Below are positions 1 to 64,000 of a stretch of 64,000 nt of DNA, one piece after another (within the stretch, counting starts at the first letter, position 1; each line of letters begins with the position of its first letter). The notes under the pieces are model-generated. The model had not been told where the DNA came from and searched no databases. It worked only from the letters and a program-made list of their open reading frames with translations. A program made the translations under genes and the position numbers. The DNA comes from Sporisorium sorghi (lineage: Eukaryota; Basidiomycota; Ustilaginomycetes; Ustilaginales; Ustilaginaceae). The stretch covers positions 1 through 64,000 of the forward strand of contig JALCCG010000019.1 in assembly GCA_023212695.1 (NCBI GenBank). Reading direction: 5' to 3'.

Positions 1-65
1 CAGAGTTAGACTTAATTCATTAAGTCTCCGCCTTTCCCTTTATAAACCGGTTATAGCAGAACAAG

Positions 66-626
66 TCACTCGTAATCCTCATTATATATCATGCCCCCGT
101 ATGGAATATAAATTTTTGCATCTGTATTATTTCCATTTGTGATAAAATCACGTAGAACCTGAGAGGGGGTACGGTTCGTGTTTTTAACGGTAACTGAAAA
201 GAAATCACCTTTCGATAATTTGTACAATCTGCTAGGGTCATCTATTTTTTTTGTGTTATCTGGAAATAACACAGATAAAATTTGATGACTAAAGAACTCA
301 TCATAATTTAACGCATAACCACCAACAAATTGAGGATTATGAGGGTCTGTCATGTTATCGTAAATTGGATCGTATGTTTTATGCCGATGTTCAAGATTAA
401 TCTCGTATGTATTGCCTGTAGATTGCAGAGATTCAAAAAAATCGTTATACATAGTTGGTGTGATATAACCCTTGTCACGAACAGAATCAACGAAAGTTGT
501 AACTGACTTATATGCAGTCATAAATGAAATATCATCTTGATGTTGTGCTGAATTATCTAATGGAAATACGTATAATAAAATGATAGCTAAGATCAAGGTA
601 AACACCTTGCTTATTGAGTTCATCAT
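66..626 (-). CDS. Membrane-anchored or secreted protein at the end of the Tad operon
   Basis: The 186-residue product starts with a short polar stretch and one hydrophobic segment (about residues 8-25), then a polar domain. This fits a signal anchor or a pseudopilin-like leader. I recognise no family. It is the most downstream gene of the Tad-like operon visible here, 17 bases after the preceding gene, which suggests a minor pilin or an assembly accessory protein. Two adjacent ATG codons could start it; a weak GGGGAT lies upstream. The operon may continue left of the window. Confidence 0.7.
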   Translation of the reverse strand: MMNSISKVFTLILAIILLYVFPLDNSAQHQDDISFMTAYKSVTTFVDSVRDKGYITPTMYNDFFESLQSTGNTYEINLEHRHKTYDPIYDNMTDPHNPQFVGGYALNYDEFFSHQILSVLFPDNTKKIDDPSRLYKLSKGDFFSVTVKNTNRTPSQVLRDFITNGNNTDAKIYIPYGGMIYNEDYE

Positions 627-643
627 GTTTCTATCCCCATCTC

Positions 644-1030
644 TTATTGTGCTGTATATATCACCTTGGTTATTACCCCTAAGGTATTTCTTTCAAAGTT
701 AGCTGTATATTCTCTGTTTAATGAAATCGTGGATACATCAATCTCATCAAATTGAAGGTTTTTATTGTATAAGTGGTTGTTTACTATAATGTCTATTTTA
801 GTATCCGGAATTTGTATTACAGACGCTGCTACCTCCTGTCCGGTTATAGCAGGTTTTACTGGAACTCCTAATGTCGAGTGTATATCTCTTTCCAAATGAG
901 TATTACTTTTACTAACTAGGTCTAATGACTTTGATATCGATAAATTCAAATAAATTGCACTCCCTAAAGCAATTACAAATACTGTGGCTGAAAAGCTAAA
1001 AAACATCCAGGATTTAACGTGACTAGTCAT
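644..1030 (-). CDS. Small membrane-anchored protein of the Tad operon
   Basis: I place the start at the ATG at 1030 because GGAGGTGG sits 5-7 bases upstream; a longer reading frame to 1075 has no such site. The protein is about 128 residues, with one N-terminal membrane segment (about residues 8-28) and a polar exported domain. The family is unknown. Its position between the pilin-like genes and the last operon gene suggests a minor pilin or pseudopilin; that role is inferred from context only. Confidence 0.7.
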   Translation of the reverse strand: MTSHVKSWMFFSFSATVFVIALGSAIYLNLSISKSLDLVSKSNTHLERDIHSTLGVPVKPAITGQEVAASVIQIPDTKIDIIVNNHLYNKNLQFDEIDVSTISLNREYTANFERNTLGVITKVIYTAQ

Positions 1031-1101
1031 GCTCACCACCTCCATATTGTTATGTGGTAAGTCAGATCTCTCCAACTTACCACATATCTTTACTAAAAAT
1101 T

Positions 1102-1584
1102 TTATTTTTGACGGAACAACAGACCCCGAACGACTCCACTATTATCCATGACGACCTGAGCTTCAAACTTACCTGATGGGTTAATATAATCGTTGCTGGA
1201 TTCATCGGCAGAGGTTACAAGCGAACCTGTTGCTGTGCTTCCTGTAATGGCACCATAACCAGCAGACCCTTTTGGAACGGTAACGTTTACTACTTGGCTG
1301 TACCAAACACCAACAGGATTTTTACCAGTGATAACTTGAACGCCAAACTGACCCTTATCTGAAAATTTTCGAAGTGCATTTGTTACTTGGCTACCAGAAA
1401 CGGTTGTGTTGTCATAAACTGTATAAGCCGTTTGAGATAGTTCAGTTTGAATATCCGAGAAATTGTTCTGTGCACTTTTTGTAGCTTCTTGTGCGGAAAT
1501 AAACATTACTACAGCAATAGTAATCAAAGCGATTACCAGAAAAAATCCTGCTGCCATTTTTAAAGCGCTTTGTGCATTATTCAT
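1102..1584 (-). CDS. Pilin-like protein, copy 2
   Basis: The 160-residue protein has a hydrophobic N-terminal helix (about residues 8-31) after a short polar leader, followed by a small Ser/Thr/Asn-rich domain, as in type IV-like pilins and pseudopilins. It is nearly identical to the adjacent upstream gene over the first 55 residues and remains clearly similar to the end. AGGGGGA lies upstream of the ATG. Following directly after the TadB/C gene, the pair probably encodes the main fibre subunit. The classical prepilin peptidase site (Gly before a hydrophobic run with Glu at +5) is not obvious. Confidence 0.8.
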   Translation of the reverse strand: MNNAQSALKMAAGFFLVIALITIAVVMFISAQEATKSAQNNFSDIQTELSQTAYTVYDNTTVSGSQVTNALRKFSDKGQFGVQVITGKNPVGVWYSQVVNVTVPKGSAGYGAITGSTATGSLVTSADESSNDYINPSGKFEAQVVMDNSGVVRGLLFRQK

Positions 1585-1602
1585 CTTTTTAAATCCCCCT
1601 AA

Positions 1603-2082
1603 TTATACTTGTTTAAAAACTAATCCTCGCACAACGCCGCTATTGTCCGTTATCACTTGTGCCTTAAACTTACCTGAAGGATTGATGTAATCATTGCTCG
1701 ATTCGTCAGAAGTAGTTGTTAATTGACCAGGAGCATTTCCAGTAATAGAGCCATAGGCTGTCGTCCCAATCGGCACCGTTATATTTACAATCTTGTTATA
1801 CCAAGTGCCTACAAGGTTTTTACCAGTAATCACCTGGACGCCAAACTGGTCCTTATCAGAAAACTTTCGAAGTGCGTTCATTACTTGGCTGCCGCTAACT
1901 GTCGTATTGTCATATACGGTGAAAGAGGTTTGCGATAGCTCGGTTTGGATATCCGAGAAATTTTCCTGAGCATTCTTCGTCGCCTCTTGAGCAGAGATGA
2001 ACATTACCACTGCGATGGTAATCAAAGCGATAACTAGAAAAAAACCAGCAGCCATTTTTAGAGCACTTTGTGCATTATTCAT
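1603..2082 (-). CDS. Pilin-like protein, copy 1
   Basis: This 159-residue paralogue sits 18 bases upstream of its twin. The first 35 residues match the twin exactly, and differences concentrate in a loop at about residues 88-125, as expected when a surface-exposed part diverges while the polymerising helix is conserved. No function beyond pilin-like subunit can be read from the sequence. Proteins of this type in Bacillus plasmids are sometimes labelled as permeases, which the single membrane segment does not support. Confidence 0.8.
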   Translation of the reverse strand: MNNAQSALKMAAGFFLVIALITIAVVMFISAQEATKNAQENFSDIQTELSQTSFTVYDNTTVSGSQVMNALRKFSDKDQFGVQVITGKNLVGTWYNKIVNITVPIGTTAYGSITGNAPGQLTTTSDESSNDYINPSGKFKAQVITDNSGVVRGLVFKQV

Positions 2083-2103
2083 TCCAACCTTGCGTCCCCT
2101 TTT

Positions 2104-4185
2104 CTAAGAAATTCTACCTACTTGTTCGTAATAACTACCCATCTGTTCAATACTCATATACACGAGCGGGAATACGAGATACAAGAACACAAGAGCATAC
2201 ATTGGAGCAAATCCGAGCATTTGCCCCCATTCCTTTTTGGTATCAATAATTTTTTCATAATCTTGTTTTCTTTGTTCAAAGTTGAATGCTCGGTCAGTTT
2301 CAAGATCGTCGAATGCTTCGTTGATAGGGATTTTCTCAACTGCAACTTGCAATCTTTCGATCGTTCGAACAAAAGGAATAAATGGTACATCTTCTTTTAA
2401 TTGCTCAAGAGAATCCTCAGGTCCAGAATCATAATGGAGAAGACATTTTTGGAGGGGTTCTTTGAAGACTGATGAGAACCGTTCCATCCATTCAAGAATC
2501 GTTTCAACTGATACTCTTTCAATTTCAGATAACATTGAAATGATCGTATGAAATTGTTCAACCTCATTTTGCATCTCCATCGCTCGAATTTTTTTCTGAA
2601 ACATCAGAATCCAAACCGGAACATAATATCCAACCAATCCTAGACCGATAGCAATCAGAAGTTCCCACCACTTTAAGTACTCATTTGATATAACTATCGT
2701 CTTTTCGATTATACGGTTAGATGTGGATGCAACCATTTTGTCATCAGCATCCGGCATTTCTTTTTGTATTGCGAGGGCAACTCTATCTCTTAGATTTTGT
2801 TTCACCCCCTTCAATTGATTAATTATTTTTCTATCAAACTCGGTAGTTTTGTTAGCCTTCGCTAGTTCCTCCTGAGAAAGCTTCCCAAACATCACTTCAC
2901 TTTTTATTGGAGTATTCAACACGTTGTGTACAGTAAGTGAATGCATGTAAATGAAAGAAGAAAACATTCCTAGAAAGAGAACACTGCAAAGCAACAAACG
3001 CCGAACGAAAAACCATTCAATTGGAAGGGGAGAATTAGATTCTTTTAGCAAAAGATTGAGCTTGTATCGTTCCCTTCTATTTGAAGCAGGAATAATGCGA
3101 TCAACAATAAATCTTATAGGGGGAATCTCGTAAATCCGCTTTTCCCATTTAAACCGTTTTGTTTTCGCAACATATTTACCTTCATTTGTTTCTTGTATCT
3201 TCCTAAGTAATACATAAGAAACAACAATGATAGTAAAAACGGATATTTTAGTGATGATTCCTAACTTTGATGTATAGAAATCAGTCATGGCTGGGAAATT
3301 TCCGCGCGCCCAGGTTTCAATAGCTTTTGTGAACAAAACCGGGGTTATTGCTATGATGGTCAAACCTCGAAGATAGTAACTCAGTTTTTCCCTACGTAAT
3401 ATTTCAAGATTTATTTCTTTCTTTAGTCTGTCAAGAGCTGTTAGAAACATAGATGAACCATCTCTTAATTTTTTGTCACCAAACTCTTTTATTAAGAAGG
3501 AAATTCCAGCGAAAACCTTGAGAAACCGATTGGGTGCTACTTCGTAATAATTTTCGAGTTCCTTTTCCGGGTCTATATCTGTAAGAATTTCATATACTCG
3601 TTTTGCATGGAGTGAAGCCTCATATGATTTCGCTTCCGCAGCATCAAAGATTGCCTCTTCCACCATCCCATGCTGGTGAAAGTGATACCGGACATCAGAC
3701 AGCATATCGACAAATTGTTTTAACAATCGATCCTCTACTTTATTAATGAAGGAATCCATCAGACTTCCATGAATGACCAATGCTCCTAACAACACCATAA
3801 AGGTGGTTAGAAGATCTCGATTGATGAAGATTAGAAAGAGAACCGTAACAGTGATTATGGTGAGAGTCATAAACACTATTCGCATAGTCATTTTTCGTAA
3901 AGTAAATTCATCATAAGAATGAATATTTGAAATCCTTCTCCGAACACGTGCGACGTAATTTTTAATGCCAGGGATTCTAACAGCTTTGGAATACGAAGAT
4001 CTAAAGAATTTATCTAAGTTCCTCTTATTTTTAACTCTTTTTGGATTGATCAGATCCCTATAATAATTTGATTCCTGAAGGTCGCTGCTATTATCGATCT
4101 TTCTGGATATCACTTTCATTGCAATGAAGGTAAAGGCAAACAGAAAAATACTTGCACCAGCGATGGTTAACAGTAGAGAAGTCAT
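2104..4185 (-). CDS. Fused TadB-TadC-like inner membrane platform protein
   Basis: At 693 residues this is about twice the usual length of a TadB or TadC protein. It contains two T2SSF-like cytoplasmic helical domains (about residues 155-270 and 535-650), each flanked by membrane segments (about residues 5-25, 105-150, 275-330, 390-415, 510-535 and 660-685). Such proteins form the membrane platform that couples the secretion ATPase to pilus assembly. Its start overlaps the end of the ATPase gene by four bases (ATGA), implying translational coupling. I infer that tadB and tadC are present as one gene here. Confidence 0.8.
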   Translation of the reverse strand: MTSLLLTIAGASIFLFAFTFIAMKVISRKIDNSSDLQESNYYRDLINPKRVKNKRNLDKFFRSSYSKAVRIPGIKNYVARVRRRISNIHSYDEFTLRKMTMRIVFMTLTIITVTVLFLIFINRDLLTTFMVLLGALVIHGSLMDSFINKVEDRLLKQFVDMLSDVRYHFHQHGMVEEAIFDAAEAKSYEASLHAKRVYEILTDIDPEKELENYYEVAPNRFLKVFAGISFLIKEFGDKKLRDGSSMFLTALDRLKKEINLEILRREKLSYYLRGLTIIAITPVLFTKAIETWARGNFPAMTDFYTSKLGIITKISVFTIIVVSYVLLRKIQETNEGKYVAKTKRFKWEKRIYEIPPIRFIVDRIIPASNRRERYKLNLLLKESNSPLPIEWFFVRRLLLCSVLFLGMFSSFIYMHSLTVHNVLNTPIKSEVMFGKLSQEELAKANKTTEFDRKIINQLKGVKQNLRDRVALAIQKEMPDADDKMVASTSNRIIEKTIVISNEYLKWWELLIAIGLGLVGYYVPVWILMFQKKIRAMEMQNEVEQFHTIISMLSEIERVSVETILEWMERFSSVFKEPLQKCLLHYDSGPEDSLEQLKEDVPFIPFVRTIERLQVAVEKIPINEAFDDLETDRAFNFEQRKQDYEKIIDTKKEWGQMLGFAPMYALVFLYLVFPLVYMSIEQMGSYYEQVGRIS

Positions 4186-6068
4186 GATACTTCACCCCAA
4201 TGTTCTTCCAGAAATGATTTAAATCCTTCGGTATCCTCTGGAGACATATGGTCTATCATTTCAATTCTGTTTCTTTCAGAGATTTTATTTACCGGTACAT
4301 ACCTACCTTCACGAAATTCAATAATGTTTCTCGGTTCGTAAAGTTTTGGTGCTGTAACTCTCTCGTAATACTCACGCTGAGTGTCGAAGAATTTTTCGAA
4401 TTTATTCTCCAGCCCTATGACTTTTTTATAATTATCCGGAAGTGGTGCAAGTTCAGTCGGAATACATTCAGTGATACGTTCGATATAACGTCTTCCGTCA
4501 AAATCCTTTTTGAGATGAATATCAAAATTGAGGACATTAACAACTTGTTCTTCCGCAATGGTTTCATCATGGAACATTCCAGTTTTCATTAGTGAGTTCC
4601 GAAGAGACATTATTAATGCTTGAAATGTTTTAGCATGATGCGAAAACAAAGTGAATAAACTTGCTACCTGACTCATTTGAATCATCCATGCGGCCACCGG
4701 ATCCGTTGCCACTTCTCCCAAGATGTTCACAGAACCATCGGTTTTCTTTTGAATATCTAATGCTTCTTGACCAGAAATTTGGTCCGTTTCTCTTAAACTC
4801 AGTATGTTTCTTTCTTTGTAGATCTTACGGAGGTGGAGCTCAAATGCCATTTCTTGAACACGAATAGTATGCCAAGCATATATAAATCTGACCATCGCCA
4901 TAATCAGTGTGGTTTTACCTGTTCCCTGTGCACCAGTTATAGCTGTAATTCGTGCGCCCTTGACAAGATATTTTATCAATCCTATTGGTAAATCTGCGTT
5001 TTCTTCTTTAATTAGTTGATCAAGAGAAGCGTTAGGCACATCAAATTTCCTCACGAAGAACGCCCATGTTTCTGCTAATTTAGGTCTTAGTACGACTACC
5101 CTACTTCCGTCTTTCATTTCATTTACCATATACCCATTACTCTCCGAAAGCTGGCCGGGATTATTATACTTATAGATATTTTGGCAAACACGTTTGAGTT
5201 CGTGTTCACTTCCAAAGGTTAGAAAAGATAAATGTATGGATTTCCCCTTAAAGAATATCCAAACGCTATCATGAGCATAAGGTACATCTTCAGATTTCAT
5301 CTGCTGTATGTAGTGATCATACTCACCAACCAGATGCATAAAAGATGTTGGCAAACCCGAGACACCACCAGAAACACCATCAATATTCATGTCCCTTATC
5401 TCGTCAGTTGGTCCGAATCCTTTGAGTTCCTGGTACACCCTTTGAACAACTATATTGAGCTTGTCTTCAAAGTTGATTCCTTTAAATTCTTTTTGAAAAA
5501 CATATTCAATTTCCTCTGATGTAATAATGTAAGAAGGCGTCTTACCTTCCTCTATTACATTTTTCAAATGATCAAGATTATGATTTTCAATTAATTTGGT
5601 GAGAGCATCGAAACCAAATTTCTTTTTGTATTGATATAGAAGAATTTCGAATTTATCCTGTATAGTTAAGCTTTTTCGATCATCAAACGGTATTACTAGA
5701 TTAATATTGTTATCATTAAATCCATAAGTCTTGTATAACAGATCAAACAGAAAAGTTTTAACATATGTTTTGTCGTTAATGTCACCGTAAACGCATCCTT
5801 TTAAAGCCCTTTTTAGCTCTACGCGTTTCCGCTTTAAACGTATAAATTCCTCTTCTGTTAAATTCAAATCCATAAGATCGGATTTAGCGAGTTCGTGTAA
5901 AGTTTCCTTGATGTATTCACGTATTTTTTCCAATGAAAACTTCGCATCGCCTTCTTCTTTTCTCGGGGCAACAAATTTTCTGTCAGTAAGCTTGAAATAA
6001 AATAGTATAGCGGCTATTAAAATCATTACAACTATTAGGCTTGTATTGATCAAGTAGACTGATATCAT
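4182..6068 (-). CDS. Type II/IV secretion ATPase, TadA/CpaF-like
   Basis: The protein has 628 residues. A Walker A motif (GAQGTGKTT, about residues 379-387) and a Walker B-like segment (LGEV, near residue 450) identify the T2SSE/VirB11 family, which powers pilus extension or secretion at the membrane. Unusually for the family, it begins with a membrane segment (residues 5-25) and a long helical N-terminal region. It is flanked by a P-loop-derived protein upstream (0-base gap) and the TadB-TadC fusion downstream (overlap), matching Tad loci. Confidence 0.88.
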   Translation of the reverse strand: MISVYLINTSLIVVMILIAAILFYFKLTDRKFVAPRKEEGDAKFSLEKIREYIKETLHELAKSDLMDLNLTEEEFIRLKRKRVELKRALKGCVYGDINDKTYVKTFLFDLLYKTYGFNDNNINLVIPFDDRKSLTIQDKFEILLYQYKKKFGFDALTKLIENHNLDHLKNVIEEGKTPSYIITSEEIEYVFQKEFKGINFEDKLNIVVQRVYQELKGFGPTDEIRDMNIDGVSGGVSGLPTSFMHLVGEYDHYIQQMKSEDVPYAHDSVWIFFKGKSIHLSFLTFGSEHELKRVCQNIYKYNNPGQLSESNGYMVNEMKDGSRVVVLRPKLAETWAFFVRKFDVPNASLDQLIKEENADLPIGLIKYLVKGARITAITGAQGTGKTTLIMAMVRFIYAWHTIRVQEMAFELHLRKIYKERNILSLRETDQISGQEALDIQKKTDGSVNILGEVATDPVAAWMIQMSQVASLFTLFSHHAKTFQALIMSLRNSLMKTGMFHDETIAEEQVVNVLNFDIHLKKDFDGRRYIERITECIPTELAPLPDNYKKVIGLENKFEKFFDTQREYYERVTAPKLYEPRNIIEFREGRYVPVNKISERNRIEMIDHMSPEDTEGFKSFLEEHWGEVS

Positions 6069-6902
6069 TTACTCTCCCCCTGACTCAAGTCTTCCAAGTT
6101 TGAGGTCTAACTTAGCAGAAATCGCACGCGAGAGTTTATTCACTTCTGCGAAAAAGGAGCTGTTTTCATGTGAAGAAGATATGTGTCTGTTTCTCAAGAA
6201 AAAATCCAACACATTACTATCATTGGTAGCATCTAAGAATGAGCTGCAATGAGGAACAGTATATATTTTGTTTTTCAGTCGATATTTTCTTTGAATATTC
6301 TTAACACTATACTTTGATTGATCATCATACTTCCCAAGAACAAATAGGTGCTCCTTTTGATTTAGAATTTCTGGATACTCCTTGTTTTCGAAAAATGAAT
6401 TCAATACTGTTAAATTCTGATTTAGACAGACAACTACCAAATCACTTTCCTGCAATACCGTTTTTGTTAGCTCATTTGTTACTCCACTAGGGACATCAAT
6501 CAATGTTAAATCATAATAATTCTCTGCATTTCTTAAAATAGCTGGAACTGCTTGAATAAGCTGCTCATGAAAATCTTGATCTGGTTTTGTTGTTCCGTAG
6601 AGCATATCAAGATGTCCTTTAATTAATGGAGTAGTGTTGTCTCGAATAGACTCAGGTGTTAACCTGTTACTTTTTGCAAGTCTTTCCAATGCATCAATCC
6701 CATAATCCGTGAAGGAGTGTGATAAATGGTTTGAATCTACAGGTTTTTTATATGAGTTTTCAAGGGTCGTTTTACGCCAATGAGTATGTGTAATTAAAGT
6801 TTTAATAGGCGTATTCATACCGATATTTGTAGCCGTAGCAATTAGATTCGATGTTGTAGCAACTTGACCGTCTCTAATTCCCCAAAATGCAACCGTCGCC
6901 AA
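6069..6902 (-). CDS. CpaE/TadZ-like MinD-fold protein with degenerate P-loop
   Basis: The 277-residue protein has the layout of a ParA/MinD-superfamily protein: a loop near residues 8-18 where the P-loop should be, but without the invariant lysine, and an LIDVPSG segment that corresponds to the second acidic strand. CpaE/TadZ proteins place Tad machines at defined cell sites and often have altered P-loops. It is encoded back to back with the ATPase gene and is one of three related proteins in this operon. Confidence 0.65.
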   Translation of the reverse strand: MATVAFWGIRDGQVATTSNLIATATNIGMNTPIKTLITHTHWRKTTLENSYKKPVDSNHLSHSFTDYGIDALERLAKSNRLTPESIRDNTTPLIKGHLDMLYGTTKPDQDFHEQLIQAVPAILRNAENYYDLTLIDVPSGVTNELTKTVLQESDLVVVCLNQNLTVLNSFFENKEYPEILNQKEHLFVLGKYDDQSKYSVKNIQRKYRLKNKIYTVPHCSSFLDATNDSNVLDFFLRNRHISSSHENSSFFAEVNKLSRAISAKLDLKLGRLESGGE

Positions 6903-6904
6903 TC

Positions 6905-7582
6905 TTATCCCCTCCTTGCAGTTTTGAGTGCATTGCTGATCGACTTCTCATCAACAATTTCACTATCCATTAACAAACCAGCTAGTGATTTTCTATAGTG
7001 TCCTGAAAATCGCTTCAGGTTCGAACGCTCATCATGTACATTTTCAACATATCTTTGGTAGTCAACTTCATCGAAGTTAAACAAGTGAATAGTATCTGTG
7101 CGAAGGATTTTCGGATTATCGAAGAAATCATAAATAAAATCCTCATCCATATGGGTTGAGATGTAATTATTAACAATCAGTGTAAAGATGTGCGATTCAT
7201 TCTCTCTTTCTTTAAACAAATCTTCTAGAATAGCTCGTGTTCTTTTTAAAGCAGACTTTTCGAGTGTTGAAAAAATATAAATTTTATCGAACTCATCAAG
7301 AGAAACATCAGATATAAAATCGCTATTATCAATATCGATCTGTATGTAGTCATATTCATTCAAATTGACTTTGTTTAAATGTTTTTTGTTCAACGCACAG
7401 TCAAACCCCTCAAACTCGATAAGGTCCATCTTCTCCGTTATTTCAGGTATTGATGCAGCTACATCTCCAGATTGTGTTCCATCTACATAGAGACCTTTTA
7501 AGCCAGTTAATGAAACTACCTTTATCAGGTTTAGAAGGACCGATGTTTTATCTACAGAACCTATATATAATATTTTTTTCAT
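6905..7582 (-). CDS. MinD-fold-like accessory protein of the Tad operon
   Basis: Start chosen at the ATG at 7582, which has GGGAGTG six bases upstream; an upstream ATG gives five more residues. The 225-residue product begins with a beta strand and a loop (IGSVDKTSVLLNLIK) that resembles a P-loop lacking Gly-Lys, and later strands resemble the MinD fold. I infer a non-catalytic relative of CpaE. It is adjacent to, and probably cotranslated with, the next CpaE-like gene. Confidence 0.6.
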   Translation of the reverse strand: MKKILYIGSVDKTSVLLNLIKVVSLTGLKGLYVDGTQSGDVAASIPEITEKMDLIEFEGFDCALNKKHLNKVNLNEYDYIQIDIDNSDFISDVSLDEFDKIYIFSTLEKSALKRTRAILEDLFKERENESHIFTLIVNNYISTHMDEDFIYDFFDNPKILRTDTIHLFNFDEVDYQRYVENVHDERSNLKRFSGHYRKSLAGLLMDSEIVDEKSISNALKTARRG

Positions 7583-7601
7583 GTTTTTCACTCCCATCTT
7601 T

Positions 7602-8687
7602 TTAAGGGTTTATGGCGTCTTGATTCTGCTCAAAGATATTCTGCTGTTTGTCTTCTGGAATTGAATTATCTGTTGTCGGTTCTAAAATATTGCTTTTTTC
7701 TGTTGGATTTGTCCCATTCGATGAGTTAACACCTTCATTGCTGGACTTATCGTTTAATTGTTGTTCTTCATTTCCAATTGCACTACTTGATTCATTCTGA
7801 GAAAAACCATTGGTTCCGTTATTTACTTGATAACTTGTGGCCCCTGTGGTGTACTTCATTTTGTCCACCTCATTTAATGAAGACAAATCTTTATCAAGTT
7901 GATTTCGGAGACGTTTGTTCAACTCAACCTTTGCGACTTCTATGATATTCGGATCATTTTGCATGAGTTCAAGTACTTTATTATTAACTGGATATGTTGT
8001 TATCGCCTTCTCTTGGAATTGTGGATCCGTATAAGTTAGGGCATAAATTCTTGCGCCATTAATAAATGCGTCCACTATGGCACTCGACATGGTTAGAATT
8101 TCGCTTTCATTCATTTCATACCAAACGGTCCCAGTAGCACCTACGAGTTTTTGAACCTTCTTTTTCGATAACACAATGTAATCATGCCCTGTAGGAAAGT
8201 TGATCCTAACATCTACGTATTGGGCATTCGCTAAATCTGAAGGAAGTTGCATTACATTAAACTCTTGATATCTGAGATCATTTGGTGTCACGCCCTCATC
8301 GTAAAGAATACTGGGAATAATCGCTGTATTCTTTGCTGCATCGATCTTAATCGTTTTATTTACTATTTCTTTAGGGTCTACTAGACTATTTGCCGGCACT
8401 TCGTCCTCATTTAATTCAACTTGTTGAAGATCATCAGGCTTAATTTTTGTACCTGCTTGAATATCTTTCTTAAGCAGCAAAACAGACTTCTTTTTTTCTT
8501 GTTCTGCAATTTGAGCTGCTTTCATCTCATCAATCTGTTTTTGATAGGCAGCACGTATTTCATTTTCTTTCTTTGTTTGCTGAACACCGTTGTATACCAT
8601 TACTCCTCCGAATATAGAAGCAGTCAATACAACACCGGCTAAGCCTGCGATGATTAGTTGCTTGTGCCTTGGACGAATCTTTGACAT
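7602..8687 (-). CDS. CpaB/RcpC-like SAF-domain pilus assembly protein
   Basis: The 361-residue protein has a short basic N-terminus, one membrane helix (about residues 10-32), a coiled coil (about 35-65) and then a SAF-type domain (about 68-130; strands with KKDIQAGTKI and PANSL). This is the arrangement of CpaB/RcpC/FlgA-like periplasmic or extracytoplasmic assembly factors. The C-terminal quarter is Asn/Ser/Gln-rich and looks disordered. It lies between two CpaE-like genes in the Tad operon. Confidence 0.8.
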   Translation of the reverse strand: MSKIRPRHKQLIIAGLAGVVLTASIFGGVMVYNGVQQTKKENEIRAAYQKQIDEMKAAQIAEQEKKKSVLLLKKDIQAGTKIKPDDLQQVELNEDEVPANSLVDPKEIVNKTIKIDAAKNTAIIPSILYDEGVTPNDLRYQEFNVMQLPSDLANAQYVDVRINFPTGHDYIVLSKKKVQKLVGATGTVWYEMNESEILTMSSAIVDAFINGARIYALTYTDPQFQEKAITTYPVNNKVLELMQNDPNIIEVAKVELNKRLRNQLDKDLSSLNEVDKMKYTTGATSYQVNNGTNGFSQNESSSAIGNEEQQLNDKSSNEGVNSSNGTNPTEKSNILEPTTDNSIPEDKQQNIFEQNQDAINP

Positions 8688-8703
8688 TTGTATTTATCCC
8701 CTC

Positions 8704-10140
8704 TCAATTCCTTAAAAATAGAAAAGCTATGAATATTACAATTAATAAAGAAATAACAAATCCATATTTTAGATGTTTTCTGTTTCGGTTCTTACTCAAT
8801 GAAACCGGGGCCAAACTAAGTATTTGTTCAAACATTTCATCAGAAATGTCATTCTTTCTGAATGGGTCCGGATGATACGGCAATGCAAAAACTTTCTCCC
8901 TAGATAGGTCACTTTCAATATCCGATCTGGTTTGTGCATCAATCAAAGGGATTACTATGTTCCATTTTGTTTGATGATCAAAAGAATCTGTTGCTGATAG
9001 AAACTCTTTTAAATGACGCTGTTTCCACTCACTTCCACAAGCTACAACTATTTGTATATCTGATCTCAAAAATTCTTCAAAATATGAGGTTTCTTCATAT
9101 CCCCCTAGATCAAGAACAACAAAGTTGTACTCTGATGAAAGAAGTGAAATTAGATTTAGATCCGTATTATCAGATTTGTAAAAATCAACTCCATCAATGT
9201 CAAATTTTTTTGTGTTTAGAGTGCGACTAATATCTTTTATTCCTTCATATGCCAGTTCAACATATTTAAAGTCACTGCTTTCATTGCACTCTACTATTGC
9301 AACCTTGTTACCTTTTCTTGATAAGAAGTATGAAAGTGATATTGCACTGTGCGTTGTTCCGGTACGTATCTGTGCGCCCAAGACAGCGATTACTACAGAA
9401 CCAAATACTCTGTTCCTTATTATGATTTTTTCCTTAACTGTGGGAAACGGTAGTGTGAAGTCTTCAATTGAATCATCAATTATAAGAGGTCGTTCTACTT
9501 TTCTATCATCTTTTGTACTTGTTATATGCTCTACAATCTCATCATTCTGATTTACTCCTGATTTCTCCTGATCCTCTCCCTTTAATCCTCGTTCTTTTTT
9601 ATTTGTCGATATCGTTCTTCTTTCTGTCTTTACTGAAATTTCGTTCCCACCATTATCAATTTTGCGCCAGGCGATATCCTTGCTGTACTCCCGATATTTT
9701 GCCACTTCTGCAAATTCTTTTGATTTTTCAAAGCAATTCATGATGTCAACAATGCTAATCGTGCTATTTGTTGCTGATCTTACAAAAATGTTGTAAATCC
9801 CCATGTTCACAAGTTCTGCAAGTAATGGATGTCCCTCAGATTCGTTTGAAAGAACTACTGTCCTTATCTCACTGTGCCTAGTTCGAATGGACAGAAGAAC
9901 ATCAGAAAGGTATTCCAGGCGTTTATCATTTAACTTGTATGCAAGGTCAGTAATTACAATCAGTCCAAATACCGGTTCGTCATTTTCATAAGCTTCCTCT
10001 ATTGTTTCGATTAAATGCTCAGCCACAACGACCGATTCAATTACTTTAAAGCCTTTAGACTCAATAAACTTCTTGAGCTTTGAACCAAAATCCGTGTTTT
10101 GAGTCGCTATAATTATCCTTCGGGTATCACTCGGCGTCAC
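8704..10140 (-). CDS. CpaE/TadZ-like protein with receiver-like domain and C-terminal anchor
   Basis: The GTG start overlaps the stop codon of the upstream XRE gene (GTGA), indicating coupling. Residues 1-130 look like an atypical response-regulator receiver domain, and residues about 245-420 like a MinD-type domain with a degenerate P-loop (GAQIRTGTTH lacks the usual lysines). A C-terminal hydrophobic segment (last 20 residues) could tail-anchor it. Receiver plus MinD is the CpaE/TadZ architecture used for positioning Tad pili. The 478-residue length is typical. Confidence 0.78.
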   Translation of the reverse strand: MTPSDTRRIIIATQNTDFGSKLKKFIESKGFKVIESVVVAEHLIETIEEAYENDEPVFGLIVITDLAYKLNDKRLEYLSDVLLSIRTRHSEIRTVVLSNESEGHPLLAELVNMGIYNIFVRSATNSTISIVDIMNCFEKSKEFAEVAKYREYSKDIAWRKIDNGGNEISVKTERRTISTNKKERGLKGEDQEKSGVNQNDEIVEHITSTKDDRKVERPLIIDDSIEDFTLPFPTVKEKIIIRNRVFGSVVIAVLGAQIRTGTTHSAISLSYFLSRKGNKVAIVECNESSDFKYVELAYEGIKDISRTLNTKKFDIDGVDFYKSDNTDLNLISLLSSEYNFVVLDLGGYEETSYFEEFLRSDIQIVVACGSEWKQRHLKEFLSATDSFDHQTKWNIVIPLIDAQTRSDIESDLSREKVFALPYHPDPFRKNDISDEMFEQILSLAPVSLSKNRNRKHLKYGFVISLLIVIFIAFLFLRN

Positions 10141-10361
10141 AATTCACCAACCTCCCAAATGCTTTCCCCAAGTACTTCATTAATTGCTTTTTTTATTTCC
10201 GGGTGTGGCTCTTCTTTGCTTTTTTCATATCTAGAGATCATTACCTGGTAAACTCGGAGTTTATCATTCCTTTTTTTAATCTCCCCAACAAGATCCTCTT
10301 GGGTCCAGCCTTTTCTTAGTCTGATGATTTTTAGTTTTTCAGCTGGGCTTTCAACAATCAT
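10137..10361 (-). CDS. XRE-family helix-turn-helix regulator
   Basis: The product is 74 residues if translation begins at the ATG at 10361, nine bases after an AAGGAGG site. An ATG two codons upstream is too close to that site. The sequence carries a Cro/C1-type helix-turn-helix (KIIRLRKGWTQEDLV...ISRYE) over residues 8-60. It is the first gene of the Tad-like operon and overlaps the next gene, so it may regulate the operon or its own leader. A strong terminator lies only about 36 bases upstream of its start. Confidence 0.85.
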   Translation of the reverse strand: MIVESPAEKLKIIRLRKGWTQEDLVGEIKKRNDKLRVYQVMISRYEKSKEEPHPEIKKAINEVLGESIWEVGEL

Positions 10362-10396
10362 CAACATACACCTCCTTAGTCGATATTTTAGAGACA

Positions 10397-10441
10397 CAAA
10401 AAAACACGCTAACCAACCCTATGTAGGGTTTGATTAGCGTG
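10397..10441 (-). terminator. Strong intrinsic terminator or attenuator before the Tad operon
   Basis: On the minus strand CACGCTAA...TTAGCGTG forms a long hairpin with inner ACCCTA/TAGGGT pairing, followed by seven T residues. It ends transcription from the MerR-like gene upstream. Because it stops about 36 bases before the XRE start and only just upstream of that gene's ribosome binding site, it could also act as an attenuator for the operon. Confidence 0.8.
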
Positions 10442-10545
10442 CTTCGCTTTTGAAAAGATATATGGAGTTTTTATTTAAACACTTTGTCACAAAACAATCC
10501 TAGTACATTCTAAATGAAGTGTCAAACATCTTTTAGTCTTTTAGT

Positions 10546-11253
10546 TTAGTTATCTTCGAACGCTGCTTTCATTCGTTCATCTATATGATCATTGATATAA
10601 TTATTAATGAATTCTAATTTCTTTGCAGTATCTTCTTTTTTTATTATAATGCCTGTTTTTATAGGATTAGCATTCCATTTTTCTTCTGCCTCATTTTTAA
10701 GTTCACGGGTTATTTTCCTTTCAGTATCTCTAATATTTAATTGTATTGTTCTAATAGCCACTCTCTCTTGAGCTTCTTTTTCTGCAGGGTCAGGTAATGC
10801 GAGCCTTGCTAGCCGTTCCTTTTCTTCATATTCCTGACGAATCTCATTTCTCATCTGGTCCATTTTTTCATTTAAAAGATCACCCATAGCTCGTAAAATG
10901 CGTTCTTCAGCTTGGAGTATATCCATAGTATTTGAATCTGCGGAATTTTCATCCTCAAAGTATGTGACTTCAGGAAATTTTTCTCTTACATACTCGGCAA
11001 TAATCTCATTAGGTATCTTTTTTCCGTATTTTTCTCTTACCTCATATATAAATATTGCTATATTGATTTCGAGTTGTGATAATACTCTCTCTCTCTTCCC
11101 TTTTGTTCTGGGTAGAGTGTGAACTTTTTGCTTCTCTAGTTCATTAAACCAAGATCTTAAAGTGACAACCGGTATTTCTATTCCTTTCTCCTCTTTCAAA
11201 TACTCTTGTGCTTTCCCAAGGGTCCACATCTGTGGTAGTTGTTCTTCTTCCAC
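10546..11253 (-). CDS. MerR-like DNA-binding protein with coiled coil
   Basis: I prefer the GTG at 11253, about 11 bases after GGAGAGGAG; a TTG at 11277 and an ATG eight codons further in are alternatives. Residues 1-75 contain a MerR-type winged helix (LGKAQEYL...VTLRSWF...TKGKRERVLS), and residues 100-190 are a charged coiled coil. RacA-like and plasmid partition factors share this MerR plus coiled-coil layout. It is divergent from the ParM operon across a 700-base AT-rich region of repeated TATAG words, so it may bind that region. Confidence 0.7.
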   Translation of the reverse strand: MEEEQLPQMWTLGKAQEYLKEEKGIEIPVVTLRSWFNELEKQKVHTLPRTKGKRERVLSQLEINIAIFIYEVREKYGKKIPNEIIAEYVREKFPEVTYFEDENSADSNTMDILQAEERILRAMGDLLNEKMDQMRNEIRQEYEEKERLARLALPDPAEKEAQERVAIRTIQLNIRDTERKITRELKNEAEEKWNANPIKTGIIIKKEDTAKKLEFINNYINDHIDERMKAAFEDN

Positions 11254-11294
11254 TTTGATTCCATCTCCTCTCCTCAAATATCAGTTTTATATTA

Positions 11295-11830
11295 GTGATA
11301 TAGACTATAATTTGGTTTACGATAGTTTACCAAAAACCTCTATCTATATTATAGCCTATAAATATTCAAGTTAATAGATTCTATACAGGTTTTAGATTCT
11401 ACAAATATATTAGTTATAGGTATGCAACGTACTAATTCCTACTCTTATAGATATCCTATATAATCGGTATAGTATATATTATAAGTCTCAAACACAAATA
11501 TAAACTCTGCATATAAACTTCTATAGAATATATATATACAGAGTTTATTTAATGTAGGAATATATTACTTTGGTATAGAATATAGATAGAATAATAGATT
11601 TGATGGTCCACTATATCTTATATTCTATACTTCCTCGCGATATAAGTTAGATAATCAATATAGTCTACATTTATCAGTCCTCATCTATAACACTTATAGG
11701 TTGCAAAACCCCTATAGTCTATATATAGTAAATCTTCGGTTTGCTTCATATAAACTATATACCTCCTATAGGATATATTATGTAAAGGATAGTTTGTTAC
11801 ATATAGTATATATTTTTCGTATAGGCTATA
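11295..11830. repeat. Array of about 30 TATAG/CTATA words, candidate centromere or operator
   Basis: This very AT-rich gap between divergent genes contains at least 16 TATAG and 15 CTATA words, for example at 11299, 11305, 11344, 11350, 11356, 11415, 11446, 11456, 11468, 11521, 11574, 11581, 11659, 11695, 11712, 11724, 11766, 11802, 11820 and 11826. Many pair up as CTATAG or face each other. No open frame fits. Its position beside an actin-like partition operon suggests a parC-type centromere. Random AT richness explains some words but not the recurrent G/C-bounded form. Confidence 0.55.
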
Positions 11831-11872
11831 TAATCTTTCGCAAAATTCCTTTTCTTTCCCTCATTCATGTGA

Positions 11873-11934
11873 TATAATCCAATTAAGTTAAATCAGTTAA
11901 TTTAAGTTAAGTTAACTCAGTTGAGTTAACTTAA
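11873..11934 (+). promoter_or_regulatory. parM-like promoter with large TTAAGTTAAC palindrome
   Basis: A TATAAT -10 box (11873-11878) has a TTTTCT hexamer 17 bases upstream. Just downstream, TTAAGTTAACTCA (11907-11919) and its exact reverse complement (11922-11934) form a 13-bp palindrome with a 2-base centre, preceded by further AATTAAGTTAA words. The palindrome covers the expected transcription start and leader and ends 17 bases before the ribosome binding site, so it is a good candidate for an autoregulatory operator or partition site. Confidence 0.7.
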
Positions 11935-11966
11935 CTGTAAAAATCATAAATTTGGAGGGTAATTCT

Positions 11967-13175
11967 ATGGAAAAAAAGACATCTATGCTGCAAGCAGGAT
12001 CGGACGCAGGAAATACTCGGCAAAAAACTTCTTATATTGATGAGACAGGGAATGTTGTCAGCATTTCTTTTCCTACACTAATGGCTCCGGGGAATTCAGT
12101 GGGTGACCCACTCCGTAAAGAGTCAAAAGATCTTTCGATCACAGACCGTTTACATGTATACATACAATCAAAAGCTCTTTCCGGAACCTATTATTATGTA
12201 GGGGATTATGCAAGAGATAAGAAGGGTATGGTTCAACCCGATGGTGCTTTTAAATCATCCAGTGAACTTCACATTGTTACTCAACTGACCGCATTAGCAA
12301 TTATTGCAGCTTCAATGAACAAAGAACGAATTGATCATTTCTACTCTGGCGGCCTTCCTATTGAGGAGTTTAAAATCGTAGGTGAATCGACATTTCTTGA
12401 ACGTATAAGCGGTGAGCATGTGATCGAGTTCTTAGATGGTATTTATAATGGAAAAGTTATTACTATCAATATTACTGGCGGGATTGTTAATATAGAGGGC
12501 GCTACTACATCACTTGCACTCACAAACAACATCATTGAGAACAAATTAATAGAACTGCCTAGTGCTAAGATCTTTGATGATGAAGACTACTGTATTGGTG
12601 ATTTGGGAGCCGGCACCACTGATGTAGCACTGTTTGAAGGCGATGGGCTTAATGGTATTAATAGTACGAATTATGATCTTGGGACAAATAAATATATCGA
12701 TGAAATGATAAATGAAATCAATGAAATAGATGAATTCAAAGAGGCTCGGGATTTCCTCAAGGAAAACAATATGGATGTCACTTCTCCTTATACAAACCGC
12801 GAGCAATTTTTACGGCAAGTGGTTTTTCCTGAAATAGCTACAATGCTAGCAGATAAAACAAATAAGTATCAGCCTACATTCAAGGTTTCCTGGGCTAGTA
12901 AAAGAAATGTTATTGTTACAGAAATCGTGTTAAAGCACATGAAGTCTTACTACGACGAAGTTGTAAAGCAACTAAATTTATTCGCTCTTACAAAAGCACC
13001 AAATGTAAATAACTTTTTCTTAGTGGGCGGTGGTTTGCTCTTTGCTTATTACTATTTTAGAAACATTGAATTCTTTAAATTACCTGATTTAGAAGTCCGG
13101 CCTGAAGCTCAGTATTTTACAAGCAGAGCGTATTTGATTAGTTCCTATATTCAAAACCTTGTTGCCTCTCTATAA
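11967..13175 (+). CDS. Actin-like plasmid partition ATPase, ParM/StbA/Alp type
   Basis: Start chosen at the ATG at 11967, with GGAGGG seven bases upstream (402 residues). Actin-fold motifs are visible: phosphate-1 loop GSDAGNTR near residues 12-20, phosphate-2 loop DLGAGTTDVAL near residue 213, and an adenosine motif VGGGLLFAYYY near residue 355. Such proteins form filaments that push or pull plasmid copies apart. The next gene, in the same transcript, is a small protein in the position of the DNA-binding adaptor, and the upstream repeats are a candidate centromere. Confidence 0.88.
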   Translation: MEKKTSMLQAGSDAGNTRQKTSYIDETGNVVSISFPTLMAPGNSVGDPLRKESKDLSITDRLHVYIQSKALSGTYYYVGDYARDKKGMVQPDGAFKSSSELHIVTQLTALAIIAASMNKERIDHFYSGGLPIEEFKIVGESTFLERISGEHVIEFLDGIYNGKVITINITGGIVNIEGATTSLALTNNIIENKLIELPSAKIFDDEDYCIGDLGAGTTDVALFEGDGLNGINSTNYDLGTNKYIDEMINEINEIDEFKEARDFLKENNMDVTSPYTNREQFLRQVVFPEIATMLADKTNKYQPTFKVSWASKRNVIVTEIVLKHMKSYYDEVVKQLNLFALTKAPNVNNFFLVGGGLLFAYYYFRNIEFFKLPDLEVRPEAQYFTSRAYLISSYIQNLVASL

Positions 13176-13232
13176 AATTGAACTCTATACACAAAGTGGA
13201 GGGAGGTAAGACGCCCTGCAGGCGGTTTAAAT

Positions 13233-13730
13233 ATGAAAGAAAAAGCAAAGGAATTTAAGAGGGGGGTTGGCTTCACCTTCACTCCCTCGCGTATACCTGA
13301 TGCCGGTGAAGTGGATTTCATTGATGAGTTAAACCGAATTTTAGCACTAAGCAATCTAAGTCAAAACAAATTTACTGAAATTATGCTGAAAGAGGCAGTT
13401 GAGTATCAAAAGATTAAGAAAACCCAAAAATTCAAGGATCTTTTTGAAACAAATGAGCAAGGGTTGATAATAATCGATGAGGATGATAGCACCTCTAATT
13501 TAAAAAAACCACTAATACAAACCGTAAACTCAATGGAACTAAACCAAAACGCCCACAGTTCATCAACATCTCAAGTTAAAGAAAAGGATGATTTTGAACA
13601 TTCGCAAATGAAAGCTGTTGAAGATAAAAATTCTTCAGTTAATTCGAAGGATGTCGTTAAAGAACCGGTAGTTAATGATGTCTTAAGAAAAGCGATGGAA
13701 AGGGCAAATAAAACAAAACTTAAATCATAG
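13233..13730 (+). CDS. Likely ParR-type adaptor of the actin-like partition system
   Basis: The 165-residue product has an N-terminal part (about residues 20-70) compatible with a ribbon-helix-helix or similar DNA-binding fold and a long polar, low-complexity tail, as in ParR/AlfB adaptors that link centromere DNA to the filament. The assignment rests mainly on position 57 bases after the ParM-like gene. The GGAGGG ribosome site is 30 bases from the ATG, but a GCC-CTGCA-GGC hairpin lies between and could bring them closer. A terminator follows. Confidence 0.6.
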   Translation: MKEKAKEFKRGVGFTFTPSRIPDAGEVDFIDELNRILALSNLSQNKFTEIMLKEAVEYQKIKKTQKFKDLFETNEQGLIIIDEDDSTSNLKKPLIQTVNSMELNQNAHSSSTSQVKEKDDFEHSQMKAVEDKNSSVNSKDVVKEPVVNDVLRKAMERANKTKLKS

Positions 13731-13746
13731 TACTTGATGAACAAAG

Positions 13747-13775
13747 GACCTGATATAAATCAGGTCTTTTGTTTT
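13747..13775 (+). terminator. Terminator of the partition operon
   Basis: GACCTGAT, a four-base loop and ATCAGGTC form an 8-bp hairpin followed by TTTTGTTTTG. Confidence 0.85.
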
Positions 13776-13785
13776 GTATAAAATT

Positions 13786-14893
13786 AAAGGATCATGGATC
13801 CTAGAGAAAAGCCCCTCCTAAATAGGTACAACTAAATTAAAAGGTGGGTCAGAAAAATTTATGATATTTCCTTAAATTCTTATAGATCAAATCAGTATTT
13901 TATATTGGAGCACTTATCTTTTAAGATGTGCACCCCTTGAACACATTGGGTATATCCTTCCGATGATTTCGAGAGGGTGCATTTTACATTCTTGGACAAA
14001 GGAGAAATTGGAATGAATCATAAAACGCCATTTAATAATTATCCTTAACGAATTATGCGAAGAGAGGAGAGAACTCCTAAAAACGACTACAGCATAAACG
14101 TAATGTATGCATCGTAATTGAAAGAGGAGTTAACAAATGAAACTTTAATATCGTCACATTAATGAATAAAGCATATAAACTCTTTCTTTGAATCCCAATC
14201 ACAAAAATAAGATATTACTCAGAATGTTCAAAGCGGCATTGATATCGTTCCTCAGACAGAGTATTTTTCCAATTTGCCAAGGGCACGAATTTGGGTCAGT
14301 CGAATATTAGCTAGCTAACCCTGAGAACTCATTATTAGCGATATTAGGTATGTTGCGTGGATGTTCCATAGATCCCACCTTTGATCATAAAGAAGAAATC
14401 TATACGATGAGTAGTCAGTTTAGAAAGGTATTTACAAGCATCCTCCATCTCAATAATCAATTAAGTTAACTTAATTGATTTAACTTAAATTAACTTAATT
14501 GATACTCTGGATTCATATTTTTTATATGTCTGTTCTGAAGTCATTCGAGTTCATTAGCAGGTGCATTTATAGTAACTAAAGGGTTTCTTGACAAATCAAA
14601 TAATGAAAAGCAAGTCAGTTTCATAAATAGAACGCAGCAAGAGAAAGAAAGCTAATTAGTGGAATTTATAGTGGAACAATAAGTGGAATCAAAGGGAGAC
14701 ATTCCACAAATCATTCTTCTTTCTAATCTACTACGCATTCCATATGAATGTATTTAATGAATTCTCTTGTTACTTGATGTCTCGTTTAGAATTTGTTAAC
14801 TTTTTCATGACACGAATGACATTTAACGAAGACGTGAATAAATACAGTAGAAGGTACGCATGATTTTATGCTCTTAAGCTGCTGTCCGGAGGG
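13786..14893. other. Gene-free 1.1 kb after the partition operon
   Basis: I see no convincing gene here. It contains a 7-bp inverted repeat TGCACCC/GGGTGCA (about 13929-13982), the TTAAGTTAAC palindromes described separately, and near 14655-14700 three closely spaced AGTGGAA words. The sequence has many stops in all frames and may hold partition or transfer sites. Confidence 0.5.
14459..14502. repeat. Second TTAAGTTAAC palindrome cluster flanking the partition operon
   Basis: AATTAAGTTAACTTAATT (14459-14476) is a perfect 18-bp palindrome, followed by further TTAACTTAAATTAACTTAATT-like words to 14502. The same words occur at 11880-11934, so the ParM/ParR genes are bracketed by related sites. 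Confidence 0.7.
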
Positions 14894-14902
14894 ATGATAT
14901 TT

Positions 14903-16264
14903 ATGCCTAGTATTGGTGCATACTACTTCAGCAAAACGGAGGTTGATATAATCTCATCATTGTTTATTTTTAGAAGTGGTACTGCGGAGCAGGTTACTTA
15001 TATGATCCAACCCGAGCTGGCACCAGAAGGCTTTGCAAATAATGCAGGGAAACGATCTGTTTATACCGGTAGAATAAAGTACATTGCAAAAACACTTAGC
15101 GGTTTGCAAAAAAAGGGTCTTGTTGCGCTAATGAAACCAGTACACACAATGAAATTCGTTTATTATTTAACTCAAGAAGGCCTCAACTGTGCATACTCAA
15201 TCTTCGGAATTGAAGAACATTCAGCTAATCTAGCGAGTGGCTGGCCATGCGATTATGGGTACTTCGAATACACTCTCTATAAGCCATCTCTGGATAGATT
15301 CTCACATCACGACCTCTCACTTAACTATCACCTGCAAATGTTGAATTTCGCAGCTCTAAGAGGCTTCAAATACGAATTCATTGATAACCGATATGCATCA
15401 AGGGAATTTTATACGAAGAAGCAAGGCAAGAATGTAAAAAGATATTTTCGACCTGATGGGGAATTTAAAATTAATGATAAGAATCACTATTGGCTCGAAG
15501 TCGATATGTCCACTGAACGCGGCGAAAAATTGGCAGATAAGTTTGAGTCCTATCGAGACTACCTCGATGTAATCTCTGAGGGAATCTCCTTTTCAGAAAT
15601 CAATGAAACACCAAGGTCAATTGTTTTCCATTCGTCAGCGACTTATATAACCGTAAGATGGATCTCAGTATTTAATGCTTTCATGAGTAAAATGGAAAAG
15701 TATACGCCGTTGATTAACTTCAGACTAACAAACAATTCAACACTTAGTAGGGCTGCAGATGCTGAGGTTAATTCAAATTCATATCTAAATAAGGTTAAAA
15801 CCAACATTCAAATTCACTTGAAACGCGAGTCTGGATTCGTGGGGCTTCCAGATTCCCGCTCCAGTTCACCTAGCTTCATCAAATTGTTATCAAGTGATGA
15901 AGATGCTTTAGGTTGGTCTCCTAACATAGTAATCGTCGAGAATTCTGACGGCTCTAAACAAATCCTACTTTTTGAACGTCTTGAAGGACTTGAAAGCTTG
16001 GGTATTGCCAGGATTATTGATTTAAACAAGAAACTTCAAGAACTAGAGATAGGTAGAAGTGGACAAATAAAAGAAATTATCCCTATTTTGTACTACTATG
16101 ACATAACCCCTGATGAGACAACGGTCAAAGGTACAGGCGTTGATATGGTGCTCCGAAGGACGTTAAGTAAACTGATCGTGCATGATGCTAAGAACAATCT
16201 ATGGTTTGACGGTTTTAATAACATTGAGATAAAGGGAAACCCTTTAATGTATCGAAGAGACTAG
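14903..16264 (+). CDS. Replication-relaxation family protein
   Basis: The ATG at 14903 is nine bases after GGAGGG and is preferred over one three codons upstream; the product is 453 residues. The N-terminal 100 residues form a winged-helix-like region (...GLQKKGLVALMK...YYLTQEGLNCAYSIFG), followed by a nuclease-like core with HHDLSLNYHL, RPDGEF and WLEVDMSTERGEKLADKFESY segments. That pattern is typical of the plasmid and ICE replication-relaxation family. Its exact reaction is not established. A bidirectional terminator follows. Confidence 0.75.
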   Translation: MPSIGAYYFSKTEVDIISSLFIFRSGTAEQVTYMIQPELAPEGFANNAGKRSVYTGRIKYIAKTLSGLQKKGLVALMKPVHTMKFVYYLTQEGLNCAYSIFGIEEHSANLASGWPCDYGYFEYTLYKPSLDRFSHHDLSLNYHLQMLNFAALRGFKYEFIDNRYASREFYTKKQGKNVKRYFRPDGEFKINDKNHYWLEVDMSTERGEKLADKFESYRDYLDVISEGISFSEINETPRSIVFHSSATYITVRWISVFNAFMSKMEKYTPLINFRLTNNSTLSRAADAEVNSNSYLNKVKTNIQIHLKRESGFVGLPDSRSSSPSFIKLLSSDEDALGWSPNIVIVENSDGSKQILLFERLEGLESLGIARIIDLNKKLQELEIGRSGQIKEIIPILYYYDITPDETTVKGTGVDMVLRRTLSKLIVHDAKNNLWFDGFNNIEIKGNPLMYRRD

Positions 16265-16325
16265 ACACCTTTAGCTATCCAGTCTTCGAAGCCATATGGT
16301 TCTAATTAAATTAATAAGATTTTCC

Positions 16326-16374
16326 AAAAAAAAGGGCGTTGTCAGTCATCCTTAATACGACGCCTCTTTTTTTT
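16326..16374. terminator. Bidirectional terminator
   Basis: GGCGTTGT (16335-16342) pairs with ACGACGCC (16357-16364), with A and T runs on either side. It serves the convergent 14903-16264 and 16342-16617 genes; the latter's stop lies inside it. Confidence 0.8.
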
Positions 16375-16617
16375 AAGCTCCGGAACTATTGCAGCAACAA
16401 TTCTGTTTGTGCTATCTGAGAATGCCTCTTCACAAAAAGTTTCCATCACACGGCTAGTGATAACTTCTGGTGTTAATTCATAATCCACATCTATCCGTTC
16501 ATTAATCGCGTCACAAATCATTTGCAATTGATAATACCTATGTCTATGCATTCGATATGTTACTTCCTTGTACTTAGAATTTTCTTTCCACCATTCTTGA
16601 AGCGATTCAAAAAACAT
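16342..16617 (-). CDS. Small basic plasmid protein, unknown
   Basis: The 91-residue product begins at an ATG with a GGGGGG ribosome site. It is mostly helical and ends in a strongly basic tail (KKKRRRIK). No family is recognised. It lies 22 bases downstream of the 16640-17299 gene and is probably cotranscribed with it. A basic tail and plasmid context would fit a nucleic-acid-binding accessory protein; this is inference. Confidence 0.65.
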   Translation of the reverse strand: MFFESLQEWWKENSKYKEVTYRMHRHRYYQLQMICDAINERIDVDYELTPEVITSRVMETFCEEAFSDSTNRIVAAIVPELKKKRRRIKDD

Positions 16618-16639
16618 AACAACCCCCCCCGATCTTCAA

Positions 16640-17299
16640 TCACAAAACACTCCATACACTACGCTTCTGATTGTTCTCTGTGACGTCAATCCTTTTAGGA
16701 TCGTAGATTCGATCACTTTCTTGTACAATATGGATGGCCTTAACCTTATCTTTCTCAAGCTTTTCTTTAGTCTTCTTAGGGAATGCTAGGTCTGTAATAA
16801 ATAACTGAGTATGTGGTCTAGGTATAGGTGCATTGTAGAAAAGGTCATCATAATTAATGTTCGGTGCAACACGGTGAACCATATCCTTAGTGTGCAGACC
16901 ATATCTTAATAAAGCATGCGTAGCATGTGATAAAAAAGATGATCCAAGCGCTATTTGAAACTCTGAGATTTTGTCATACAAGCACTTGTTCACTCGTACT
17001 TTAAACCGATCCCGCTTCCCGTTAATTTCAATGTAGCTATCTATTAAAGCAGCGTACTCATGTCCTAAGAATACTTGATTACCGTAAGAGAAGTTCCGTT
17101 TGAAATAAGGAGAGAAAAAGCGAATACATTCTTCACTTTTAACAGCACATTCGATTAAGCGGACTCCAACTTCACCCTCAGGAATCTCTAGGTGTCGCGC
17201 AATTCTGTGTATCCACACACGATAGGTATCAGGTACATATGGAGCTATAGAATGTTTCTTATCTGATCTAACTTTACGGCTGGCACTATTCATACCCAT
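16640..17299 (-). CDS. Plasmid protein with repeated helical modules, unknown
   Basis: The frame stays open to 17524, but the best start is the ATG at 17299 (219 residues), 12 bases after GGGGG. The longer version would run through a small plus-strand gene. The protein seems to repeat a module: residues 15-60 (YRVWIHRIARHLEIPEGEVGVRLIECAV) and 100-140 (FKVRVNKCLYDKISEFQIALGSSFLSHATHALL) both look like RHH or helix-turn-helix-type DNA-binding segments. I do not recognise the family. It is likely in one operon with the basic 91-residue protein. Confidence 0.65.
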   Translation of the reverse strand: MGMNSASRKVRSDKKHSIAPYVPDTYRVWIHRIARHLEIPEGEVGVRLIECAVKSEECIRFFSPYFKRNFSYGNQVFLGHEYAALIDSYIEINGKRDRFKVRVNKCLYDKISEFQIALGSSFLSHATHALLRYGLHTKDMVHRVAPNINYDDLFYNAPIPRPHTQLFITDLAFPKKTKEKLEKDKVKAIHIVQESDRIYDPKRIDVTENNQKRSVWSVL

Positions 17300-17441
17300 C
17301 ACTCTCATCATCCCCCATCGGAAATTGCGAATATAACAGGCACTCCGTTCCCTAGTGCCTACTTTAAACATATGCCCGTCCAAGTATATTAGAACCTCAC
17401 ACTGGGCATAATAAGAGCAATATAGTAGGGCGTGGAGGGGT

Positions 17442-17570
17442 ATGGAGATGCACAGTACTAAAGAACTTAAACTAACACAAAAAGAACTAGAGCTTTTAGC
17501 AAAAGGGTCAATAGAGACAGCCAAAAAGCTCGGCTATACTCTAAAAAAGAAAAAAAGAACTCGTCCATGA
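17442..17570 (+). CDS. Very small basic protein (42 residues)
   Basis: GTGGAGGGG lies directly upstream of the ATG at 17442 (a second ATG at 17448 has better spacing). The product contains an amphipathic helix with LTQKELELLAKGSIETAKKLGY and a basic end (KKKKRTRP), resembling a minimal helix-turn-helix. Its stop codon is in the loop of a strong terminator. The ribosome site and terminator on either side make it a plausible real gene, too short for usual gene callers. Confidence 0.55.
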   Translation: MEMHSTKELKLTQKELELLAKGSIETAKKLGYTLKKKKRTRP

Positions 17571-17588
17571 AGGACGAGTTTCTTTTTT
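17558..17588 (+). terminator. Terminator overlapping a small gene's stop codon
   Basis: AACTCGTCC and GGACGAGTT form a 9-bp hairpin with a 5-base loop that contains the stop, followed by TTTCTTTTTT. Confidence 0.85.
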
Positions 17589-17818
17589 AATATCAGAAAA
17601 TAAATTGATTGGAGAAAATATTATTAGGAGCTGAAGCTCCAAACTACTTAATGCTATCTATTTTGAAAAAAACACTTAGAAACCCTGTATCATCAAGGGT
17701 TTTACCCTCACTCTTTTAAGAAAAGGGATAAAAGAAACATAAACTTATAAAGGTTTATGACGTTTTCGTGTATAATGAAATACGTAAACGTCCAGCTAAA
17801 CAAAGGGGGCTTATTAGT

Positions 17819-18820
17819 GTGTCTATAATTGATAGCTCAGAGCAACAAGTCATGATCTTAAACAAGAAGAAAGAAGAGATATTAGCACATAAGGAACAGA
17901 TACCTGATGCACCCTATCACTTATTCAGCATCAATGCGATGATTAGGGATGCAGAAATGCGATATGAACGTCTCAAAGGTAAGTATACATCTATAAAATG
18001 CAGTCAGTGTAATCAAGCAGTAGATGATGAAATGAAATCGATTAATCTCGGACGCAATATCATCTGTGAGCGATGCATTAAAACAATTGGTCAAGTAATG
18101 AATACGACTGAATTCGAAGATAGACATGGATTGAAAACAGGTACCGTCAAGCAAGATATTCATAACACACTTCACACCCTTCAAGGAACTGGGATAATCA
18201 GAAAATCAGGGAAATGCTGGCTTGTACATGATGTGCTTGCAGAACTCTATTATGATGCTGGTAAAAACAAGGCACGTCTTGAAATGTCATGGGTAGAAGA
18301 GATGGAAAGACACTTATCCTCACTACAGACCCAACACAAAATTCTTAATGATATTAAAGGTTCATTAACTGGCGCTACATTACAATTATTTAGTCTAGAT
18401 GCTCAGATAAAGGATTATGAGAATCGTTTAAGAATAGTAAAAGGAGGGACTTTACCTTTTCGATGTTCGCAATGTCTCGGATGGATAAAAGAGAAGGGAC
18501 TCCCAGTATTAATTAGTCATTTTACTCTTTGTGACAACTGTAAAGATACGATCCAGCAAGTTATGACCTCAAGCGAAGCCGAAACTAAATATAACCTATT
18601 ACCAGGTCGAATTAGAAAAGACATTCACAAAGGTAATCTAGAAAAGTATCTTGAAAATGGTCTACTCCGTCAATCAGGGGGTATTTGGCTTTTTCATGAA
18701 ACGATAATTAAGCATCACTACTATCCTGAAATAATAACTCCATCAAATAAACCAGAGATCCCATCATCTTTGCTAGCACGATCAGCTGCTGTGTTCCAAA
18801 ATTCAATGGAAGGGAGATGA
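17819..18820 (+). CDS. Internally duplicated zinc-finger and helix-turn-helix protein
   Basis: The GTG at 17819 is nine bases after AAAGGGGG; an upstream GTG at 17768 has no ribosome site. The 333-residue protein consists of two similar halves. Each has a coiled coil, a CxxC...CxxC zinc knuckle (CSQC...CERC and CSQC...CDNC), and a segment like NLLPGRIRKDIHKG...LRQSGGIWLF that looks like a helix-turn-helix. The duplication is obvious by eye. I infer a plasmid DNA-binding regulator or organiser. A TATAAT box overlaps 17770-17775. Confidence 0.75.
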   Translation: MSIIDSSEQQVMILNKKKEEILAHKEQIPDAPYHLFSINAMIRDAEMRYERLKGKYTSIKCSQCNQAVDDEMKSINLGRNIICERCIKTIGQVMNTTEFEDRHGLKTGTVKQDIHNTLHTLQGTGIIRKSGKCWLVHDVLAELYYDAGKNKARLEMSWVEEMERHLSSLQTQHKILNDIKGSLTGATLQLFSLDAQIKDYENRLRIVKGGTLPFRCSQCLGWIKEKGLPVLISHFTLCDNCKDTIQQVMTSSEAETKYNLLPGRIRKDIHKGNLEKYLENGLLRQSGGIWLFHETIIKHHYYPEIITPSNKPEIPSSLLARSAAVFQNSMEGR

Positions 18821-18947
18821 CCCATGATCGTTGAGTCGAGGAACAGGACTTAGGAAGCACTCTTATAGTAAATATTTTAACTAGTACATCCTTAAGCATG
18901 TTGAATAGTTGTTGAACCTCACAAACAAAGATATTAACCGCCTAAAC

Positions 18948-18984
18948 AAAAAAGACCCCCCATTAAAATATTGGAGGTCTTTTT
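18948..18984. terminator. Bidirectional terminator
   Basis: AAAAAGACC and GGTCTTTTT flank a loop with CCC/GGA pairing. It lies 130 bases after the duplicated zinc-finger gene. Confidence 0.75.
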
Positions 18985-19009
18985 CCCGCTTCATAGGATA
19001 CCTCATCTT

Positions 19010-19155
19010 ACTTTTGATTTAGCCAATCCTGTTCGATCAATCCACTCATCTAAATCATATTCATATCCTTTATCAAGCTTTTTCTGTTTGATTGTTATGA
19101 GCTTATTATAGATCAAGGGAAAGTGGTCCCATTTTGTGAAAATGACTTTGATTTT
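19010..19155 (-). pseudogene. Coding remnant without a start codon
   Basis: The minus strand reads open for about 40 codons (ending ...YDLDEWIDRTGLAKSKVR then stop) with amino acid composition typical of a real protein. There is no usable start, and a stop lies just upstream. It looks like the 3' end of a decayed gene. The family is not identified. The surrounding 18.8-19.7 kb holds nothing else I can call. Confidence 0.35.
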
Positions 19156-19713
19156 TGTTCAATCAAATCGTAATGAGAACACTATGACCGCTGAATACGA
19201 TTAATAACCTTTTTTGATTGGATCTTTCTTAATTATGTTATTCTTAATCTCATTAATCTCCCGCTTCAATTAATTCCTCTATTATGCATTATTCTGATTC
19301 TTTCATTACAAGTGATTTATTGGAGTCTTTATTTCACTATCCAAGTCAAGAAAACAAATTCCCGGAGTTGAATTAGTAACCGATAACCTACGCCAGGACA
19401 CTTGTAGCACCATCGATTTTTATTATTTCTCATACTATTTTTCCGAAATAATCCACTGAAGCGGGTGTTATATATGGATTTTAATGACTCTTGATAGATA
19501 TATACCCCGTGATTATACACATTTTAAATGGACTTATATGATTTTTATATGTGTGATGCTCGAAATCATAAGAAAGGATATCTTACATACACCGGTCTCA
19601 CCTCACTATAGCTTCTGAAGCATGGTCACGTTTTAAGGGACTTGGTTTCTCGAAGTTCTGATAACTGTGATATACTGTGGCGGATCTGAACTAGTTAAGC
19701 ATGGGGGTACTCA

Positions 19714-19818
19714 ATGGAACTCGGAAACGTAGTGGATAGATTCTTGATAAGAACCGTTCTTTTCTTGACGATTTACGTTATTGTAATGTGTATCGTTATT
19801 CTGAAACAAGTAATGTAA
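19714..19818 (+). CDS. 34-residue single-pass membrane peptide
   Basis: A GGGGGT ribosome site lies 7-8 bases before the ATG. The product has a short charged N-terminus and one hydrophobic helix (about residues 13-31, TVLFLTIYVIVMCIVIL). It resembles small membrane regulators or holin-like and type I toxin-like peptides, but nothing in the sequence decides among these. A second small membrane gene follows 74 bases later. Confidence 0.5.
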   Translation: MELGNVVDRFLIRTVLFLTIYVIVMCIVILKQVM

Positions 19819-19892
19819 AGCGTAAAGCAAAATGCTACTGCAGTACATGTATGGTAAATTAAAGAAAATCTAAGATAATTGAGGTGAACTTT

Positions 19893-20045
19893 ATGGTGTC
19901 TAATAGCAAGCGTAAGAATACCCAACCCACGGGAGACAATACCGCCAAACTTGCTTTAAAAATTTCAGTTATGGCAGTTATTATGTTCGCAATAGGCGGG
20001 GGAGTGCCACTTGGATTAGCCTTGTTTGGCTACCTCAACCAGTAG
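19893..20045 (+). CDS. 50-residue membrane peptide
   Basis: GAGGTGA lies seven bases before the ATG. The product has a basic, polar first 22 residues and one hydrophobic helix (about residues 23-48, ending FGYLNQ), so it should be a single-pass membrane protein. The family is unknown. It immediately precedes the GC-rich non-coding region, which may be the 3' part of the same transcript. Confidence 0.6.
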   Translation: MVSNSKRKNTQPTGDNTAKLALKISVMAVIMFAIGGGVPLGLALFGYLNQ

Positions 20046-20079
20046 CATTTAGATATCTATGTCCAGTAAAGACCGTGCT

Positions 20080-20680
20080 TAGTACACCTGCCTTCTTATT
20101 GTTATGTGTCCTAAACCCCTCAGAACTGGTGTGCTTAGGCATTCCCTAGCTCCGACTACTCCGACGCATCTTTCGGCGTTATGAGTTTCATTAAATATTA
20201 GCCATTTCTCCGCTCAGAGCCCTTTGCAGCTTATCTACATAGCACTCACTAAAAATCCATAGGTTGTCTTCCAACGAATCATGCGATCTGCATTCGTGTC
20301 TACCTAAGTGGTTTCGTAATTGATAGCACCCCACTTCGTTCTCCACCCTTACGATTGGCAGCTAGAAACCGACATTCAGGTAGAAAAGCGTTACAAGGAC
20401 AGTTGCAACAGAGGTGAATATGTCCCCCGCTCGTCTCGACTTCACTAATAACCAGTTAACCATAGAATCTCACACCTGTTGGGAACACGATCCTCTTTGT
20501 CCTTTTGAGAAACCGGCCCTTCATTCAATCTCCGAGCTGACCCCAATACTCGGAGCTGCAGTGGCTACGCTACAGCCGAGGAGGTAATAGGCCATGATCC
20601 TGCCTGATCATGGTGTCAATAGACACAATACTATACAGACATCTTCAGCAGCCCGTGGAGTAAGAATACCGGCTCTTTTT
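20080..20680 (+). ncRNA. Candidate large structured RNA (GC-rich, non-coding)
   Basis: About 600 bases have many stops in all frames, while GC is about 45-57% in the 60-base blocks I counted, against about 30-35% on either side. Hairpins include CCATGATC/GATCATGG (20592-20613), GTGTC-AATA-GACAC (20613-20626), competing CCGAG/CTCGG pairings (20532, 20549, 20576), CCTAA/TTAGG near 20110-20138 and CCGA/TCGG at 20161-20176. On the plus strand it ends with AGCC...GGCT followed by TTTTTT (to about 20676), suggesting that orientation. I cannot match it to a named large RNA such as ROOL, GOLLD or OLE. Confidence 0.45.
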
Positions 20681-21028
20681 TATTCCGAAATAGCTATAAA
20701 GGCCGTCAATGCTCATTCGTTGTAACCAAACAAGTACACTATGACTCAAAGAATCTCTTTATGTTCATAGCGTATTAATTTACCATCTCGATGGGTAAGT
20801 AAAATCAATTTATTTATCCATAACCATTTAAATAGCTGAAAGTATTCGATTTGATCCGATTTCTTGTCTTCGCTCTTCTGATAGTTACTTTTTCATTTCA
20901 GTTGAGAATAAGGTTTGTTATATTAGATTTACAACTAGTACATGACAAGAGGTAGAGGGGGAGAGGATCCCGCTCCAAGTTAAATCCAAACGTTTGCTTT
21001 AGGTTATAAATTAACAATTAGGGGCGAT
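20681..21028. other. Gene-free gap before the RES gene
   Basis: No gene is visible. The DNA returns to low GC content here. It probably contains the promoter of the RES-domain gene, but I see no strong -35/-10 pair. Confidence 0.4.
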
Positions 21029-22312
21029 ATGACGGTGATCAGAGACTTAAGAGAGACTATGCTATGTTCTACCTGCGGGGAGATTGTTATTGATTTTACA
21101 AAGAAATATGGTTATCACCTCCTGGAGTCGCAAGATGACTGTCATGAACAAACACATGATGGTATCGAGAGTCTAGATTGTGAAGGTTGCGATCGTGACA
21201 TTGAAGAGGAAGAAGTGTATTTCATCCTCAGTGTGGACGATACCACCCTGAATGATATCGCTGATAAAGTGGGGGAGAATATATCCGGTTGCAGCTACTG
21301 TGAAGGGGAGGAACGTGCATATTTTGTACATGCTTTTAACGATGACCCCTTTGACCCGAGCTCTCGTATGGAAGAGCCAGAGGGTATGAGCGTAGAATCA
21401 TATTTATTTGATCAAGATGTACCTGAAGAACTTCACTCGTTAATGACCAAACATTTAGAGTGTAAATGTGGACGTGGACGTGATGGGTATCGTCCTGACG
21501 ACATTACCGGTGGCGTATTCTCTCCAAGTGATGAAATATACACGAAAAATGATGTTGTAGATTTCTGGGGCTATGATTATGAAACATTCAGTGATTTTAG
21601 CGCAAAATATGGAGAAAATATCGAAGTAGATGACTTGATAAATTTCAAGAAATACCTCAGTAAATATCCCATGCTCGCGTTAAAACACCCCACAGGAAGA
21701 GCTATTTATAGCACATTGGAAAAACACTATACGGCCAAAGAGTATCACGTACTGTCACCAGAAATCGGAACTTTATATCGCGGCCGAACTCGGAAGCGGG
21801 ATAATTCTAATGTGTTTACCGATAAAGATATGTGGTCACCACCAGCAGGATTACCTCAACATGGTCGATATAACTGTATTGGTGTCCCAGTGCTGTACGT
21901 GTGCGATAACGTGGATGCGGTTCCTTATGAAATACATCCCACCCATGATGATGTAATCGACATTGGAGAATTTCAGATCCTTGAAGATGAGCTGCATTTA
22001 TTCGATTTAGGATCTTTTGATCCCTATTTCCAGGGCTTCTTCAATGAAGAGAATGAAGAAACTAAGATCCTAAAACAAGCCTATCTTTTACCAAATTTTA
22101 TAGGTACCTGCTGCAGTGCCATTGGATACCATGGGGTTAAGTATGAAGGCGTACATAGGAACCGCTTCAGCTATACGAACTTTGCTCTGTTCAATATTAC
22201 ACCTGGTAAAGACATTAAAGTAAATGAAGTTATAAGCTATTCACCACAATTCACAATAACAATGGAGAAAATCCCATTGGCAAGCTCTCTGAAGCCTTTG
22301 GAGGTCTTCTGA
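21029..22312 (+). CDS. RES-domain protein with N-terminal zinc-binding region
   Basis: The 427-residue protein has a Cys-rich N-terminus (CSTC, CEGC, CSYC pairs in residues 13-95) and a RES domain at about residues 240-400. The three residues that name the family are visible: Arg in LYRGR (about 251), Glu in YEIHP (about 301) and Ser in CCSAIG (about 363). RES domains of toxin-antitoxin systems degrade NAD+. The long form with an N-terminal extension also occurs alone. No Xre-type antitoxin gene is adjacent, so its role is open. A terminator follows. Confidence 0.8.
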   Translation: MTVIRDLRETMLCSTCGEIVIDFTKKYGYHLLESQDDCHEQTHDGIESLDCEGCDRDIEEEEVYFILSVDDTTLNDIADKVGENISGCSYCEGEERAYFVHAFNDDPFDPSSRMEEPEGMSVESYLFDQDVPEELHSLMTKHLECKCGRGRDGYRPDDITGGVFSPSDEIYTKNDVVDFWGYDYETFSDFSAKYGENIEVDDLINFKKYLSKYPMLALKHPTGRAIYSTLEKHYTAKEYHVLSPEIGTLYRGRTRKRDNSNVFTDKDMWSPPAGLPQHGRYNCIGVPVLYVCDNVDAVPYEIHPTHDDVIDIGEFQILEDELHLFDLGSFDPYFQGFFNEENEETKILKQAYLLPNFIGTCCSAIGYHGVKYEGVHRNRFSYTNFALFNITPGKDIKVNEVISYSPQFTITMEKIPLASSLKPLEVF

Positions 22313-22326
22313 CGAAATATGAAGAA

Positions 22327-22353
22327 CCCCCACCTAACGGTGGAGGTTTTTTT
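22327..22353. terminator. Terminator between convergent genes
   Basis: CCCCCACC-TAAC-GGTGGAGG is followed by seven T residues. Confidence 0.85.
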
Positions 22354-22749
22354 CTATTCTTCGAGTATTTCCCATTTCACCTCATTGATTATATCTTGAA
22401 GTAAGAGATCGGGGGCTAGCTCTAAAAAATCACTGATTCGCGACAATTTCGATATAAAAACCGAACGGTCATTATAAGTGGCGCGAAGTTTTACATCATG
22501 CAGCAGCGCAGAAAGAGCCGTGGCAGTATCAACATAGACGGATTCGGCCGGTTCTTCTTTTTCCCATTGCGCATCCATTGTTCCAAAATTCAAAACGAGG
22601 TGCGTTTTCTCCGGCTCACAATCCGGATGTTCTTTGTAGAAGAACCCCCCACCTTTGCGGATAACGGTAATCTTGATGTGTTCACTCACTAAGCGTGCAA
22701 CTTCCCCCTCTTGAATTGAACCTAACATTTGTATCGTAGACATGCTCAT
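22354..22749 (-). CDS. Unknown 131-residue protein
   Basis: The protein is soluble and mixed alpha/beta (IKITVIRKGGG..., THLVLNFG...), with no family recognised. Its start overlaps the stop of an upstream minus-strand frame by four bases (ATGA). The ribosome site is weak (AGAGGCTGGG), and a second ATG two codons in is possible. Confidence 0.6.
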   Translation of the reverse strand: MSMSTIQMLGSIQEGEVARLVSEHIKITVIRKGGGFFYKEHPDCEPEKTHLVLNFGTMDAQWEKEEPAESVYVDTATALSALLHDVKLRATYNDRSVFISKLSRISDFLELAPDLLLQDIINEVKWEILEE

Positions 22750-22997
22750 CTACCCAGCCTCTTTTCATCTTTTCTTTTTATCATATCAGGATCACACTTC
22801 ATCCAGTAGTGCCCCGCTCCAGTACAGAGCAAAGATAAAATTTCGTTCTTTCTCGTAATTCCAATCTGAATAATACATTGATGAAACCTGGTACTGATGT
22901 TTTCGACCGGATCTGAAAAGATGTTCTTTTTAATCGGGAAGAAAGAAATACCCGAATTGATAGTCCTAACTTTTGGGTGTCTTTCTCGATTTTCCAC
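22746..22997 (-). CDS. Possible small protein translationally coupled to the next gene
   Basis: An 83-codon frame begins at GTG and ends in the ATGA overlap with the following gene, an arrangement common for real operon pairs. The GTG has no ribosome site, and an overlapping frame covers the same bases, so the call is weak. No family is recognised. Confidence 0.35.
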   Translation of the reverse strand: MENRERHPKVRTINSGISFFPIKKNIFSDPVENISTRFHQCIIQIGITRKNEILSLLCTGAGHYWMKCDPDMIKRKDEKRLGR

Positions 22998-23042
22998 AAG
23001 CCGTGTACACTAAGTATATAGCGCTAATAGGAGGTGCATCTC

Positions 23043-23330
23043 TTGAACAACTATCTACCCAAACGTTGGGTATCAAATCAAAAAACTATCCGACGAGAAA
23101 CAAAGATCATGAAGATTACGGGATGGATCGTTGTTATACTAATTGCTCTAATGGCAGTTCTATATATGCATGATATGTTAAAGGAGCGGGAGACCCTTTG
23201 TTTTATTGCAATAGCTTTTATTGTAATAACCCGCTTCTGTTGTTCTTATGGAAGACGAAAAAAGAGTATAAAAACGATCTCTGCACTAGAAGAGAGGGCC
23301 TATACGAAAAATCAAAGTGGACTAAGTTAA
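23043..23330 (+). CDS. Small two-segment membrane protein
   Basis: AGGAGG (23029-23034) is correctly spaced for the TTG at 23043, giving 95 residues; the ATG at 23109 is an alternative. Two hydrophobic segments (about residues 25-42 and 54-68) are followed by a basic tail. It is unrecognised. It lies divergent from the 22354-22997 genes. Confidence 0.55.
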   Translation: MNNYLPKRWVSNQKTIRRETKIMKITGWIVVILIALMAVLYMHDMLKERETLCFIAIAFIVITRFCCSYGRRKKSIKTISALEERAYTKNQSGLS

Positions 23331-23402
23331 TTTTCGGAAATCCAGCATTTCAAACATTGTTGGATCAAAGAGGGTTAAAGAGAATTTGATGCAAAAGGAT
23401 GT

Positions 23403-23897
23403 ATGTCAATGACAAGAAAAATTAACGAGCTCAGAATGATTCTTAACAATATTCCAGATATCAATGAAGAGGAAGAAGCAATTCTGCTCCAAGACTTATC
23501 CTTTTTAAAGGATTCATTTGAAGACGCACTTGTAAATTCAAACCAGGAGGAAATTAGATCATTTTTAAAGTCAAAAATCGAATTGGTAGAACGAACGAGT
23601 CTGATTGTTTTAAATAAATCGTATTCTGATCTCATGAACTTGGAACCGATCCGTAATCTGTACGCTCCTATTTTTGAAGAACAACCCGAGCCGGTCTCTA
23701 TACATCTGTCCCTTGATCCATCTCTTGTTCAAGACTTAAGCGAAATTAAAAGAAAACATCCTTACGGAGAAAAATATTCTCTAGATGACTTTATAGTACT
23801 TTTGTTAATTGAACAAACGATGAAACATGAAAGTGCAAAGACCCCATCATTATTTGAGAGAGCCAGTCGAGCAGTATCTGTCATCTTCAATAGATGA
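23403..23897 (+). CDS. Unknown 164-residue soluble protein
   Basis: The product is acidic and helical, with a C-terminal part (IHLSLDPSLVQDLSEIKRKHPYGEKYSLDDFIVLLL) that resembles a short DNA-binding or multimerisation module. AAAGGATGT precedes the ATG. No family is recognised. It is followed by a short plus-strand operon. Confidence 0.6.
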   Translation: MSMTRKINELRMILNNIPDINEEEEAILLQDLSFLKDSFEDALVNSNQEEIRSFLKSKIELVERTSLIVLNKSYSDLMNLEPIRNLYAPIFEEQPEPVSIHLSLDPSLVQDLSEIKRKHPYGEKYSLDDFIVLLLIEQTMKHESAKTPSLFERASRAVSVIFNR

Positions 23898-23995
23898 TTA
23901 TCTCAGCTTTCAGTTATAGAATGTTGCAATTGCAATGATCCATGGAATTGTAATGAATAGCCTATGTTAGAGATCTTGAACGGAGAGTGGTTGTT

Positions 23996-24478
23996 TTGGT
24001 CCAAACGTATAGAGATTTCGAATTGCTTTTTACAAAGAGAGTTGTACCCGAGGAGTTAAAACCGTTTCAAGTCGTGGCTCAAGTAAAGACCTGTGATGAA
24101 CGGTTCCATAAGCGACTTCAGAACGTACTATCCGATAAGTGTATAACCTACCGACAATTAGATTTGTTCGAGAAAATGTTTACTTTTTGGACTCGTCGAC
24201 AATATACGTTCTATATCGGTGATGAGAGAGACTACCAAACATGGGCGGAAATGATTAGAAATAATCAAAGGGTCTTGGCATTGAAAGAACTGGTATCTCC
24301 AGAGGGCTTGATCTTCGATTTTAATAGTGAGGGAAAAATGGATGCATTTATCACAGAACTCGAAAAGGTTCTTACACCGTCTCTCAATCTCAGATACGAC
24401 GAATTCATGGAACTTGTCCAGAAAGAAAAAGAGTATGAGGATTTGAATTCCCATCAAATAGGAGCTGGTATCCAATGA
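23996..24478 (+). CDS. Unknown 160-residue protein, first gene of a coupled pair
   Basis: GGAGAG is eight bases before the TTG at 23996; the GTG at 23987 is too close to that site. The protein is soluble, with no recognised domain. Its last codons overlap the next gene (ATGA), so the two proteins are probably made in fixed ratio. Confidence 0.6.
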   Translation: MVQTYRDFELLFTKRVVPEELKPFQVVAQVKTCDERFHKRLQNVLSDKCITYRQLDLFEKMFTFWTRRQYTFYIGDERDYQTWAEMIRNNQRVLALKELVSPEGLIFDFNSEGKMDAFITELEKVLTPSLNLRYDEFMELVQKEKEYEDLNSHQIGAGIQ

Positions 24479-24777
24479 AAAAGCGGCAGCGGAAGAAGAA
24501 TGAAAAAAAGTACATTACGATTTATGTGGATGAATTTAACTTAATAACCATGACCGATGAAGAAAGGAAACAGGCATGGGATGATTACTTAAAGTATCGG
24601 AAGAAATATGCTTTCCGGAAGAGATACAAGGATCTTAAAACTTCTAAACCTCTTATGTATGTCTTCCCACCTAGTCAAAGCATGGGGTCGCTTATCTCCG
24701 AAATTAGTAAAAGATCGAGGAAAGGGAATCAACCAGGTACAACGGTTTATCAAAATCAAATTGATTTTATAACATAA
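24475..24777 (+). CDS. Unknown 100-residue basic protein
   Basis: The start overlaps the preceding stop by four bases. The N-terminus is strongly basic (KKRQRKKNEKK) and the rest is rich in Lys, Arg and aromatic residues, suggesting nucleic acid or partner binding. No family is recognised. Confidence 0.6.
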   Translation: MKKRQRKKNEKKYITIYVDEFNLITMTDEERKQAWDDYLKYRKKYAFRKRYKDLKTSKPLMYVFPPSQSMGSLISEISKRSRKGNQPGTTVYQNQIDFIT

Positions 24778-24913
24778 AGTAATTGTAAAATGTATTTTTA
24801 TAAGCATGGCTTCAATCATACTAGCTGCTATTTTCTATAAGTTAGATAAGATATGTTGATGCTACGAAAGCAATGTAGGTTTGAACGTTGGCTAAAGAGA
24901 GGATATTTTTATT

Positions 24914-25318
24914 ATGAACAATTACGGATTATTTTCAATTGAAAAACGTGTTCAACCAGCTTTGCCTGTTCCCTATATTTTAACAGTAAAGATTTCTGAG
25001 GAACCAAAAGGGTTTTACACGCGCTTATACACTAAATTTCAACACAATTCTATATATATTTTTAAAGAAAGAAACAAAAAACTATTTAAGAGAGAATCAA
25101 TCCATTGGAAAGCAGGTTTAAATAATACAAAAATAATTAAAGGAATTGAATATTCAATCTATAGTCGTTTTCGTCGTGTCATGGGTTTTAATTTTGAAAC
25201 AGAGATCGATATGATAGATGCTTATTTTGCTTTAGAGTGTTTTCTAGATGAAATTTTGACTAAAGAATTTATAGATTATCAAATTGCAGTAAATTCTGAA
25301 GCTAGAATTTCCAAATGA
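24914..25318 (+). CDS. Unknown 134-residue protein
   Basis: It starts at an ATG preceded by AGAGG, and the product looks soluble, with no recognised domain. Its base composition is more AT-rich than that of its neighbours (long A/T runs, AAA/ATA codons), which may point to a separate origin. Confidence 0.6.
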   Translation: MNNYGLFSIEKRVQPALPVPYILTVKISEEPKGFYTRLYTKFQHNSIYIFKERNKKLFKRESIHWKAGLNNTKIIKGIEYSIYSRFRRVMGFNFETEIDMIDAYFALECFLDEILTKEFIDYQIAVNSEARISK

Positions 25319-25527
25319 AACCCTTGGATTTGTTGGTTACATTCTATTAGGTGTTTTGATGATAATCGCATTGGCATTATAGTCTGTAATGGGCCCTCAA
25401 ATATTCTCGGTTCAATGGTGAAATTGGTTGGGCTGAAATACAAAAATTGAAATGGGCTAATCAAATTAGCTCTAACATATTCGTTATGGAATCCGTTATA
25501 AACAGTGATAAAAAAAGGTGGAGACAT

Positions 25528-25881
25528 ATGACACAGATAAATCGAACAAGAACCAACATGCAGCAAAAACGCGAATTTTTCCGAGTCCCATATCATTCGG
25601 TGGTATCCATATCAACAAATGATGAAATCTTTCTCAATCATCCTACCAATGATCTTAGCGGTGGCGGAATTTCTTTCATCTCTGACCAGGAAAAAGAATA
25701 TCGAATCAACGATCGAATCAAAGGAATTCTTTATATCGATAGGCAGCCTGTTACTTTCTTTGGCAAGATCGTCCGGATCGAGGATGAACGCATCTCAGCT
25801 AAATTTATTCATATCAACGAAAATCAGCGATGCAAGATCATTCAGGAATGTAACCGAGTCCAGTTGAAATATCGGAAATAA
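25528..25881 (+). CDS. PilZ-domain protein
   Basis: Start set at the ATG at 25528 (GGTGGAGA upstream). An earlier in-frame ATG at 25447 lacks a ribosome site. The 117-residue product is essentially one PilZ domain. It has the basic motif near the N-terminus (KREFFRVP, about residues 12-19) and the NDLSGGG motif (corresponding to DxSxxG), which together bind cyclic di-GMP in this family. A plasmid-borne c-di-GMP sensor is notable beside a Tad-type pilus operon, but no direct link is visible. Confidence 0.82.
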   Translation: MTQINRTRTNMQQKREFFRVPYHSVVSISTNDEIFLNHPTNDLSGGGISFISDQEKEYRINDRIKGILYIDRQPVTFFGKIVRIEDERISAKFIHINENQRCKIIQECNRVQLKYRK

Positions 25882-25914
25882 ATGTGATCGATATGAGGGG
25901 GAGGTATCATCTTT

Positions 25915-25992
25915 ATGCTTGAGATTTATGATAATGCTTTACTTTTTTCATCCGCAACTGCTTTTGTTCTACTTATATTCGAGATATTTTAA
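25915..25992 (+). CDS. 25-residue hydrophobic peptide
   Basis: A strong GGGGGAGG lies 9-10 bases before the ATG. The product is a single hydrophobic helix (LLFSSATAFVLLIFEIF). It follows the PilZ gene by 33 bases and precedes another membrane-protein frame, so the three may form an operon. It is too short to assign. Confidence 0.45.
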   Translation: MLEIYDNALLFSSATAFVLLIFEIF

Positions 25993-25995
25993 TTA

Positions 25996-26241
25996 TTGAA
26001 AGAGTGTAAGGAAACGGAGGAACGGATCTCTCTAGTACATACATTGTTTCATAAAAATAATAAAGTAACTATGACTTTGATTCGTATCATTGCATTCGGG
26101 CTGATTTACGTCTTTATTAGTAAGGGCGCATTTTCGGAACCGGTTAGAACCATAAGCACCATCCTGGCAGCACTATTCCTTACTTGGGTGTTTATTGTTG
26201 CACTTTCTTTGGTAACAGTGAAGAGATCCCAAAAGAAGTAA
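25996..26241 (+). CDS. Small two-segment membrane protein, start uncertain
   Basis: An open frame of up to 81 codons ends with two hydrophobic segments and a basic tail (VKRSQKK). AAACGGAGGAA lies inside the frame at about 26011-26021, so the real start may be downstream, possibly a non-ATG codon; the first ATG is at 26071. The membrane character makes a real gene likely. Confidence 0.5.
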   Translation: MKECKETEERISLVHTLFHKNNKVTMTLIRIIAFGLIYVFISKGAFSEPVRTISTILAALFLTWVFIVALSLVTVKRSQKK

Positions 26242-26310
26242 GTTTAAGAACTTGGAGTTCAAATTATAAATTAAATTATCAAGATATTGAATGATTTCAT
26301 TTGACTATGA

Positions 26311-26480
26311 TAGGATGTATTTATCTAACTGATGTTTATGTTGACTCTGGCATGCGCCTCAAGAGTCTTTCTATTAAGAAGCGCTCTTCCGAGCGAATGA
26401 TCTCTCCCTTAGGCAGATACCCGCCTATTTGAATGATCGTTTGTAGGGAAGAACGCTTCTTTTTGCGTTCGTCACAACCC
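26311..26480 (+). ncRNA. Leader RNA element 1 with promoter
   Basis: The extended -10 TGATAGGAT ends at 26316, and 26 bases later comes hairpin 1: outer stem GACTCT/AGAGTC (26343-26367), inner stem GGC/GCC, loop ATGC. Hairpin 2 pairs GAAGCG (26378) with CGCTTC (26454) and further CTTCC/GGGAAG, then five T residues. TCACAACCC (26472-26480) follows. The controlled gene would be the zinc-ribbon protein at 26593. Confidence 0.85.
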
Positions 26481-26592
26481 AATCATATCATCAAGAAAGG
26501 AGAGAATCAGGAATTAAATCTAGAATAGATAAGCTTTTTTGCAGAACTCTGAAGGAAGGTCAAAGGCAACTATAATACTGGAGGAATAAAGA

Positions 26593-26871
26593 ATGAGAAG
26601 ATACGATGAATTAAGCGATGATTTAAAAGAAATTGCAAGAGAGCTGCACCCAAATGATTTTAGAGAATGGTCATATAAAACACAAGGCGTTGAAATAGCT
26701 TTTAGTACAAAGTCTGGGTGTTATGATTTCAGAAAATGCGAAGACAGAAGTTGTATAAGTTGCGGAAAAGATGTTGAAGACGAAGAGCCATTTATTCACG
26801 TAAATATCTGCAAACAATGCCACGAAAGATTCCTGTTTTACACAAATAAATTGGAGAATGCTAATTATTAA
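26593..26871 (+). CDS. Small zinc-ribbon protein under leader element 1
   Basis: The 92-residue protein has a C-terminal four-cysteine zinc knuckle (CISCGKDVEDEE...CKQCHERF, about residues 56-83) behind a helical N-terminal part. GGAGGAATAAAG precedes the ATG. It is the first gene after leader element 1, about 110 bases after the conserved TCACAACCC. Function unknown; a similar layout occurs at 40066-40344. Confidence 0.7.
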   Translation: MRRYDELSDDLKEIARELHPNDFREWSYKTQGVEIAFSTKSGCYDFRKCEDRSCISCGKDVEDEEPFIHVNICKQCHERFLFYTNKLENANY

Positions 26872-26986
26872 TATTATGAATCTGCATGGAATCCAAAGGT
26901 GAGTGCAGTATCTCATCAAATCGCTACATCAAAACATGAAATACAGAATATAGCATCATCAAAATTATAAATAAGGAGAATGAACA

Positions 26987-27406
26987 ATGAATAATATTAC
27001 CGTATCTCGCGTTATGACTGCTTATAAATCTGGAGTAGTAAAGCCAGGTTTTGAGGGATGGGGGAGCATAGAAAAAAATTGTGGCTGCGCGATGTCTGCG
27101 CTGGCCTTATACGAACAATCAGAAACATTCCCAACCCTTAAGCAAGTGCTTAATGTTTGTGAGTATTTTGGTAGTGATAGAGTATGTAAGGCACTCGATG
27201 TCAGTAAGCCGTATATGTTCGGCTTTACGGATGCATATGATGGCATGAGATTCGGACTAAGCCATCACGAGGGCAGTATTGATTACTGGGAGGATTTCGA
27301 AAAAGCAGAGTATCATATGGGGTTCGACCATGGCACAGCAGTTCGAATTGCTGTGTTCAATGAATACTTCCCAGATGGGTACGTTGTTACTGAAGGATCC
27401 CTTTGA
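26987..27406 (+). CDS. Unknown 139-residue protein
   Basis: AAGGAG precedes the ATG. The soluble protein contains an FTDAYDGMRFGLSHHEGS segment and is rich in aromatic and acidic residues; no family is recognised. It is probably cotranscribed with the zinc-ribbon gene and ends at the terminator at 27437. Confidence 0.65.
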   Translation: MNNITVSRVMTAYKSGVVKPGFEGWGSIEKNCGCAMSALALYEQSETFPTLKQVLNVCEYFGSDRVCKALDVSKPYMFGFTDAYDGMRFGLSHHEGSIDYWEDFEKAEYHMGFDHGTAVRIAVFNEYFPDGYVVTEGSL

Positions 27407-27436
27407 GACTACGAATAATTAGGAAATAACATTATG

Positions 27437-27466
27437 ACCCGCTCCGTTTATGAGGAAGCGGGTTTT
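27437..27466 (+). terminator. Terminator
   Basis: ACCCGCT and AGCGGGT form a 7-bp hairpin followed by TTT. Confidence 0.75.
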
Positions 27467-27587
27467 ACATGTGTTAATGAATACGAATAGCACAGCCGAC
27501 AATATATCATACAGCTCTAACAATGAATATATCAGTTTTATATGTATACAATCAAAAAACAAAAAATGAAAGGATAGGTGATCTTCT

Positions 27588-28136
27588 ATGCTCAACGAAA
27601 ATAGTTTTATAGCAATTCTTTCGTTATCAATTCTCATTCTCATCACATTGATCGGACTCAAAAAAATTTCACAGCGATCTACGGCCAAGTGGAGTGACTT
27701 CGTTCTCTTACTTCTACTTATTCTGTTTTATTGTGTTATCTTTTGGATCAAACCGGTACTATTTTGGTTTAATTCTCATATTCTTTTGGGATTACTGATT
27801 TCTTTGAATTTAATATATCTTATCCATTACCTCAGTATTTGTATACTTTCAAAAAACTGGACAGATTCCGAAAAACCCAAAGAAAACGGTAGTCTTATTA
27901 TAAAAGGTATGTACCGATTCGTGAGACACCCGATCTATAGTATGTTTTTCTTTGAAGGTTTCGTCTTTATGCTAATCTCTCCTTGGCTACTGCCTATCGC
28001 TCTTTGTGCAATGGGTGTTCCCTTTTATCGATTGATTCGTCTGAGGGAAGAGGACTATCTTATTGATAAGTTTGGGAAAGAATATCAGGATTATAAGGAG
28101 CGGGTAAAATACAGAATTATCCCTTATGTGTGGTAA
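27588..28136 (+). CDS. Isoprenylcysteine carboxyl methyltransferase-like membrane protein
   Basis: The 182-residue protein has about five hydrophobic segments and the family's C-terminal signature: YRFVRHPIYS (about residues 108-117) and LREEDYLIDKFGKEYQDYK followed by P-Y. ICMT/phospholipid methyltransferase-type enzymes transfer methyl groups from S-adenosylmethionine at the membrane; in bacteria the substrates are mostly unknown. It appears to be a single-gene unit. Confidence 0.8.
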   Translation: MLNENSFIAILSLSILILITLIGLKKISQRSTAKWSDFVLLLLLILFYCVIFWIKPVLFWFNSHILLGLLISLNLIYLIHYLSICILSKNWTDSEKPKENGSLIIKGMYRFVRHPIYSMFFFEGFVFMLISPWLLPIALCAMGVPFYRLIRLREEDYLIDKFGKEYQDYKERVKYRIIPYVW

Positions 28137-28449
28137 CATAGATGGGAGCAAATACCTTTCGTTAAGGAGTTCGCGAAATATACTGGCAGTTTTGAGTAAA
28201 GGAAGCAATGTCCTTAGAATGGGTTGAACACTCCATACAGGAAATCCACAAACACATATGTTTAAACGCTGATAGGTATGAGTGCAGCCTCTAAAATATC
28301 AAAAGAATGTTGAAGTGATAGTAAATGAGTAATAAAATCATGCTTTCACATTCGAGTTCAGCTATTCATGTTATTGAGTGAGACATAATTACTGTTCCCT
28401 AAGAGATGTCGTACAATTGTGTTTTTTTAAGTAGAAAATATCTGCAAAG

Positions 28450-28476
28450 GGAATCGCTTTCGAGCGGTTCCTTTTG
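28450..28476 (+). terminator. UUCG-capped hairpin with short T-run
   Basis: GGAATCGCT-TTCG-AGCGGTTCC is followed by TTTTG. It lies 300 bases after the ICMT-like gene and could end that transcript. Confidence 0.6.
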
Positions 28477-28542
28477 TCGACAGTTGTTAAAAACTTGCAT
28501 GTATTCTGTGAATCCGAAGCTGCTATATAAGACAATCATAGC

Positions 28543-28585
28543 CGACATTTGAATTGTTTAACGTCTAATGCTTAACCAAATGTCG
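28543..28585 (+). promoter_or_regulatory. Long inverted repeat upstream of the nuclease gene
   Basis: CGACATTTG (28543-28551) and CAAATGTCG (28577-28585) form a 9-bp inverted repeat with further GTTTAA/TTAAC pairing inside. It lies 75 bases before the start of the 667-residue nuclease-like gene, so it may be an operator or leader hairpin for that gene. Confidence 0.6.
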
Positions 28586-28658
28586 AATGACAGCTAAATC
28601 TCATATTTCAACTGGACTAACAAAATCGATAGTTCAATAAAAAAGCGAGGTACTGAAC

Positions 28659-30662
28659 ATGGCGAAATTTAAAAACCTTAGACATAAACTAAGAAACGAG
28701 GTGCACTGGAATCCATTCAGTGATAAATATGATGCAGATAAGATAAGTCAAGACTTGGAAAAATATATGGAAGCAGGCTCGTTAGACCTGGACGATCCAT
28801 CTGCATTAACGATCGTCAGAAAAGGCCCGCTTTTTCACTCCATTTTCAAGATGATATACGATTATATGAAAGATGCCATCGAGAAAACGAAGGCTCACCC
28901 AGAGCATATCATGAAGTTTCTAATCGCTATCGGTAATTCAGAAATTATTAAATTGAATAAACACATGGACGAGACTATACGCCAATTTAATGGCATTCGA
29001 TTAGAAGAAGTCGCTAGTATTAAATTTGATCCGGGGAATGGGAGGCCTCAGCTTAATGCAGGTGGGGTTTTCGAAATGCAGGTCGACCTTCTTAACAATT
29101 TATTTAATTATATTCGATACTTCTTGAATAATGAGCAACTCCACAATCATTATGATTCTAAAAAGATAATTGATATTGCAGGTTATTTATACTTAACCTC
29201 CAATATGTATTTCGCCGCAAAAGACTCTTATGACCGTATTACTTGGGAAGAAGGGATAATTGAAGAATTTCCTAAGAATGTACTTCATTTAGAATTCAAA
29301 AACGAGCAGTATCTTAAGCTTCTTAAGGTCGGTCAACATCGTGTTGAGAGAAATGTCAGTGCGACAGTAGTTGAAACGCATACAATTTTTTCAAAAAACC
29401 CTGAGCTTCAAATTATGATGAACCATAAGAGAAAGAAAGCGGCTATTCGAGAAGTATCTGTAGATCATCGAGGCTTCGTCTCTATACAGGTTGCTAAGAC
29501 TGATGATTATCCTGTATCTAATGATTTGATTGAAGGTATATCCTCGATCTTCTCCTTTTATCCACATATTGATTTAGAACCATTGAAAGAATTACAAAGA
29601 CTGACAATTCATGATGTCATCCTCCTATATAGCTCCTTGCTAATTTTGGCCAGGGCATTAAGAGAGCAGTTAAGTCAAAATGAAGACGCCAACAATACGG
29701 AGTTGAAAAGATTCTTTATAAGAATCAAGAAAAAAGAACTCCTTTCGTATTTGCAAAATGTTACAGCTTTTACTAAATCACAAATTGAATCGTTCCTTTC
29801 GATTATCGAAAACGATCTTTACAACACGGACAAAAAAAGAAGAGTTAATCTTTGGGCCCGACCTTTGGTAAAAACAAGGGAGGTATATTTTTTACTTCTT
29901 TCTAGCCTCCAAGCACCCAATTACTTGCAACTCATCGATGAATGGTTGGAGTCTGTTAGTTATTCGCTGGAAGATCGAGGTGCCGCATTGGAGAAATATC
30001 TTAAGAGGAACATTAAAAATGACCTTAGAGGTAAGGGAGAGTATGTAGTAATACCTGATAAGCAGAAATTCCATGCAAGCAAGAAAGAAGTCGAAGAAAT
30101 TGATCTTATTGTCTCTATGGAAAAAATGATCCTCATCGCGGAAATCAAGAACATTAAGTTCCCTATGGAAGCGAGAGATTTTCATAATGGCTATAAACGT
30201 TTGAAGCAAGGCGCAGAGCAAGTTAAGCGGAAGCGGGATTTTTTGTTGAAACACAGCTCGATTTTTGATTCTGAACTACGCGGTTTTCAGGGTAAGGACA
30301 TTCACGTAGTCGTGATCTGCAACTACCCGCATTTTACCGGAATGGATATCGATGGTGTATCGATAATCGATTATACAGCACTGCAGAGTTATTTAGATAA
30401 GGGAGAAATTAAAGAAATGAAAGCAACCTTCGATGGTGGTCTTGCTGTACAAACAGAGATTGTTGAAAAAACAAAGTTTTGGAGTAACATGGATGAATTC
30501 TATAATTCCTTTGAATCGTACGTAAAACTGCCTACCGTAGTTAGTAATCTTTTGGACATGCTTACCATTAAGGAAAGTCGGATAACACTCGAAGAGTCAA
30601 CTGTTCAGATGCTGATGCAAGTTGCGGCATTCAATAACACTGAATCTGAAGAACAATCGTAA
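28659..30662 (+). CDS. Large PD-(D/E)XK nuclease-like protein
   Basis: The 667-residue protein has a long helical N-terminal region (about 1-440) and a restriction-endonuclease-fold core near the C-terminus: Glu in ALEKYL (about 445), EEIDLIVS (Asp about 482) and IAEIKNIK (Glu about 495, Lys about 497). These match the E...D...ExK catalytic pattern of NERD and related nucleases. The substrate and any partner are unknown. A methyltransferase gene is the next gene, but it sits behind its own promoter and leader RNA, so a restriction-modification pairing is only a possibility. A terminator follows. Confidence 0.7.
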   Translation: MAKFKNLRHKLRNEVHWNPFSDKYDADKISQDLEKYMEAGSLDLDDPSALTIVRKGPLFHSIFKMIYDYMKDAIEKTKAHPEHIMKFLIAIGNSEIIKLNKHMDETIRQFNGIRLEEVASIKFDPGNGRPQLNAGGVFEMQVDLLNNLFNYIRYFLNNEQLHNHYDSKKIIDIAGYLYLTSNMYFAAKDSYDRITWEEGIIEEFPKNVLHLEFKNEQYLKLLKVGQHRVERNVSATVVETHTIFSKNPELQIMMNHKRKKAAIREVSVDHRGFVSIQVAKTDDYPVSNDLIEGISSIFSFYPHIDLEPLKELQRLTIHDVILLYSSLLILARALREQLSQNEDANNTELKRFFIRIKKKELLSYLQNVTAFTKSQIESFLSIIENDLYNTDKKRRVNLWARPLVKTREVYFLLLSSLQAPNYLQLIDEWLESVSYSLEDRGAALEKYLKRNIKNDLRGKGEYVVIPDKQKFHASKKEVEEIDLIVSMEKMILIAEIKNIKFPMEARDFHNGYKRLKQGAEQVKRKRDFLLKHSSIFDSELRGFQGKDIHVVVICNYPHFTGMDIDGVSIIDYTALQSYLDKGEIKEMKATFDGGLAVQTEIVEKTKFWSNMDEFYNSFESYVKLPTVVSNLLDMLTIKESRITLEESTVQMLMQVAAFNNTESEEQS

Positions 30663-30679
30663 TATAGATGTTTAATCCT

Positions 30680-30741
30680 GGTGGTCGGGGGTCCCATTAA
30701 TACATACTTTTGGGAAACCTCTCGACCATCTAAGGATTTTT
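30680..30741 (+). terminator. Terminator after the nuclease gene
   Basis: GGTGGTCG and CGACCATC pair, with further CCCA/TGGG pairing, followed by five T residues. Confidence 0.7.
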
Positions 30742-30780
30742 ATGGTGATCATCTTATCGATTCTGTTATTTTGTAAACTA

Positions 30781-30948
30781 TGTTAAAATGTCGTTATGAA
30801 TTAATTCCAGCGGACTCCGACATGCGTCAAAGAGTCAATTTAAGTAAAGCGCTCCTCTGAGTGAATGTACTACCTTCTTGGTAGAAATCCCCCTATATGG
30901 GCCAACATTCATTGAGAAGGGCGCTTTTTTTGCGTCTTACACAACCCA
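30781..30948 (+). ncRNA. Leader RNA element 2 with promoter
   Basis: The extended -10 TGTTAAAAT ends at 30789, 23 bases before hairpin 1: GACTC/GAGTC outer (30813, 30832), GAC/GTC inner, loop ATGC. Hairpin 2 pairs AAAGCGC with GCGCTTT and TGAATGT with ACATTCA and ends in seven T residues. The tail reads ACACAACCC. It precedes the methyltransferase gene at 30975. The GAC/GTC inner stem replaces GGC/GCC of copy 1 with pairing kept. Confidence 0.85.
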
Positions 30949-30974
30949 TCAATTGAATCCAAGGAGAGATAATC

Positions 30975-31895
30975 ATGAGTAAACGTATTTTAGCCAACCG
31001 AATTGCAGAAGTCATGGCCCATAATGCAAGACCTATGCATATCAAAGAAATCGCATCCTATTTTCCAGACAAGCCAGAAAGTACAATCCGAGGCAGGCTA
31101 TATCGCGAACTGAAGGATCGTTGTGAAAAAGTCGCACGTGGAGTATATCTTTTTCTGGACGGAGAAGGTTCAGCTGTTGTGGTAGAAGGTGATGGAAGGA
31201 ACCTTTCTATTTTTGATGACGAAAGTATTGATGCCATCGTGACCGATCATCCATGGGAGGACATTAAATCAAATTCGGGAACAAATCGTAATTTTGTATC
31301 TGGATATGAAGAAACCACATTTCGTTACAATTTAGAGGATTTTAAAGAAAAAGCACGTATCCTTAAACCTGGTGGTTTTTTGGTAGAAATATTGCCGGCC
31401 GAAAACGAATCGAATTTCAAGTACCTGTATGAAATCAAAATGATGGCTGAAAAATGTGGGCTTTTATATTTTTCCAAAGTACCATGGAAGAAGGGTGTTC
31501 GTGTATGGAATACTGGACGTAAATCAAAAAACACAGAGGACATTATGTTTTTCACAAAGGGTAAAGCACGTTCTTTACGTCCGGATAAGCAACGAGGTGG
31601 AAATAGAAAAATGTCTGGTACGGCCTATCTTTTACCCACGGAATTTGATTTTCAACCCGCTTCTCCTCAAAAAAGGATTCATCAGGCAGAGAAACCTGTT
31701 GAGCTCTACGAAGCTATTCTGGAGGCAATTACTCTCCCAGGTGAAATCGTGATTGATCAAGCTGCAGGAAGCGGGAATTTAGGAAGAGCAGCTATGAGAA
31801 GAGGTCGTATTGCCGTTTTGTTCGAAATCCTAAAAGAGAACGTTAAAAAGATCCGCGAAAACCTTTCTATTCAAGAAATTCCTTTAATGTGTTAA
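30975..31895 (+). CDS. DNA methyltransferase with N-terminal helix-turn-helix
   Basis: The 306-residue protein starts at an ATG with AAGGAGAG upstream. Residues 1-60 look like a winged helix (MHIKEIASYFPDKPESTIRGRLYREL). The catalytic motif IV is TDHPW (about residues 90-94, a variant of DPPW/DPPY), and the AdoMet-binding motif I is near the end (DQAAGSGNLG, about 270-280), the order of the beta class of N4/N6 DNA methylases. KPVELYEAIL before motif I fits the same class. It is controlled by leader element 2. No dedicated restriction enzyme is adjacent beyond the upstream nuclease. Confidence 0.8.
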   Translation: MSKRILANRIAEVMAHNARPMHIKEIASYFPDKPESTIRGRLYRELKDRCEKVARGVYLFLDGEGSAVVVEGDGRNLSIFDDESIDAIVTDHPWEDIKSNSGTNRNFVSGYEETTFRYNLEDFKEKARILKPGGFLVEILPAENESNFKYLYEIKMMAEKCGLLYFSKVPWKKGVRVWNTGRKSKNTEDIMFFTKGKARSLRPDKQRGGNRKMSGTAYLLPTEFDFQPASPQKRIHQAEKPVELYEAILEAITLPGEIVIDQAAGSGNLGRAAMRRGRIAVLFEILKENVKKIRENLSIQEIPLMC

Positions 31896-32054
31896 GTAAT
31901 CAATCAATTGTCCATCCAGCCTTACAATGATAGGATGGAGAGATAGATTGTTTTGCTTTGTTACATTCCTTTCAAAGTTTATAAAATGGAGGAACTAAAG
32001 ATAAATCCGTAGAAATTTATTAGTATAAGTTAAAGGAAGAGGAAGTGTTTTCAG

Positions 32055-32288
32055 TTGAGTAGATATGTTATTAAGGTTGGAAATCAATATATTAAGTGGG
32101 CTAATATACTGAGTGTCGAAGGTGTAGTAAGGATCGGCAAAGTAGGAGAATATACAGACAATTTGATCGAAGCAAAAGTATTTGATGAGTTTGACAAAGA
32201 AGAAGATTTGGAAGCTTGGGAAGAATTTTATGAGACTAAGCATGGCGATCAATTTGAGTATAAGGAAATTGAATTTGTATTAAAATAA
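32055..32288 (+). CDS. Unknown 77-residue acidic protein
   Basis: It probably starts at the TTG at 32055 (AAGGAAGAGGAAG upstream). The small acidic product has beta strands at the N-terminus (YVIKVGNQYIKW) and no recognised family. Confidence 0.6.
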   Translation: MSRYVIKVGNQYIKWANILSVEGVVRIGKVGEYTDNLIEAKVFDEFDKEEDLEAWEEFYETKHGDQFEYKEIEFVLK

Positions 32289-32402
32289 TAACGAAGATGA
32301 TCTTTTGCGAATTGGGTTGAATTGCTTTAATAGACACCTGGAAGGTATGTGGCTACGTGAACGTGGACGAATACTTATTTGGATATTTAGGAGGAAGCAT
32401 AA

Positions 32403-32846
32403 ATGTCGATGCTTGACGTAGCCATTCAAATCGCTGCAGAAGCTCACAAAGACCAATACGACAAAGCTGGGCAGCCATACATTCTACATCCCTTAAGAGT
32501 AATGATGCAGCTGGAAAGTGAAGAAGAAAGGGTTGTCGGAGTACTACACGATGTTTTGGAGGATTCGGAAATTACGGATGTTGATTTGAGCCGATTAGGA
32601 TTCTCCGAGATAATTGTGACAGCCGTTAAAAGTGTCACGAGAAATCATATTTCTCCACAAAGAAAAGAAAATTATTGGGATTTCATTAGAAGGGCACGAT
32701 TAAACCCAATTGGATGTAAAGTAAAACTTGCAGATGTTAAAGATAATATGGACTGGAGTAGGATTACGTCTCCTACAGAGTCAGACATGAAGAGAATGCA
32801 AAGATACCAGCAAGCTTATTTAATGTTGATTGAATATGTAAAGTGA
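32403..32846 (+). CDS. HD-domain (p)ppGpp hydrolase-like protein
   Basis: The 147-residue protein is a single HD domain of the SpoT/MESH type: AAEAHKDQYDKAG...YILHPLRV (first His near residue 30), VVGVLHDVLEDSE (His-Asp near residue 50) and a later conserved Asp in KLADVKDN. Stand-alone versions hydrolyse (p)ppGpp or related nucleotides. TAGGAGGAAG precedes the ATG. A terminator follows. Confidence 0.82.
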   Translation: MSMLDVAIQIAAEAHKDQYDKAGQPYILHPLRVMMQLESEEERVVGVLHDVLEDSEITDVDLSRLGFSEIIVTAVKSVTRNHISPQRKENYWDFIRRARLNPIGCKVKLADVKDNMDWSRITSPTESDMKRMQRYQQAYLMLIEYVK

Positions 32847-32932
32847 AAAATTAATATTCTAAGCAAGTCCGTTAATAATTCGAATAAAAGTCGATGCGCT
32901 AACGGATAACGATAGTTAAACAAACACAGTCG

Positions 32933-32964
32933 AGCAGCTGGTCAATGTGATCAGCTGCTTTTTT
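32933..32964 (+). terminator. Terminator after the HD-domain gene
   Basis: AGCAGCTG and CAGCTGCT form an 8-bp hairpin followed by TTTTT. Confidence 0.85.
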
Positions 32965-33263
32965 GTTAAAACTAACTGGCAGGATTTTAGCGCGAATTTA
33001 ATAGAAAAGGCTAGTTTTTACACAAAGCAACTTCTAAATATAGATTTTGAGAAATAACCCAAATTTAACCGTAACTTTTTCTCTGGTACTATGGTTATTA
33101 ATAGTGTATTGAAAAAAAATAAAAAAGGAGCTGAATACCTATTGATGTTGTTATAAAACTAAGAGGAATAAGTTTTCTTAATCTTAATTACTCGATAGCA
33201 GGTAAACTTGACAGGAGGCGCTAGAAAAACGGTATTTAGAAATCTAAAAAAGAGGTGAATTTC

Positions 33264-34550
33264 ATGAAGATAAAAAACAAAATGTTCACATTCATATTAT
33301 CAATAGGTCTTGTCATGTCTTCAGTTAATGTAAGTGCAAACGAAGTTGAAATTGATTCCTATTCCTATGATTATTCAAATGAAATGAAATTCAGAGAAGA
33401 ATTCGGATTGAATACTCATATTAGTGAAGATAAGAGCTTTCTGTCTAAGAAAGAAAATATGAACGAAACAAAATTTGGTGTTAAATTAACAAGAGAAGAG
33501 GAAGAACAACTAACATATCGTATTGATCATCAATTGAATAAGTTACCTTTGGTAAAAAATTATTTATCAACCAATAGCACTAGAGATGAAACAATTGTAT
33601 TTATTGATCAAAAATTAGGTGGAGTCTTAAATGTTGGAATTAAGGATAAGAATGATAAAGCAAAACTTGAATCTGATTTGATAAATATTTATGGGGATCC
33701 TACATTGATTAACGTTTTCTCAGCTAAGTATTCAGAACAAGAACTGATTGATCTTAATGAAAGATTATTAACGTTATTAAATATTGAGCATAATGGAGTG
33801 TTAATCACCGATACCTTAATAAATTTGCCAGAACAAAAAGTAGAAGTAGGAGTTAAGAATCTAGATTCAGAAAAAAAGAAAATACTTGAAGATGCTTTTA
33901 ATCCTGATATGTTATTAATCAGAGAATCTGCATTGGTTGAAGATCAAAATAGGGACTCAGCATATAATCCTCTGCAAGCCGGTACCGCTATTACTAATAC
34001 AACAAATGGTGGACTGTGTACCCTTGGCTTTATGGCAAAATTCCCAAGTACTAGTTCAGGATATATTATTACGGCAGCCCATTGTGGTAATGCTGGGAAT
34101 AGCTTCAAACAAGGAACAAATAGTGTCGGTTCAATGGGTTCAAGAATATACGGTGGCAATGTAGATGCAGCAGCAATTGGTATATCTTCTCTAACATATA
34201 GCAATCATTTGTACACTAGTAATTCAAGAGGAGGATATTTTGATACTGTTCAAAATAGTAGTAATGAATTTGTCGGGGAAATGATTTGTATCTCAGGCGC
34301 GTCTTCATATAACAACCCAGTTTCATGCGGTGTGCTGAAAAGTAAATCTGTTTCTTATACTATTGAAGGAGTGAATTTTACAGGTTTAAGGAGTGCCAGT
34401 TACAGTTCTTATGGAGGAGACAGTGGAGGCCCAATCTACTATAGTTCTGTTTTAAAAGGAGTTCATAAAGGGAGACATAATGGCGAAGGAACATATTCAC
34501 ATGTAGGTAATGTATTAAGTCGACTTCAAATGAATGCCATATTAAATTAA
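33264..34550 (+). CDS. Secreted trypsin-like serine protease with propeptide
   Basis: Start at the ATG at 33264 (AGAGGTGA upstream). The 428-residue precursor has a signal peptide (residues 1-25, cleavage after SANA-like VSANE), a charged propeptide (about 30-230) and a chymotrypsin-fold protease domain of the alpha-lytic/streptogrisin type. The triad is visible: His in ITAAHC (273), Asp in NVDAAA (301) and Ser in GGDSGGP (387). Two likely disulphide pairs are present. The role is extracellular protein degradation; the natural substrate is unknown. A lipoprotein gene follows. Confidence 0.88.
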   Translation: MKIKNKMFTFILSIGLVMSSVNVSANEVEIDSYSYDYSNEMKFREEFGLNTHISEDKSFLSKKENMNETKFGVKLTREEEEQLTYRIDHQLNKLPLVKNYLSTNSTRDETIVFIDQKLGGVLNVGIKDKNDKAKLESDLINIYGDPTLINVFSAKYSEQELIDLNERLLTLLNIEHNGVLITDTLINLPEQKVEVGVKNLDSEKKKILEDAFNPDMLLIRESALVEDQNRDSAYNPLQAGTAITNTTNGGLCTLGFMAKFPSTSSGYIITAAHCGNAGNSFKQGTNSVGSMGSRIYGGNVDAAAIGISSLTYSNHLYTSNSRGGYFDTVQNSSNEFVGEMICISGASSYNNPVSCGVLKSKSVSYTIEGVNFTGLRSASYSSYGGDSGGPIYYSSVLKGVHKGRHNGEGTYSHVGNVLSRLQMNAILN

Positions 34551-34589
34551 TTTGAGAAGACAATAGTGATACTAACTGGGAGCGATTTT

Positions 34590-34928
34590 ATGCATAAGAA
34601 AAAAGCATTGTTAATATGTTTATGTTTGTTCTTTCTAACTGCTTGCAGTAGTTCTAAATCTGATTATGAGACATTGACTGGCGTTGTTAAAGAGATTGAT
34701 GTAGAAAACAAAAAAATCCTTGTCATTTCTGGATTGAAGAAAGAAGATTTGCAAGAAGATTACAAGGTATTAATAGAACTGAAAAAATATAAAGAAGTAC
34801 TATGGGTAAGTGGAATTGATCCTTCTAAGTTTACAATCGGTGAGAAAGTTGAGATCTCATATAATTCTATAGAAGATTCATATCCAGGACAGGTCACTGC
34901 TAAAAACATCACTAAGCTAGATCATTAA
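34590..34928 (+). CDS. Small secreted lipoprotein
   Basis: The 112-residue product has a classic lipoprotein signal (basic start, hydrophobic core, lipobox LTAC at residues 17-20, then Ser/Lys-rich linker). GGGAG precedes the ATG at 34590. The mature part is a small beta-rich domain like those in DUF3221-type lipoproteins. It lies 39 bases after the protease gene and could be its partner or inhibitor; that is inference. Confidence 0.8.
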   Translation: MHKKKALLICLCLFFLTACSSSKSDYETLTGVVKEIDVENKKILVISGLKKEDLQEDYKVLIELKKYKEVLWVSGIDPSKFTIGEKVEISYNSIEDSYPGQVTAKNITKLDH

Positions 34929-35131
34929 ATAGTAACTTAGATAAGATCTTACACTGTGCTTTATCTTTAGGATTGAATAACGAATATTCTTAATAAAAGA
35001 GAATTTTTCGAAAATCCATATCTTTAATTGATGGTTATAAACAATACCTTTGGCTACAGTTGCTCCTTTTATGTGTCAAGCTCCATGAAGCACTATAAAA
35101 GTTGATAAACTTGGTGTATTTTGTTCCAATT

Positions 35132-35156
35132 GAAGCGGGTCATCCCGCTTCTTTTT
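35132..35156 (+). terminator. Terminator
   Basis: GAAGCGGG-TCAT-CCCGCTTC is followed by TTTTT; it separates the protease/lipoprotein unit from leader element 3. Confidence 0.85.
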
Positions 35157-35191
35157 GATTAACAGAACTTTTAATCGAGCAAACATCCTGT

Positions 35192-35363
35192 TATTATAGA
35201 TAAATAACTACTATCTTTATCAGTCCCTAGCATGCGCTTTAAGGGATTATCTCAAGAAATGCACTTTAACGAAAGTGACTTATTTGCCTATACGGCAGCT
35301 TACCTTTTAAGGTAATGGGTCCTTTTCGTTAAGGTGCTTTTTTTTCTGCCTTAATCACAACCC
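35192..35363 (+). ncRNA. Leader RNA element 3 with promoter
   Basis: A TATTAT box (35192-35197) lies about 25 bases before hairpin 1: TCCCT/AGGGA outer (35224, 35242), AGC/GCT inner, loop ATGC. Hairpin 2 has a 14-bp base, GCACTTTAACGAAA with TTTCGTTAAGGTGC (one G-U), and two side hairpins (GCC/GGC and TTACC/GGTAA). Eight T residues follow, then TCACAACCC (35355-35363). The gene at 35396 follows. Confidence 0.88.
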
Positions 35364-35395
35364 AAATAATTGAAACAAGAAGGAGTGCTATTTGA

Positions 35396-36232
35396 ATGAA
35401 TGTTTTAGCTAAGAAAATCGAGGAGTTTAATCAGAAACTTATGGAGTCGGAGAAAACTTGTGAGCATTATATTTTCACCCGTACCACAAAGGATTTAGTC
35501 CTCACGGAAGAGAAGCTAAATATGTGGAAGCGTAAAGCTTCAGCCGGCTCGGTTATACTTGGAGCAATTGACTGCAGGTACTTAATTGTTCTGAGAGAAT
35601 TACAGTATGGATTTCTTAATATTGATGATGCGGGATGGGAAATGTGCGAACCCGTTTTCTCCTCAACCGATGAACTGATCGAGTGGTTTGCATTTAATCT
35701 GGATAATCCAATCATCGAGGTGACTTCGGGTCAATTAACTGAGAAACTCATTAATCGAGATAAGATCGAAATTCAGGAAGAAGAATATTACACCGTTTAC
35801 CACCAAGATTCTCATCAGGAGCATAAATGGAGTTGTTGTCCATCTCTTAGCACCCTCAAAATGGAGTTACTATCACTGGCTGATAAAGAAACCCCTTTAG
35901 ACCAAGTCTGTATCATCACACCAGAAGGTGAGAGGTTTAATTACGATGAAATGGTCAGTCGCATCATAGCAGACCCCATTGTTATTGGTGGTAATACAAT
36001 CCATTCGCTAAAACAGATTGATGATGCAATGGCCAGAGAACTGAAAGGACACTATATTGCGCATCTTCAAAATCCCTATAACGAGTCAGTAGATGGGGAG
36101 CTCATCACCTATTCGGTATATCAATGTCCAAAGTGCCATACAGTCCACCGAATCGACTCTGATCTTCAAGCTGCAAGGTTCCAAAAAAACGATGCAGGAT
36201 TTTTTAAGATGTTTTGCTTTGATTGTGCATAA
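35396..36232 (+). CDS. Unknown 278-residue protein with C-terminal zinc site
   Basis: It starts at an ATG after AAGGAGTG. The N-terminal half contains an AGSVILGAIDCRYLIVLREL...WEMCEPVFSSTDELIEW region shared with the 59429-60115 product, so these are paralogues. The C-terminus has two Cys pairs (CPKC...CFDC) forming a probable zinc ribbon. No named family is recognised. It is directly downstream of leader element 3. Confidence 0.7.
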   Translation: MNVLAKKIEEFNQKLMESEKTCEHYIFTRTTKDLVLTEEKLNMWKRKASAGSVILGAIDCRYLIVLRELQYGFLNIDDAGWEMCEPVFSSTDELIEWFAFNLDNPIIEVTSGQLTEKLINRDKIEIQEEEYYTVYHQDSHQEHKWSCCPSLSTLKMELLSLADKETPLDQVCIITPEGERFNYDEMVSRIIADPIVIGGNTIHSLKQIDDAMARELKGHYIAHLQNPYNESVDGELITYSVYQCPKCHTVHRIDSDLQAARFQKNDAGFFKMFCFDCA

Positions 36233-36301
36233 ATTCATTCGAACTCGCAGATCCACCTGATTCAAGTCAAACATGTTATAATAAACATATGGAGGATTAA
36301 C

Positions 36302-36862
36302 ATGAAGATTATTAATCACTTCCTTACCGGTGAATACCATACAGAGGGGCTTGAAATTCATATAGATGGATTATCCCCTTGTTTAACTCATCGCCAATCT
36401 GGGGAACATTATAAGACAACATTCCTCCCCCTTGAAAGAAATGATCTTTCTACACAGGTAACTCGTGAAAGAAGTTGGATTAATTTCGACTGGGGACAAG
36501 AGCTACACCATCCAAAACGGGAAGTGTATAAGTTGCTCGTTCTTGGTTCGGAACAAATTCAAGGCCTGATTAGTTTGGAAATTGATCAAGGCTTCATATT
36601 CGTCCATCTTGCAGAAAGTGCACCATGGAATGTTGGCTCCGACAACAAGATATTTAGTGGTGTTGGTGCTCACCTTTTTGCAATTGCCTGCAAGATTAGC
36701 TTCACCAGAGGATTTGATGGTTATGTTTCATTTATATCTAAGACTTCCTTAATTGATCATTATAAAAAAGAACTTGGTGCAAAAGATATGGGACGTGGCC
36801 TCTATATTGACACTCCAGCTGCATTACGGTTAGTTAACTATTACTTTAACGAGGAGGGGTAA
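36302..36862 (+). CDS. GNAT-like acetyltransferase (putative)
   Basis: The 186-residue protein has a central segment GVGAHLFAIACKISFTRGFDG that resembles GNAT motif A (acetyl-CoA pyrophosphate loop), preceded by beta strands, and a later YKKELGAKDMG resembling motif B. TATAAT near 36278 and GGAGG before the ATG mark its own start of expression. It is four bases from the next small gene. The substrate is unknown. Confidence 0.6.
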   Translation: MKIINHFLTGEYHTEGLEIHIDGLSPCLTHRQSGEHYKTTFLPLERNDLSTQVTRERSWINFDWGQELHHPKREVYKLLVLGSEQIQGLISLEIDQGFIFVHLAESAPWNVGSDNKIFSGVGAHLFAIACKISFTRGFDGYVSFISKTSLIDHYKKELGAKDMGRGLYIDTPAALRLVNYYFNEEG

Positions 36863-36865
36863 GCG

Positions 36866-37039
36866 ATGAACGAAATTAAGGTCCAACCTATCCCCAAAAA
36901 TTTCGAAGAAGAACTTGAACGAATTACAGACTCCGGTCAATCTGTTCTGGCTTCACCGGTTGACAGCGAAAAAGAGCGATTGGAAATCCGGAAATCCATG
37001 ATTGAAATCATGCGCAAGGAAAAAGCTCAACAAAGATAA
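36866..37039 (+). CDS. 57-residue charged protein
   Basis: AGGAGGGG is six bases before the ATG, and a strong terminator begins 13 bases after the stop, so this is very likely real. The protein is highly charged and helical (SEKERLEIRKSMIEIMRKEKAQQR). It may partner the GNAT-like protein encoded just upstream. No family is recognised. Confidence 0.7.
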   Translation: MNEIKVQPIPKNFEEELERITDSGQSVLASPVDSEKERLEIRKSMIEIMRKEKAQQR

Positions 37040-37052
37040 AGAATAAAGAGAA

Positions 37053-37083
37053 AAAGGCACTTGGATAATCCAAGTGCCTTTAT
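37053..37083 (+). terminator. Terminator
   Basis: AAAGGCACTTGG pairs with CCAAGTGCCTTT across a five-base loop. Confidence 0.85.
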
Positions 37084-37183
37084 TCTAATACCTTTTAAAC
37101 ACTTCGTAGTATAGTTTGTCTTACTATAAGGACATCCAACTCTTTTTCCTCTTCAATAATAACTTTTAATTCATCCTCTTAGA

Positions 37184-37364
37184 TGATAAGATGTTATCAA
37201 GAACTTACATTTAATTTGTCCCCAGCACGCGCTATAGGGATCATTTTTTTAAGAATACACTTTAACGAAAGTAGACCAATCTGTCATTTTACGGCAGCAT
37301 GCCTTTTAAAGGGCGAATGGGTCATTTTCGTTAAGGTGTATTTTTTTGCGCCTTATCACAACCC
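37184..37364 (+). ncRNA. Leader RNA element 4 with promoter
   Basis: The extended -10 TGATAAGAT ends at 37192, with TTTTAA 17 bases upstream. Hairpin 1 (from 37218): GTCCC/GGGAT outer, AGC/GCT inner, loop ACGC. Hairpin 2: ACACTTTAACGAAA with TTTCGTTAAGGTGT, T-run, then TCACAACCC (37356-37364). It is the closest relative of element 3; the basal G-C pair there is A-T here, which is a compensatory change. Confidence 0.88.
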
Positions 37365-37392
37365 AAATTTCAAAGAAGGAGTGATTTTCAGT

Positions 37393-38463
37393 ATGACAAG
37401 AACAATTTATCCTGAACCCGTTGGCAAATCACAAGCAGGTGCATTGGAGAAACTGCAACATACCTTCGGATACAACAGCAAAGGGATCCTAGAGTCTCAT
37501 GCCAAGAACCCTAATGGATGGAATCTTGAAGTCCATGCACTAAATGGTATGGAGTACAGGCAGCTAAAACGCGCTTTAAAGTTTGGATATACGACTGATG
37601 TAAAAGTGAAACGTATCGTAATAACTAGAGGCGAGGGACCAAATCATGAATGCCATATCCCTTATATTGCAAAGAACTGGGAAGATGCAGACGAAATTTT
37701 AAAAAGAATGGCCTTAACAGCTCCTGAAATTGGATACTACAAGACCGACTTTGAAATCCTCTTCACGAATGGCGATACATATCGGGGGACGTATGAGTTA
37801 AGTTACAAAGATCGGTTAGAAGCGAGTTTGTATGGTCATGTCACAAATCACTGTGAGTTTTATGGCGGCATCTGCAAAAAGCTCCCTGATCATCTAACAG
37901 ATGATCAATATCTTAGCCTCTTAGATGAGAATACCTACCGATATTTGCTTCTTTTAGATGATCTTATCTATCCAAGTGCAAATCAAATTGGACTTGACCC
38001 TGAAATCATTCGAGCTGCAATTACAAAACCAATTAAACAAGAAGAGCAGCTCTATAGAGGATCTCTTACTTCAAACCTTACGGTGTTAAAAGTTGAAGGC
38101 CACCAGGATAGTTGCATCTACAAAGTCTTAAGTAATGGTTATAGTTACTCATCATTTAGTAATTCTGAAGCATTTAATAAGTGGATGGATAAATTTGGAC
38201 TATCGCTAGGGGAACAAATACGTAACGATACCTACCACATCAATGGATCTTATCGAATCAAGATGGTTCCTGATAGATCTCTCTATTTACATCTTCCTCA
38301 AATCGCCATTCTTATGAATGGAGGTATGGTTAGAGCTTACAAAGAGCTTACTCCAGAAGTAACTAATATTTATGTTGTCATGAACTATAAAGAGAGCTTT
38401 CATTTCGATTACACCAAACCTAGTGGTCAATGGTATCTACGTAAGTTCTTTTGGGACAAGTGA
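37393..38463 (+). CDS. Unknown 356-residue protein under leader element 4
   Basis: The frame is open further upstream through the leader RNA, but the start is the ATG at 37393 (AAGGAG 11 bases upstream). A DFEILFTNGDTYRGTYELSYKD segment resembles domains associated with large polyvalent phage and plasmid proteins. The rest is unrecognised; a QIAILMNGG-containing C-terminal region looks globular. Function unknown. Confidence 0.65.
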   Translation: MTRTIYPEPVGKSQAGALEKLQHTFGYNSKGILESHAKNPNGWNLEVHALNGMEYRQLKRALKFGYTTDVKVKRIVITRGEGPNHECHIPYIAKNWEDADEILKRMALTAPEIGYYKTDFEILFTNGDTYRGTYELSYKDRLEASLYGHVTNHCEFYGGICKKLPDHLTDDQYLSLLDENTYRYLLLLDDLIYPSANQIGLDPEIIRAAITKPIKQEEQLYRGSLTSNLTVLKVEGHQDSCIYKVLSNGYSYSSFSNSEAFNKWMDKFGLSLGEQIRNDTYHINGSYRIKMVPDRSLYLHLPQIAILMNGGMVRAYKELTPEVTNIYVVMNYKESFHFDYTKPSGQWYLRKFFWDK

Positions 38464-38509
38464 TTGAAGTATATTCATTCTAAATTAAATTATGAGGAGA
38501 GAGCTACGA

Positions 38510-39055
38510 ATGAAAGAACAATTGATCAAACTAATGAATCAAATCAAACCGGATGCTGTTTTTATCGTCAACTGGTATATCGGAGACAAGGGAATTGAAG
38601 GAACATTTAAATCTGAGTACGAAAGTCAGGCTTTCCTAACAGAAATTATTCGAGGTTCAATTTGTATCCAGAAGCATCCCAGATTAGAAGATGTACTTAT
38701 AATCGATGATAAATATGGATTTAACGTCACACAAATATACAACAGTATTCCTTACCAAACACCAGATACGGATGGATTCAAAGAGTGCATTTGCAAATAC
38801 AACAAGTATAACAATATTTTTATAAAAGTTGATGAAGAGAACAAAACGGTTACATTCAAATTAGCCAATAAAATGGTTACTCTGAATTTAATCGAGTATA
38901 CAAAGTGGACGTTCAAATATGTGAAGACCAAAAAACAATTGAAAATCTCAAGCATTAAAGACTTTAAAAGTTTTATTGAGGATCCGTTCTGGCATCCTAC
39001 AACGATCGAGCTGGGAAGACGGGTTCTTAACATGCGAAACCTAATCCGTATATAA
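38510..39055 (+). CDS. Unknown 181-residue protein
   Basis: Start at the ATG at 38510, eight bases after GAGGAGAG, rather than an ATG inside that ribosome site. The soluble alpha/beta product has many aromatic residues. No family is recognised. It is probably cotranscribed with the preceding gene. Confidence 0.65.
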   Translation: MKEQLIKLMNQIKPDAVFIVNWYIGDKGIEGTFKSEYESQAFLTEIIRGSICIQKHPRLEDVLIIDDKYGFNVTQIYNSIPYQTPDTDGFKECICKYNKYNNIFIKVDEENKTVTFKLANKMVTLNLIEYTKWTFKYVKTKKQLKISSIKDFKSFIEDPFWHPTTIELGRRVLNMRNLIRI

Positions 39056-39108
39056 TTTACCGTCCGTATTAATGAGAAAACAAACCAAAATAGAGAGGGA
39101 AATGAACA

Positions 39109-39402
39109 ATGGATAATTCAAATCTCCAGATTGATAAAATGTTGGTCTTAAGTACGGCACATATCATGCAAGAAACTTGCGAATTTTTAGAAAGTAGATC
39201 ATGTCCTTTAATTGTATATCCCAAACATGAATATGGTTATATTATTCTTGTTTATACGGATACAGAAGATGATGATAAGTGTGATGTAATCCCTGAATGT
39301 TTAAAAGGACTATTGGAATTCGCTGCAAGACAGGACTGTGAATGGATCATGTTAGATCGTGATGCATCGATCTGTGCAGAGCTCCCTAGTTACGAGTGGT
39401 AA
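39109..39402 (+). CDS. Unknown 97-residue acidic protein
   Basis: AGAGAGGG precedes the ATG. The small acidic product contains YTDTEDDDKCDVIPECL and a WIMLDRDAS strand. It is the last gene of the unit beginning at leader element 4 and ends at a terminator. No family is recognised. Confidence 0.65.
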   Translation: MDNSNLQIDKMLVLSTAHIMQETCEFLESRSCPLIVYPKHEYGYIILVYTDTEDDDKCDVIPECLKGLLEFAARQDCEWIMLDRDASICAELPSYEW

Positions 39403-39425
39403 ATATATCAAAGTAGCATTATAAC

Positions 39426-39461
39426 GAGAGGACTTCCAGCGCGAAGTCCTCTTCTCATTTT
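39426..39461 (+). terminator. Terminator
   Basis: GAGAGGACTTC and GAAGTCCTC pair across a six-base loop, with CTC and TTTT after. Confidence 0.8.
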
Positions 39462-39617
39462 GATTTAATTAGCAATCTGGTTTCTCAATTAAGGATCTAG
39501 ACAGTATCATAGGAGAATAGATTGAAATTACTGTCCATGTCATGAGAAATTGAAGTAAGGATCACCCAATAATTATCCCGCTTCTCTTATTACTCTAAAT
39601 AAAAAAGGAGTGCGAGT

Positions 39618-39956
39618 ATGACTCAAGTATACACCTCTCTTAGTGGAGTACGTTTCTTGAAGCCTCTAACTATTGAATGTAATAAACAATTTGAACTATT
39701 TATGTTATTCAATGTGTTGCCAACTGAGTATCTGAAAGTTCTTACTTCTCTATTCAAAGAGAAAAATAAGAACCGGGAATTCACTGCCATTCAAGAATTA
39801 ATAATTGATATCGATGTGATATTAGAGAAACGAATTGATATTGATTCCACAATGAATGAACTCAAAACCATGCCTTCAGATTTCATTTTACATGTAAATG
39901 ATTTAATACAATCCATGATAAAGTTCGAGAAAAAACGTGCATCAACCCATAAATAA
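39618..39956 (+). CDS. Unknown 112-residue helical protein
   Basis: AAGGAGTG precedes the ATG. The product is small, helical and soluble, with a basic C-terminus (FEKKRASTHK). No family is recognised. Confidence 0.6.
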   Translation: MTQVYTSLSGVRFLKPLTIECNKQFELFMLFNVLPTEYLKVLTSLFKEKNKNREFTAIQELIIDIDVILEKRIDIDSTMNELKTMPSDFILHVNDLIQSMIKFEKKRASTHK

Positions 39957-40065
39957 ACTCTATGATTAAAACCGAACCAGGAAGAGAACTTATTGAAAGA
40001 TACAATTTGCAATTACTATTAGTGACTGATTGCCAGACATTATATCTTAAGAGAGAGGTTAAATT

Positions 40066-40344
40066 ATGCGTAAAAGATTTCGTGTAAAACTAAGTTCTTG
40101 TACCCATTGTGGAGCAGACTATCAAAACTCGCAAAGCTCGTATCTGTGTGATGAGGTAAATCTCGATAAGCATAAAATTTGTGGTAACTGTCAAATTGGT
40201 AAACTGTTCATAACTGATGTAATTGGTGAGGTTTGTGTCTTATGCGGGGAGCTGGCTAAAATAAGTGATAAGAAGAATAAATGCAATGAGTGTGAAGCAA
40301 AATTTGAACTAGCTGCGGAGAGAGATAAGCAAATGGAATCATAA
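40066..40344 (+). CDS. Small double zinc-ribbon protein
   Basis: The 92-residue protein carries four CxxC-type pairs (CTHC, CGNC, CVLC, CNEC), enough for two zinc ribbons, and a short helical tail. GAGAGAGG precedes the ATG. Such proteins often bind nucleic acid or act as adaptors; the precise role is unknown. Confidence 0.7.
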   Translation: MRKRFRVKLSSCTHCGADYQNSQSSYLCDEVNLDKHKICGNCQIGKLFITDVIGEVCVLCGELAKISDKKNKCNECEAKFELAAERDKQMES

Positions 40345-40545
40345 GAGTGACTGATCAAGTAGATTTTTCCCTAAGATAAAATACATGTAGTAGAACGAAA
40401 TAGCCCTTTTCCACCAGAATATCCGAATACACTAAAAAACGCAAAATATAGTTTGAATTAGGCTTTTCATGTGGCAAGTATAATGAAAATAGGAGCTCAA
40501 GAGAGGGCGTTGATTTCGACTATAGTTGTTAGTTTGTATTTATCA

Positions 40546-40721
40546 TGGTAGGATAAATCCATCTAACCCACAATGATGGACTCTTGCATGCGCTGTAGAG
40601 TCATTTTTATGAAGAAGCACATTTTTCCCGTGTCAAATCACCTTTGGTGTCTTTATGCCCATTTCTGGTGAATTGATGGGAGATCGTGCTTCTTTTTTTT
40701 GTGGTGAAGCGATCACAACCC
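40546..40721 (+). ncRNA. Leader RNA element 5 with promoter
   Basis: The extended -10 TGGTAGGAT ends at 40554 with TTGTTA 17 bases upstream. Hairpin 1 (from 40579): GACTCT/AGAGTC outer, GC/GC inner, loop ATGC. Hairpin 2: GAAGCAC (40614) with GTGCTTC (40686), eight T residues, then TCACAACCC (40713-40721). The gene at 40752 follows. Confidence 0.88.
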
Positions 40722-40751
40722 AAATCTAAGGAAAAAACGGAGGCGTTACGT

Positions 40752-41057
40752 ATGACACATTTTACTTTTACAGGTAGATATGCAGGTCAAACATTTTGCG
40801 GAATAACAAGAAATGAGCATGACAAGTTTATGCATATTCAAGGTTCCAACACTCCTGTTATGCAGCGTCTATTAAGAGGAGAAGAACTTTTATGTCCCAG
40901 TTGTAAGGGAATCTATTTGGAATCAAAGGATGAAAATGATGATTCAACGGATGATATTGTAAGGCAATTTGAACAGCTGATCGCATCTGAAGAAGATCAA
41001 GAAATTAAAAAATTGCTTATGGCAACCCTTGCTAGTTATCTTGTTGAAAATAATTAA
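40752..41057 (+). CDS. Unknown 101-residue protein with CPSC motif
   Basis: Start at the ATG at 40752 (CGGAGGCG upstream); the longer frame through the leader RNA is not coding. The product begins HFTFTGRYAGQTFCG and contains CPSC, so a zinc site with the earlier Cys is possible. The C-terminal half is acidic and helical. No family is recognised. Confidence 0.65.
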   Translation: MTHFTFTGRYAGQTFCGITRNEHDKFMHIQGSNTPVMQRLLRGEELLCPSCKGIYLESKDENDDSTDDIVRQFEQLIASEEDQEIKKLLMATLASYLVENN

Positions 41058-41101
41058 GCAAAATCATAAAATAACTTCATTTTGAAACGGAGATATTCTA
41101 A

Positions 41102-41307
41102 ATGGCTTTTACTGGTCAAAGAATCAAGGGTAGTAGAATTTAAACACCTCAAACAGTAACTATTTAGATTTAATTAAGAAAAACAATGAGTCTGATTTCT
41201 TTAGTATGTTTGAACACATTTCCCATTCAGCACTAAAAGAATTCTTAGAGTGGGCAAACGTTGTAAGATGGCAAACATTGATTAATGAGACATCACGCAA
41301 GGAGTGA
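41102..41307 (+). pseudogene. Possible frameshifted small gene
   Basis: CGGAGA precedes an ATG at 41102 that opens only 13 codons. A different frame then runs for about 55 codons of protein-like sequence (...SALKEFLEWANVVRWQTLIN...) to a stop at 41305. This looks like one small gene broken by a frameshift, or a gene using an internal ATG at 41206. Confidence 0.35.
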
Positions 41308-41312
41308 AATAT

Positions 41313-41588
41313 ATGAAGTATAACATTGTTCCAAACATTGAAAACAGCGTATCCTATGCCAGTGGTAAGCACGCTGGTAAACAGGTAAAGCGCGAACGTT
41401 ACTCAAATATGATCGGCTATGATTTTGGAGGTTATGTATATCTAGGAGCTGCGTATACAGATAATGCTAGGCAATACTTGTTTGAAAGTATAAAGGATAA
41501 ATCCGTGTGGGTTACGGATTATAAAGGCTTTCGAGAGCATATTGATAAGTATGATTTTCCTGGAAGGATATTAAAATCAAGAGCATGA
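41313..41588 (+). CDS. Unknown 91-residue protein
   Basis: AAGGAG is eight bases before the ATG at 41313; a GTG three codons upstream is inside that site. The product is basic and rich in Tyr, with no recognised domain. Confidence 0.6.
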   Translation: MKYNIVPNIENSVSYASGKHAGKQVKRERYSNMIGYDFGGYVYLGAAYTDNARQYLFESIKDKSVWVTDYKGFREHIDKYDFPGRILKSRA

Positions 41589-41594
41589 ACACTT

Positions 41595-41746
41595 TAAAAT
41601 GAAATTGAATTATTGAAGCGAGCACGCTTCACATGTCTGACCACTTTTAGTGGCTTTCCCCCTAAGAGGTGATAATGACATGTGATCGTGCTTTTTTTGT
41701 TCTGAAAGCCTTTATTAATATGAATATACCTTTTCTGACATAACCC
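41595..41746 (+). ncRNA. Diverged tenth leader RNA (hairpin-terminator and TCACAACCC-like tail)
   Basis: TAAAAT (41595-41600) is followed by GAAGC/GCTTC around GAGCAC (41615-41630), then a long hairpin pairing GCACG with CGTGC and CACATGTC (41630) with GACATGTG (41677), seven T residues, and TGACATAACCC (41736-41746). It keeps the architecture of the nine canonical elements, but hairpin 1 is fused into the terminator arm. It precedes the methylase-like gene at 41777. Confidence 0.55.
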
Positions 41747-41776
41747 TACAGGGGTATATAAGGAGGAATAAATTAA

Positions 41777-42628
41777 ATGAGTACCAACTATAAGATGGAA
41801 CGTTTTTCTATGGAACAACTCATTGATCTACATAGAAATGTACATACTTATGCAATACCAATAAACGGACTTCCTCTCAGCCATTCGGAAGTATTTGAGA
41901 AGCGGGGCTGGTTATTACCCTACCTTTTTAGTTATGATGATTTACTATGGGGTAGGTGGACATATTGGTCAGACATTCTATTAAAAGGAACCCTTATTGG
42001 CAGTGGCCCAATTCCTCAAATCCAATGGTCTGACATGGGGTCCACCGGCGTAGAAAACACAAAAAAAATGTTTGCGAAATGCCTGCATCACAACGAGGCA
42101 ACAATCGAAAACTTTGCTGATTGGTTGCTTTGGGGATTAGCATGCTCCGACGATGTACCGGTTGTTTCGGAACGTTTGAATGAGCATTATTATAGAACGT
42201 TTGATATATTCCCAGTACTAGATAATCCATATGACTACTTGTCTCATTTACTTTGTGAGCAATCCGGAAAGGGCTATAAAGCAGCTCTTGGGTATTATCC
42301 TACACCGTTTCATGTAACAAGAATGATGGTTGATTTTGTACATTCCAATGAAGAACCGGAAAAAATGAAAAGACAGACTGTAAATGATCCTTGTGTCGGA
42401 TGCGGTGCAATGCTACTGCCCGCATCCAATTACTATTTACGAGGAACTGGTCAAGACATATCCAGCATTGCGGTCAGGCTCTGTAAAATCCAGATGAATT
42501 TCTATGCACCTTGGTATGCTAAACCAGGGAATATAGAGGGATTTGAAGAGGAGACGAAACCCATTGAGTTAATAATAAATCCAGCTGATAGCAGGGGGGA
42601 AGAGGGGCAGTTTTCCTTTGCATTCTAA
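41777..42628 (+). CDS. N6-adenine DNA methylase-like protein lacking a clear NPPY motif
   Basis: The 283-residue protein has the approach region YYPTPFHVTRMMVDF and an AdoMet motif I-like DPCVGCGAMLLPAS (about residues 215-228), followed by GQDISSIAVRLCKIQMNFY, all typical of HsdM/N6-MTase proteins. Where NPPY would be expected there is only INPADSRGEEG near the C-terminus, and the protein ends soon after. It may be a truncated enzyme, a split one, or an AdoMet-binding protein with another use. It is preceded by the diverged leader. Confidence 0.7.
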   Translation: MSTNYKMERFSMEQLIDLHRNVHTYAIPINGLPLSHSEVFEKRGWLLPYLFSYDDLLWGRWTYWSDILLKGTLIGSGPIPQIQWSDMGSTGVENTKKMFAKCLHHNEATIENFADWLLWGLACSDDVPVVSERLNEHYYRTFDIFPVLDNPYDYLSHLLCEQSGKGYKAALGYYPTPFHVTRMMVDFVHSNEEPEKMKRQTVNDPCVGCGAMLLPASNYYLRGTGQDISSIAVRLCKIQMNFYAPWYAKPGNIEGFEEETKPIELIINPADSRGEEGQFSFAF

Positions 42629-42653
42629 GGAGCTTGTCGGTCAAGTATAGGTA

Positions 42654-42834
42654 TGATACCATTAAGATATAATTTTTGTATTTCTTATGGACTCATGCAT
42701 GCGCAATAGAGTCATTTCATTTTGAAGCACGTTCGTGTCTAATCACCTAACAGGTGGCATTATGCCTTTCTTGTTATCGTGATGGACTCAGAACGTGCTT
42801 TTTTGTTGTGCGCTATGAGATTCAATCACAACCC
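42654..42834 (+). ncRNA. Leader RNA element 6 with promoter
   Basis: The extended -10 TGATACCAT ends at 42662 with TTGTCG 17 bases upstream. Hairpin 1 (from 42690): GACTC/GAGTC outer, TGC/GCA inner, loop ATGC. Hairpin 2: AAGCACGTTC with GAACGTGCTT, T-run, then TCACAACCC (42826-42834). The TGC/GCA inner stem is a third independent pairing variant. The PP-loop gene at 42866 follows. Confidence 0.88.
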
Positions 42835-42865
42835 ATAACTATTCAATAAGGAGGCGCTTTGATTC

Positions 42866-44089
42866 ATGATTCACCTGAATAAATATTCTGTAAATGATAA
42901 AGCCAAGAACCGCGAAGAAATAGTCCCGCTCCTGAAGAATCATATTATTTTCTTTAGTGGTGGAAGAGCAAGTTTAGCTGCTGCCGATTTTGTGATAAAG
43001 AAGTATCCAGAGGATAACATTCTCCTTTACTTTACGGACACACTCTGGGAAAACCATGATACCTATCGATTTATAGATGAGGTGTCTGATAAATTGCAGC
43101 TCCCACTTCTCATCCATTGTGCAGGGCTCACTCCCATCCAACTCATGTTTGAAAAGAAGCTTGTATATAACAACATGATTGGAGACTGCTCTAAGCTTCT
43201 TAAGATGCGAGTAGCATCAGACTACTTGAAGAAGGGGATTAAGCCTGGAATAGAACAATGGCGTAATCCTCAGTATCTCAAACAAAACAACTTTATTGAG
43301 AACGCTACTCTCTACTTTGGTATTGGATTTGAAGAAATGCATCGAGAGAAGGCGATCGTAAAAAATTGGCTTCCTTTTAGCGTGAATATGCCGCTCATCG
43401 AAAACTTCATACGACCAGATGATGTTTTGAAACAGTATGATATCCGGGAACCTGAACTTTATAAACTCGGTTTCTCCCATAACAACTGTAATGGTCGCTG
43501 CATAAAAGCAGGTCAAGGACACTATCGTCACTTGAAGAAAACCATGCCTGACACCTTTAAAAAGCTGCTTGAAGAGGAATTCCATCTATCTATGTGTGTA
43601 TCAGCTTATCGATATATCATAGATGATCAAGTTCCGGAAGAGGATCAGATTCCTCAACATGTGCAAGAAAAACTGCTTCAAGAATTAGATGACGCTTATC
43701 GCGATTACTTTTATGGAAGAGCTGATAAACCAAATTTATTTATCCATCCAGCTGCAAGTGCCCAGTCAGAATATATGAAGATCCGGAAGTATAGTTTTAT
43801 GAAGAAAAAAAGTAAAACACCGGTAGAATTCGAATATCAAACTGAATCAGAAGAGTACGATACTGATCTTATTCCTGATTTACTTTTTGAAGAGAATGAA
43901 GACACCACACAACATACAACAAAGGGATTGCGATTTCCTAGCGAGCCCTACACACTTCGTGACTTTAACCGAGATGAGAAAGCCAAACCAGAACAAATCG
44001 ATCTTTTTGATATCGGAGGTTGTGGTTGTTTCGTTGAATTTGATGAGCAGGAGAATAATATGTCCTGCAACACTACATTTGGAGGTTGA
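42866..44089 (+). CDS. PAPS reductase/DndC-like PP-loop protein
   Basis: The 407-residue protein has a PP-loop near the N-terminus (FFSGGRAS, about residues 30-36), then LLYFTDTLWENHDTYRF, the usual substrate-region Asp-Thr of PAPS reductase-fold proteins. Several Cys are present (HNNCNGRC near 210 and CGC near 390), which could hold a cluster or zinc. Relatives activate substrates with ATP, for example in sulphate reduction or DNA phosphorothioation (DndC). It is controlled by leader element 6 and lies beside methylase-like, Fic and Mom-like genes. Confidence 0.78.
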   Translation: MIHLNKYSVNDKAKNREEIVPLLKNHIIFFSGGRASLAAADFVIKKYPEDNILLYFTDTLWENHDTYRFIDEVSDKLQLPLLIHCAGLTPIQLMFEKKLVYNNMIGDCSKLLKMRVASDYLKKGIKPGIEQWRNPQYLKQNNFIENATLYFGIGFEEMHREKAIVKNWLPFSVNMPLIENFIRPDDVLKQYDIREPELYKLGFSHNNCNGRCIKAGQGHYRHLKKTMPDTFKKLLEEEFHLSMCVSAYRYIIDDQVPEEDQIPQHVQEKLLQELDDAYRDYFYGRADKPNLFIHPAASAQSEYMKIRKYSFMKKKSKTPVEFEYQTESEEYDTDLIPDLLFEENEDTTQHTTKGLRFPSEPYTLRDFNRDEKAKPEQIDLFDIGGCGCFVEFDEQENNMSCNTTFGG

Positions 44090-44094
44090 TGATC

Positions 44095-44271
44095 ATGCTA
44101 ACACGCATAACTTACAATAATTTCGGTACAGTTGAGCATATGTTTTTTTCCGAATCAGAATCCGATGCACATACTTTATGGTGTAACATCTGGGGTGGGA
44201 GTTCAGTTAATATAATCAGTGTAGGCGAGGCAGTTGACACAGATGATTTCGGTGGTTTCATACATTCATAA
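44095..44271 (+). CDS. 58-residue protein, unknown
   Basis: GGAGG is nine bases before the ATG at 44095, just after the PP-loop gene stop. The product is small and acidic with one Trp/Cys-rich stretch (TLWCNIWGG). No family is recognised; it is likely translated with the PP-loop gene. Confidence 0.55.
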   Translation: MLTRITYNNFGTVEHMFFSESESDAHTLWCNIWGGSSVNIISVGEAVDTDDFGGFIHS

Positions 44272-44343
44272 AGTGGTTGGGTATTTAATGCAGCTGCTTC
44301 TGATATAATGCTAATAAGAACATCTCAGGAAGGAATAAGTGCC

Positions 44344-45081
44344 ATGTTTGAAAAAATTGATGCCCTTCGTTCAGAGGTCGATCAGAGGCGTCCACTAAGT
44401 GCGGATCTTATGAAGATAGTTGCTCAGAAGTTCCGTGAAGAATGGACGTATCACACCAATGCAATTGAGGGTAATACTTTCTCGTACCAAGAAACTGCCT
44501 TCTTCCTTAGAGAAGGCCTAACTGTTAAAGGAAAGTCACTAAGAGAACATCTCGAAATTATAAATCATGCTGAAGCGATTGATTATTTACAGGAAGTCAT
44601 AACGACTCGGGATCTTACAGAGCGTCTAATTAAAGATTTTCATGCGCTCCTTTTCCAAGGAGTTCGGGATATTGACTTCGCACCAGGGGAGTATAAGAAA
44701 CATGATAATCATGTACTAACCATTTCCGGAAAAATCCATCATTACACACCAGCTATCCAGGTACCTATTGAAATGGAACAACTTATGCTGTGGTATGAGT
44801 CGAACAAGACGATTATCCATCCCATACAAATCGCCGCAACGTTCCATCATAAACTAGTAGCCATTCATCCGTTTACAGATGGAAACGCAAGAGTTAGTAG
44901 GCTGGCCATGAACTTTATTTTAATGAAGAATGGATTCCCTCCGGCCATAATTCGTAACGAAAATCGAGAAGACTACTATGCTGCGCTCGAAAAGGCTGAC
45001 AATGGTGATCTTAGCCTCATCATTGATTTAGTAGCAGCAGAGGTGAAAAATAATCTCGACCTGATGCTATCCGCACTGTGA
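44344..45081 (+). CDS. Fic-domain protein with inhibitory motif and GNAR variant
   Basis: Start at the ATG at 44344 (AAGGAATAAG upstream), 245 residues. The active-site motif is HPFTDGNARVSR (about 175-186), where the usual GNGR is GNAR. An N-terminal TNAIEG (about 38-43) matches the (S/T)xxxE(G/N) self-inhibitory helix. Fic proteins usually transfer AMP to protein hydroxyls. The Asp, Asn and Arg of the motif are kept, so activity is possible but altered affinity is likely. A TATAAT box precedes it and a very strong terminator follows. Confidence 0.85.
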   Translation: MFEKIDALRSEVDQRRPLSADLMKIVAQKFREEWTYHTNAIEGNTFSYQETAFFLREGLTVKGKSLREHLEIINHAEAIDYLQEVITTRDLTERLIKDFHALLFQGVRDIDFAPGEYKKHDNHVLTISGKIHHYTPAIQVPIEMEQLMLWYESNKTIIHPIQIAATFHHKLVAIHPFTDGNARVSRLAMNFILMKNGFPPAIIRNENREDYYAALEKADNGDLSLIIDLVAAEVKNNLDLMLSAL

Positions 45082-45113
45082 CCATTATCTAAGAGATACT
45101 GCGCTCCCATTAT

Positions 45114-45165
45114 AAAAGAGAAGAGAATCCGTAGTTTAATTACATACGGCTTCTCTTCTCTTTTT
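45114..45165 (+). terminator. Terminator after Fic
   Basis: AAAAGAGAAGAGA and TCTCTTCTCTTTTT pair, with inner CCGTA/TACGG. Confidence 0.88.
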
Positions 45166-45193
45166 CTATAACCAAAATTGGAGGTAAAAGAAC

Positions 45194-46081
45194 GTGCAAA
45201 TGACATTTGACTATAATCAAGATCTAAAAGTTAAAAACCCGCCAACAAAACAAGAAAAACAGAAACTCAATAAATCAATTTCCTTATTTACTCAACCTGT
45301 ACTTTCATTCGGAGAGAATGAAGAAGAGAATGGGGAGTACGGACCGTGGATTATAACAAACAAGTGCGATCGTGATATGCTGCGTCTTGCCGATTGTCAT
45401 TATTCCCGTGCTCGTAAGTCTATTGGAAGCAGTCAATTTACGAGACCAGGAAAAAATTTGGTCTTACGTACGGAAATAGGAGATGCCGGCTGGGTTTCTT
45501 GGTATTCAAAGAAGCGGGATGATCATTTCAAAGATGTTATTGAATGTACTTTTTTTAGAAATGAATCACGTTACCTCTCCTCTGATTTAGTAAAATGGGC
45601 TGTTTATGCCAGTGTTCAAAGGTGGGGGATACCTTCAGAAGGCTTTATCACATTTGTAAAGGACGACGCTATACAATCTACGAACCCTGGATCCAATTAT
45701 ATTCACGCTGGATTTAAAAAAGTGGGGCGTACCAAAGTTAGAAATCTCACAATACTGCAGCTTTTACCTAATCAAATCGAGGAGTCTCTTCACGATATCC
45801 GTCTTATACATCAATTATTCAGTGTTAGACAACTTATCCATGTTGCTTTGACTGATGGTGAATTAGAGGAAGCTATTAATATTTATCGTTTGGCGAAAAC
45901 AATTGAAGCAGGTCTACGTGAACAGAAGAGTGATATCGCTAGACGTAAACTTCATAAGTGGGATAGTTTTGTCCCTAATGAGGAACCTATGGATTTTTTA
46001 CATCATATGTTTACAGATAACTGGATCCCCGAAGAAATGTTATGTCTATTTGAAGATGAAAACAATTCCGAGGAGTGGTAA
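45194..46081 (+). CDS. Mom-like (GNAT-fold) DNA-modification protein, putative
   Basis: GGAGG is nine bases before the GTG at 45194; the ATG at 45200 is too far. The 295-residue product has LADCHYSRARKS (about residues 62-73), LVLRT...AGWVSWYS, FRNES, and LSSDLVKWAVYASVQRWGIPSEGFITFV...NYIHAGFKKVGRT, an order that recalls Mom proteins, which add an acetamide-type group to adenine in phage Mu DNA. I recognise the pattern only at family level. Its closeness to methylase-like and PP-loop genes supports a DNA-modification role. Confidence 0.55.
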   Translation: MQMTFDYNQDLKVKNPPTKQEKQKLNKSISLFTQPVLSFGENEEENGEYGPWIITNKCDRDMLRLADCHYSRARKSIGSSQFTRPGKNLVLRTEIGDAGWVSWYSKKRDDHFKDVIECTFFRNESRYLSSDLVKWAVYASVQRWGIPSEGFITFVKDDAIQSTNPGSNYIHAGFKKVGRTKVRNLTILQLLPNQIEESLHDIRLIHQLFSVRQLIHVALTDGELEEAINIYRLAKTIEAGLREQKSDIARRKLHKWDSFVPNEEPMDFLHHMFTDNWIPEEMLCLFEDENNSEEW

Positions 46082-46119
46082 ATATTGACTATAATAATCA
46101 GAAGTGAGGCAATTAACTT

Positions 46120-46449
46120 ATGAATAAACAAATCAACGAACTGTTATACCTTAGTAAAATCTCTTATGATGATAAGGCAAGTCTATACCAGGTTATTACT
46201 ACTTTAAGTAAAACAGTCCTTTACGAATTTAAAGTTGCAACAGGGGAGGATGATCCCGAAGAAATCGCAAACGTCTTAATCGCCGAAGACTGGTTTGAAA
46301 TCAAAAATGATGATATGAAGGAATGTAGTCTTAATTATTCTTACGATGAGAAGGGGAAATATTACATCATAGAAGACAATGGAAATACCTCCGAAACCCG
46401 CTCCTGGGTGGAGGCACTCTATGCATACGAACAATTAGTTAATAATTAA
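46120..46449 (+). CDS. Unknown 109-residue acidic protein
   Basis: GTGAGG precedes the ATG. The soluble, acidic protein (GEDDPEEIANVL...) has no recognised domain. It is 38 bases after the Mom-like gene and shares its terminator. Confidence 0.65.
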   Translation: MNKQINELLYLSKISYDDKASLYQVITTLSKTVLYEFKVATGEDDPEEIANVLIAEDWFEIKNDDMKECSLNYSYDEKGKYYIIEDNGNTSETRSWVEALYAYEQLVNN

Positions 46450-46453
46450 TGTG

Positions 46454-46488
46454 AAAAGGATTGGATCGTAAAGATTCAATCCTTTTTT
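46454..46488 (+). terminator. Terminator
   Basis: AAAAGGATTG pairs with CAATCCTTTT, with inner ATC/GAT; T-run follows. Confidence 0.85.
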
Positions 46489-46613
46489 AATCTTGTCGCA
46501 AAGAGGTAACTCGTATCAAATAATGTGAGATTTATCATTCTCGATAAAACACCCTCTATAATACGATTTTTACAAGCCGAGCACTGGCTATGTTAATGAG
46601 ATGAGGGATGAAG

Positions 46614-47297
46614 GTGAAATTGAGAAAGTCTTCAATGGTCATTATTGCAGTACTTTTGATTGTTACTTCTTGTGTAATAATGTTAGCTCTAATAAACAGG
46701 TCATCGGAGCTAGAAGGGTTACCAAACTACACTGATGATAAACAGAAAATTAATGTTGATGGATTCAAATATGAGAATCAACCTCATATAGGAGATCCCA
46801 ATGCGAAAATTAAAGTGATCGAATTTGCTGATTTTAAATGTCCTGCCTGTAAGAAGTGGAGTGCCGAAAACTTCGAGAAATTCAAATCCGAATTTATAGA
46901 TACCGGTAAAGTCGAGTTTTTTTATATGAACTATGCCTTTATTGATCGTGACTCCTATTTAGCTGCTGCTGCTGGAGAGGCTATCTACCAGCAAAACAAC
47001 GAAAAGTTTTGGGAATTCTATGAATTACTTTATCAAAACCAAGGCAATGAATCTGAAATTTGGGCCACACCTTCATTTCTGATTAAGCTCGTCAAAGAGA
47101 ATATCACTAACATTGACTTAGAGCAGTTTGAATACGATGTGAGGAATCATGTTTATTTACATGATGTAAAAGTGGATTATAAAACTGGAGGGTATTATGG
47201 AGTGAATGGAACCCCCTCTTTTTTTGTTAACGGTAAAATCCTTCGAAGCTCTTCGTACGAAGACTTGAGAAAGGCAATTTTAAGTGAATCAGAATAA
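46614..47297 (+). CDS. DsbA/BdbD-like thiol-disulphide oxidoreductase
   Basis: GAGGG (46603-46607) fits the GTG at 46614; an ATG at 46608 lies directly against it. The product (about 227 residues) has an N-terminal signal anchor (about 8-27) and a DsbA-type thioredoxin domain: FADFKCPACKKW (CPAC active site, about residue 77) and the cis-Pro loop GVNGTPSFFVNG near residue 205. Such proteins introduce disulphides into exported proteins; the secreted protease here could be a client. It is followed by a terminator. Confidence 0.87.
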   Translation: MKLRKSSMVIIAVLLIVTSCVIMLALINRSSELEGLPNYTDDKQKINVDGFKYENQPHIGDPNAKIKVIEFADFKCPACKKWSAENFEKFKSEFIDTGKVEFFYMNYAFIDRDSYLAAAAGEAIYQQNNEKFWEFYELLYQNQGNESEIWATPSFLIKLVKENITNIDLEQFEYDVRNHVYLHDVKVDYKTGGYYGVNGTPSFFVNGKILRSSSYEDLRKAILSESE

Positions 47298-47407
47298 TAT
47301 GGTTTTCGAAATGATACGTTTCAAAATTGCACTCTAGATAAACTCAGTTGCTCATTTATCAAAAGGGTATCTACAGAATTTCAAACAATAATGAATATGG
47401 ATCTAAG

Positions 47408-47432
47408 CACCCCATTATTGGGGTGTTTTTTT
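47408..47432 (+). terminator. Terminator
   Basis: CACCCC-ATTATT-GGGGTG is followed by seven T residues. Confidence 0.8.
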
Positions 47433-47546
47433 ATAAGTGCGGTTTGTTTCTCGAAAATGAGTAGAACATCTAATATTAGATTGTAAGGTAAATACAAGGA
47501 AACCACATGGAATTTCCATCTGATCAACCCAAGAAAGAGGGAGACT

Positions 47547-47564
47547 CAAGGTATCGGTACCTTG
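47547..47564 (+). promoter_or_regulatory. Short hairpin in the leader of the AAA gene
   Basis: CAAGGTA-TCGG-TACCTTG forms a perfect 7-bp hairpin 38 bases before the AAA ATPase start. Apart from this, the 300-base gap after the DsbA-like gene shows nothing notable. Confidence 0.45.
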
Positions 47565-47602
47565 CCAGTAATATTAATATCCTTTAGGAGGATTGATTAA
47601 GT

Positions 47603-49258
47603 ATGAAAGATATCATGGAATACCTGAACGCAGGATACCCTGCACTTTGGATACAGGACTGGGAAGAAGATCGAGTCTGTAAAGAATTAAAGAGACTTGC
47701 ATCTATCGGAAAAAAACAAGGTGCTCATTCAAAACCTCTTCATTATTTTGAATGGAGTTGTACCAAAGGGTTAGTAGATATGGAAACCGAAAAACCCATA
47801 CCGAATACTACGGACCCCTCAGATGCCTTAAGATATGTTGTTGGCGATAAAGCATCCAACTTCTCTATCTATGCTTTTAAGAACTTTCACCCTTACATAG
47901 AAAACCCTAATACAAAAAATATAATTATTCAGTTAATAAAAGATCTGATTCCCATAGGGAAACTTGATGAGCGGCACCTTATTTTTGTTAGTTCTTTAGT
48001 TAATATCCCAAGTGAACTATCAAAAGATATTACGCATATTCAGTTTGATCTTCCCGATGCAAAAATGCTCGATAATGTCCTTTACGATATTCTTTCTTCT
48101 ATAGCTAAAGGGAGAATAAATTATCCCGATAACAACAACCCGGAATACATGAAAAAGCTCATTCAAGAGGAAATCAATAAAATGGAATTTACAGAGGAAG
48201 ATCGCTATCGAGTTGTCCAGGCAGCTATGGGACTAACCTGTAGTGAGGCAGAGAATGCATTTGCATTAACATGGATCAGGCACAAATCCTTCACAACAGA
48301 TGATGCTGTTACTTCAGTACAAAAAATCAAGACTCAATTCATTAACAGTTCTGGGATTTTGGAGTACATCCCACCAAAGTTCTCTCTTAATGATATTGGT
48401 GGATTGGATGAGTTAAAAAAATGGCTGGTACTGTATCAAAAAGCATTTACAAAAGAAGCGCTGGACTTCGGGCTTTCTATTCCAAAAGGACTTGTGTGTA
48501 CTGGTCCACCCGGAACTGGAAAATCGGCTGCCGCACAGGCAGCATCAGCAGCATGGAAAATCCCGCTTCTACGCTTTGATATTGGAGCTATCTTTTCAAG
48601 TCTCTTAGGAGAAACAGAACAAAAGTTACGCTCAGTACTTCGCACTGCAGAAGCTTTATCGCCATGTATTCTCCAGATAGACGAGATTGAAAAACAACTC
48701 AGTGGAATTTCTACAGGAGGAAATGGAGATGGGGGTACAACTACTCGGGTAGGAGCGACTCTACTTACATGGATGCAGGAGAAAACAAAGCCCGTCTTTG
48801 TTTTTGGTACAGCTAATGATATATCCAAAATAGACTCTGCGCTTATTCGGAAAGGTCGTTTTAATGAAATCTTTTTTGTTGATTTACCTATGGATGAAGA
48901 GAGGGCAGAGATCTTTTCAATACATATTCGTAAGCGAGGACGCGATCCTAAATCCTTTAATCTGAACCAATTAGTGGGGAGTAGCGAGGGTTTTGGAGGA
49001 GCTGAGATCGAAAGCGCTGTCGAATCGGCTCTTTGGACAGCTTTTAATGATAATCAGCGGGAGCTAACAACTGATGACATCATGCAAGCTTTAGAACATA
49101 CCGTACCGGTGTCCATTACAAAAAAAGAAACGATTGATACTATTCGTGAGTGGTCAATAGGACGCGCAAGAAATGCGAGTTCATCGGTGAAAGTCATTGA
49201 TATGAAAAAACTAACTGATCGTTACAAGAGTGAAAAGACGCGGAAAATTTCATTCTAA
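47603..49258 (+). CDS. Ycf46-like AAA ATPase
   Basis: The 551-residue protein has an N-terminal region of about 250 residues (YLNAGYPALWIQDWEEDRV) and a classic AAA module: Walker A GPPGTGKS (301-308), Walker B ILQIDE (356-361), and RKGRFNEIFFVDLP with the arginine finger region. The N-terminal layout and the downstream neighbours match the Ycf46 family of cyanobacteria and plastids. TTTAGGAGG precedes the ATG. It starts a four-gene operon with Ycf35-like, DUF2997 and radical-SAM genes. Confidence 0.82.
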   Translation: MKDIMEYLNAGYPALWIQDWEEDRVCKELKRLASIGKKQGAHSKPLHYFEWSCTKGLVDMETEKPIPNTTDPSDALRYVVGDKASNFSIYAFKNFHPYIENPNTKNIIIQLIKDLIPIGKLDERHLIFVSSLVNIPSELSKDITHIQFDLPDAKMLDNVLYDILSSIAKGRINYPDNNNPEYMKKLIQEEINKMEFTEEDRYRVVQAAMGLTCSEAENAFALTWIRHKSFTTDDAVTSVQKIKTQFINSSGILEYIPPKFSLNDIGGLDELKKWLVLYQKAFTKEALDFGLSIPKGLVCTGPPGTGKSAAAQAASAAWKIPLLRFDIGAIFSSLLGETEQKLRSVLRTAEALSPCILQIDEIEKQLSGISTGGNGDGGTTTRVGATLLTWMQEKTKPVFVFGTANDISKIDSALIRKGRFNEIFFVDLPMDEERAEIFSIHIRKRGRDPKSFNLNQLVGSSEGFGGAEIESAVESALWTAFNDNQRELTTDDIMQALEHTVPVSITKKETIDTIREWSIGRARNASSSVKVIDMKKLTDRYKSEKTRKISF

Positions 49259-49306
49259 TAGATCTATTTATGTCATCCACACTAAAGTTAATGAGGAGGA
49301 TATTAT

Positions 49307-49681
49307 ATGTCATTTGTGGGAACGAGTTCTACATTTATTCGTGATGAAGAGTCATTACTAGAAGCTTGCAAGTTGTTAAACCTGACGCTAAAGAAAAACG
49401 CGAGGGCACGCGTTCATTTAGGATCTGTTAAGGCAGATTACGTTATTAAGCTTGATGGTCCATTTGATGTTGGTCTTGTAAAAGACGGCGAGAACTATTC
49501 AATAAAAGCAGACTGGTGGAACGGTCATGTCGCCAAGGTAATTGGGGAAAACGGTTCTAAGTTGCTTCAAGCCTATTCAGCAGCAGCTACTGTAAAAGTA
49601 GCAAAAGCCCAAGGAAAGCAAATTGAAATGCAACGGATTGAAAACGGCGATATTAAATTAATTTTGAGAGCAGGTGCATAA
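49307..49681 (+). CDS. DUF1257 (Ycf35-like) protein
   Basis: The 124-residue product has the DUF1257 pattern: short strand-rich domain with ARARVHLGSVKADYVIKLDGPFDVGL and DWWNGHV. The biochemical function of this family is not known. It is consistently found with Ycf46-like ATPases and DUF2997, as here. AGGAGG precedes the ATG. Confidence 0.8.
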   Translation: MSFVGTSSTFIRDEESLLEACKLLNLTLKKNARARVHLGSVKADYVIKLDGPFDVGLVKDGENYSIKADWWNGHVAKVIGENGSKLLQAYSAAATVKVAKAQGKQIEMQRIENGDIKLILRAGA

Positions 49682-49684
49682 CTA

Positions 49685-49894
49685 ATGGCCGATCAACGTG
49701 TAGAGGTCATATGTCACGCGGATGGTACTATTACGATCGAAGCTTTCGATTATGGAGGCGATTCCTGTGATCAAGCAACAAAAGAAATTGAGCAAATCTT
49801 GGGATTTGAAGGATTAGTGAAAGTTAGAAAACCTGAGTTTCTCCATGTTGATGTTCAATCTCAACAATTAAAAACAAATGTAACAGGAGGATAA
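49685..49894 (+). CDS. DUF2997 protein
   Basis: The 69-residue protein has the DUF2997 pattern (ICHADGTITIEAFDYGGDSCDQATKEIEQ). It starts three bases after the DUF1257 stop and ends three bases before the radical-SAM gene, so the three are clearly one translation unit. Function unknown. Confidence 0.78.
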   Translation: MADQRVEVICHADGTITIEAFDYGGDSCDQATKEIEQILGFEGLVKVRKPEFLHVDVQSQQLKTNVTGG

Positions 49895-49897
49895 CGG

Positions 49898-50461
49898 ATG
49901 CGAATTCACTCTTTTACACCAAGCACGCTTGTGAACGGTCCTGGAAATCGTGCAATGATTCACTTTCAAGGATGTACATTGAATTGTCCCGGCTGCTTTA
50001 ATGCTTTTACCCATTCGATGACAGGAGGGATGGATTTGAGCGTTGAAGATCTCCTAAAGCTCATACCACCAGAAATTGAGGGTGTGACTATTAGTGGGGG
50101 TGAGCCCTTTCTTCAATCCCGCTCCCTACTTCAATTGGTGGAAGCTATTCGTCAGAAGAATAAATCTATAGTTGTTTTTAGCGGATTTTATCGTCATGAA
50201 ATCTCCAATATGAAGTATGGCCCTGACATACTTAGTCACATTGATGTATTAATTGATGGACGATTTGAACGAGAAGATATTTCTGAATCGGGAATACGTG
50301 GTTCCAATAATCAAACCATTCACTTGATAACCGACCGTTATACTATAGATCAATTTCAAGAAAGAAACGTGGAAGTAACAATTGATTCTAAAGGTGCTAT
50401 GTCCATGACTGGTTTTCCATCAGAAAAACTTCGTGCGGACATGCGTTTCATGGGGGTATAA
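49898..50461 (+). CDS. Small radical-SAM activase-like protein
   Basis: The 187-residue protein has a CxxxCxxC cluster motif (QGCTLNCPGC, about residues 25-34) and a SAM-binding GVTISGGEPFLQ (about 65-76), with the length and pattern of NrdG-type activating enzymes. No glycyl-radical enzyme gene is visible in the window, so its target is probably another protein of this operon. AGGAGG precedes the ATG. Confidence 0.8.
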   Translation: MRIHSFTPSTLVNGPGNRAMIHFQGCTLNCPGCFNAFTHSMTGGMDLSVEDLLKLIPPEIEGVTISGGEPFLQSRSLLQLVEAIRQKNKSIVVFSGFYRHEISNMKYGPDILSHIDVLIDGRFEREDISESGIRGSNNQTIHLITDRYTIDQFQERNVEVTIDSKGAMSMTGFPSEKLRADMRFMGV

Positions 50462-50506
50462 TAATGACTCCTTTTATATTTGGGGAAAGGAGTGAGCGGA
50501 AAAAGT

Positions 50507-51112
50507 ATGTTTGGCCAATTAGTTAGAGGTATTTTTATAACTTCTCTTTGCTTGCTGCTCATTTCTTTTGCTCCAAAATTTATTGAATTGATACCAGAAC
50601 AGACTTCTGATGTCGATTCATCGTTAGATCTAACTCCTTTGGAGAAAGAAAATGCAGCAAAAGGTTCTAGCGGAAAGGAAGAATCTTCAGAACAGTTTTC
50701 TGATTCGATTTATCAATTAAAAAACTTGTTGATGTTATTTATTAAAATAGTTAGATTTATATTAATCATAACTTTATTAGTATTACTATTATTATTTTCC
50801 TTCAGTATCATTAGTGGTGAAGGTTATTGGGGAACTCGATCAGAACGTTCCCTTCGAGAAGAAAGAGATGTTCAATCACAAGACCAGGCACCATCCGTAG
50901 CTGATGCTTTAGAAAACATAATTGCTAATGCTACACCCGATGCTCTCATAAGTTCATCTACTGATAGCCATATACCCATTGATTTGTCCAAGTCTTTTTC
51001 TGGAGCTGAAGTCACTGGTTCTCGAATAATTCGTGAGTCCTCAGAAGAGGAACATCCAAAAACGAACGATGAAAAACCTAGTGGTGAAATACGACGAATA
51101 ATACACTCATAA
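50507..51112 (+). CDS. Two-segment membrane protein, unknown
   Basis: I start it at the ATG at 50507 (AAAGGAGTG upstream, slightly distant). The 201-residue product has an N-terminal membrane segment (about 9-25), a polar loop, a second long hydrophobic segment (about 80-103) and an acidic, Ser-rich cytoplasmic or external tail. It is immediately downstream of the radical-SAM gene and may belong to the same operon. No family is recognised. Confidence 0.6.
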   Translation: MFGQLVRGIFITSLCLLLISFAPKFIELIPEQTSDVDSSLDLTPLEKENAAKGSSGKEESSEQFSDSIYQLKNLLMLFIKIVRFILIITLLVLLLLFSFSIISGEGYWGTRSERSLREERDVQSQDQAPSVADALENIIANATPDALISSSTDSHIPIDLSKSFSGAEVTGSRIIRESSEEEHPKTNDEKPSGEIRRIIHS

Positions 51113-51173
51113 ATCCACAAACACACGAAATGCTAAAAAAACTTAAAACAAACATCTGAGTATATAAGCATAT

Positions 51174-51389
51174 TTGAAAAAGGAGCGATCAATTATCGAA
51201 ACGGAAATTCTTCCTGGTTCACAGGCATTTTATGAAAATGAGTTGAGAAATGGTAGTGAATCGACTGATAGAATGTATTATTTATTAAGTAAGCATCTTA
51301 TTAACTCGGATATGAATATAGTAGATATTCTCATTTGTTTGGAAAATCTTATTCATGCATATGAAAGTGTTAGAATAGAGGCGTCGTAG
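51174..51389 (+). CDS. Small protein with possible non-standard start
   Basis: The frame opens at TTG 51174 (71 residues) but has no ribosome site there. AAAAAGGAG lies 7 bases before an in-frame ATT at 51192, suggesting translation from a rare ATT codon, giving 65 residues. The product is acidic and helical. No family is recognised. Confidence 0.5.
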   Translation: MKKERSIIETEILPGSQAFYENELRNGSESTDRMYYLLSKHLINSDMNIVDILICLENLIHAYESVRIEAS

Positions 51390-51459
51390 TATTATCCATC
51401 GACCTTTAAGATATGCTACTAATGCTGAAAATACTATTAAAGTAACAGTATAGTTAGAG

Positions 51460-51499
51460 CAAACCCCGCTTCTCATAAACAATAGAGAAGTGGGGTTTG
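51460..51499. terminator. Bidirectional terminator next to rep
   Basis: CAAACCCC and GGGGTTTG pair with inner CTTCT/AGAAG. Confidence 0.8.
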
Positions 51500-51536
51500 T
51501 TCATTCTTATGGACAATCTTCAAAAAATTTGAAGAG

Positions 51537-52778
51537 TTAAATATGTTGCTCAGAATCACTTATGTAATAAGCAAGTGCTTGTTTTGCATAGTGGTGATAA
51601 ACATCTTCATCTTCTAGAGGTTTTAAGTTCAATAAGTGGCGTTCGTTCGAGCAAGTAACAATTTTATCTAGGATACTTTTCATCATAATTGAAGTTGCTT
51701 CATCAGTTTCGTACACTTTTTCGTTAATACATTTTTCGTAAAAGAAAATGATTTTACCGATCTGTTGGTTTAACTCTGTTATGGATGTTTCTTTATTATC
51801 GGGATCTTCAGGAGCATAGAATATACCGCAATCAGCGTAATTCTCTTCAATTGCTTTTATAATATACCCTGAGACACTACTCACATCTTTTGTTTTCATT
51901 CGTTCAAACACGTAGAGAATGTTCTCTCTAATGCGTTTTTCACCATGATTCTTAACAAGTGCTTTCGATTGTTTTTGGTTTATATCAAACCGGCTTAGAA
52001 GTTCATAAATAGGCTGATTGTTAATATATTCAGCGTCATTAAGATTTTCTCGTACTTCTTTAGCATTACGGAAGATATGGAACGTAATACTGACGACCCG
52101 CTGACCATTCTTAGTTTCCTCTATTTCAAATCTTATGTCGGTTTTCTCAGCTAATTCTTCTTGTGCTGTCAACAGAACGCGACTTTTAAGATGTGAGTAT
52201 CTTTCATACAAACCTGGTTCAATTTCTAATTTTTCTTTGAGTTCAGCAATCGATTTAAACTTACGTTTACCAAAATAGAGGTACTGCTTTAATAACATGT
52301 AAAGCTTAAGTGAATGATTGCTACGAAGATATAAAACATTCCAAAGCTTAAATTTAGTGAAATTCTGCTTCAACTGCAAAAGGTAGGGTTGTAATTGGGA
52401 AGAAAACTCTAATTCTATTATCCCTTTACCATGATAATAACGTGCAGACGCAAGCCAGTTTGCTTCAAGAGTCGAGTTCATTTGTGGTTCATCTATCACA
52501 ACTTCTTTACTACGAAGTTTAGTAACAATGTCACGTACTCTTTTATAAAAGTTTCTGTCATTAATGTCGAGTCTCTCGGCAATTTCTTTCACTTTAAAAA
52601 AATGCGTTTTGAAATTTTTGTCTTCAGGATGGATACGAGAGGCTAAAATATATATTAACCTGCGTTCATATAGTGTGAGGTTGGTTTTAGCTTCGATTAG
52701 AGCATTAGATTCTGAAACGATATAGTGATGTGAAATTGGATCTGGTTCAAAATTCATCTCCAATTGTTCCTCGTTCAT
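51537..52778 (-). CDS. rep: Replication initiator, Rep_3 superfamily
   Basis: The 413-residue protein starts at the ATG at 52778 (GGTGAT upstream). It has two winged-helix-type domains of the Rep_3/RepB initiator family: SNALIEAKTNLTLYERRLIYILASRI (about residues 24-49) and the LWNVLYLRSNHSLKLYMLLKQYLYFGKRKFKSIAELKEKL region (about 145-190). Rep_3 proteins bind iterons and open the origin. An array of GGCCACAC iterons with a DnaA box lies just upstream, which supports the call strongly. Confidence 0.88.
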   Translation of the reverse strand: MNEEQLEMNFEPDPISHHYIVSESNALIEAKTNLTLYERRLIYILASRIHPEDKNFKTHFFKVKEIAERLDINDRNFYKRVRDIVTKLRSKEVVIDEPQMNSTLEANWLASARYYHGKGIIELEFSSQLQPYLLQLKQNFTKFKLWNVLYLRSNHSLKLYMLLKQYLYFGKRKFKSIAELKEKLEIEPGLYERYSHLKSRVLLTAQEELAEKTDIRFEIEETKNGQRVVSITFHIFRNAKEVRENLNDAEYINNQPIYELLSRFDINQKQSKALVKNHGEKRIRENILYVFERMKTKDVSSVSGYIIKAIEENYADCGIFYAPEDPDNKETSITELNQQIGKIIFFYEKCINEKVYETDEATSIMMKSILDKIVTCSNERHLLNLKPLEDEDVYHHYAKQALAYYISDSEQHI

Positions 52779-53279
52779 CGAGATCACCAACTTTTATTTT
52801 ATTTCCATCTAGTAGAGATCATATCGGATATTTAATCGAAGTTCCACTCACTTTTGTGTGGCCGGTTTTTTTGACATAAATTGTTCTCTATAGAGAATGT
52901 TTTAATACAAAAATCTAAAGTTAATCGATCAATCAAGAAATAACAAGCGTTTATTTTATCCGGCCACACGAAGCAGAGTAGTATTTGGATCTATTTTGCT
53001 ATAGATCCTTTTAATATAGCGGCCACACAAAGCAGAGTTCGTATTATATGCATCGTCAAAAGAGGCCACACGAAGCAGACTCTATCATCATTTAATATAA
53101 GCTCTGATATAGAGGTGGGCTTTTTAAGGTTATTACAGGCCACACGAAGCAGATAGATGCTGTCCTGTAGATAATGTATAGGACTTGAAATAATCTATTT
53201 TCAACAATTATCTATATGTATTCAGTTAAAATTATCCGTTTTGTGTGGCCAGTGAAAATAAGCATTATCGGTCATTATC

Positions 53280-53450
53280 GAAAAAGGTAATTAATTTTTG
53301 AATTTAAACATAGTAGTAAAGAGTATATTCATTTTATAGGAAATATTGAGGTAGATAATTCAGCTGATAATAAAGAGCTTATTTTATAACTATATTTTCT
53401 TTTATATTTTTTATTATTTGTTCTTTATTTGTTTACCTGTTTAGAAGATG
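53280..53450. other. AT-rich stretch, candidate DNA unwinding element
   Basis: Very AT-rich sequence with TTATTTTATA and TTTTATATTTTTTATTATT runs lies between iteron groups, as expected for the melting region of an iteron origin. Confidence 0.6.
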
Positions 53451-53664
53451 GATTTAGCCAAGTCTAGCAAGAGAAGATGGGTTCAAGCGGCCACATCAAG
53501 CAGACTCAAATATCACATATAACAGACAGACCGGCCACACATAAGTGAGGATAGCGGCCACATTAAGCAGACTTGCCGGCCACATTAAGCAGTATATAGA
53601 GGCCACACGTAACGGAGTTTATTCTCGTTTACCTTTGATCATTAAAGTTTTTTGTCAGAAAGTG

Positions 53665-53673
53665 TGTGGATAA
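53665..53673 (-). promoter_or_regulatory. DnaA box
   Basis: TGTGGATAA is the exact reverse complement of TTATCCACA, the consensus DnaA site. It lies between direct and inverted iteron groups. Confidence 0.8.
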
Positions 53674-54135
53674 GTGGGTATTTATTCTGCTTTGTGTGGC
53701 CTCTCATTACTTTACGGCTCACTATGTTCTTTTCCACGTGGCCTCTAAACGTTTAATTATCGCTCATCGATTCCGCGTTTTGGATTTTGTCTGCTTGACG
53801 TGGCCTCTAATAAAACAATATAAGCATCTTCATTCTCAACCTTGGTTATAAGGCTTTCTAGTTATCTTGCCCTGCAGTTTGTTTGTTGGATAGTCTGCTC
53901 GGTGTGGCCAGCTATCAGGCCCAAAGCGATAATGCTAGAATAATACTGAAATTGTGTATATCTTGATAATTATGTCTGTGTTTTGTGGCCGGTAGTGTTG
54001 CTTCTGTACGAGAGTCAAAAAGTCTCTCATATTGAAAGAGCCTTTTTGAAACACGCGATAAGAAGCCATAAAACATAATCTCCTAATCATTTGAATCGGC
54101 AAATTGAATATCAAATCAATGAAATTCACCCTGTT

Positions 54136-54426
54136 TTAGCTAATAGATTTTTTAACCACACTTTTTTTCATATTTGTTAAACGATCAAGTTTCTTTTTCT
54201 CTTCAATATCCATCAGATCCCAGAACCCAGGGACTGTTTCTAAATCATATTTATAGACTGCTTCAATCATCTTAAGATTTACTTCTTGTTTTAAATCATT
54301 CCTATCTTGGTTAGAGGTTTGCCACAATGACTTTTGGATCTTCGGCGTATATTTTTGTATTATTGTCTCCATCGCAGTTGCATCTTTTTCCTGAGCTTTT
54401 TTAATTAAGGAGATTAACGATTCCAT
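54136..54426 (-). CDS. Sigma-factor-like region 2 partner (HTH_16/RsoA-like)
   Basis: The 96-residue protein (LISLIKKAQEKDATAMETIIQKYTPKIQKSLW...DLKQEVNLKMIEAV) matches the helical N-terminal region found in RsoA-like co-sigma proteins and HTH_16 proteins, and resembles sigma-70 region 2. GGAGAGGTG precedes the ATG. It starts only five bases after the sigma-like gene encoded upstream on the same strand, suggesting a split sigma factor like SigO-RsoA of B. subtilis. Confidence 0.72.
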   Translation of the reverse strand: MESLISLIKKAQEKDATAMETIIQKYTPKIQKSLWQTSNQDRNDLKQEVNLKMIEAVYKYDLETVPGFWDLMDIEEKKKLDRLTNMKKSVVKKSIS

Positions 54427-54431
54427 AGCCT

Positions 54432-54986
54432 CTACACCTCTCCATTAGTTAAATAGGATTTTAATTTGTTTAATGCTTTTGTTCTTGTTTTCGAGATAGC
54501 TTGCTGTGAGACGCCTTTGTTTTTTGCAATTTCAGTGTCTGACTTATTGAAAACATAAGCATCTAATAGAACCTTTTTTTCAGTTTCAGTTAGTTTTAAG
54601 ATGGCTTTATGAAGAGGTAAGCTGCTAATGATACTTTCAAATGAAGAAACCTGTGACTCTTCCATATATTGATCTTCTGTTCCTATGTAGGGGAAAGGGC
54701 TATTGGGGTCGTTTTCGGGAAACAAAATCGACCGTTTTTTTTCTTTCCTTCGTTTTTTATCAAAATCAATCGATGTAAAGTGGATTAGAGAGGACATATA
54801 TGCTGTAAAACGGAGTTCAAGAAAATACTTCTTGAAAGCCTCATCTACATTTTTTTTATTTGTATATGTTGGTTCGTGAAGGTAGTTAATTAGCAATTCC
54901 ATGTGGATTTGATTTTTCAGGAATTCAAGTAATATAGGTTGATTGGATAAGTTTCGTTTCAACTGGTTATATATTTTAGAATTCAT
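54432..54986 (-). CDS. Sigma-factor-like protein with region 4
   Basis: Start at the ATG at 54986, with GGGGGG five bases upstream, instead of an ATG at 55010. The 184-residue product ends in a clear sigma-70 region 4 helix-turn-helix (LTETEKKVLLDAYVFNKSDTEIAKNKGVSQQAISKTRTKAL). The N-terminal part is helical. With the downstream region 2-like protein it forms a two-part sigma, which could direct plasmid genes. Its own start region has no typical promoter that I can name. Confidence 0.75.
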   Translation of the reverse strand: MNSKIYNQLKRNLSNQPILLEFLKNQIHMELLINYLHEPTYTNKKNVDEAFKKYFLELRFTAYMSSLIHFTSIDFDKKRRKEKKRSILFPENDPNSPFPYIGTEDQYMEESQVSSFESIISSLPLHKAILKLTETEKKVLLDAYVFNKSDTEIAKNKGVSQQAISKTRTKALNKLKSYLTNGEV

Positions 54987-55200
54987 AAGCGCCCCCCATG
55001 CTAGCTCCATATTTATACATATAAAGAGGTCTTATAACATCATTTAACAACCTATTTTCAAAAAAATAAGATCATATGTTCTTATTTTATCAGTTAATTA
55101 TTGGATTTTGAACCTAAAATGTGCCGTATCTCAAAAAAAGTTTTTATAACTACAGCGTGCTTTTAAGGGTGTTAATTACTCGATAACTCAAATATGAAAT

Positions 55201-55246
55201 AAAAAAAGACTACCTACGAAATCATTTCATAGATAGTCTTTTTTTA
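55201..55246. terminator. Bidirectional terminator
   Basis: AAAAAAAGACTA and TAGTCTTTTTTT pair around a TAG/CTA-containing loop, just after the 55250-55477 gene on the minus strand. Confidence 0.85.
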
Positions 55247-55249
55247 TTT

Positions 55250-55477
55250 CTACTCAATACATTGTTCTGGATGAAATCCACAATTGCATATGCTAACACC
55301 AATTTCATCAAAGCAATCCGATTCAATTTTTTTAATATGGCGAGCATATATCTCACAAAGTTCTTGATAAAAGATTACATCTTCATGGTGTGTTGTTGTG
55401 ACAATTTTTTTACTGAGCCGCAAGAGTTGGATTTTTAAATCATAGTGCCTTGATCTCCACTCACTTAGTTGATCCAA
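55250..55477 (-). CDS. Unknown 75-residue protein
   Basis: The ribosome site GGAGGTGAT overlaps an apparent ATG and is spaced for the TTG at 55477. The product is helical and ends in a Cys/His-rich segment (CFDEIGVSICNCGFHPEQC) that may bind metal. No family is recognised. Confidence 0.6.
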   Translation of the reverse strand: MDQLSEWRSRHYDLKIQLLRLSKKIVTTTHHEDVIFYQELCEIYARHIKKIESDCFDEIGVSICNCGFHPEQCIE

Positions 55478-55711
55478 CGGGATCACCTCCATTCAGATCT
55501 TATCCTTAAAAGTGAAGCAGCACTTAATAAAAACAACCTTCTAAGCACCTAATTTTACATAATAATTAACTTCTCCAGGTCAGGGAATCGTAATGAATTG
55601 CATTAGACTTGAATTTCATTTGGTGGTATGATTTTGTATATAGTTAAAAACAAACAATATTGCCATTCGAAACCATTTTGAGCATCAAAGTACTGCACGA
55701 GAGGATGATAT

Positions 55712-55993
55712 GTGTTGAGATCATTGGACTCACGTAGAATTTCTATACTTACATTTGTAGTACCTGTCATTTTATTCATATTAGAAGTTTTATTTGTACG
55801 AGAAGGACATTGGTTTCGTTTTTTTGGACTATTGTCTACAATAGTCATTCCACCAATTGGAGTAGTATTGTCAATTCGATCGTATGGAAAATCGGATTCT
55901 CGAATTGATCTTGTTTTGATTACGTGCAATGTTCTAGCATTTTTATCATATTTCATCTACACATTTTTAGGTTATCTAATTTTCGGTCCATAA
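55712..55993 (+). CDS. Small membrane protein, unknown
   Basis: GAGAGG is seven bases before the GTG at 55712. The 93-residue product has three hydrophobic segments (about 12-30, 36-55 and 66-92), so it is an integral membrane protein. An overlapping minus-strand frame (55603-55956) lacks such features and is probably spurious. Confidence 0.6.
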   Translation: MLRSLDSRRISILTFVVPVILFILEVLFVREGHWFRFFGLLSTIVIPPIGVVLSIRSYGKSDSRIDLVLITCNVLAFLSYFIYTFLGYLIFGP

Positions 55994-56033
55994 CACATTG
56001 ATTAAATTTTTGATGTTTGATTAAACCAAAAGA

Positions 56034-56057
56034 AAGCTGCCGAATATTCGGCAGCTT
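56034..56057 (-). terminator. Terminator after the phospholipase-like gene
   Basis: AAGCTGCCGAA and TTCGGCAGCTT form an 11-bp hairpin; T-rich sequence follows on the minus strand. Confidence 0.8.
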
Positions 56058-56079
56058 ATCCTTTTTATTTTACTTCATG

Positions 56080-56712
56080 TTAGACACAATATCCCGCAAT
56101 TTGAGCTAGAATAAATGTTGTTCTAACAATATTGGCAGCCCAGCCAGACATGCCTCTCGTACAATCAAGCAAGTCGTAATCGCATTGGCAGCTGGAATAA
56201 CCATTAATAGCATAACAATTGTCATGATACATGCAACATTTATCAAGAGCGTCTACGGGTGCTCCTGGACCACTACATCCTGGACCACACCAGTTACCAT
56301 GTGGCCAACAGTTATCTTGTGCAGACACTTCATCCTGTTCAACAACTTCCTCGTCAACACTAAGTTCCTTCGACAGTTTTACTACTCCGTCTTTGACTTC
56401 GTATTGTTTTTCAAGGTTATTTTGTACATGAACACCAATCACTTGTTCATAACCCTCGTTGGTATTAAGGACGTCAAATTTACTGTACCAGATCTGATAT
56501 CCCTCTCCAAGGGAGACTTCCACCGTTACTCCGGAGTAAATATTTGCCATGACCTGATAAGCCCTTGAAATCTTCAGTTCTGCTTCTGTCAAGAGCCCTT
56601 GTTCAGCGAGAAATTTCTTGATCTTGATAAACTTCTCATTGTCATTCAGTTTGCTTAATAGAAACTCCTTTTCTAATACACCTAATTCACGTTGTTCAGA
56701 TTTAACTTCCAT
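56080..56712 (-). CDS. Phospholipase A2-like domain protein
   Basis: The 210-residue protein starts after GGAGG. It has no obvious signal peptide. Residues 1-120 are an unrecognised, partly beta-rich domain, and the C-terminal 75 residues are Cys-rich with a PLA2-type calcium loop (NWCGPGCSGPG) and the catalytic CCMYHDNCY (His-Asp pair), as in prokaryotic PLA2 enzymes that cleave the sn-2 bond of phospholipids. A processed-peptide (bacteriocin-like) precursor is an alternative, since N-terminal leader-like domains occur there. Activity cannot be judged from sequence alone. Confidence 0.72.
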   Translation of the reverse strand: MEVKSEQRELGVLEKEFLLSKLNDNEKFIKIKKFLAEQGLLTEAELKISRAYQVMANIYSGVTVEVSLGEGYQIWYSKFDVLNTNEGYEQVIGVHVQNNLEKQYEVKDGVVKLSKELSVDEEVVEQDEVSAQDNCWPHGNWCGPGCSGPGAPVDALDKCCMYHDNCYAINGYSSCQCDYDLLDCTRGMSGWAANIVRTTFILAQIAGYCV

Positions 56713-56908
56713 TTATTATTCCTCCTCGGTAGATATAGTGATTAAATCCTGCAGGTATTTAATCCAAGGATATTTGCTGCTCTCCTTGTACTTTATAAAG
56801 AGATAGAGTTTGGATTATAAACAACCTCTTTTGAATTATTAATTTTCTATAATGATTCCAGAGTTAACTTTAAAATGTTTTCATAAATTGAAAATTGATG
56901 CTCAAACG

Positions 56909-57064
56909 TGATAATATGAATATATTATTCTTACGTTTTAGGTTCTGGCATGCGCCTCATGAACTCATAGTGAAAAGCACTTCTCGGAGTGAAAGCTGAA
57001 ACAATTTTTAGATTGTTTACTTTCTGTTCTTGCGAGAGGTGCTTTTTTGTTCTGATCATAACCC
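56909..57064 (+). ncRNA. Leader RNA element 7 with promoter
   Basis: The extended -10 TGATAATAT ends at 56917, with TTGAAA 18 bases upstream. Hairpin 1 (from 56941): GGTTC/GAACT outer (one G-U), GGC/GCC inner, loop ATGC. Hairpin 2: AAGCACTTCTC with GAGAGGTGCTT, T-run, then TCATAACCC (57056-57064), a slightly altered tail. The gene at 57170 follows. Confidence 0.85.
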
Positions 57065-57169
57065 CAAATTGTTTTAGAAAGTAAAGGGGAATTAATAGAG
57101 TGCTAGAACAGATGGGTTAAAGGCAGGATGAATGTAAACGTTATACTCAAATGAAAAGGGGTACATGGA

Positions 57170-57436
57170 ATGGAAGGAATGGTTTCTCAAAAAGGCCTAT
57201 ACTCAGGAATCGAATTACTAGAGCCGCAAGATTATCTAATGGTCAGTGAGTTTGTTGATTTTTTATTAAGCAAACGTGGTTATGCCGGTTATTTAACAGT
57301 AGTAAATTTTTTAATGAACGCAACTAATCAGCATCTAGAAGAACTTCGAGATCAGTTATTAGATAATGGGTCTCCTGTATTTAACTCTGTGATTGAACAA
57401 CTAAATAAGATTCTGATGAAAAGAACCAATAAATAA
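57170..57436 (+). CDS. Unknown 88-residue protein under leader element 7
   Basis: AAAAGGGG precedes the ATG. The small helical protein (LEPQDYLMVSEFVDFLLSKRG...) has no recognised domain. It is the first full gene after leader element 7, followed closely by two more small genes. Confidence 0.6.
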   Translation: MEGMVSQKGLYSGIELLEPQDYLMVSEFVDFLLSKRGYAGYLTVVNFLMNATNQHLEELRDQLLDNGSPVFNSVIEQLNKILMKRTNK

Positions 57437-57457
57437 ATTCTGCAGAGGGGGGGAAAT

Positions 57458-57643
57458 ATGATTTTGAAGGATCGTAATGGTAGAGTTATTGGATTAGGAG
57501 CTACAGCCCGACCCACCGAAGGGATCTGGGCAAACAAAGAGGGCTTGATAACTGAAATTAATGAGAGTATTGGTAATATTACATTAGAATTTGAGAACGG
57601 TGAGATCGGTGTATATTTTAATCATAATATTGTAATGTGCTGA
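57458..57643 (+). CDS. 61-residue small beta-rich protein
   Basis: AGAGGGGGGG precedes the ATG at 57458. The product begins with a strand-turn-strand region (DRNGRVIGLGATARP) followed by further strands, like a small SH3-like domain. Function unknown. It is probably cotranscribed with 57170-57436. Confidence 0.6.
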   Translation: MILKDRNGRVIGLGATARPTEGIWANKEGLITEINESIGNITLEFENGEIGVYFNHNIVMC

Positions 57644-57705
57644 GAATAATCACTAAACTAAATATGATGAACTTTCATTGATTTAGGGAATAACAACGGG
57701 GTGGT

Positions 57706-57954
57706 GTGGCATTGATCTTTATTATCTTACTAGCTTGTCTTATCGTTATCTTGCAATTCTATAGAAGAAAATATTTAGAGGGCATGCTCAATTTGTGTTT
57801 CTATGGAAGCATTTATTTGATTTTTTTGGGTATAAATACTGAAAAAAATATGATCACTAATATGGGCTTCTTTATTTTACTTCTTTCAACAATGGGATTG
57901 GCAATCTATGCATTTTTAAACTTAAGAAAACGATTAAAGCGACAACCACAATAA
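57706..57954 (+). CDS. Small membrane protein
   Basis: The 82-residue product has two or three hydrophobic segments (about 2-17, 27-45 and 52-70) and a basic tail (LRKRLKRQPQ). GGGGTGG lies just before the GTG at 57706; the TTG at 57712 is also possible. Function unknown. Confidence 0.6.
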   Translation: MALIFIILLACLIVILQFYRRKYLEGMLNLCFYGSIYLIFLGINTEKNMITNMGFFILLLSTMGLAIYAFLNLRKRLKRQPQ

Positions 57955-58090
57955 TAAAAGCCCGAATCCGAGGATCCGAGCTTTTGTAGTCCATTGCGGA
58001 CTTTGATATATACCTTTCGGCAGGCGCTCATTGCGAGCTTGAATAATTACATTTTACCTTTATGTAGTAACTTCGTCAAGAGCACTTATG

Positions 58091-58909
58091 CTATTTTTGT
58101 CCTGCAGCAGCAGTGCGTTGAAGGCTTAGTAACTCATGAATCCCTATTTCAACAGTTTCTTCCCTGGAAGGATCACCCGAAAATAAACCCTTCAGATAGC
58201 CTTTCCTTTGAGTAGTATTCATTCCTCGAATCTTAACAAGCTCAATGACTGTCCAATTTGAATCATCGGCAGCTTTACACAAGAGCTGATCATCTACGAG
58301 AACATGTTGAACAGGGCGGTTTAGTAGGTATCTGTAAACCGATAATTTTGTCGTAGGGAAACGAAAACCAATGGATGAATCTAGAACATCTCTTAAAAGT
58401 GGTTCTTTGAGATGATACTTACGAAAGATATCATTCAACTTTTGAAGCTGGATGCTATCAAGACATAAGGGAACCCTTTTTCCTTGATCCGTTTTCTTCG
58501 TCAAAATATGGACACTTCTACGAGATATACTCTGTGGTTGATTCACTTTGGCGATACTGTCTTTCTCTTCTCCAGGAGGGTTCAAAGCGTCGATAACCCC
58601 CAGGCTAAATGGCGCTGCTTTTCCCGATCTATCTTTACTAGTTAGCGGGATTACAATAATATGCTCACTTTTACGGTCAGCAGCCCATATAACTGCAAAA
58701 TGTCTCTTATCCAGAGTACTCCCTTGACCCACAAAATCGCAATCAATTACTTGGCCTTTTGTTAATACTGGCTTGTATTCTTTCGTGTTCATATCTTGTG
58801 TAAGAGATCGAAGTTCAATGTTGACAATACGATGGAATCTCCCAACAAGCATGGTTTTAAGTGGTTCAGTAATCGCGTGAATTCTTCTTTTTAGACTCTC
58901 TATACTCAA
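58091..58909 (-). CDS. MazF/PemK-like endoribonuclease-family protein
   Basis: The 272-residue protein has a helical N-terminal part and a MazF/PemK-type domain (about residues 45-170) with GQVIDCDF, RHFAVIWAADR and VIPLTSKD signatures. MazF-like toxins cut RNA at specific sites. The protein is much longer than the usual 110 residues, and no antitoxin gene is visible upstream, so it may be a stand-alone relative. The start (TTG at 58909, AAGGTG nearby) is uncertain. Confidence 0.72.
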   Translation of the reverse strand: MSIESLKRRIHAITEPLKTMLVGRFHRIVNIELRSLTQDMNTKEYKPVLTKGQVIDCDFVGQGSTLDKRHFAVIWAADRKSEHIIVIPLTSKDRSGKAAPFSLGVIDALNPPGEEKDSIAKVNQPQSISRRSVHILTKKTDQGKRVPLCLDSIQLQKLNDIFRKYHLKEPLLRDVLDSSIGFRFPTTKLSVYRYLLNRPVQHVLVDDQLLCKAADDSNWTVIELVKIRGMNTTQRKGYLKGLFSGDPSREETVEIGIHELLSLQRTAAAGQK

Positions 58910-59072
58910 TCACACCTTATTCATTTATTACTTATATTATATCACCTTACGGGAATTCACGTTCGTATAGTCATAAAAAACTCTTTAGAAAAGTCTGTAC
59001 AATTCAATGTTAGTTGCAGTTTAATGATTGTTACTGTTCATATGTCTCTTGCAAAAAAAAAGGGAAGCATGT

Positions 59073-59235
59073 TACTATGTATTAAATATTACTTTATTGG
59101 TGGTTCTGGCACGCGCCGAAGAACCTTTAAGATTAGCGTTTCTCCGAGAGTATGTTCAACCTATTTTAGGTTGAATTCGCATTAACTGCGAACATGTTCT
59201 GGGAGAAGCGCTTTTTTGCGTTTCTATCACAACCC
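59073..59235 (+). ncRNA. Leader RNA element 8 with promoter
   Basis: A TACTAT box (59073-59078) lies 23 bases before hairpin 1 (from 59102): GGTTC/GAACC outer, GGC/GCC inner, loop ACGC. Hairpin 2: AGCGTTTCTCC with GGAGAAGCGCT (one G-U) and an inner CAACCT/AGGTTG hairpin; T-run, then TCACAACCC (59227-59235). Confidence 0.85.
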
Positions 59236-59264
59236 AAAATCATTAAAAAGGAGTGTTTAGTAGC

Positions 59265-59387
59265 ATGCACCGACCATTAGTGGCTGTCCCAATTACTGGA
59301 CAATTTAAGCCAAACATCCTCATCCAATGTATCTATCTAGCTTTATGTAGGATGTCATTTGTAGCGAATAAAGTAATAAATAGATAA
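59265..59387 (+). CDS. 40-residue protein directly after leader element 8
   Basis: AAAAAGGAG is 11 bases before the ATG at 59265, and the start sits 30 bases after the conserved tail of the leader, the same spacing as the annotated genes after other leaders. The product (starting HRPLVAVPITGQFKPN) has no recognised family. It could be the first of an operon with 59429-60115. Confidence 0.5.
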   Translation: MHRPLVAVPITGQFKPNILIQCIYLALCRMSFVANKVINR

Positions 59388-59428
59388 GGTTTGCAAGAAT
59401 TTATAGGAATTTGAGGAGGCTTCAACTT

Positions 59429-60115
59429 ATGAGTGAGAACATGATGAACAAGATTTCAGCTGGATCTATTATCGTTACTAAAGATAAATGTCGATACCTT
59501 GTAGTAACTTCAGAGGTGAAGGATTCTGTGAGGATGGGCCCTTTTCTGAACTACAAGCTTATCAATATTGGATCCTGGACACTAAGTGAACCAAGCTTTT
59601 CATGTCCAAGCCGGCTTATTGAATGGATCAGCACGAAACATAAGAGCTCTATTGTATCAGTGATCCCAGAAAATGAACTATTGCCAGCTATACCTTGGTC
59701 GCATAATAACGATTATGTAACTGAACAGGGCCCATTTGTTGTCGTTTCTGAAGTTGATGAGAAATATGAATTTCTTTGCAATAGTATCGGTGATTTTACA
59801 AATAACTTTGAGGATGCGCTTTTATTTTATACGAAAGAAGAAGTTCCTCTCAACAGAGCGGGAGAAAGCATTCGTAGATTTGCTGACTTTCTTCCGATAC
59901 GAAAAGTTAGCATCCAATCTAATAATTACTGCTTCAATTTCGAAACGAACGCAGACGAAGCAGTATTAGAATCAATTATGGAGTATCTGACCTGTAAGGT
60001 TATTGGTTATTCCGATGATGACATTGTTCCCGAACTTCAACAGAGGGGATATTATGCAAAAGTGATTTCAGAAATACTCATAAAACCAGATCAAATACTA
60101 TCGTCAGATTGGTAA
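59429..60115 (+). CDS. Paralogue of the 35396-36232 protein
   Basis: Start at the ATG at 59429 (GGAGGC upstream). The 228-residue product shares AGSIIV...CRYLVVTSE...GSWTLSEPSF...SRLIEWI with the 35396 gene product, which is also preceded by a leader element. The zinc ribbon of that paralogue is absent. Function unknown. Confidence 0.65.
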   Translation: MSENMMNKISAGSIIVTKDKCRYLVVTSEVKDSVRMGPFLNYKLINIGSWTLSEPSFSCPSRLIEWISTKHKSSIVSVIPENELLPAIPWSHNNDYVTEQGPFVVVSEVDEKYEFLCNSIGDFTNNFEDALLFYTKEEVPLNRAGESIRRFADFLPIRKVSIQSNNYCFNFETNADEAVLESIMEYLTCKVIGYSDDDIVPELQQRGYYAKVISEILIKPDQILSSDW

Positions 60116-60168
60116 TAAGTTTGATGATAGTGGAGTTTGTTCATTAATATTATATAAGGAGAGTACAT

Positions 60169-60405
60169 ATGTTTATAGCATCCTATAAAGGCCATCATTG
60201 TTGTGTAAGAGAGCATATTGAAAGTTCAACTCCTGAAGAAGCAGCTATGATTATTGCACTGAAAGCATATAATCTCAATCAACCTAGTCTAGTAACTGGA
60301 CTTTTTCGAGGTATCAAAGTCAGACCCCTTGGCAGTAAGAAAAAATCAGCAGTTTATACGGTTGGAGTGAACTCCGCTGGGCAACAAAAGGTTCTTCCAA
60401 CATAG
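60169..60405 (+). CDS. Unknown 78-residue protein
   Basis: AAGGAGAG precedes the ATG. The small basic protein has strand-rich regions (FIASYKGHHCCVREH) and no recognised family. It is probably the third gene after leader element 8 and ends at a terminator. Confidence 0.6.
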   Translation: MFIASYKGHHCCVREHIESSTPEEAAMIIALKAYNLNQPSLVTGLFRGIKVRPLGSKKKSAVYTVGVNSAGQQKVLPT

Positions 60406-60420
60406 TAAAATAGACAAAAC

Positions 60421-60457
60421 AAAAAGAGACCGGATCTTCTTCCGGTCTCTTTTTTTA
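60421..60457. terminator. Bidirectional terminator
   Basis: AAAAAGAGACCGGA and TCCGGTCTCTTTTTTT pair almost completely. Confidence 0.88.
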
Positions 60458-60844
60458 AATTTTAATAGATATTTTTTCTTCATAGATCTGTGTAACATCT
60501 TCTATTGAAATCGATTTTTCGAAGCAGTATTTTGCAATTTGAGTAAAGCTAAAATTGTGAGCAATCGTGACGTTAGATGTAATTATCTGAAGCATGTTAA
60601 AATCCTGACTTCGAACCATAAACTTTTCACCCATGAATACTACTAATGTTCTAATGTGATAGGCTTCATGAATGTCCGTTTTGGGTACTCTCTTTGTGTA
60701 AACCCCAACATCATATTTATGAGGAACAAAACCATGTTGAGTAGACTGCTTATCATAACATAATAAATTTGCCCAATCCCTGCCTTTTTTCCCTAGACAG
60801 TATTCAATACCTTTATAAACTGCATATTTTCCTTCACGTACCAT
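60455..60844 (-). CDS. Unknown 129-residue protein
   Basis: AAAGGCTGG precedes the ATG. The soluble protein is mixed alpha/beta, and its N-terminus (GKYAVYKGIEYCLGKKG) looks like a small beta barrel. No family is recognised. It is convergent to the 59.4-60.4 kb genes. Confidence 0.6.
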   Translation of the reverse strand: MVREGKYAVYKGIEYCLGKKGRDWANLLCYDKQSTQHGFVPHKYDVGVYTKRVPKTDIHEAYHIRTLVVFMGEKFMVRSQDFNMLQIITSNVTIAHNFSFTQIAKYCFEKSISIEDVTQIYEEKISIKI

Positions 60845-60937
60845 GTATACCAGCCTTTCAATTATCTAAGAAGTATGTAAATAAAAATGACCACGTTTAA
60901 AAAAAATTAGCGATACAACATAACTTGAACAAAAAAC

Positions 60938-60973
60938 ACCACTGAATAAGCCTAATTGGCTACTCAGTGGTGC
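60938..60973. terminator. Hairpin with A/T run
   Basis: CACCACTGA and TCAGTGGTG pair, with inner AGCC/GGCT. A run of A precedes it, so it acts on the minus strand if at all. Confidence 0.55.
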
Positions 60974-61145
60974 TTCCACATTGAAGGTATAGTTTAATTT
61001 CTTTTAATATGATTTAATATCGGAACTAATTATACTTTGATCGTATCGATTTCTAGACGAGCAGTCAATCAACCTAAATAATAAGAAATGAGCCATTGAT
61101 AGTCACAACTAGACAAGACCTTATATTGTTGTATCGAAACGAGTA

Positions 61146-61305
61146 TGCTAATATTATCTCTATAAGTACTCAAATTAAATGGTCTCGGCATGCGCTATAA
61201 AGACCTTTCCAGAACAAAACACTTCTTTTAGTGATTTAGCAACTTTCGTTGGAAACTCAACGATTGTTTGAATCCTAAATAGAAGTGTTTTTTTTATGGG
61301 CACAA
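61146..61305 (+). ncRNA. Leader RNA element 9 with promoter, degenerate tail
   Basis: The extended -10 TGCTAATAT ends at 61154, with TTGTTG 17 bases upstream. Hairpin 1 (from 61181): GGTCT/AGACC outer, GGC/GCT inner, loop ATGC. Hairpin 2: AACACTTCT (61218) with AGAAGTGTT (61281), then a T-run. The tail reads GCACAATAA instead of TCACAACCC, the only copy that has lost CCC. Confidence 0.82.
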
Positions 61306-61329
61306 TAATAATAAACGGAGGACTTCATT

Positions 61330-62685
61330 ATGATGAATGCATTAAACACGAGTCAATGGGAACAAAATTTTGGAATGAGAATAGATCCTGATTCAAGTTC
61401 CTATACGATTTCTGTTACTAAATTCTTAGAGGAAGCACATAAAATAATTACTAAAATCACAGGGATAAAAGCAGAGTTATGTATTGAGAACGGAAGAGAT
61501 AACGCTTTGATATTGGTATTAAAGAAACCATACATAGCTGTGAACGGACCCGATAAAAGACCATGGCCAATTTTTGAATTGTTTAGGGATCATCACAAGC
61601 TTCCCATTGAATGTGGCAATGAATTTGCAAATGAGATTATCGGATGTTTGTTTAATACATCTAGATTTCACATTAACAATACAAAACTTTGTGATATTGG
61701 GGAAAGTATGACCTTCACTATTACAGCAAAACCTAGAAGGAGATACTTCATCGTGATTAATCCATCAAGTGACTACTACCTTTATGCTTTTCATCAGGAG
61801 TATGGCATTAATTCAAATGATTCCATGTTGTTACTCAGGGATGAACAACCTGAACCTATAAAGCTTTGGGAACAAGATGCACTTGAAATTCCAAAATACG
61901 ATTATGACTATTTGGTTGCCGAAGAGACTAAAAACAACAACTCTCACAACAAATGTGCTTTTTCAATAGTAGAAAAACATTTGAAAAATCGTCTTTACAG
62001 ATATTACATGGATATCAATGAGAAACATGAACGATACCGCTCTATTTACATGGTCTCCCCGTTACAGAAATATCCGGATATCACTCTCAACGCATTTGAT
62101 GAAATCGAGGGAACCCCTGTGAAACTGGAGGGAAGTGAGGAAGAGTACTTAAACCTTACTTATGAAGACTACTCGGAGTTATGGCAGGTGGCTTCTCAAA
62201 ACGGTTTTATGAGTGAGCTTTACATTACAAAAGCATCCCGAATCATTCATAAACAAAAGCCTGTTTACCAGGACATAGGAAGAGAGCAGCTACAAAACCT
62301 CCTCTTGCTATATCCACTTTGGGATCGATTTATAGTTAACACTGATAAGGGAATGGCTTTGGAGGCATTTATAGATTATCTTAATAATTGTGGTTGTGAC
62401 CAAAATATTGATACCGTAATGTTCAGGTTATCAGCGAACCAGTCTGAATTGGACTTTGCACTCAAGTATGTGAAAGATCATGTCTTAATACAGTTACCTC
62501 ATACGAAAGAGAAAAATTATCTTATGACTAAAGAGCAGACTACATGCATGGGATACTTAAAGAGTGTTATATCTGATCTCCATGAGCAATGTGTCAATGA
62601 CTTAGAATTTAATGATTGGCTAAGTGAAAAAAGAATATTTGCCGGCAGTCTCAATGAACTTCTCAATGAACTTACAGAAATTTAA
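61330..62685 (+). CDS. Unknown 451-residue protein under leader element 9
   Basis: CGGAGG precedes the first of two adjacent ATG codons. The large soluble protein is acidic and aromatic-rich; no domain is recognised. It is the last leader-controlled gene before the IS element. The rightmost part of its product (EFNDWLSEKRIFAGSLNELLNEL) looks intact, so the gene is probably complete. Confidence 0.65.
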   Translation: MMNALNTSQWEQNFGMRIDPDSSSYTISVTKFLEEAHKIITKITGIKAELCIENGRDNALILVLKKPYIAVNGPDKRPWPIFELFRDHHKLPIECGNEFANEIIGCLFNTSRFHINNTKLCDIGESMTFTITAKPRRRYFIVINPSSDYYLYAFHQEYGINSNDSMLLLRDEQPEPIKLWEQDALEIPKYDYDYLVAEETKNNNSHNKCAFSIVEKHLKNRLYRYYMDINEKHERYRSIYMVSPLQKYPDITLNAFDEIEGTPVKLEGSEEEYLNLTYEDYSELWQVASQNGFMSELYITKASRIIHKQKPVYQDIGREQLQNLLLLYPLWDRFIVNTDKGMALEAFIDYLNNCGCDQNIDTVMFRLSANQSELDFALKYVKDHVLIQLPHTKEKNYLMTKEQTTCMGYLKSVISDLHEQCVNDLEFNDWLSEKRIFAGSLNELLNELTEI

Positions 62686-62689
62686 ATTC

Positions 62690-62805
62690 AATTAAGAAAA
62701 TCGTGAGATAAACTTATGTTAAAGTGGTAACTTAGAAATCGTGGATCGTTTACGGGAGTTGGATTATCGCGTTAAGCAGCATATGCTCGTTTGGATTGTC
62801 AACAG
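62690..62805 (+). other. Sequence between the plasmid gene and the IS element
   Basis: A short frame (...EIVDRLRELDYRVKQHMLVW...) reads as protein-like but lacks a start and runs into the transposase end. It may be a remnant of a gene cut by the insertion, or part of the element's end. Confidence 0.3.
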
Positions 62806-62809
62806 AAAA

Positions 62810-63604
62810 TCAAACAACATTTTTAAGGGCTTCATAGCGATACTGGACAGGCGTCATATAGCCTAAAGTTCCATGAATACGATGTTTATTAAACCAGTTG
62901 ACGTAATCATATAATTCCACTTCTAACTGTCGAAGGCTTTGGAAGTTCATTTGGTTTACGAACTCGGTTTTCATGATTTTGTAGGTAGCTTCAGCGACCG
63001 CGTTGTCATAAGGACAGCCTTTCATGCTGAGTGAACGGCCAATATTAAACGTCTGTAGAAGCTCATCCATCTTTTGATTCTTAAACTCGCTGCCACGGTC
63101 GGTATGGAACCATTGAATCTGACGCAGATCGCCCTTGACCGTCGCAAAGGCGCGGGAAATCAATGCAGCGTCCTTATTTGGACCTGCACTATGGCCAATG
63201 ATTTCTCGATTAAACAGATCCATTAGCACACAAATGTAATGCCAACGGTTCTGAACTTTTACATACGTCAGATCGCTGACGACGAAGCGTTTGATTACCG
63301 ATTGCTCAAACTCACGATCTAGCACATTTACCGTAGTTGCTTCGTTACACGCCGTCTTATGAGGCTTGTATTGAGCTGTTGTGTACGTAGAGACTAGGCC
63401 TTGCTCTTTCATCATCCGGCCTATTCGACGTCTGGACACAACGAATCCGCGCTCATTCAGCTTCACTTTAATCTTGCGCGTACCATAGGCCTTACGATTC
63501 TTGTGGAATATCTCCACCACAGCTGCGGTGACCTCATTTTCATTTACTTGCTCTTTGGCTTCATAATAGAACGTACTTCTTGCGATTTGCAGGACGTCAC
63601 ACAT
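62810..63604 (-). CDS. IS3-family transposase OrfB
   Basis: The 264-residue product carries an rve-type integrase core with the DDE residues: VSDLTYV (Asp), WFHTDRGSEF (Asp) and AVAEATYKIMKTE (Glu). An HTH_21-like segment (RKAYGTRKIKVKLNERG) precedes it. The frame extends upstream of its first ATG towards OrfA, as in elements that make the full transposase by -1 frameshifting. Confidence 0.9.
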   Translation of the reverse strand: MCDVLQIARSTFYYEAKEQVNENEVTAAVVEIFHKNRKAYGTRKIKVKLNERGFVVSRRRIGRMMKEQGLVSTYTTAQYKPHKTACNEATTVNVLDREFEQSVIKRFVVSDLTYVKVQNRWHYICVLMDLFNREIIGHSAGPNKDAALISRAFATVKGDLRQIQWFHTDRGSEFKNQKMDELLQTFNIGRSLSMKGCPYDNAVAEATYKIMKTEFVNQMNFQSLRQLEVELYDYVNWFNKHRIHGTLGYMTPVQYRYEALKNVV

Positions 63605-63645
63605 TGCTGATACCGAGTATTTATCACGGTTGTTCTGGATGATAG

Positions 63646-63927
63646 CTACTTTCGTCCCATGATCAGCGCGGCTTGCTTTAAAATGTCGTTCTCCATTTTA
63701 AGGCGCTGGTTCTCTTTTCGTAAGGCAATGAGTTCATTTTCTTCTGCAGAGCGATTGTCCTTCTCTGAGAACGAACCTGAGGCTTGAGATTGCTTAATCC
63801 AACGGTCCAAGGAAGAAGCTGTGAGGCCATATTCCTCTACAATTTCGGCTCTGGGTTTCCCGTTTTCATATAGCTCCACCATTTTTTTCTTGAATTCTGA
63901 TGTAAATGTCCGTCGTTCTCTTGGCAC
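63646..63927 (-). CDS. IS3-family transposase OrfA
   Basis: The 93-residue product has the HTH_Tnp_1 helix-turn-helix (RRTFTSEFKKKMVELYENGKP...EYGLTASSLDRWIKQ) and a leucine-zipper-like end (ELIALRKENQRLKMENDIL). It is the usual DNA-binding partner of OrfB. Confidence 0.9.
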   Translation of the reverse strand: MPRERRTFTSEFKKKMVELYENGKPRAEIVEEYGLTASSLDRWIKQSQASGSFSEKDNRSAEENELIALRKENQRLKMENDILKQAALIMGRK

Positions 63928-64000
63928 TGTAGATCCGCTCCTTTAATCTTATCTGCTTATTCTACAAGCCCTTATCTTTATTGTCCAACTAAGTGTAGCC

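What the first reader, a model, noticed from the sequence alone, without database searches (positions are those of the whole stretch)
26308..61305. Nine copies of a covarying leader RNA family spread over 35 kb of one replicon
Elements at 26343, 30813, 35224, 37218, 40579, 42690, 56941, 59102 and 61181 share one first hairpin. The outer stem is 5-6 bp and the inner stem 2-3 bp, with a tetraloop AYGC. The outer stem changes between copies with pairing kept (GACTC/GAGTC, TCCCT/AGGGA, GTCCC/GGGAT, GGTTC/GAACC, GGTCT/AGACC). So does the inner stem (GGC/GCC, GAC/GTC, AGC/GCT, TGC/GCA). Compensatory change at two stems plus an invariant loop is strong evidence for RNA-level selection. A published comparative survey named a Bacillus-plasmid RNA motif; I cannot tell whether this is the same family.
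Basis: partly seen in the sequence, partly recalled or inferred. Interest (0 to 1): 0.92.

Follow-up and report, generated by a model that had tools for sequence, protein, structure and literature searches.

The report
Plasmid-wide RNA terminator-switch family
A previously uncatalogued RNA switch sits between promoter and gene at many separate sites on large conjugative-type plasmids of soil bacteria, apparently controlling several of the plasmids' own DNA-copying and DNA-modifying genes together.

Summary
The nine elements are real. Each has a sigma-A-like promoter, a hairpin (P1), a long terminator hairpin (P2), then a ribosome site and an ORF. A P1-less tenth copy lies at 41590, and 11 more copies on the rest of the contig. 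The contig is 100% identical to Paenibacillus glucanolyticus wherever compared. Rfam has no match, so it is not Bacillus-plasmid RNA RF01691.

Covariance models find the family on large plasmids of six Bacillales genera. Over 128 distinct copies 96.6% of pair cells are standard and 489 are double changes; covariation score 0.67 (0.19 shuffled, at most 0.11 slid). The terminator's 5' arm can instead pair with the adjacent strand in 109 of 127 copies (22 expected).

I read it as a transcription-attenuation regulon whose recurrent targets include plasmid primase, sliding clamp, exonuclease and JAB proteins. A plasmid S1-domain protein is the best trans-factor candidate: 17 of 17 genomes chosen by that protein alone carry the RNA. 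Signal, direction and the S1 role are inferred. Nine searches of an open-licence library showed no description.

The parts
26308..26316 (+). extended -10 promoter element (TG-N-TANNAT type) of copy 1, about 27 nt before P1
   Evidence: sequence; family-wide TG.TA...T in 89 of 127 copies, 5.8 expected; -35-like TTKTCA 17 bp further up in the 89
26343..26474 (+). copy 1: P1 26343-26367, terminator hairpin P2, T-run 26460-26464, then TCACAACCCA 26472-26481; precedes ORF 26593-26871
   Evidence: (70.1 bits)
30813..30939 (+). copy 2: P1 30813-30836, P2, T-run 30925-30931; precedes DNA methylase ORF 30975-31895 (PF01555)
   Evidence: (78.5 bits)
35223..35353 (+). copy 3: P1 35223-35247, P2, T-run 35338-35345; precedes ORF 35396-36232
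   Evidence: (62.9 bits)
37218..37355 (+). copy 4: P1 37218-37241, P2, T-run 37341-37347; precedes ORF 37393-38463
   Evidence: (66.9 bits); same element before the orthologous gene in pPPM1a and p-YT9A
40579..40705 (+). copy 5: P1 40579-40602, P2, T-run 40693-40700; precedes ORF 40752-41057
   Evidence: (99.8 bits; a training sequence of the model)
41590..41706 (+). tenth copy without P1: P2-type terminator only; precedes ORF 41777-42628, whose pPPM1a ortholog has a complete element
   Evidence: (42.5 bits)
42690..42814 (+). copy 6: P1 42690-42713, P2, T-run 42799-42804; precedes ORF 42866-44089 (PAPS-reductase domain PF01507)
   Evidence: (81 bits; a training sequence)
56941..57058 (+). copy 7: P1 56941-56965, P2, T-run 57043-57048; nearest SD+ORF 57170-57436
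   Evidence: (56.3 bits)
59102..59226 (+). copy 8: P1 59102-59125, P2, T-run 59212-59217; short SD+ORF 59265-59387, then ORF 59429-60115
   Evidence: (52.4 bits)
61181..61304 (+). copy 9: P1 61181-61205, P2, T-run 61288-61295; precedes ORF 61330-62685
   Evidence: (61.3 bits)

Best explanation
The elements are one family of cis-acting transcription attenuators that tie scattered, separately transcribed plasmid genes into one regulon. RNA polymerase starts about 20 nt before P1 and makes P1, a small hairpin that keeps a C(ANGC)G loop while its stems drift, which marks it as a recognition module. It then makes strand A, strand B and, 50-70 nt later, strand A'. A with A' is an intrinsic terminator that stops transcription before the gene; A with B is a mutually exclusive hairpin that would prevent it. 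A factor that reads P1 (most likely a plasmid-encoded RNA-binding protein, best candidate the S1-domain protein encoded between the T4SS coupling protein and a second replication-relaxation gene) decides which pairing wins, and so switches on together the plasmid's primase, sliding clamp, exonuclease, methylases and other establishment or replication genes. Shown by sequence: promoter, P1, terminator, alternative pairing, covariation, gene order, co-occurrence with the S1 gene. Inferred: that termination is conditional, that P1 is the sensor, that the S1 protein is the factor, and the occasion (entry into or maintenance in a cell).
For: Covariation: 128 distinct copies, 96.6% of cells paired, 489 double-change cells (128.8 shuffled), score 0.671 (0.194 shuffled; 0.039-0.108 slid). 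T-run in 125 of 127; TG.TA...T promoter in 89 of 127 (5.8 expected); SD+ORF within 220 nt in 114 of 123 testable, median 36 nt. Conserved -35-like TTKTCA at fixed 17-bp spacing in the 89 promoters chosen by their -10. A:B stem of 4 bp or more in 109 of 127 (22.1 with shuffled tails, highest of 100 shuffles 32), of 5 bp or more in 85 (8.7). By energy folding A pairs locally in the growing transcript in 101 of 127 (49 in one shuffle) and with A' in the complete leader in 119; both in 99. G-U wobbles outnumber A-C mismatches (40:12 in P1, 38:6 in P2), as expected for the + strand RNA. Recurrent targets: primase in 8 plasmids or genomes, clamp in 6, JAB in 5, exonuclease in 3. S1 link: 7 of 9 test plasmids have both and 2 of 9 neither; 17 of 17 genomes found by the S1 protein have the RNA at E<=0.01; in 14 of them it lies mostly on the S1 contig, 103 of 108 matches; 1 of 100 Paenibacillus-group genomes and 1 of 397 Bacillales genomes have RNA hits, the same two that have a close S1 gene.
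Against: No transcript, termination or binding data. The S1 gene travels with the whole plasmid backbone, so co-occurrence cannot single it out; the S1 operon itself carries no complete element in C112 or pPPM1a. Five of 100 genomes have more distant S1 relatives of about 300 aa (27-29% identity; three below E 1e-20) and no RNA hit; in the parts of two of these contigs that I fetched only one 18-bit hit appeared. Control scans used strict filters and scored few candidates per genome (35 and 9). 18 of 127 copies lack an A:B stem of 4 bp. The P2 apex varies, so no conserved ligand pocket was seen. P1 loop or closing pair is lost in a few copies (3 without a loop, 4 without a closing pair).
Confidence: 0.78

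Rival explanations
1. P1 is a factor-independent put-like antiterminator RNA: it acts on the polymerase that made it, so promoter-born polymerases always read through P2, and P2 only serves as an insulator.
For: P1 starts about 20 nt from the likely start site and precedes a strong terminator. HK022 put acts without protein factors (abstract start of PMC9378689 in the listing).
Against: Any polymerase coming from upstream would also transcribe P1, so an insulator placed behind P1 would not insulate unless P1 must be near the 5' end (inference). A conserved A:B alternative in 109 of 127 copies is not needed for this.
Confidence: 0.12
2. The main product is the terminated RNA of about 130 nt: a family of plasmid small RNAs that act in trans or soak up a protein, and read-through into the gene is incidental.
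For: Promoter plus terminator define a complete short RNA at each site.
Against: Copies are followed by SD+ORF at a median of 36 nt (114 of 123), the same genes keep a copy in different plasmids (8 primase genes), and the conserved alternative pairing abolishes the terminator. No exact complement of CACAACCC was found on the + strand of the window or L037-L044 except one at L041:9548.
Confidence: 0.08
3. The hairpins act as DNA: single-strand promoters like Frpo, or protein-binding inverted repeats of dsDNA.
For: Gene content resembles leading regions (methylases, SSB, primase), and single-strand promoters are known there (passages of PMC11541004).
Against: The -35 and -10 lie upstream of and outside the hairpin; copies occur on both strands of the other plasmids; wobble asymmetry favours the + strand RNA, though it does not exclude single-stranded + DNA.
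Confidence: 0.03

Closest known systems
Protein-controlled transcription attenuators (BglG/SacY-type, ANTAR; recalled)
   Same: Leader with terminator and mutually exclusive hairpin; one factor can serve several operons
   Different: No Rfam model matches; the conserved recognition hairpin P1 is separate from the terminator; 10-20 sites on one plasmid; factor unknown
conAn antitermination system of pLS20-type plasmids
   Same: RNA-based control of terminators on Bacillales conjugative plasmids (passages of PMC8955417)
   Different: conAn is one bipartite system (ConAn1 protein, conAn2 RNA) at the start of a >30-kb conjugation operon; here many single-gene leaders. pLS20 gives only 16-17 bit hits
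HK022 put and EAR
   Same: Promoter-proximal RNA structures that counter termination
   Different: Known only from listing/passages and recall; P1 is a single hairpin with an ANGC loop directly before a terminator with its own alternative pairing; no Rfam match
Frpo/ssi single-strand promoters of leading regions
   Same: Several copies on one plasmid before establishment genes (passages of PMC11541004)
   Different: Frpo builds the promoter inside a DNA hairpin; here the promoter is ordinary duplex sequence upstream of the hairpin and the fold covaries as RNA
Bacillus-plasmid RNA (RF01691)
   Same: Structured RNA on Bacillales plasmids
   Different: RF01691 is thought to regulate copy number (passage of PMC10531132); no match here

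Membership tests
Bacillus-plasmid RNA RF01691 | match to the Rfam covariance model | tested here: not met
   no match at gathering score in the window, none at E<=5 in 26000-62000
any Rfam 15 leader or riboswitch family (including EAR/epsC, T-box; membership in Rfam recalled) | match to a covariance model | tested here: not met
   0 matches; 8 sub-threshold matches, all far below their gathering scores
transcription attenuator (mechanistic kind) | promoter, leader, intrinsic terminator before the ORF | tested here: met
transcription attenuator (mechanistic kind) | mutually exclusive alternative pairing of the terminator arm | tested here: met
   109 of 127 versus 22 shuffled; 99 of 127 show both folds
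transcription attenuator (mechanistic kind) | regulated read-through in the cell | not testable with these tools
   no transcript data
conAn | single system at the start of a long conjugation operon | tested here: not met
   21 sites on C112, none in front of the T4CP-S1-RR2 genes with a complete P1
conAn | presence of ConAn1 protein | not tested
   no ConAn1 sequence was used
HK022 put | factor-independent antitermination by the nascent RNA | not testable with these tools
   needs in vitro transcription
Frpo-type ssDNA promoter | -35/-10 formed inside the hairpin | tested here: not met
   -10 hexamer starts about 33 nt before P1 (mode)

The most novel reading that the evidence does not exclude
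A conjugative-type plasmid lineage has turned a ribosomal-protein-S1-like protein, encoded with its transfer genes, into a regulon-wide antiterminator that recognises the C(ANGC)G hairpin and switches on a set of plasmid-borne DNA-replication and anti-restriction genes in a coordinated way, for instance when the plasmid enters a new cell.
Probability: 0.25. Interest if true: 0.9.

Novelty: new variant of a known kind. Interest (0 to 1): 0.8.

Why it matters
A leader RNA with 10-20 copies per plasmid, shared by large plasmids of several Bacillales genera, would be a main regulatory layer of these replicons that current annotation misses. It gives many uncharacterised genes a common regulation and makes a question directly testable: how a large Gram-positive plasmid coordinates scattered establishment and replication genes. 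The candidate partner is a plasmid-encoded S1-domain protein whose role is unknown.

Tried and rejected
Rejected: known Rfam family; RF01691; leader peptide starting at the loop ATG (the loop is ACGC, AAGC or AGGC in many copies); GGGTTGTG small RNA pairing to the CAYAACCC motif (one + strand occurrence in the window and L037-L044, at L041:9548, and one in pPPM1a at L073:29430 among the loci searched); viral origin of the S1 family (42 pattern stretches, 0 relatives in viral contigs).

Led nowhere: megablast of 26000-50000 against phages and plasmids; MAFFT seed alignments whose stems were out of register; the hit in the Cytobacillus plasmid (L060) lies in a repeated coding-like sequence and was dropped, and other hits were found there later. 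One search failed because the script looked for files under wrong names. One search failed on a structure string one character short.

Rows dropped before counts: one antisense P2 hit (L169) from the 128 distinct rows of A13, giving 127; rows without a full 60-nt upstream or 400-nt downstream stretch where noted. The P1-less copies were kept.
Full report
What is in the window. The window is the first 64 kb of a 137,428-base contig of a 23-Mb, 469-contig assembly. Eleven loci fetched from Paenibacillus glucanolyticus NBRC 15330, whose contig is 137,236 bases, match it at 100%. Actin-like ParM-type and replication-relaxation proteins and synteny with the P. polymyxa plasmids pPPM1a and p-YT9A make it a large plasmid; the same contig carries T4SS-type genes further on.

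The nine copies. All are on the + strand at the stated places. Anatomy: promoter; P1 (5-7 bp outer stem, usually one unpaired base, 3-bp inner stem, tetraloop, 2-4 unpaired bases on the 3' side's parse); about 10-17 nt; P2, an 80-110 nt hairpin ending in a T-run; SD and ORF. Fold energies beat all 200 shuffles in each of the nine. At 42690 the minimum-energy fold replaces P1 by another pairing, a result against a simple picture. A tenth copy at 41590 has P2 but no P1, in front of a gene whose pPPM1a ortholog has a complete element.

The family. Model R1 came from four sequences, R2 from 39. R2 finds 21 places at E<=0.005 on the contig, all on the + strand, 10 of them in the window (a training overlap exists). 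With R1, pPPM1a and p-YT9A give 22 and 19 matches at E<=1, a count that includes some antisense and weak matches. With R2, matches are found on plasmids of Paenibacillus sp. 37 (2), Peribacillus asahii (17), Alkalihalophilus pseudofirmus (10) and Sporosarcina psychrophila (9) at E<=0.3, and Lysinibacillus irui (17), L. sphaericus (20) and Cytobacillus solani (5) at E<=1; two other plasmids, of Parageobacillus and Cytobacillus oceanisediminis, give none. Some of the weakest of these counts are likely chance. pLS20 and a B. subtilis 79-kb plasmid give seven hits of 16-24.5 bits; in the five I looked at I saw no P1.

Selection on RNA. On the CM-built alignment A13 (137 rows, 128 distinct) all 15 pairs show double changes; 96.6% of cells pair; score 0.671 against 0.194 shuffled and 0.039-0.108 slid. 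The alignment was fitted to the structure, which favours it, but the slid versions collapse. The loop is ATGC 53, AAGC 22, ACGC 18, AGGC 9 of 127, others fewer; the closing pair is C-G in 120 of 127. So loop and closing pair are kept while stems drift: the mark of a recognised hairpin. Wobble pairs G-U exceed A-C (40:12 and 38:6), which points to the + strand transcript rather than duplex DNA.

Promoter. TG.TA...T lies in the expected window in 89 of 127 copies, 5.8 expected. Aligned on that motif, an independent -35-like TTKTCA appears with a 17-bp spacer (T 87% and 72% at its first two places; 11 of 89 match TTGACA in five or more places, 1.95 expected). The commonest distance from the first -10 base to P1 is 33 nt, so P1 starts near +20.

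A switch. The 5' arm of P2 (A) can pair with the strand right behind it (B): stem of 4 bp or more in 109 of 127 copies, shuffled mean 22.1 and maximum 32; 5 bp or more in 85, shuffled 8.7. In energy folding of the growing RNA A pairs locally in 101 of 127 (one shuffle: 49), in the full leader A pairs with A' in 119, and 99 do both. This three-strand arrangement is that of an attenuator; 18 copies lack it at 4 bp.

Which genes. SD+ORF follow within 220 nt in 114 of 123 testable copies, median 36 nt. Clustering the 119 ORFs found with a 260-nt limit gives 80 clusters, 59 from a single plasmid; recurrent ones are a CHC2/DUF3854 primase in 8 plasmids or genomes, a DNA polymerase III beta-like clamp in 6, a Prok-JAB protein cluster in 5, a short protein in 4, and a 5'-3' exonuclease in 3 (the clamp Pfam match of C112 itself is below the curated cut-off, that of pPPM1a above). 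For the genomes only 28 fetched loci were used. In Peribacillus a copy precedes the gene before holA, and one precedes the primase-SSB cluster. In the window, copies precede a DNA methylase and a PAPS-reductase-domain protein.

Candidate factor. In C112, pPPM1a and the Peribacillus plasmid a protein of about 305 aa with S1 domains lies between the T4SS coupling protein and a second replication-relaxation gene (PF00575 passes the cut-off in pPPM1a, C112, Alkalihalophilus and L. irui, not in Peribacillus or L. sphaericus). Its profile matches ribosomal protein bS1 in the PDB. Of nine test plasmids chosen by their replication-relaxation or another protein, seven have it and two do not; the same seven have the RNA and the same two do not. 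A scan of genome contigs by this protein gave 18 loci; of the 17 not yet examined, 17 have RNA hits at E<=0.01. Controls: of 100 genomes of the genus of G003 one has an RNA hit at E<=0.001, G003 itself, the only one with a close S1 gene (446 bits, 68%); all 100 match at E<=1e-6 through chromosomal S1 at about 20-25% identity, and five have further S1 proteins at 27-29%, without RNA hits. Of 397 Bacillales genomes one has RNA hits at E<=1e-4 and one a close S1 at E<=1e-20, the same genome. The controls scored only 35 and 9 candidates per genome. Two contigs with distant S1 genes, fetched in part (87,553 of 187,553 and 100,000 of 256,223 bases), gave one 18-bit hit; near one of them a distant replication-relaxation relative lies next to S1. 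So the RNA goes with the close S1 clade, but so does the whole backbone.

Are these plasmids conjugative? They carry T4SS genes. pBsph-like L. sphaericus plasmids with a T4SS are described as conjugative (passages of PMC13239906); whether pSSII-1, tested here, is one of them I did not check.

Literature. Searches listed no paper that, from title and abstract start, describes this RNA; only open-licence papers are held and the listed papers were not read in full. conAn, put, EAR and Frpo are compared from passages and a listing.

Noticed in passing
window 52957-53704: Eight spaced repeats GGCCACAC..AAGCAGA and inverted relatives beside ORF 51537-52790 (-), which resembles the replication initiation protein of the Peribacillus plasmid: likely iteron-type replication origin.
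   Followed up: partly
window 26472-26481 and six other copies; 26 of 127 family copies: Motif CAYAACCC just behind the terminator and before the SD, 24 of 3482 background stretches; function unknown.
   Followed up: partly
L124, L126, L129, L067 (Peribacillus copies): Instead of CAYAACCC a repeated AAAAACTTTTTTAAGG stretch overlaps the SD and could pair with the A' strand (seen by eye).
   Followed up: no
P2 apex of copies 3, 4 and others: Two small hairpins inside P2 make a three-way junction in several copies; others have a single hairpin.
   Followed up: no
window 55191-55254: Near-perfect 27-bp inverted repeat with one base between the arms; a sub-threshold microRNA-model match there is surely chance.
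   Followed up: no
G000 contig C112: A bacterial plasmid contig identical to P. glucanolyticus lies in a 23-Mb assembly of unknown make-up; it may be a mixed or contaminated assembly.
   Followed up: partly
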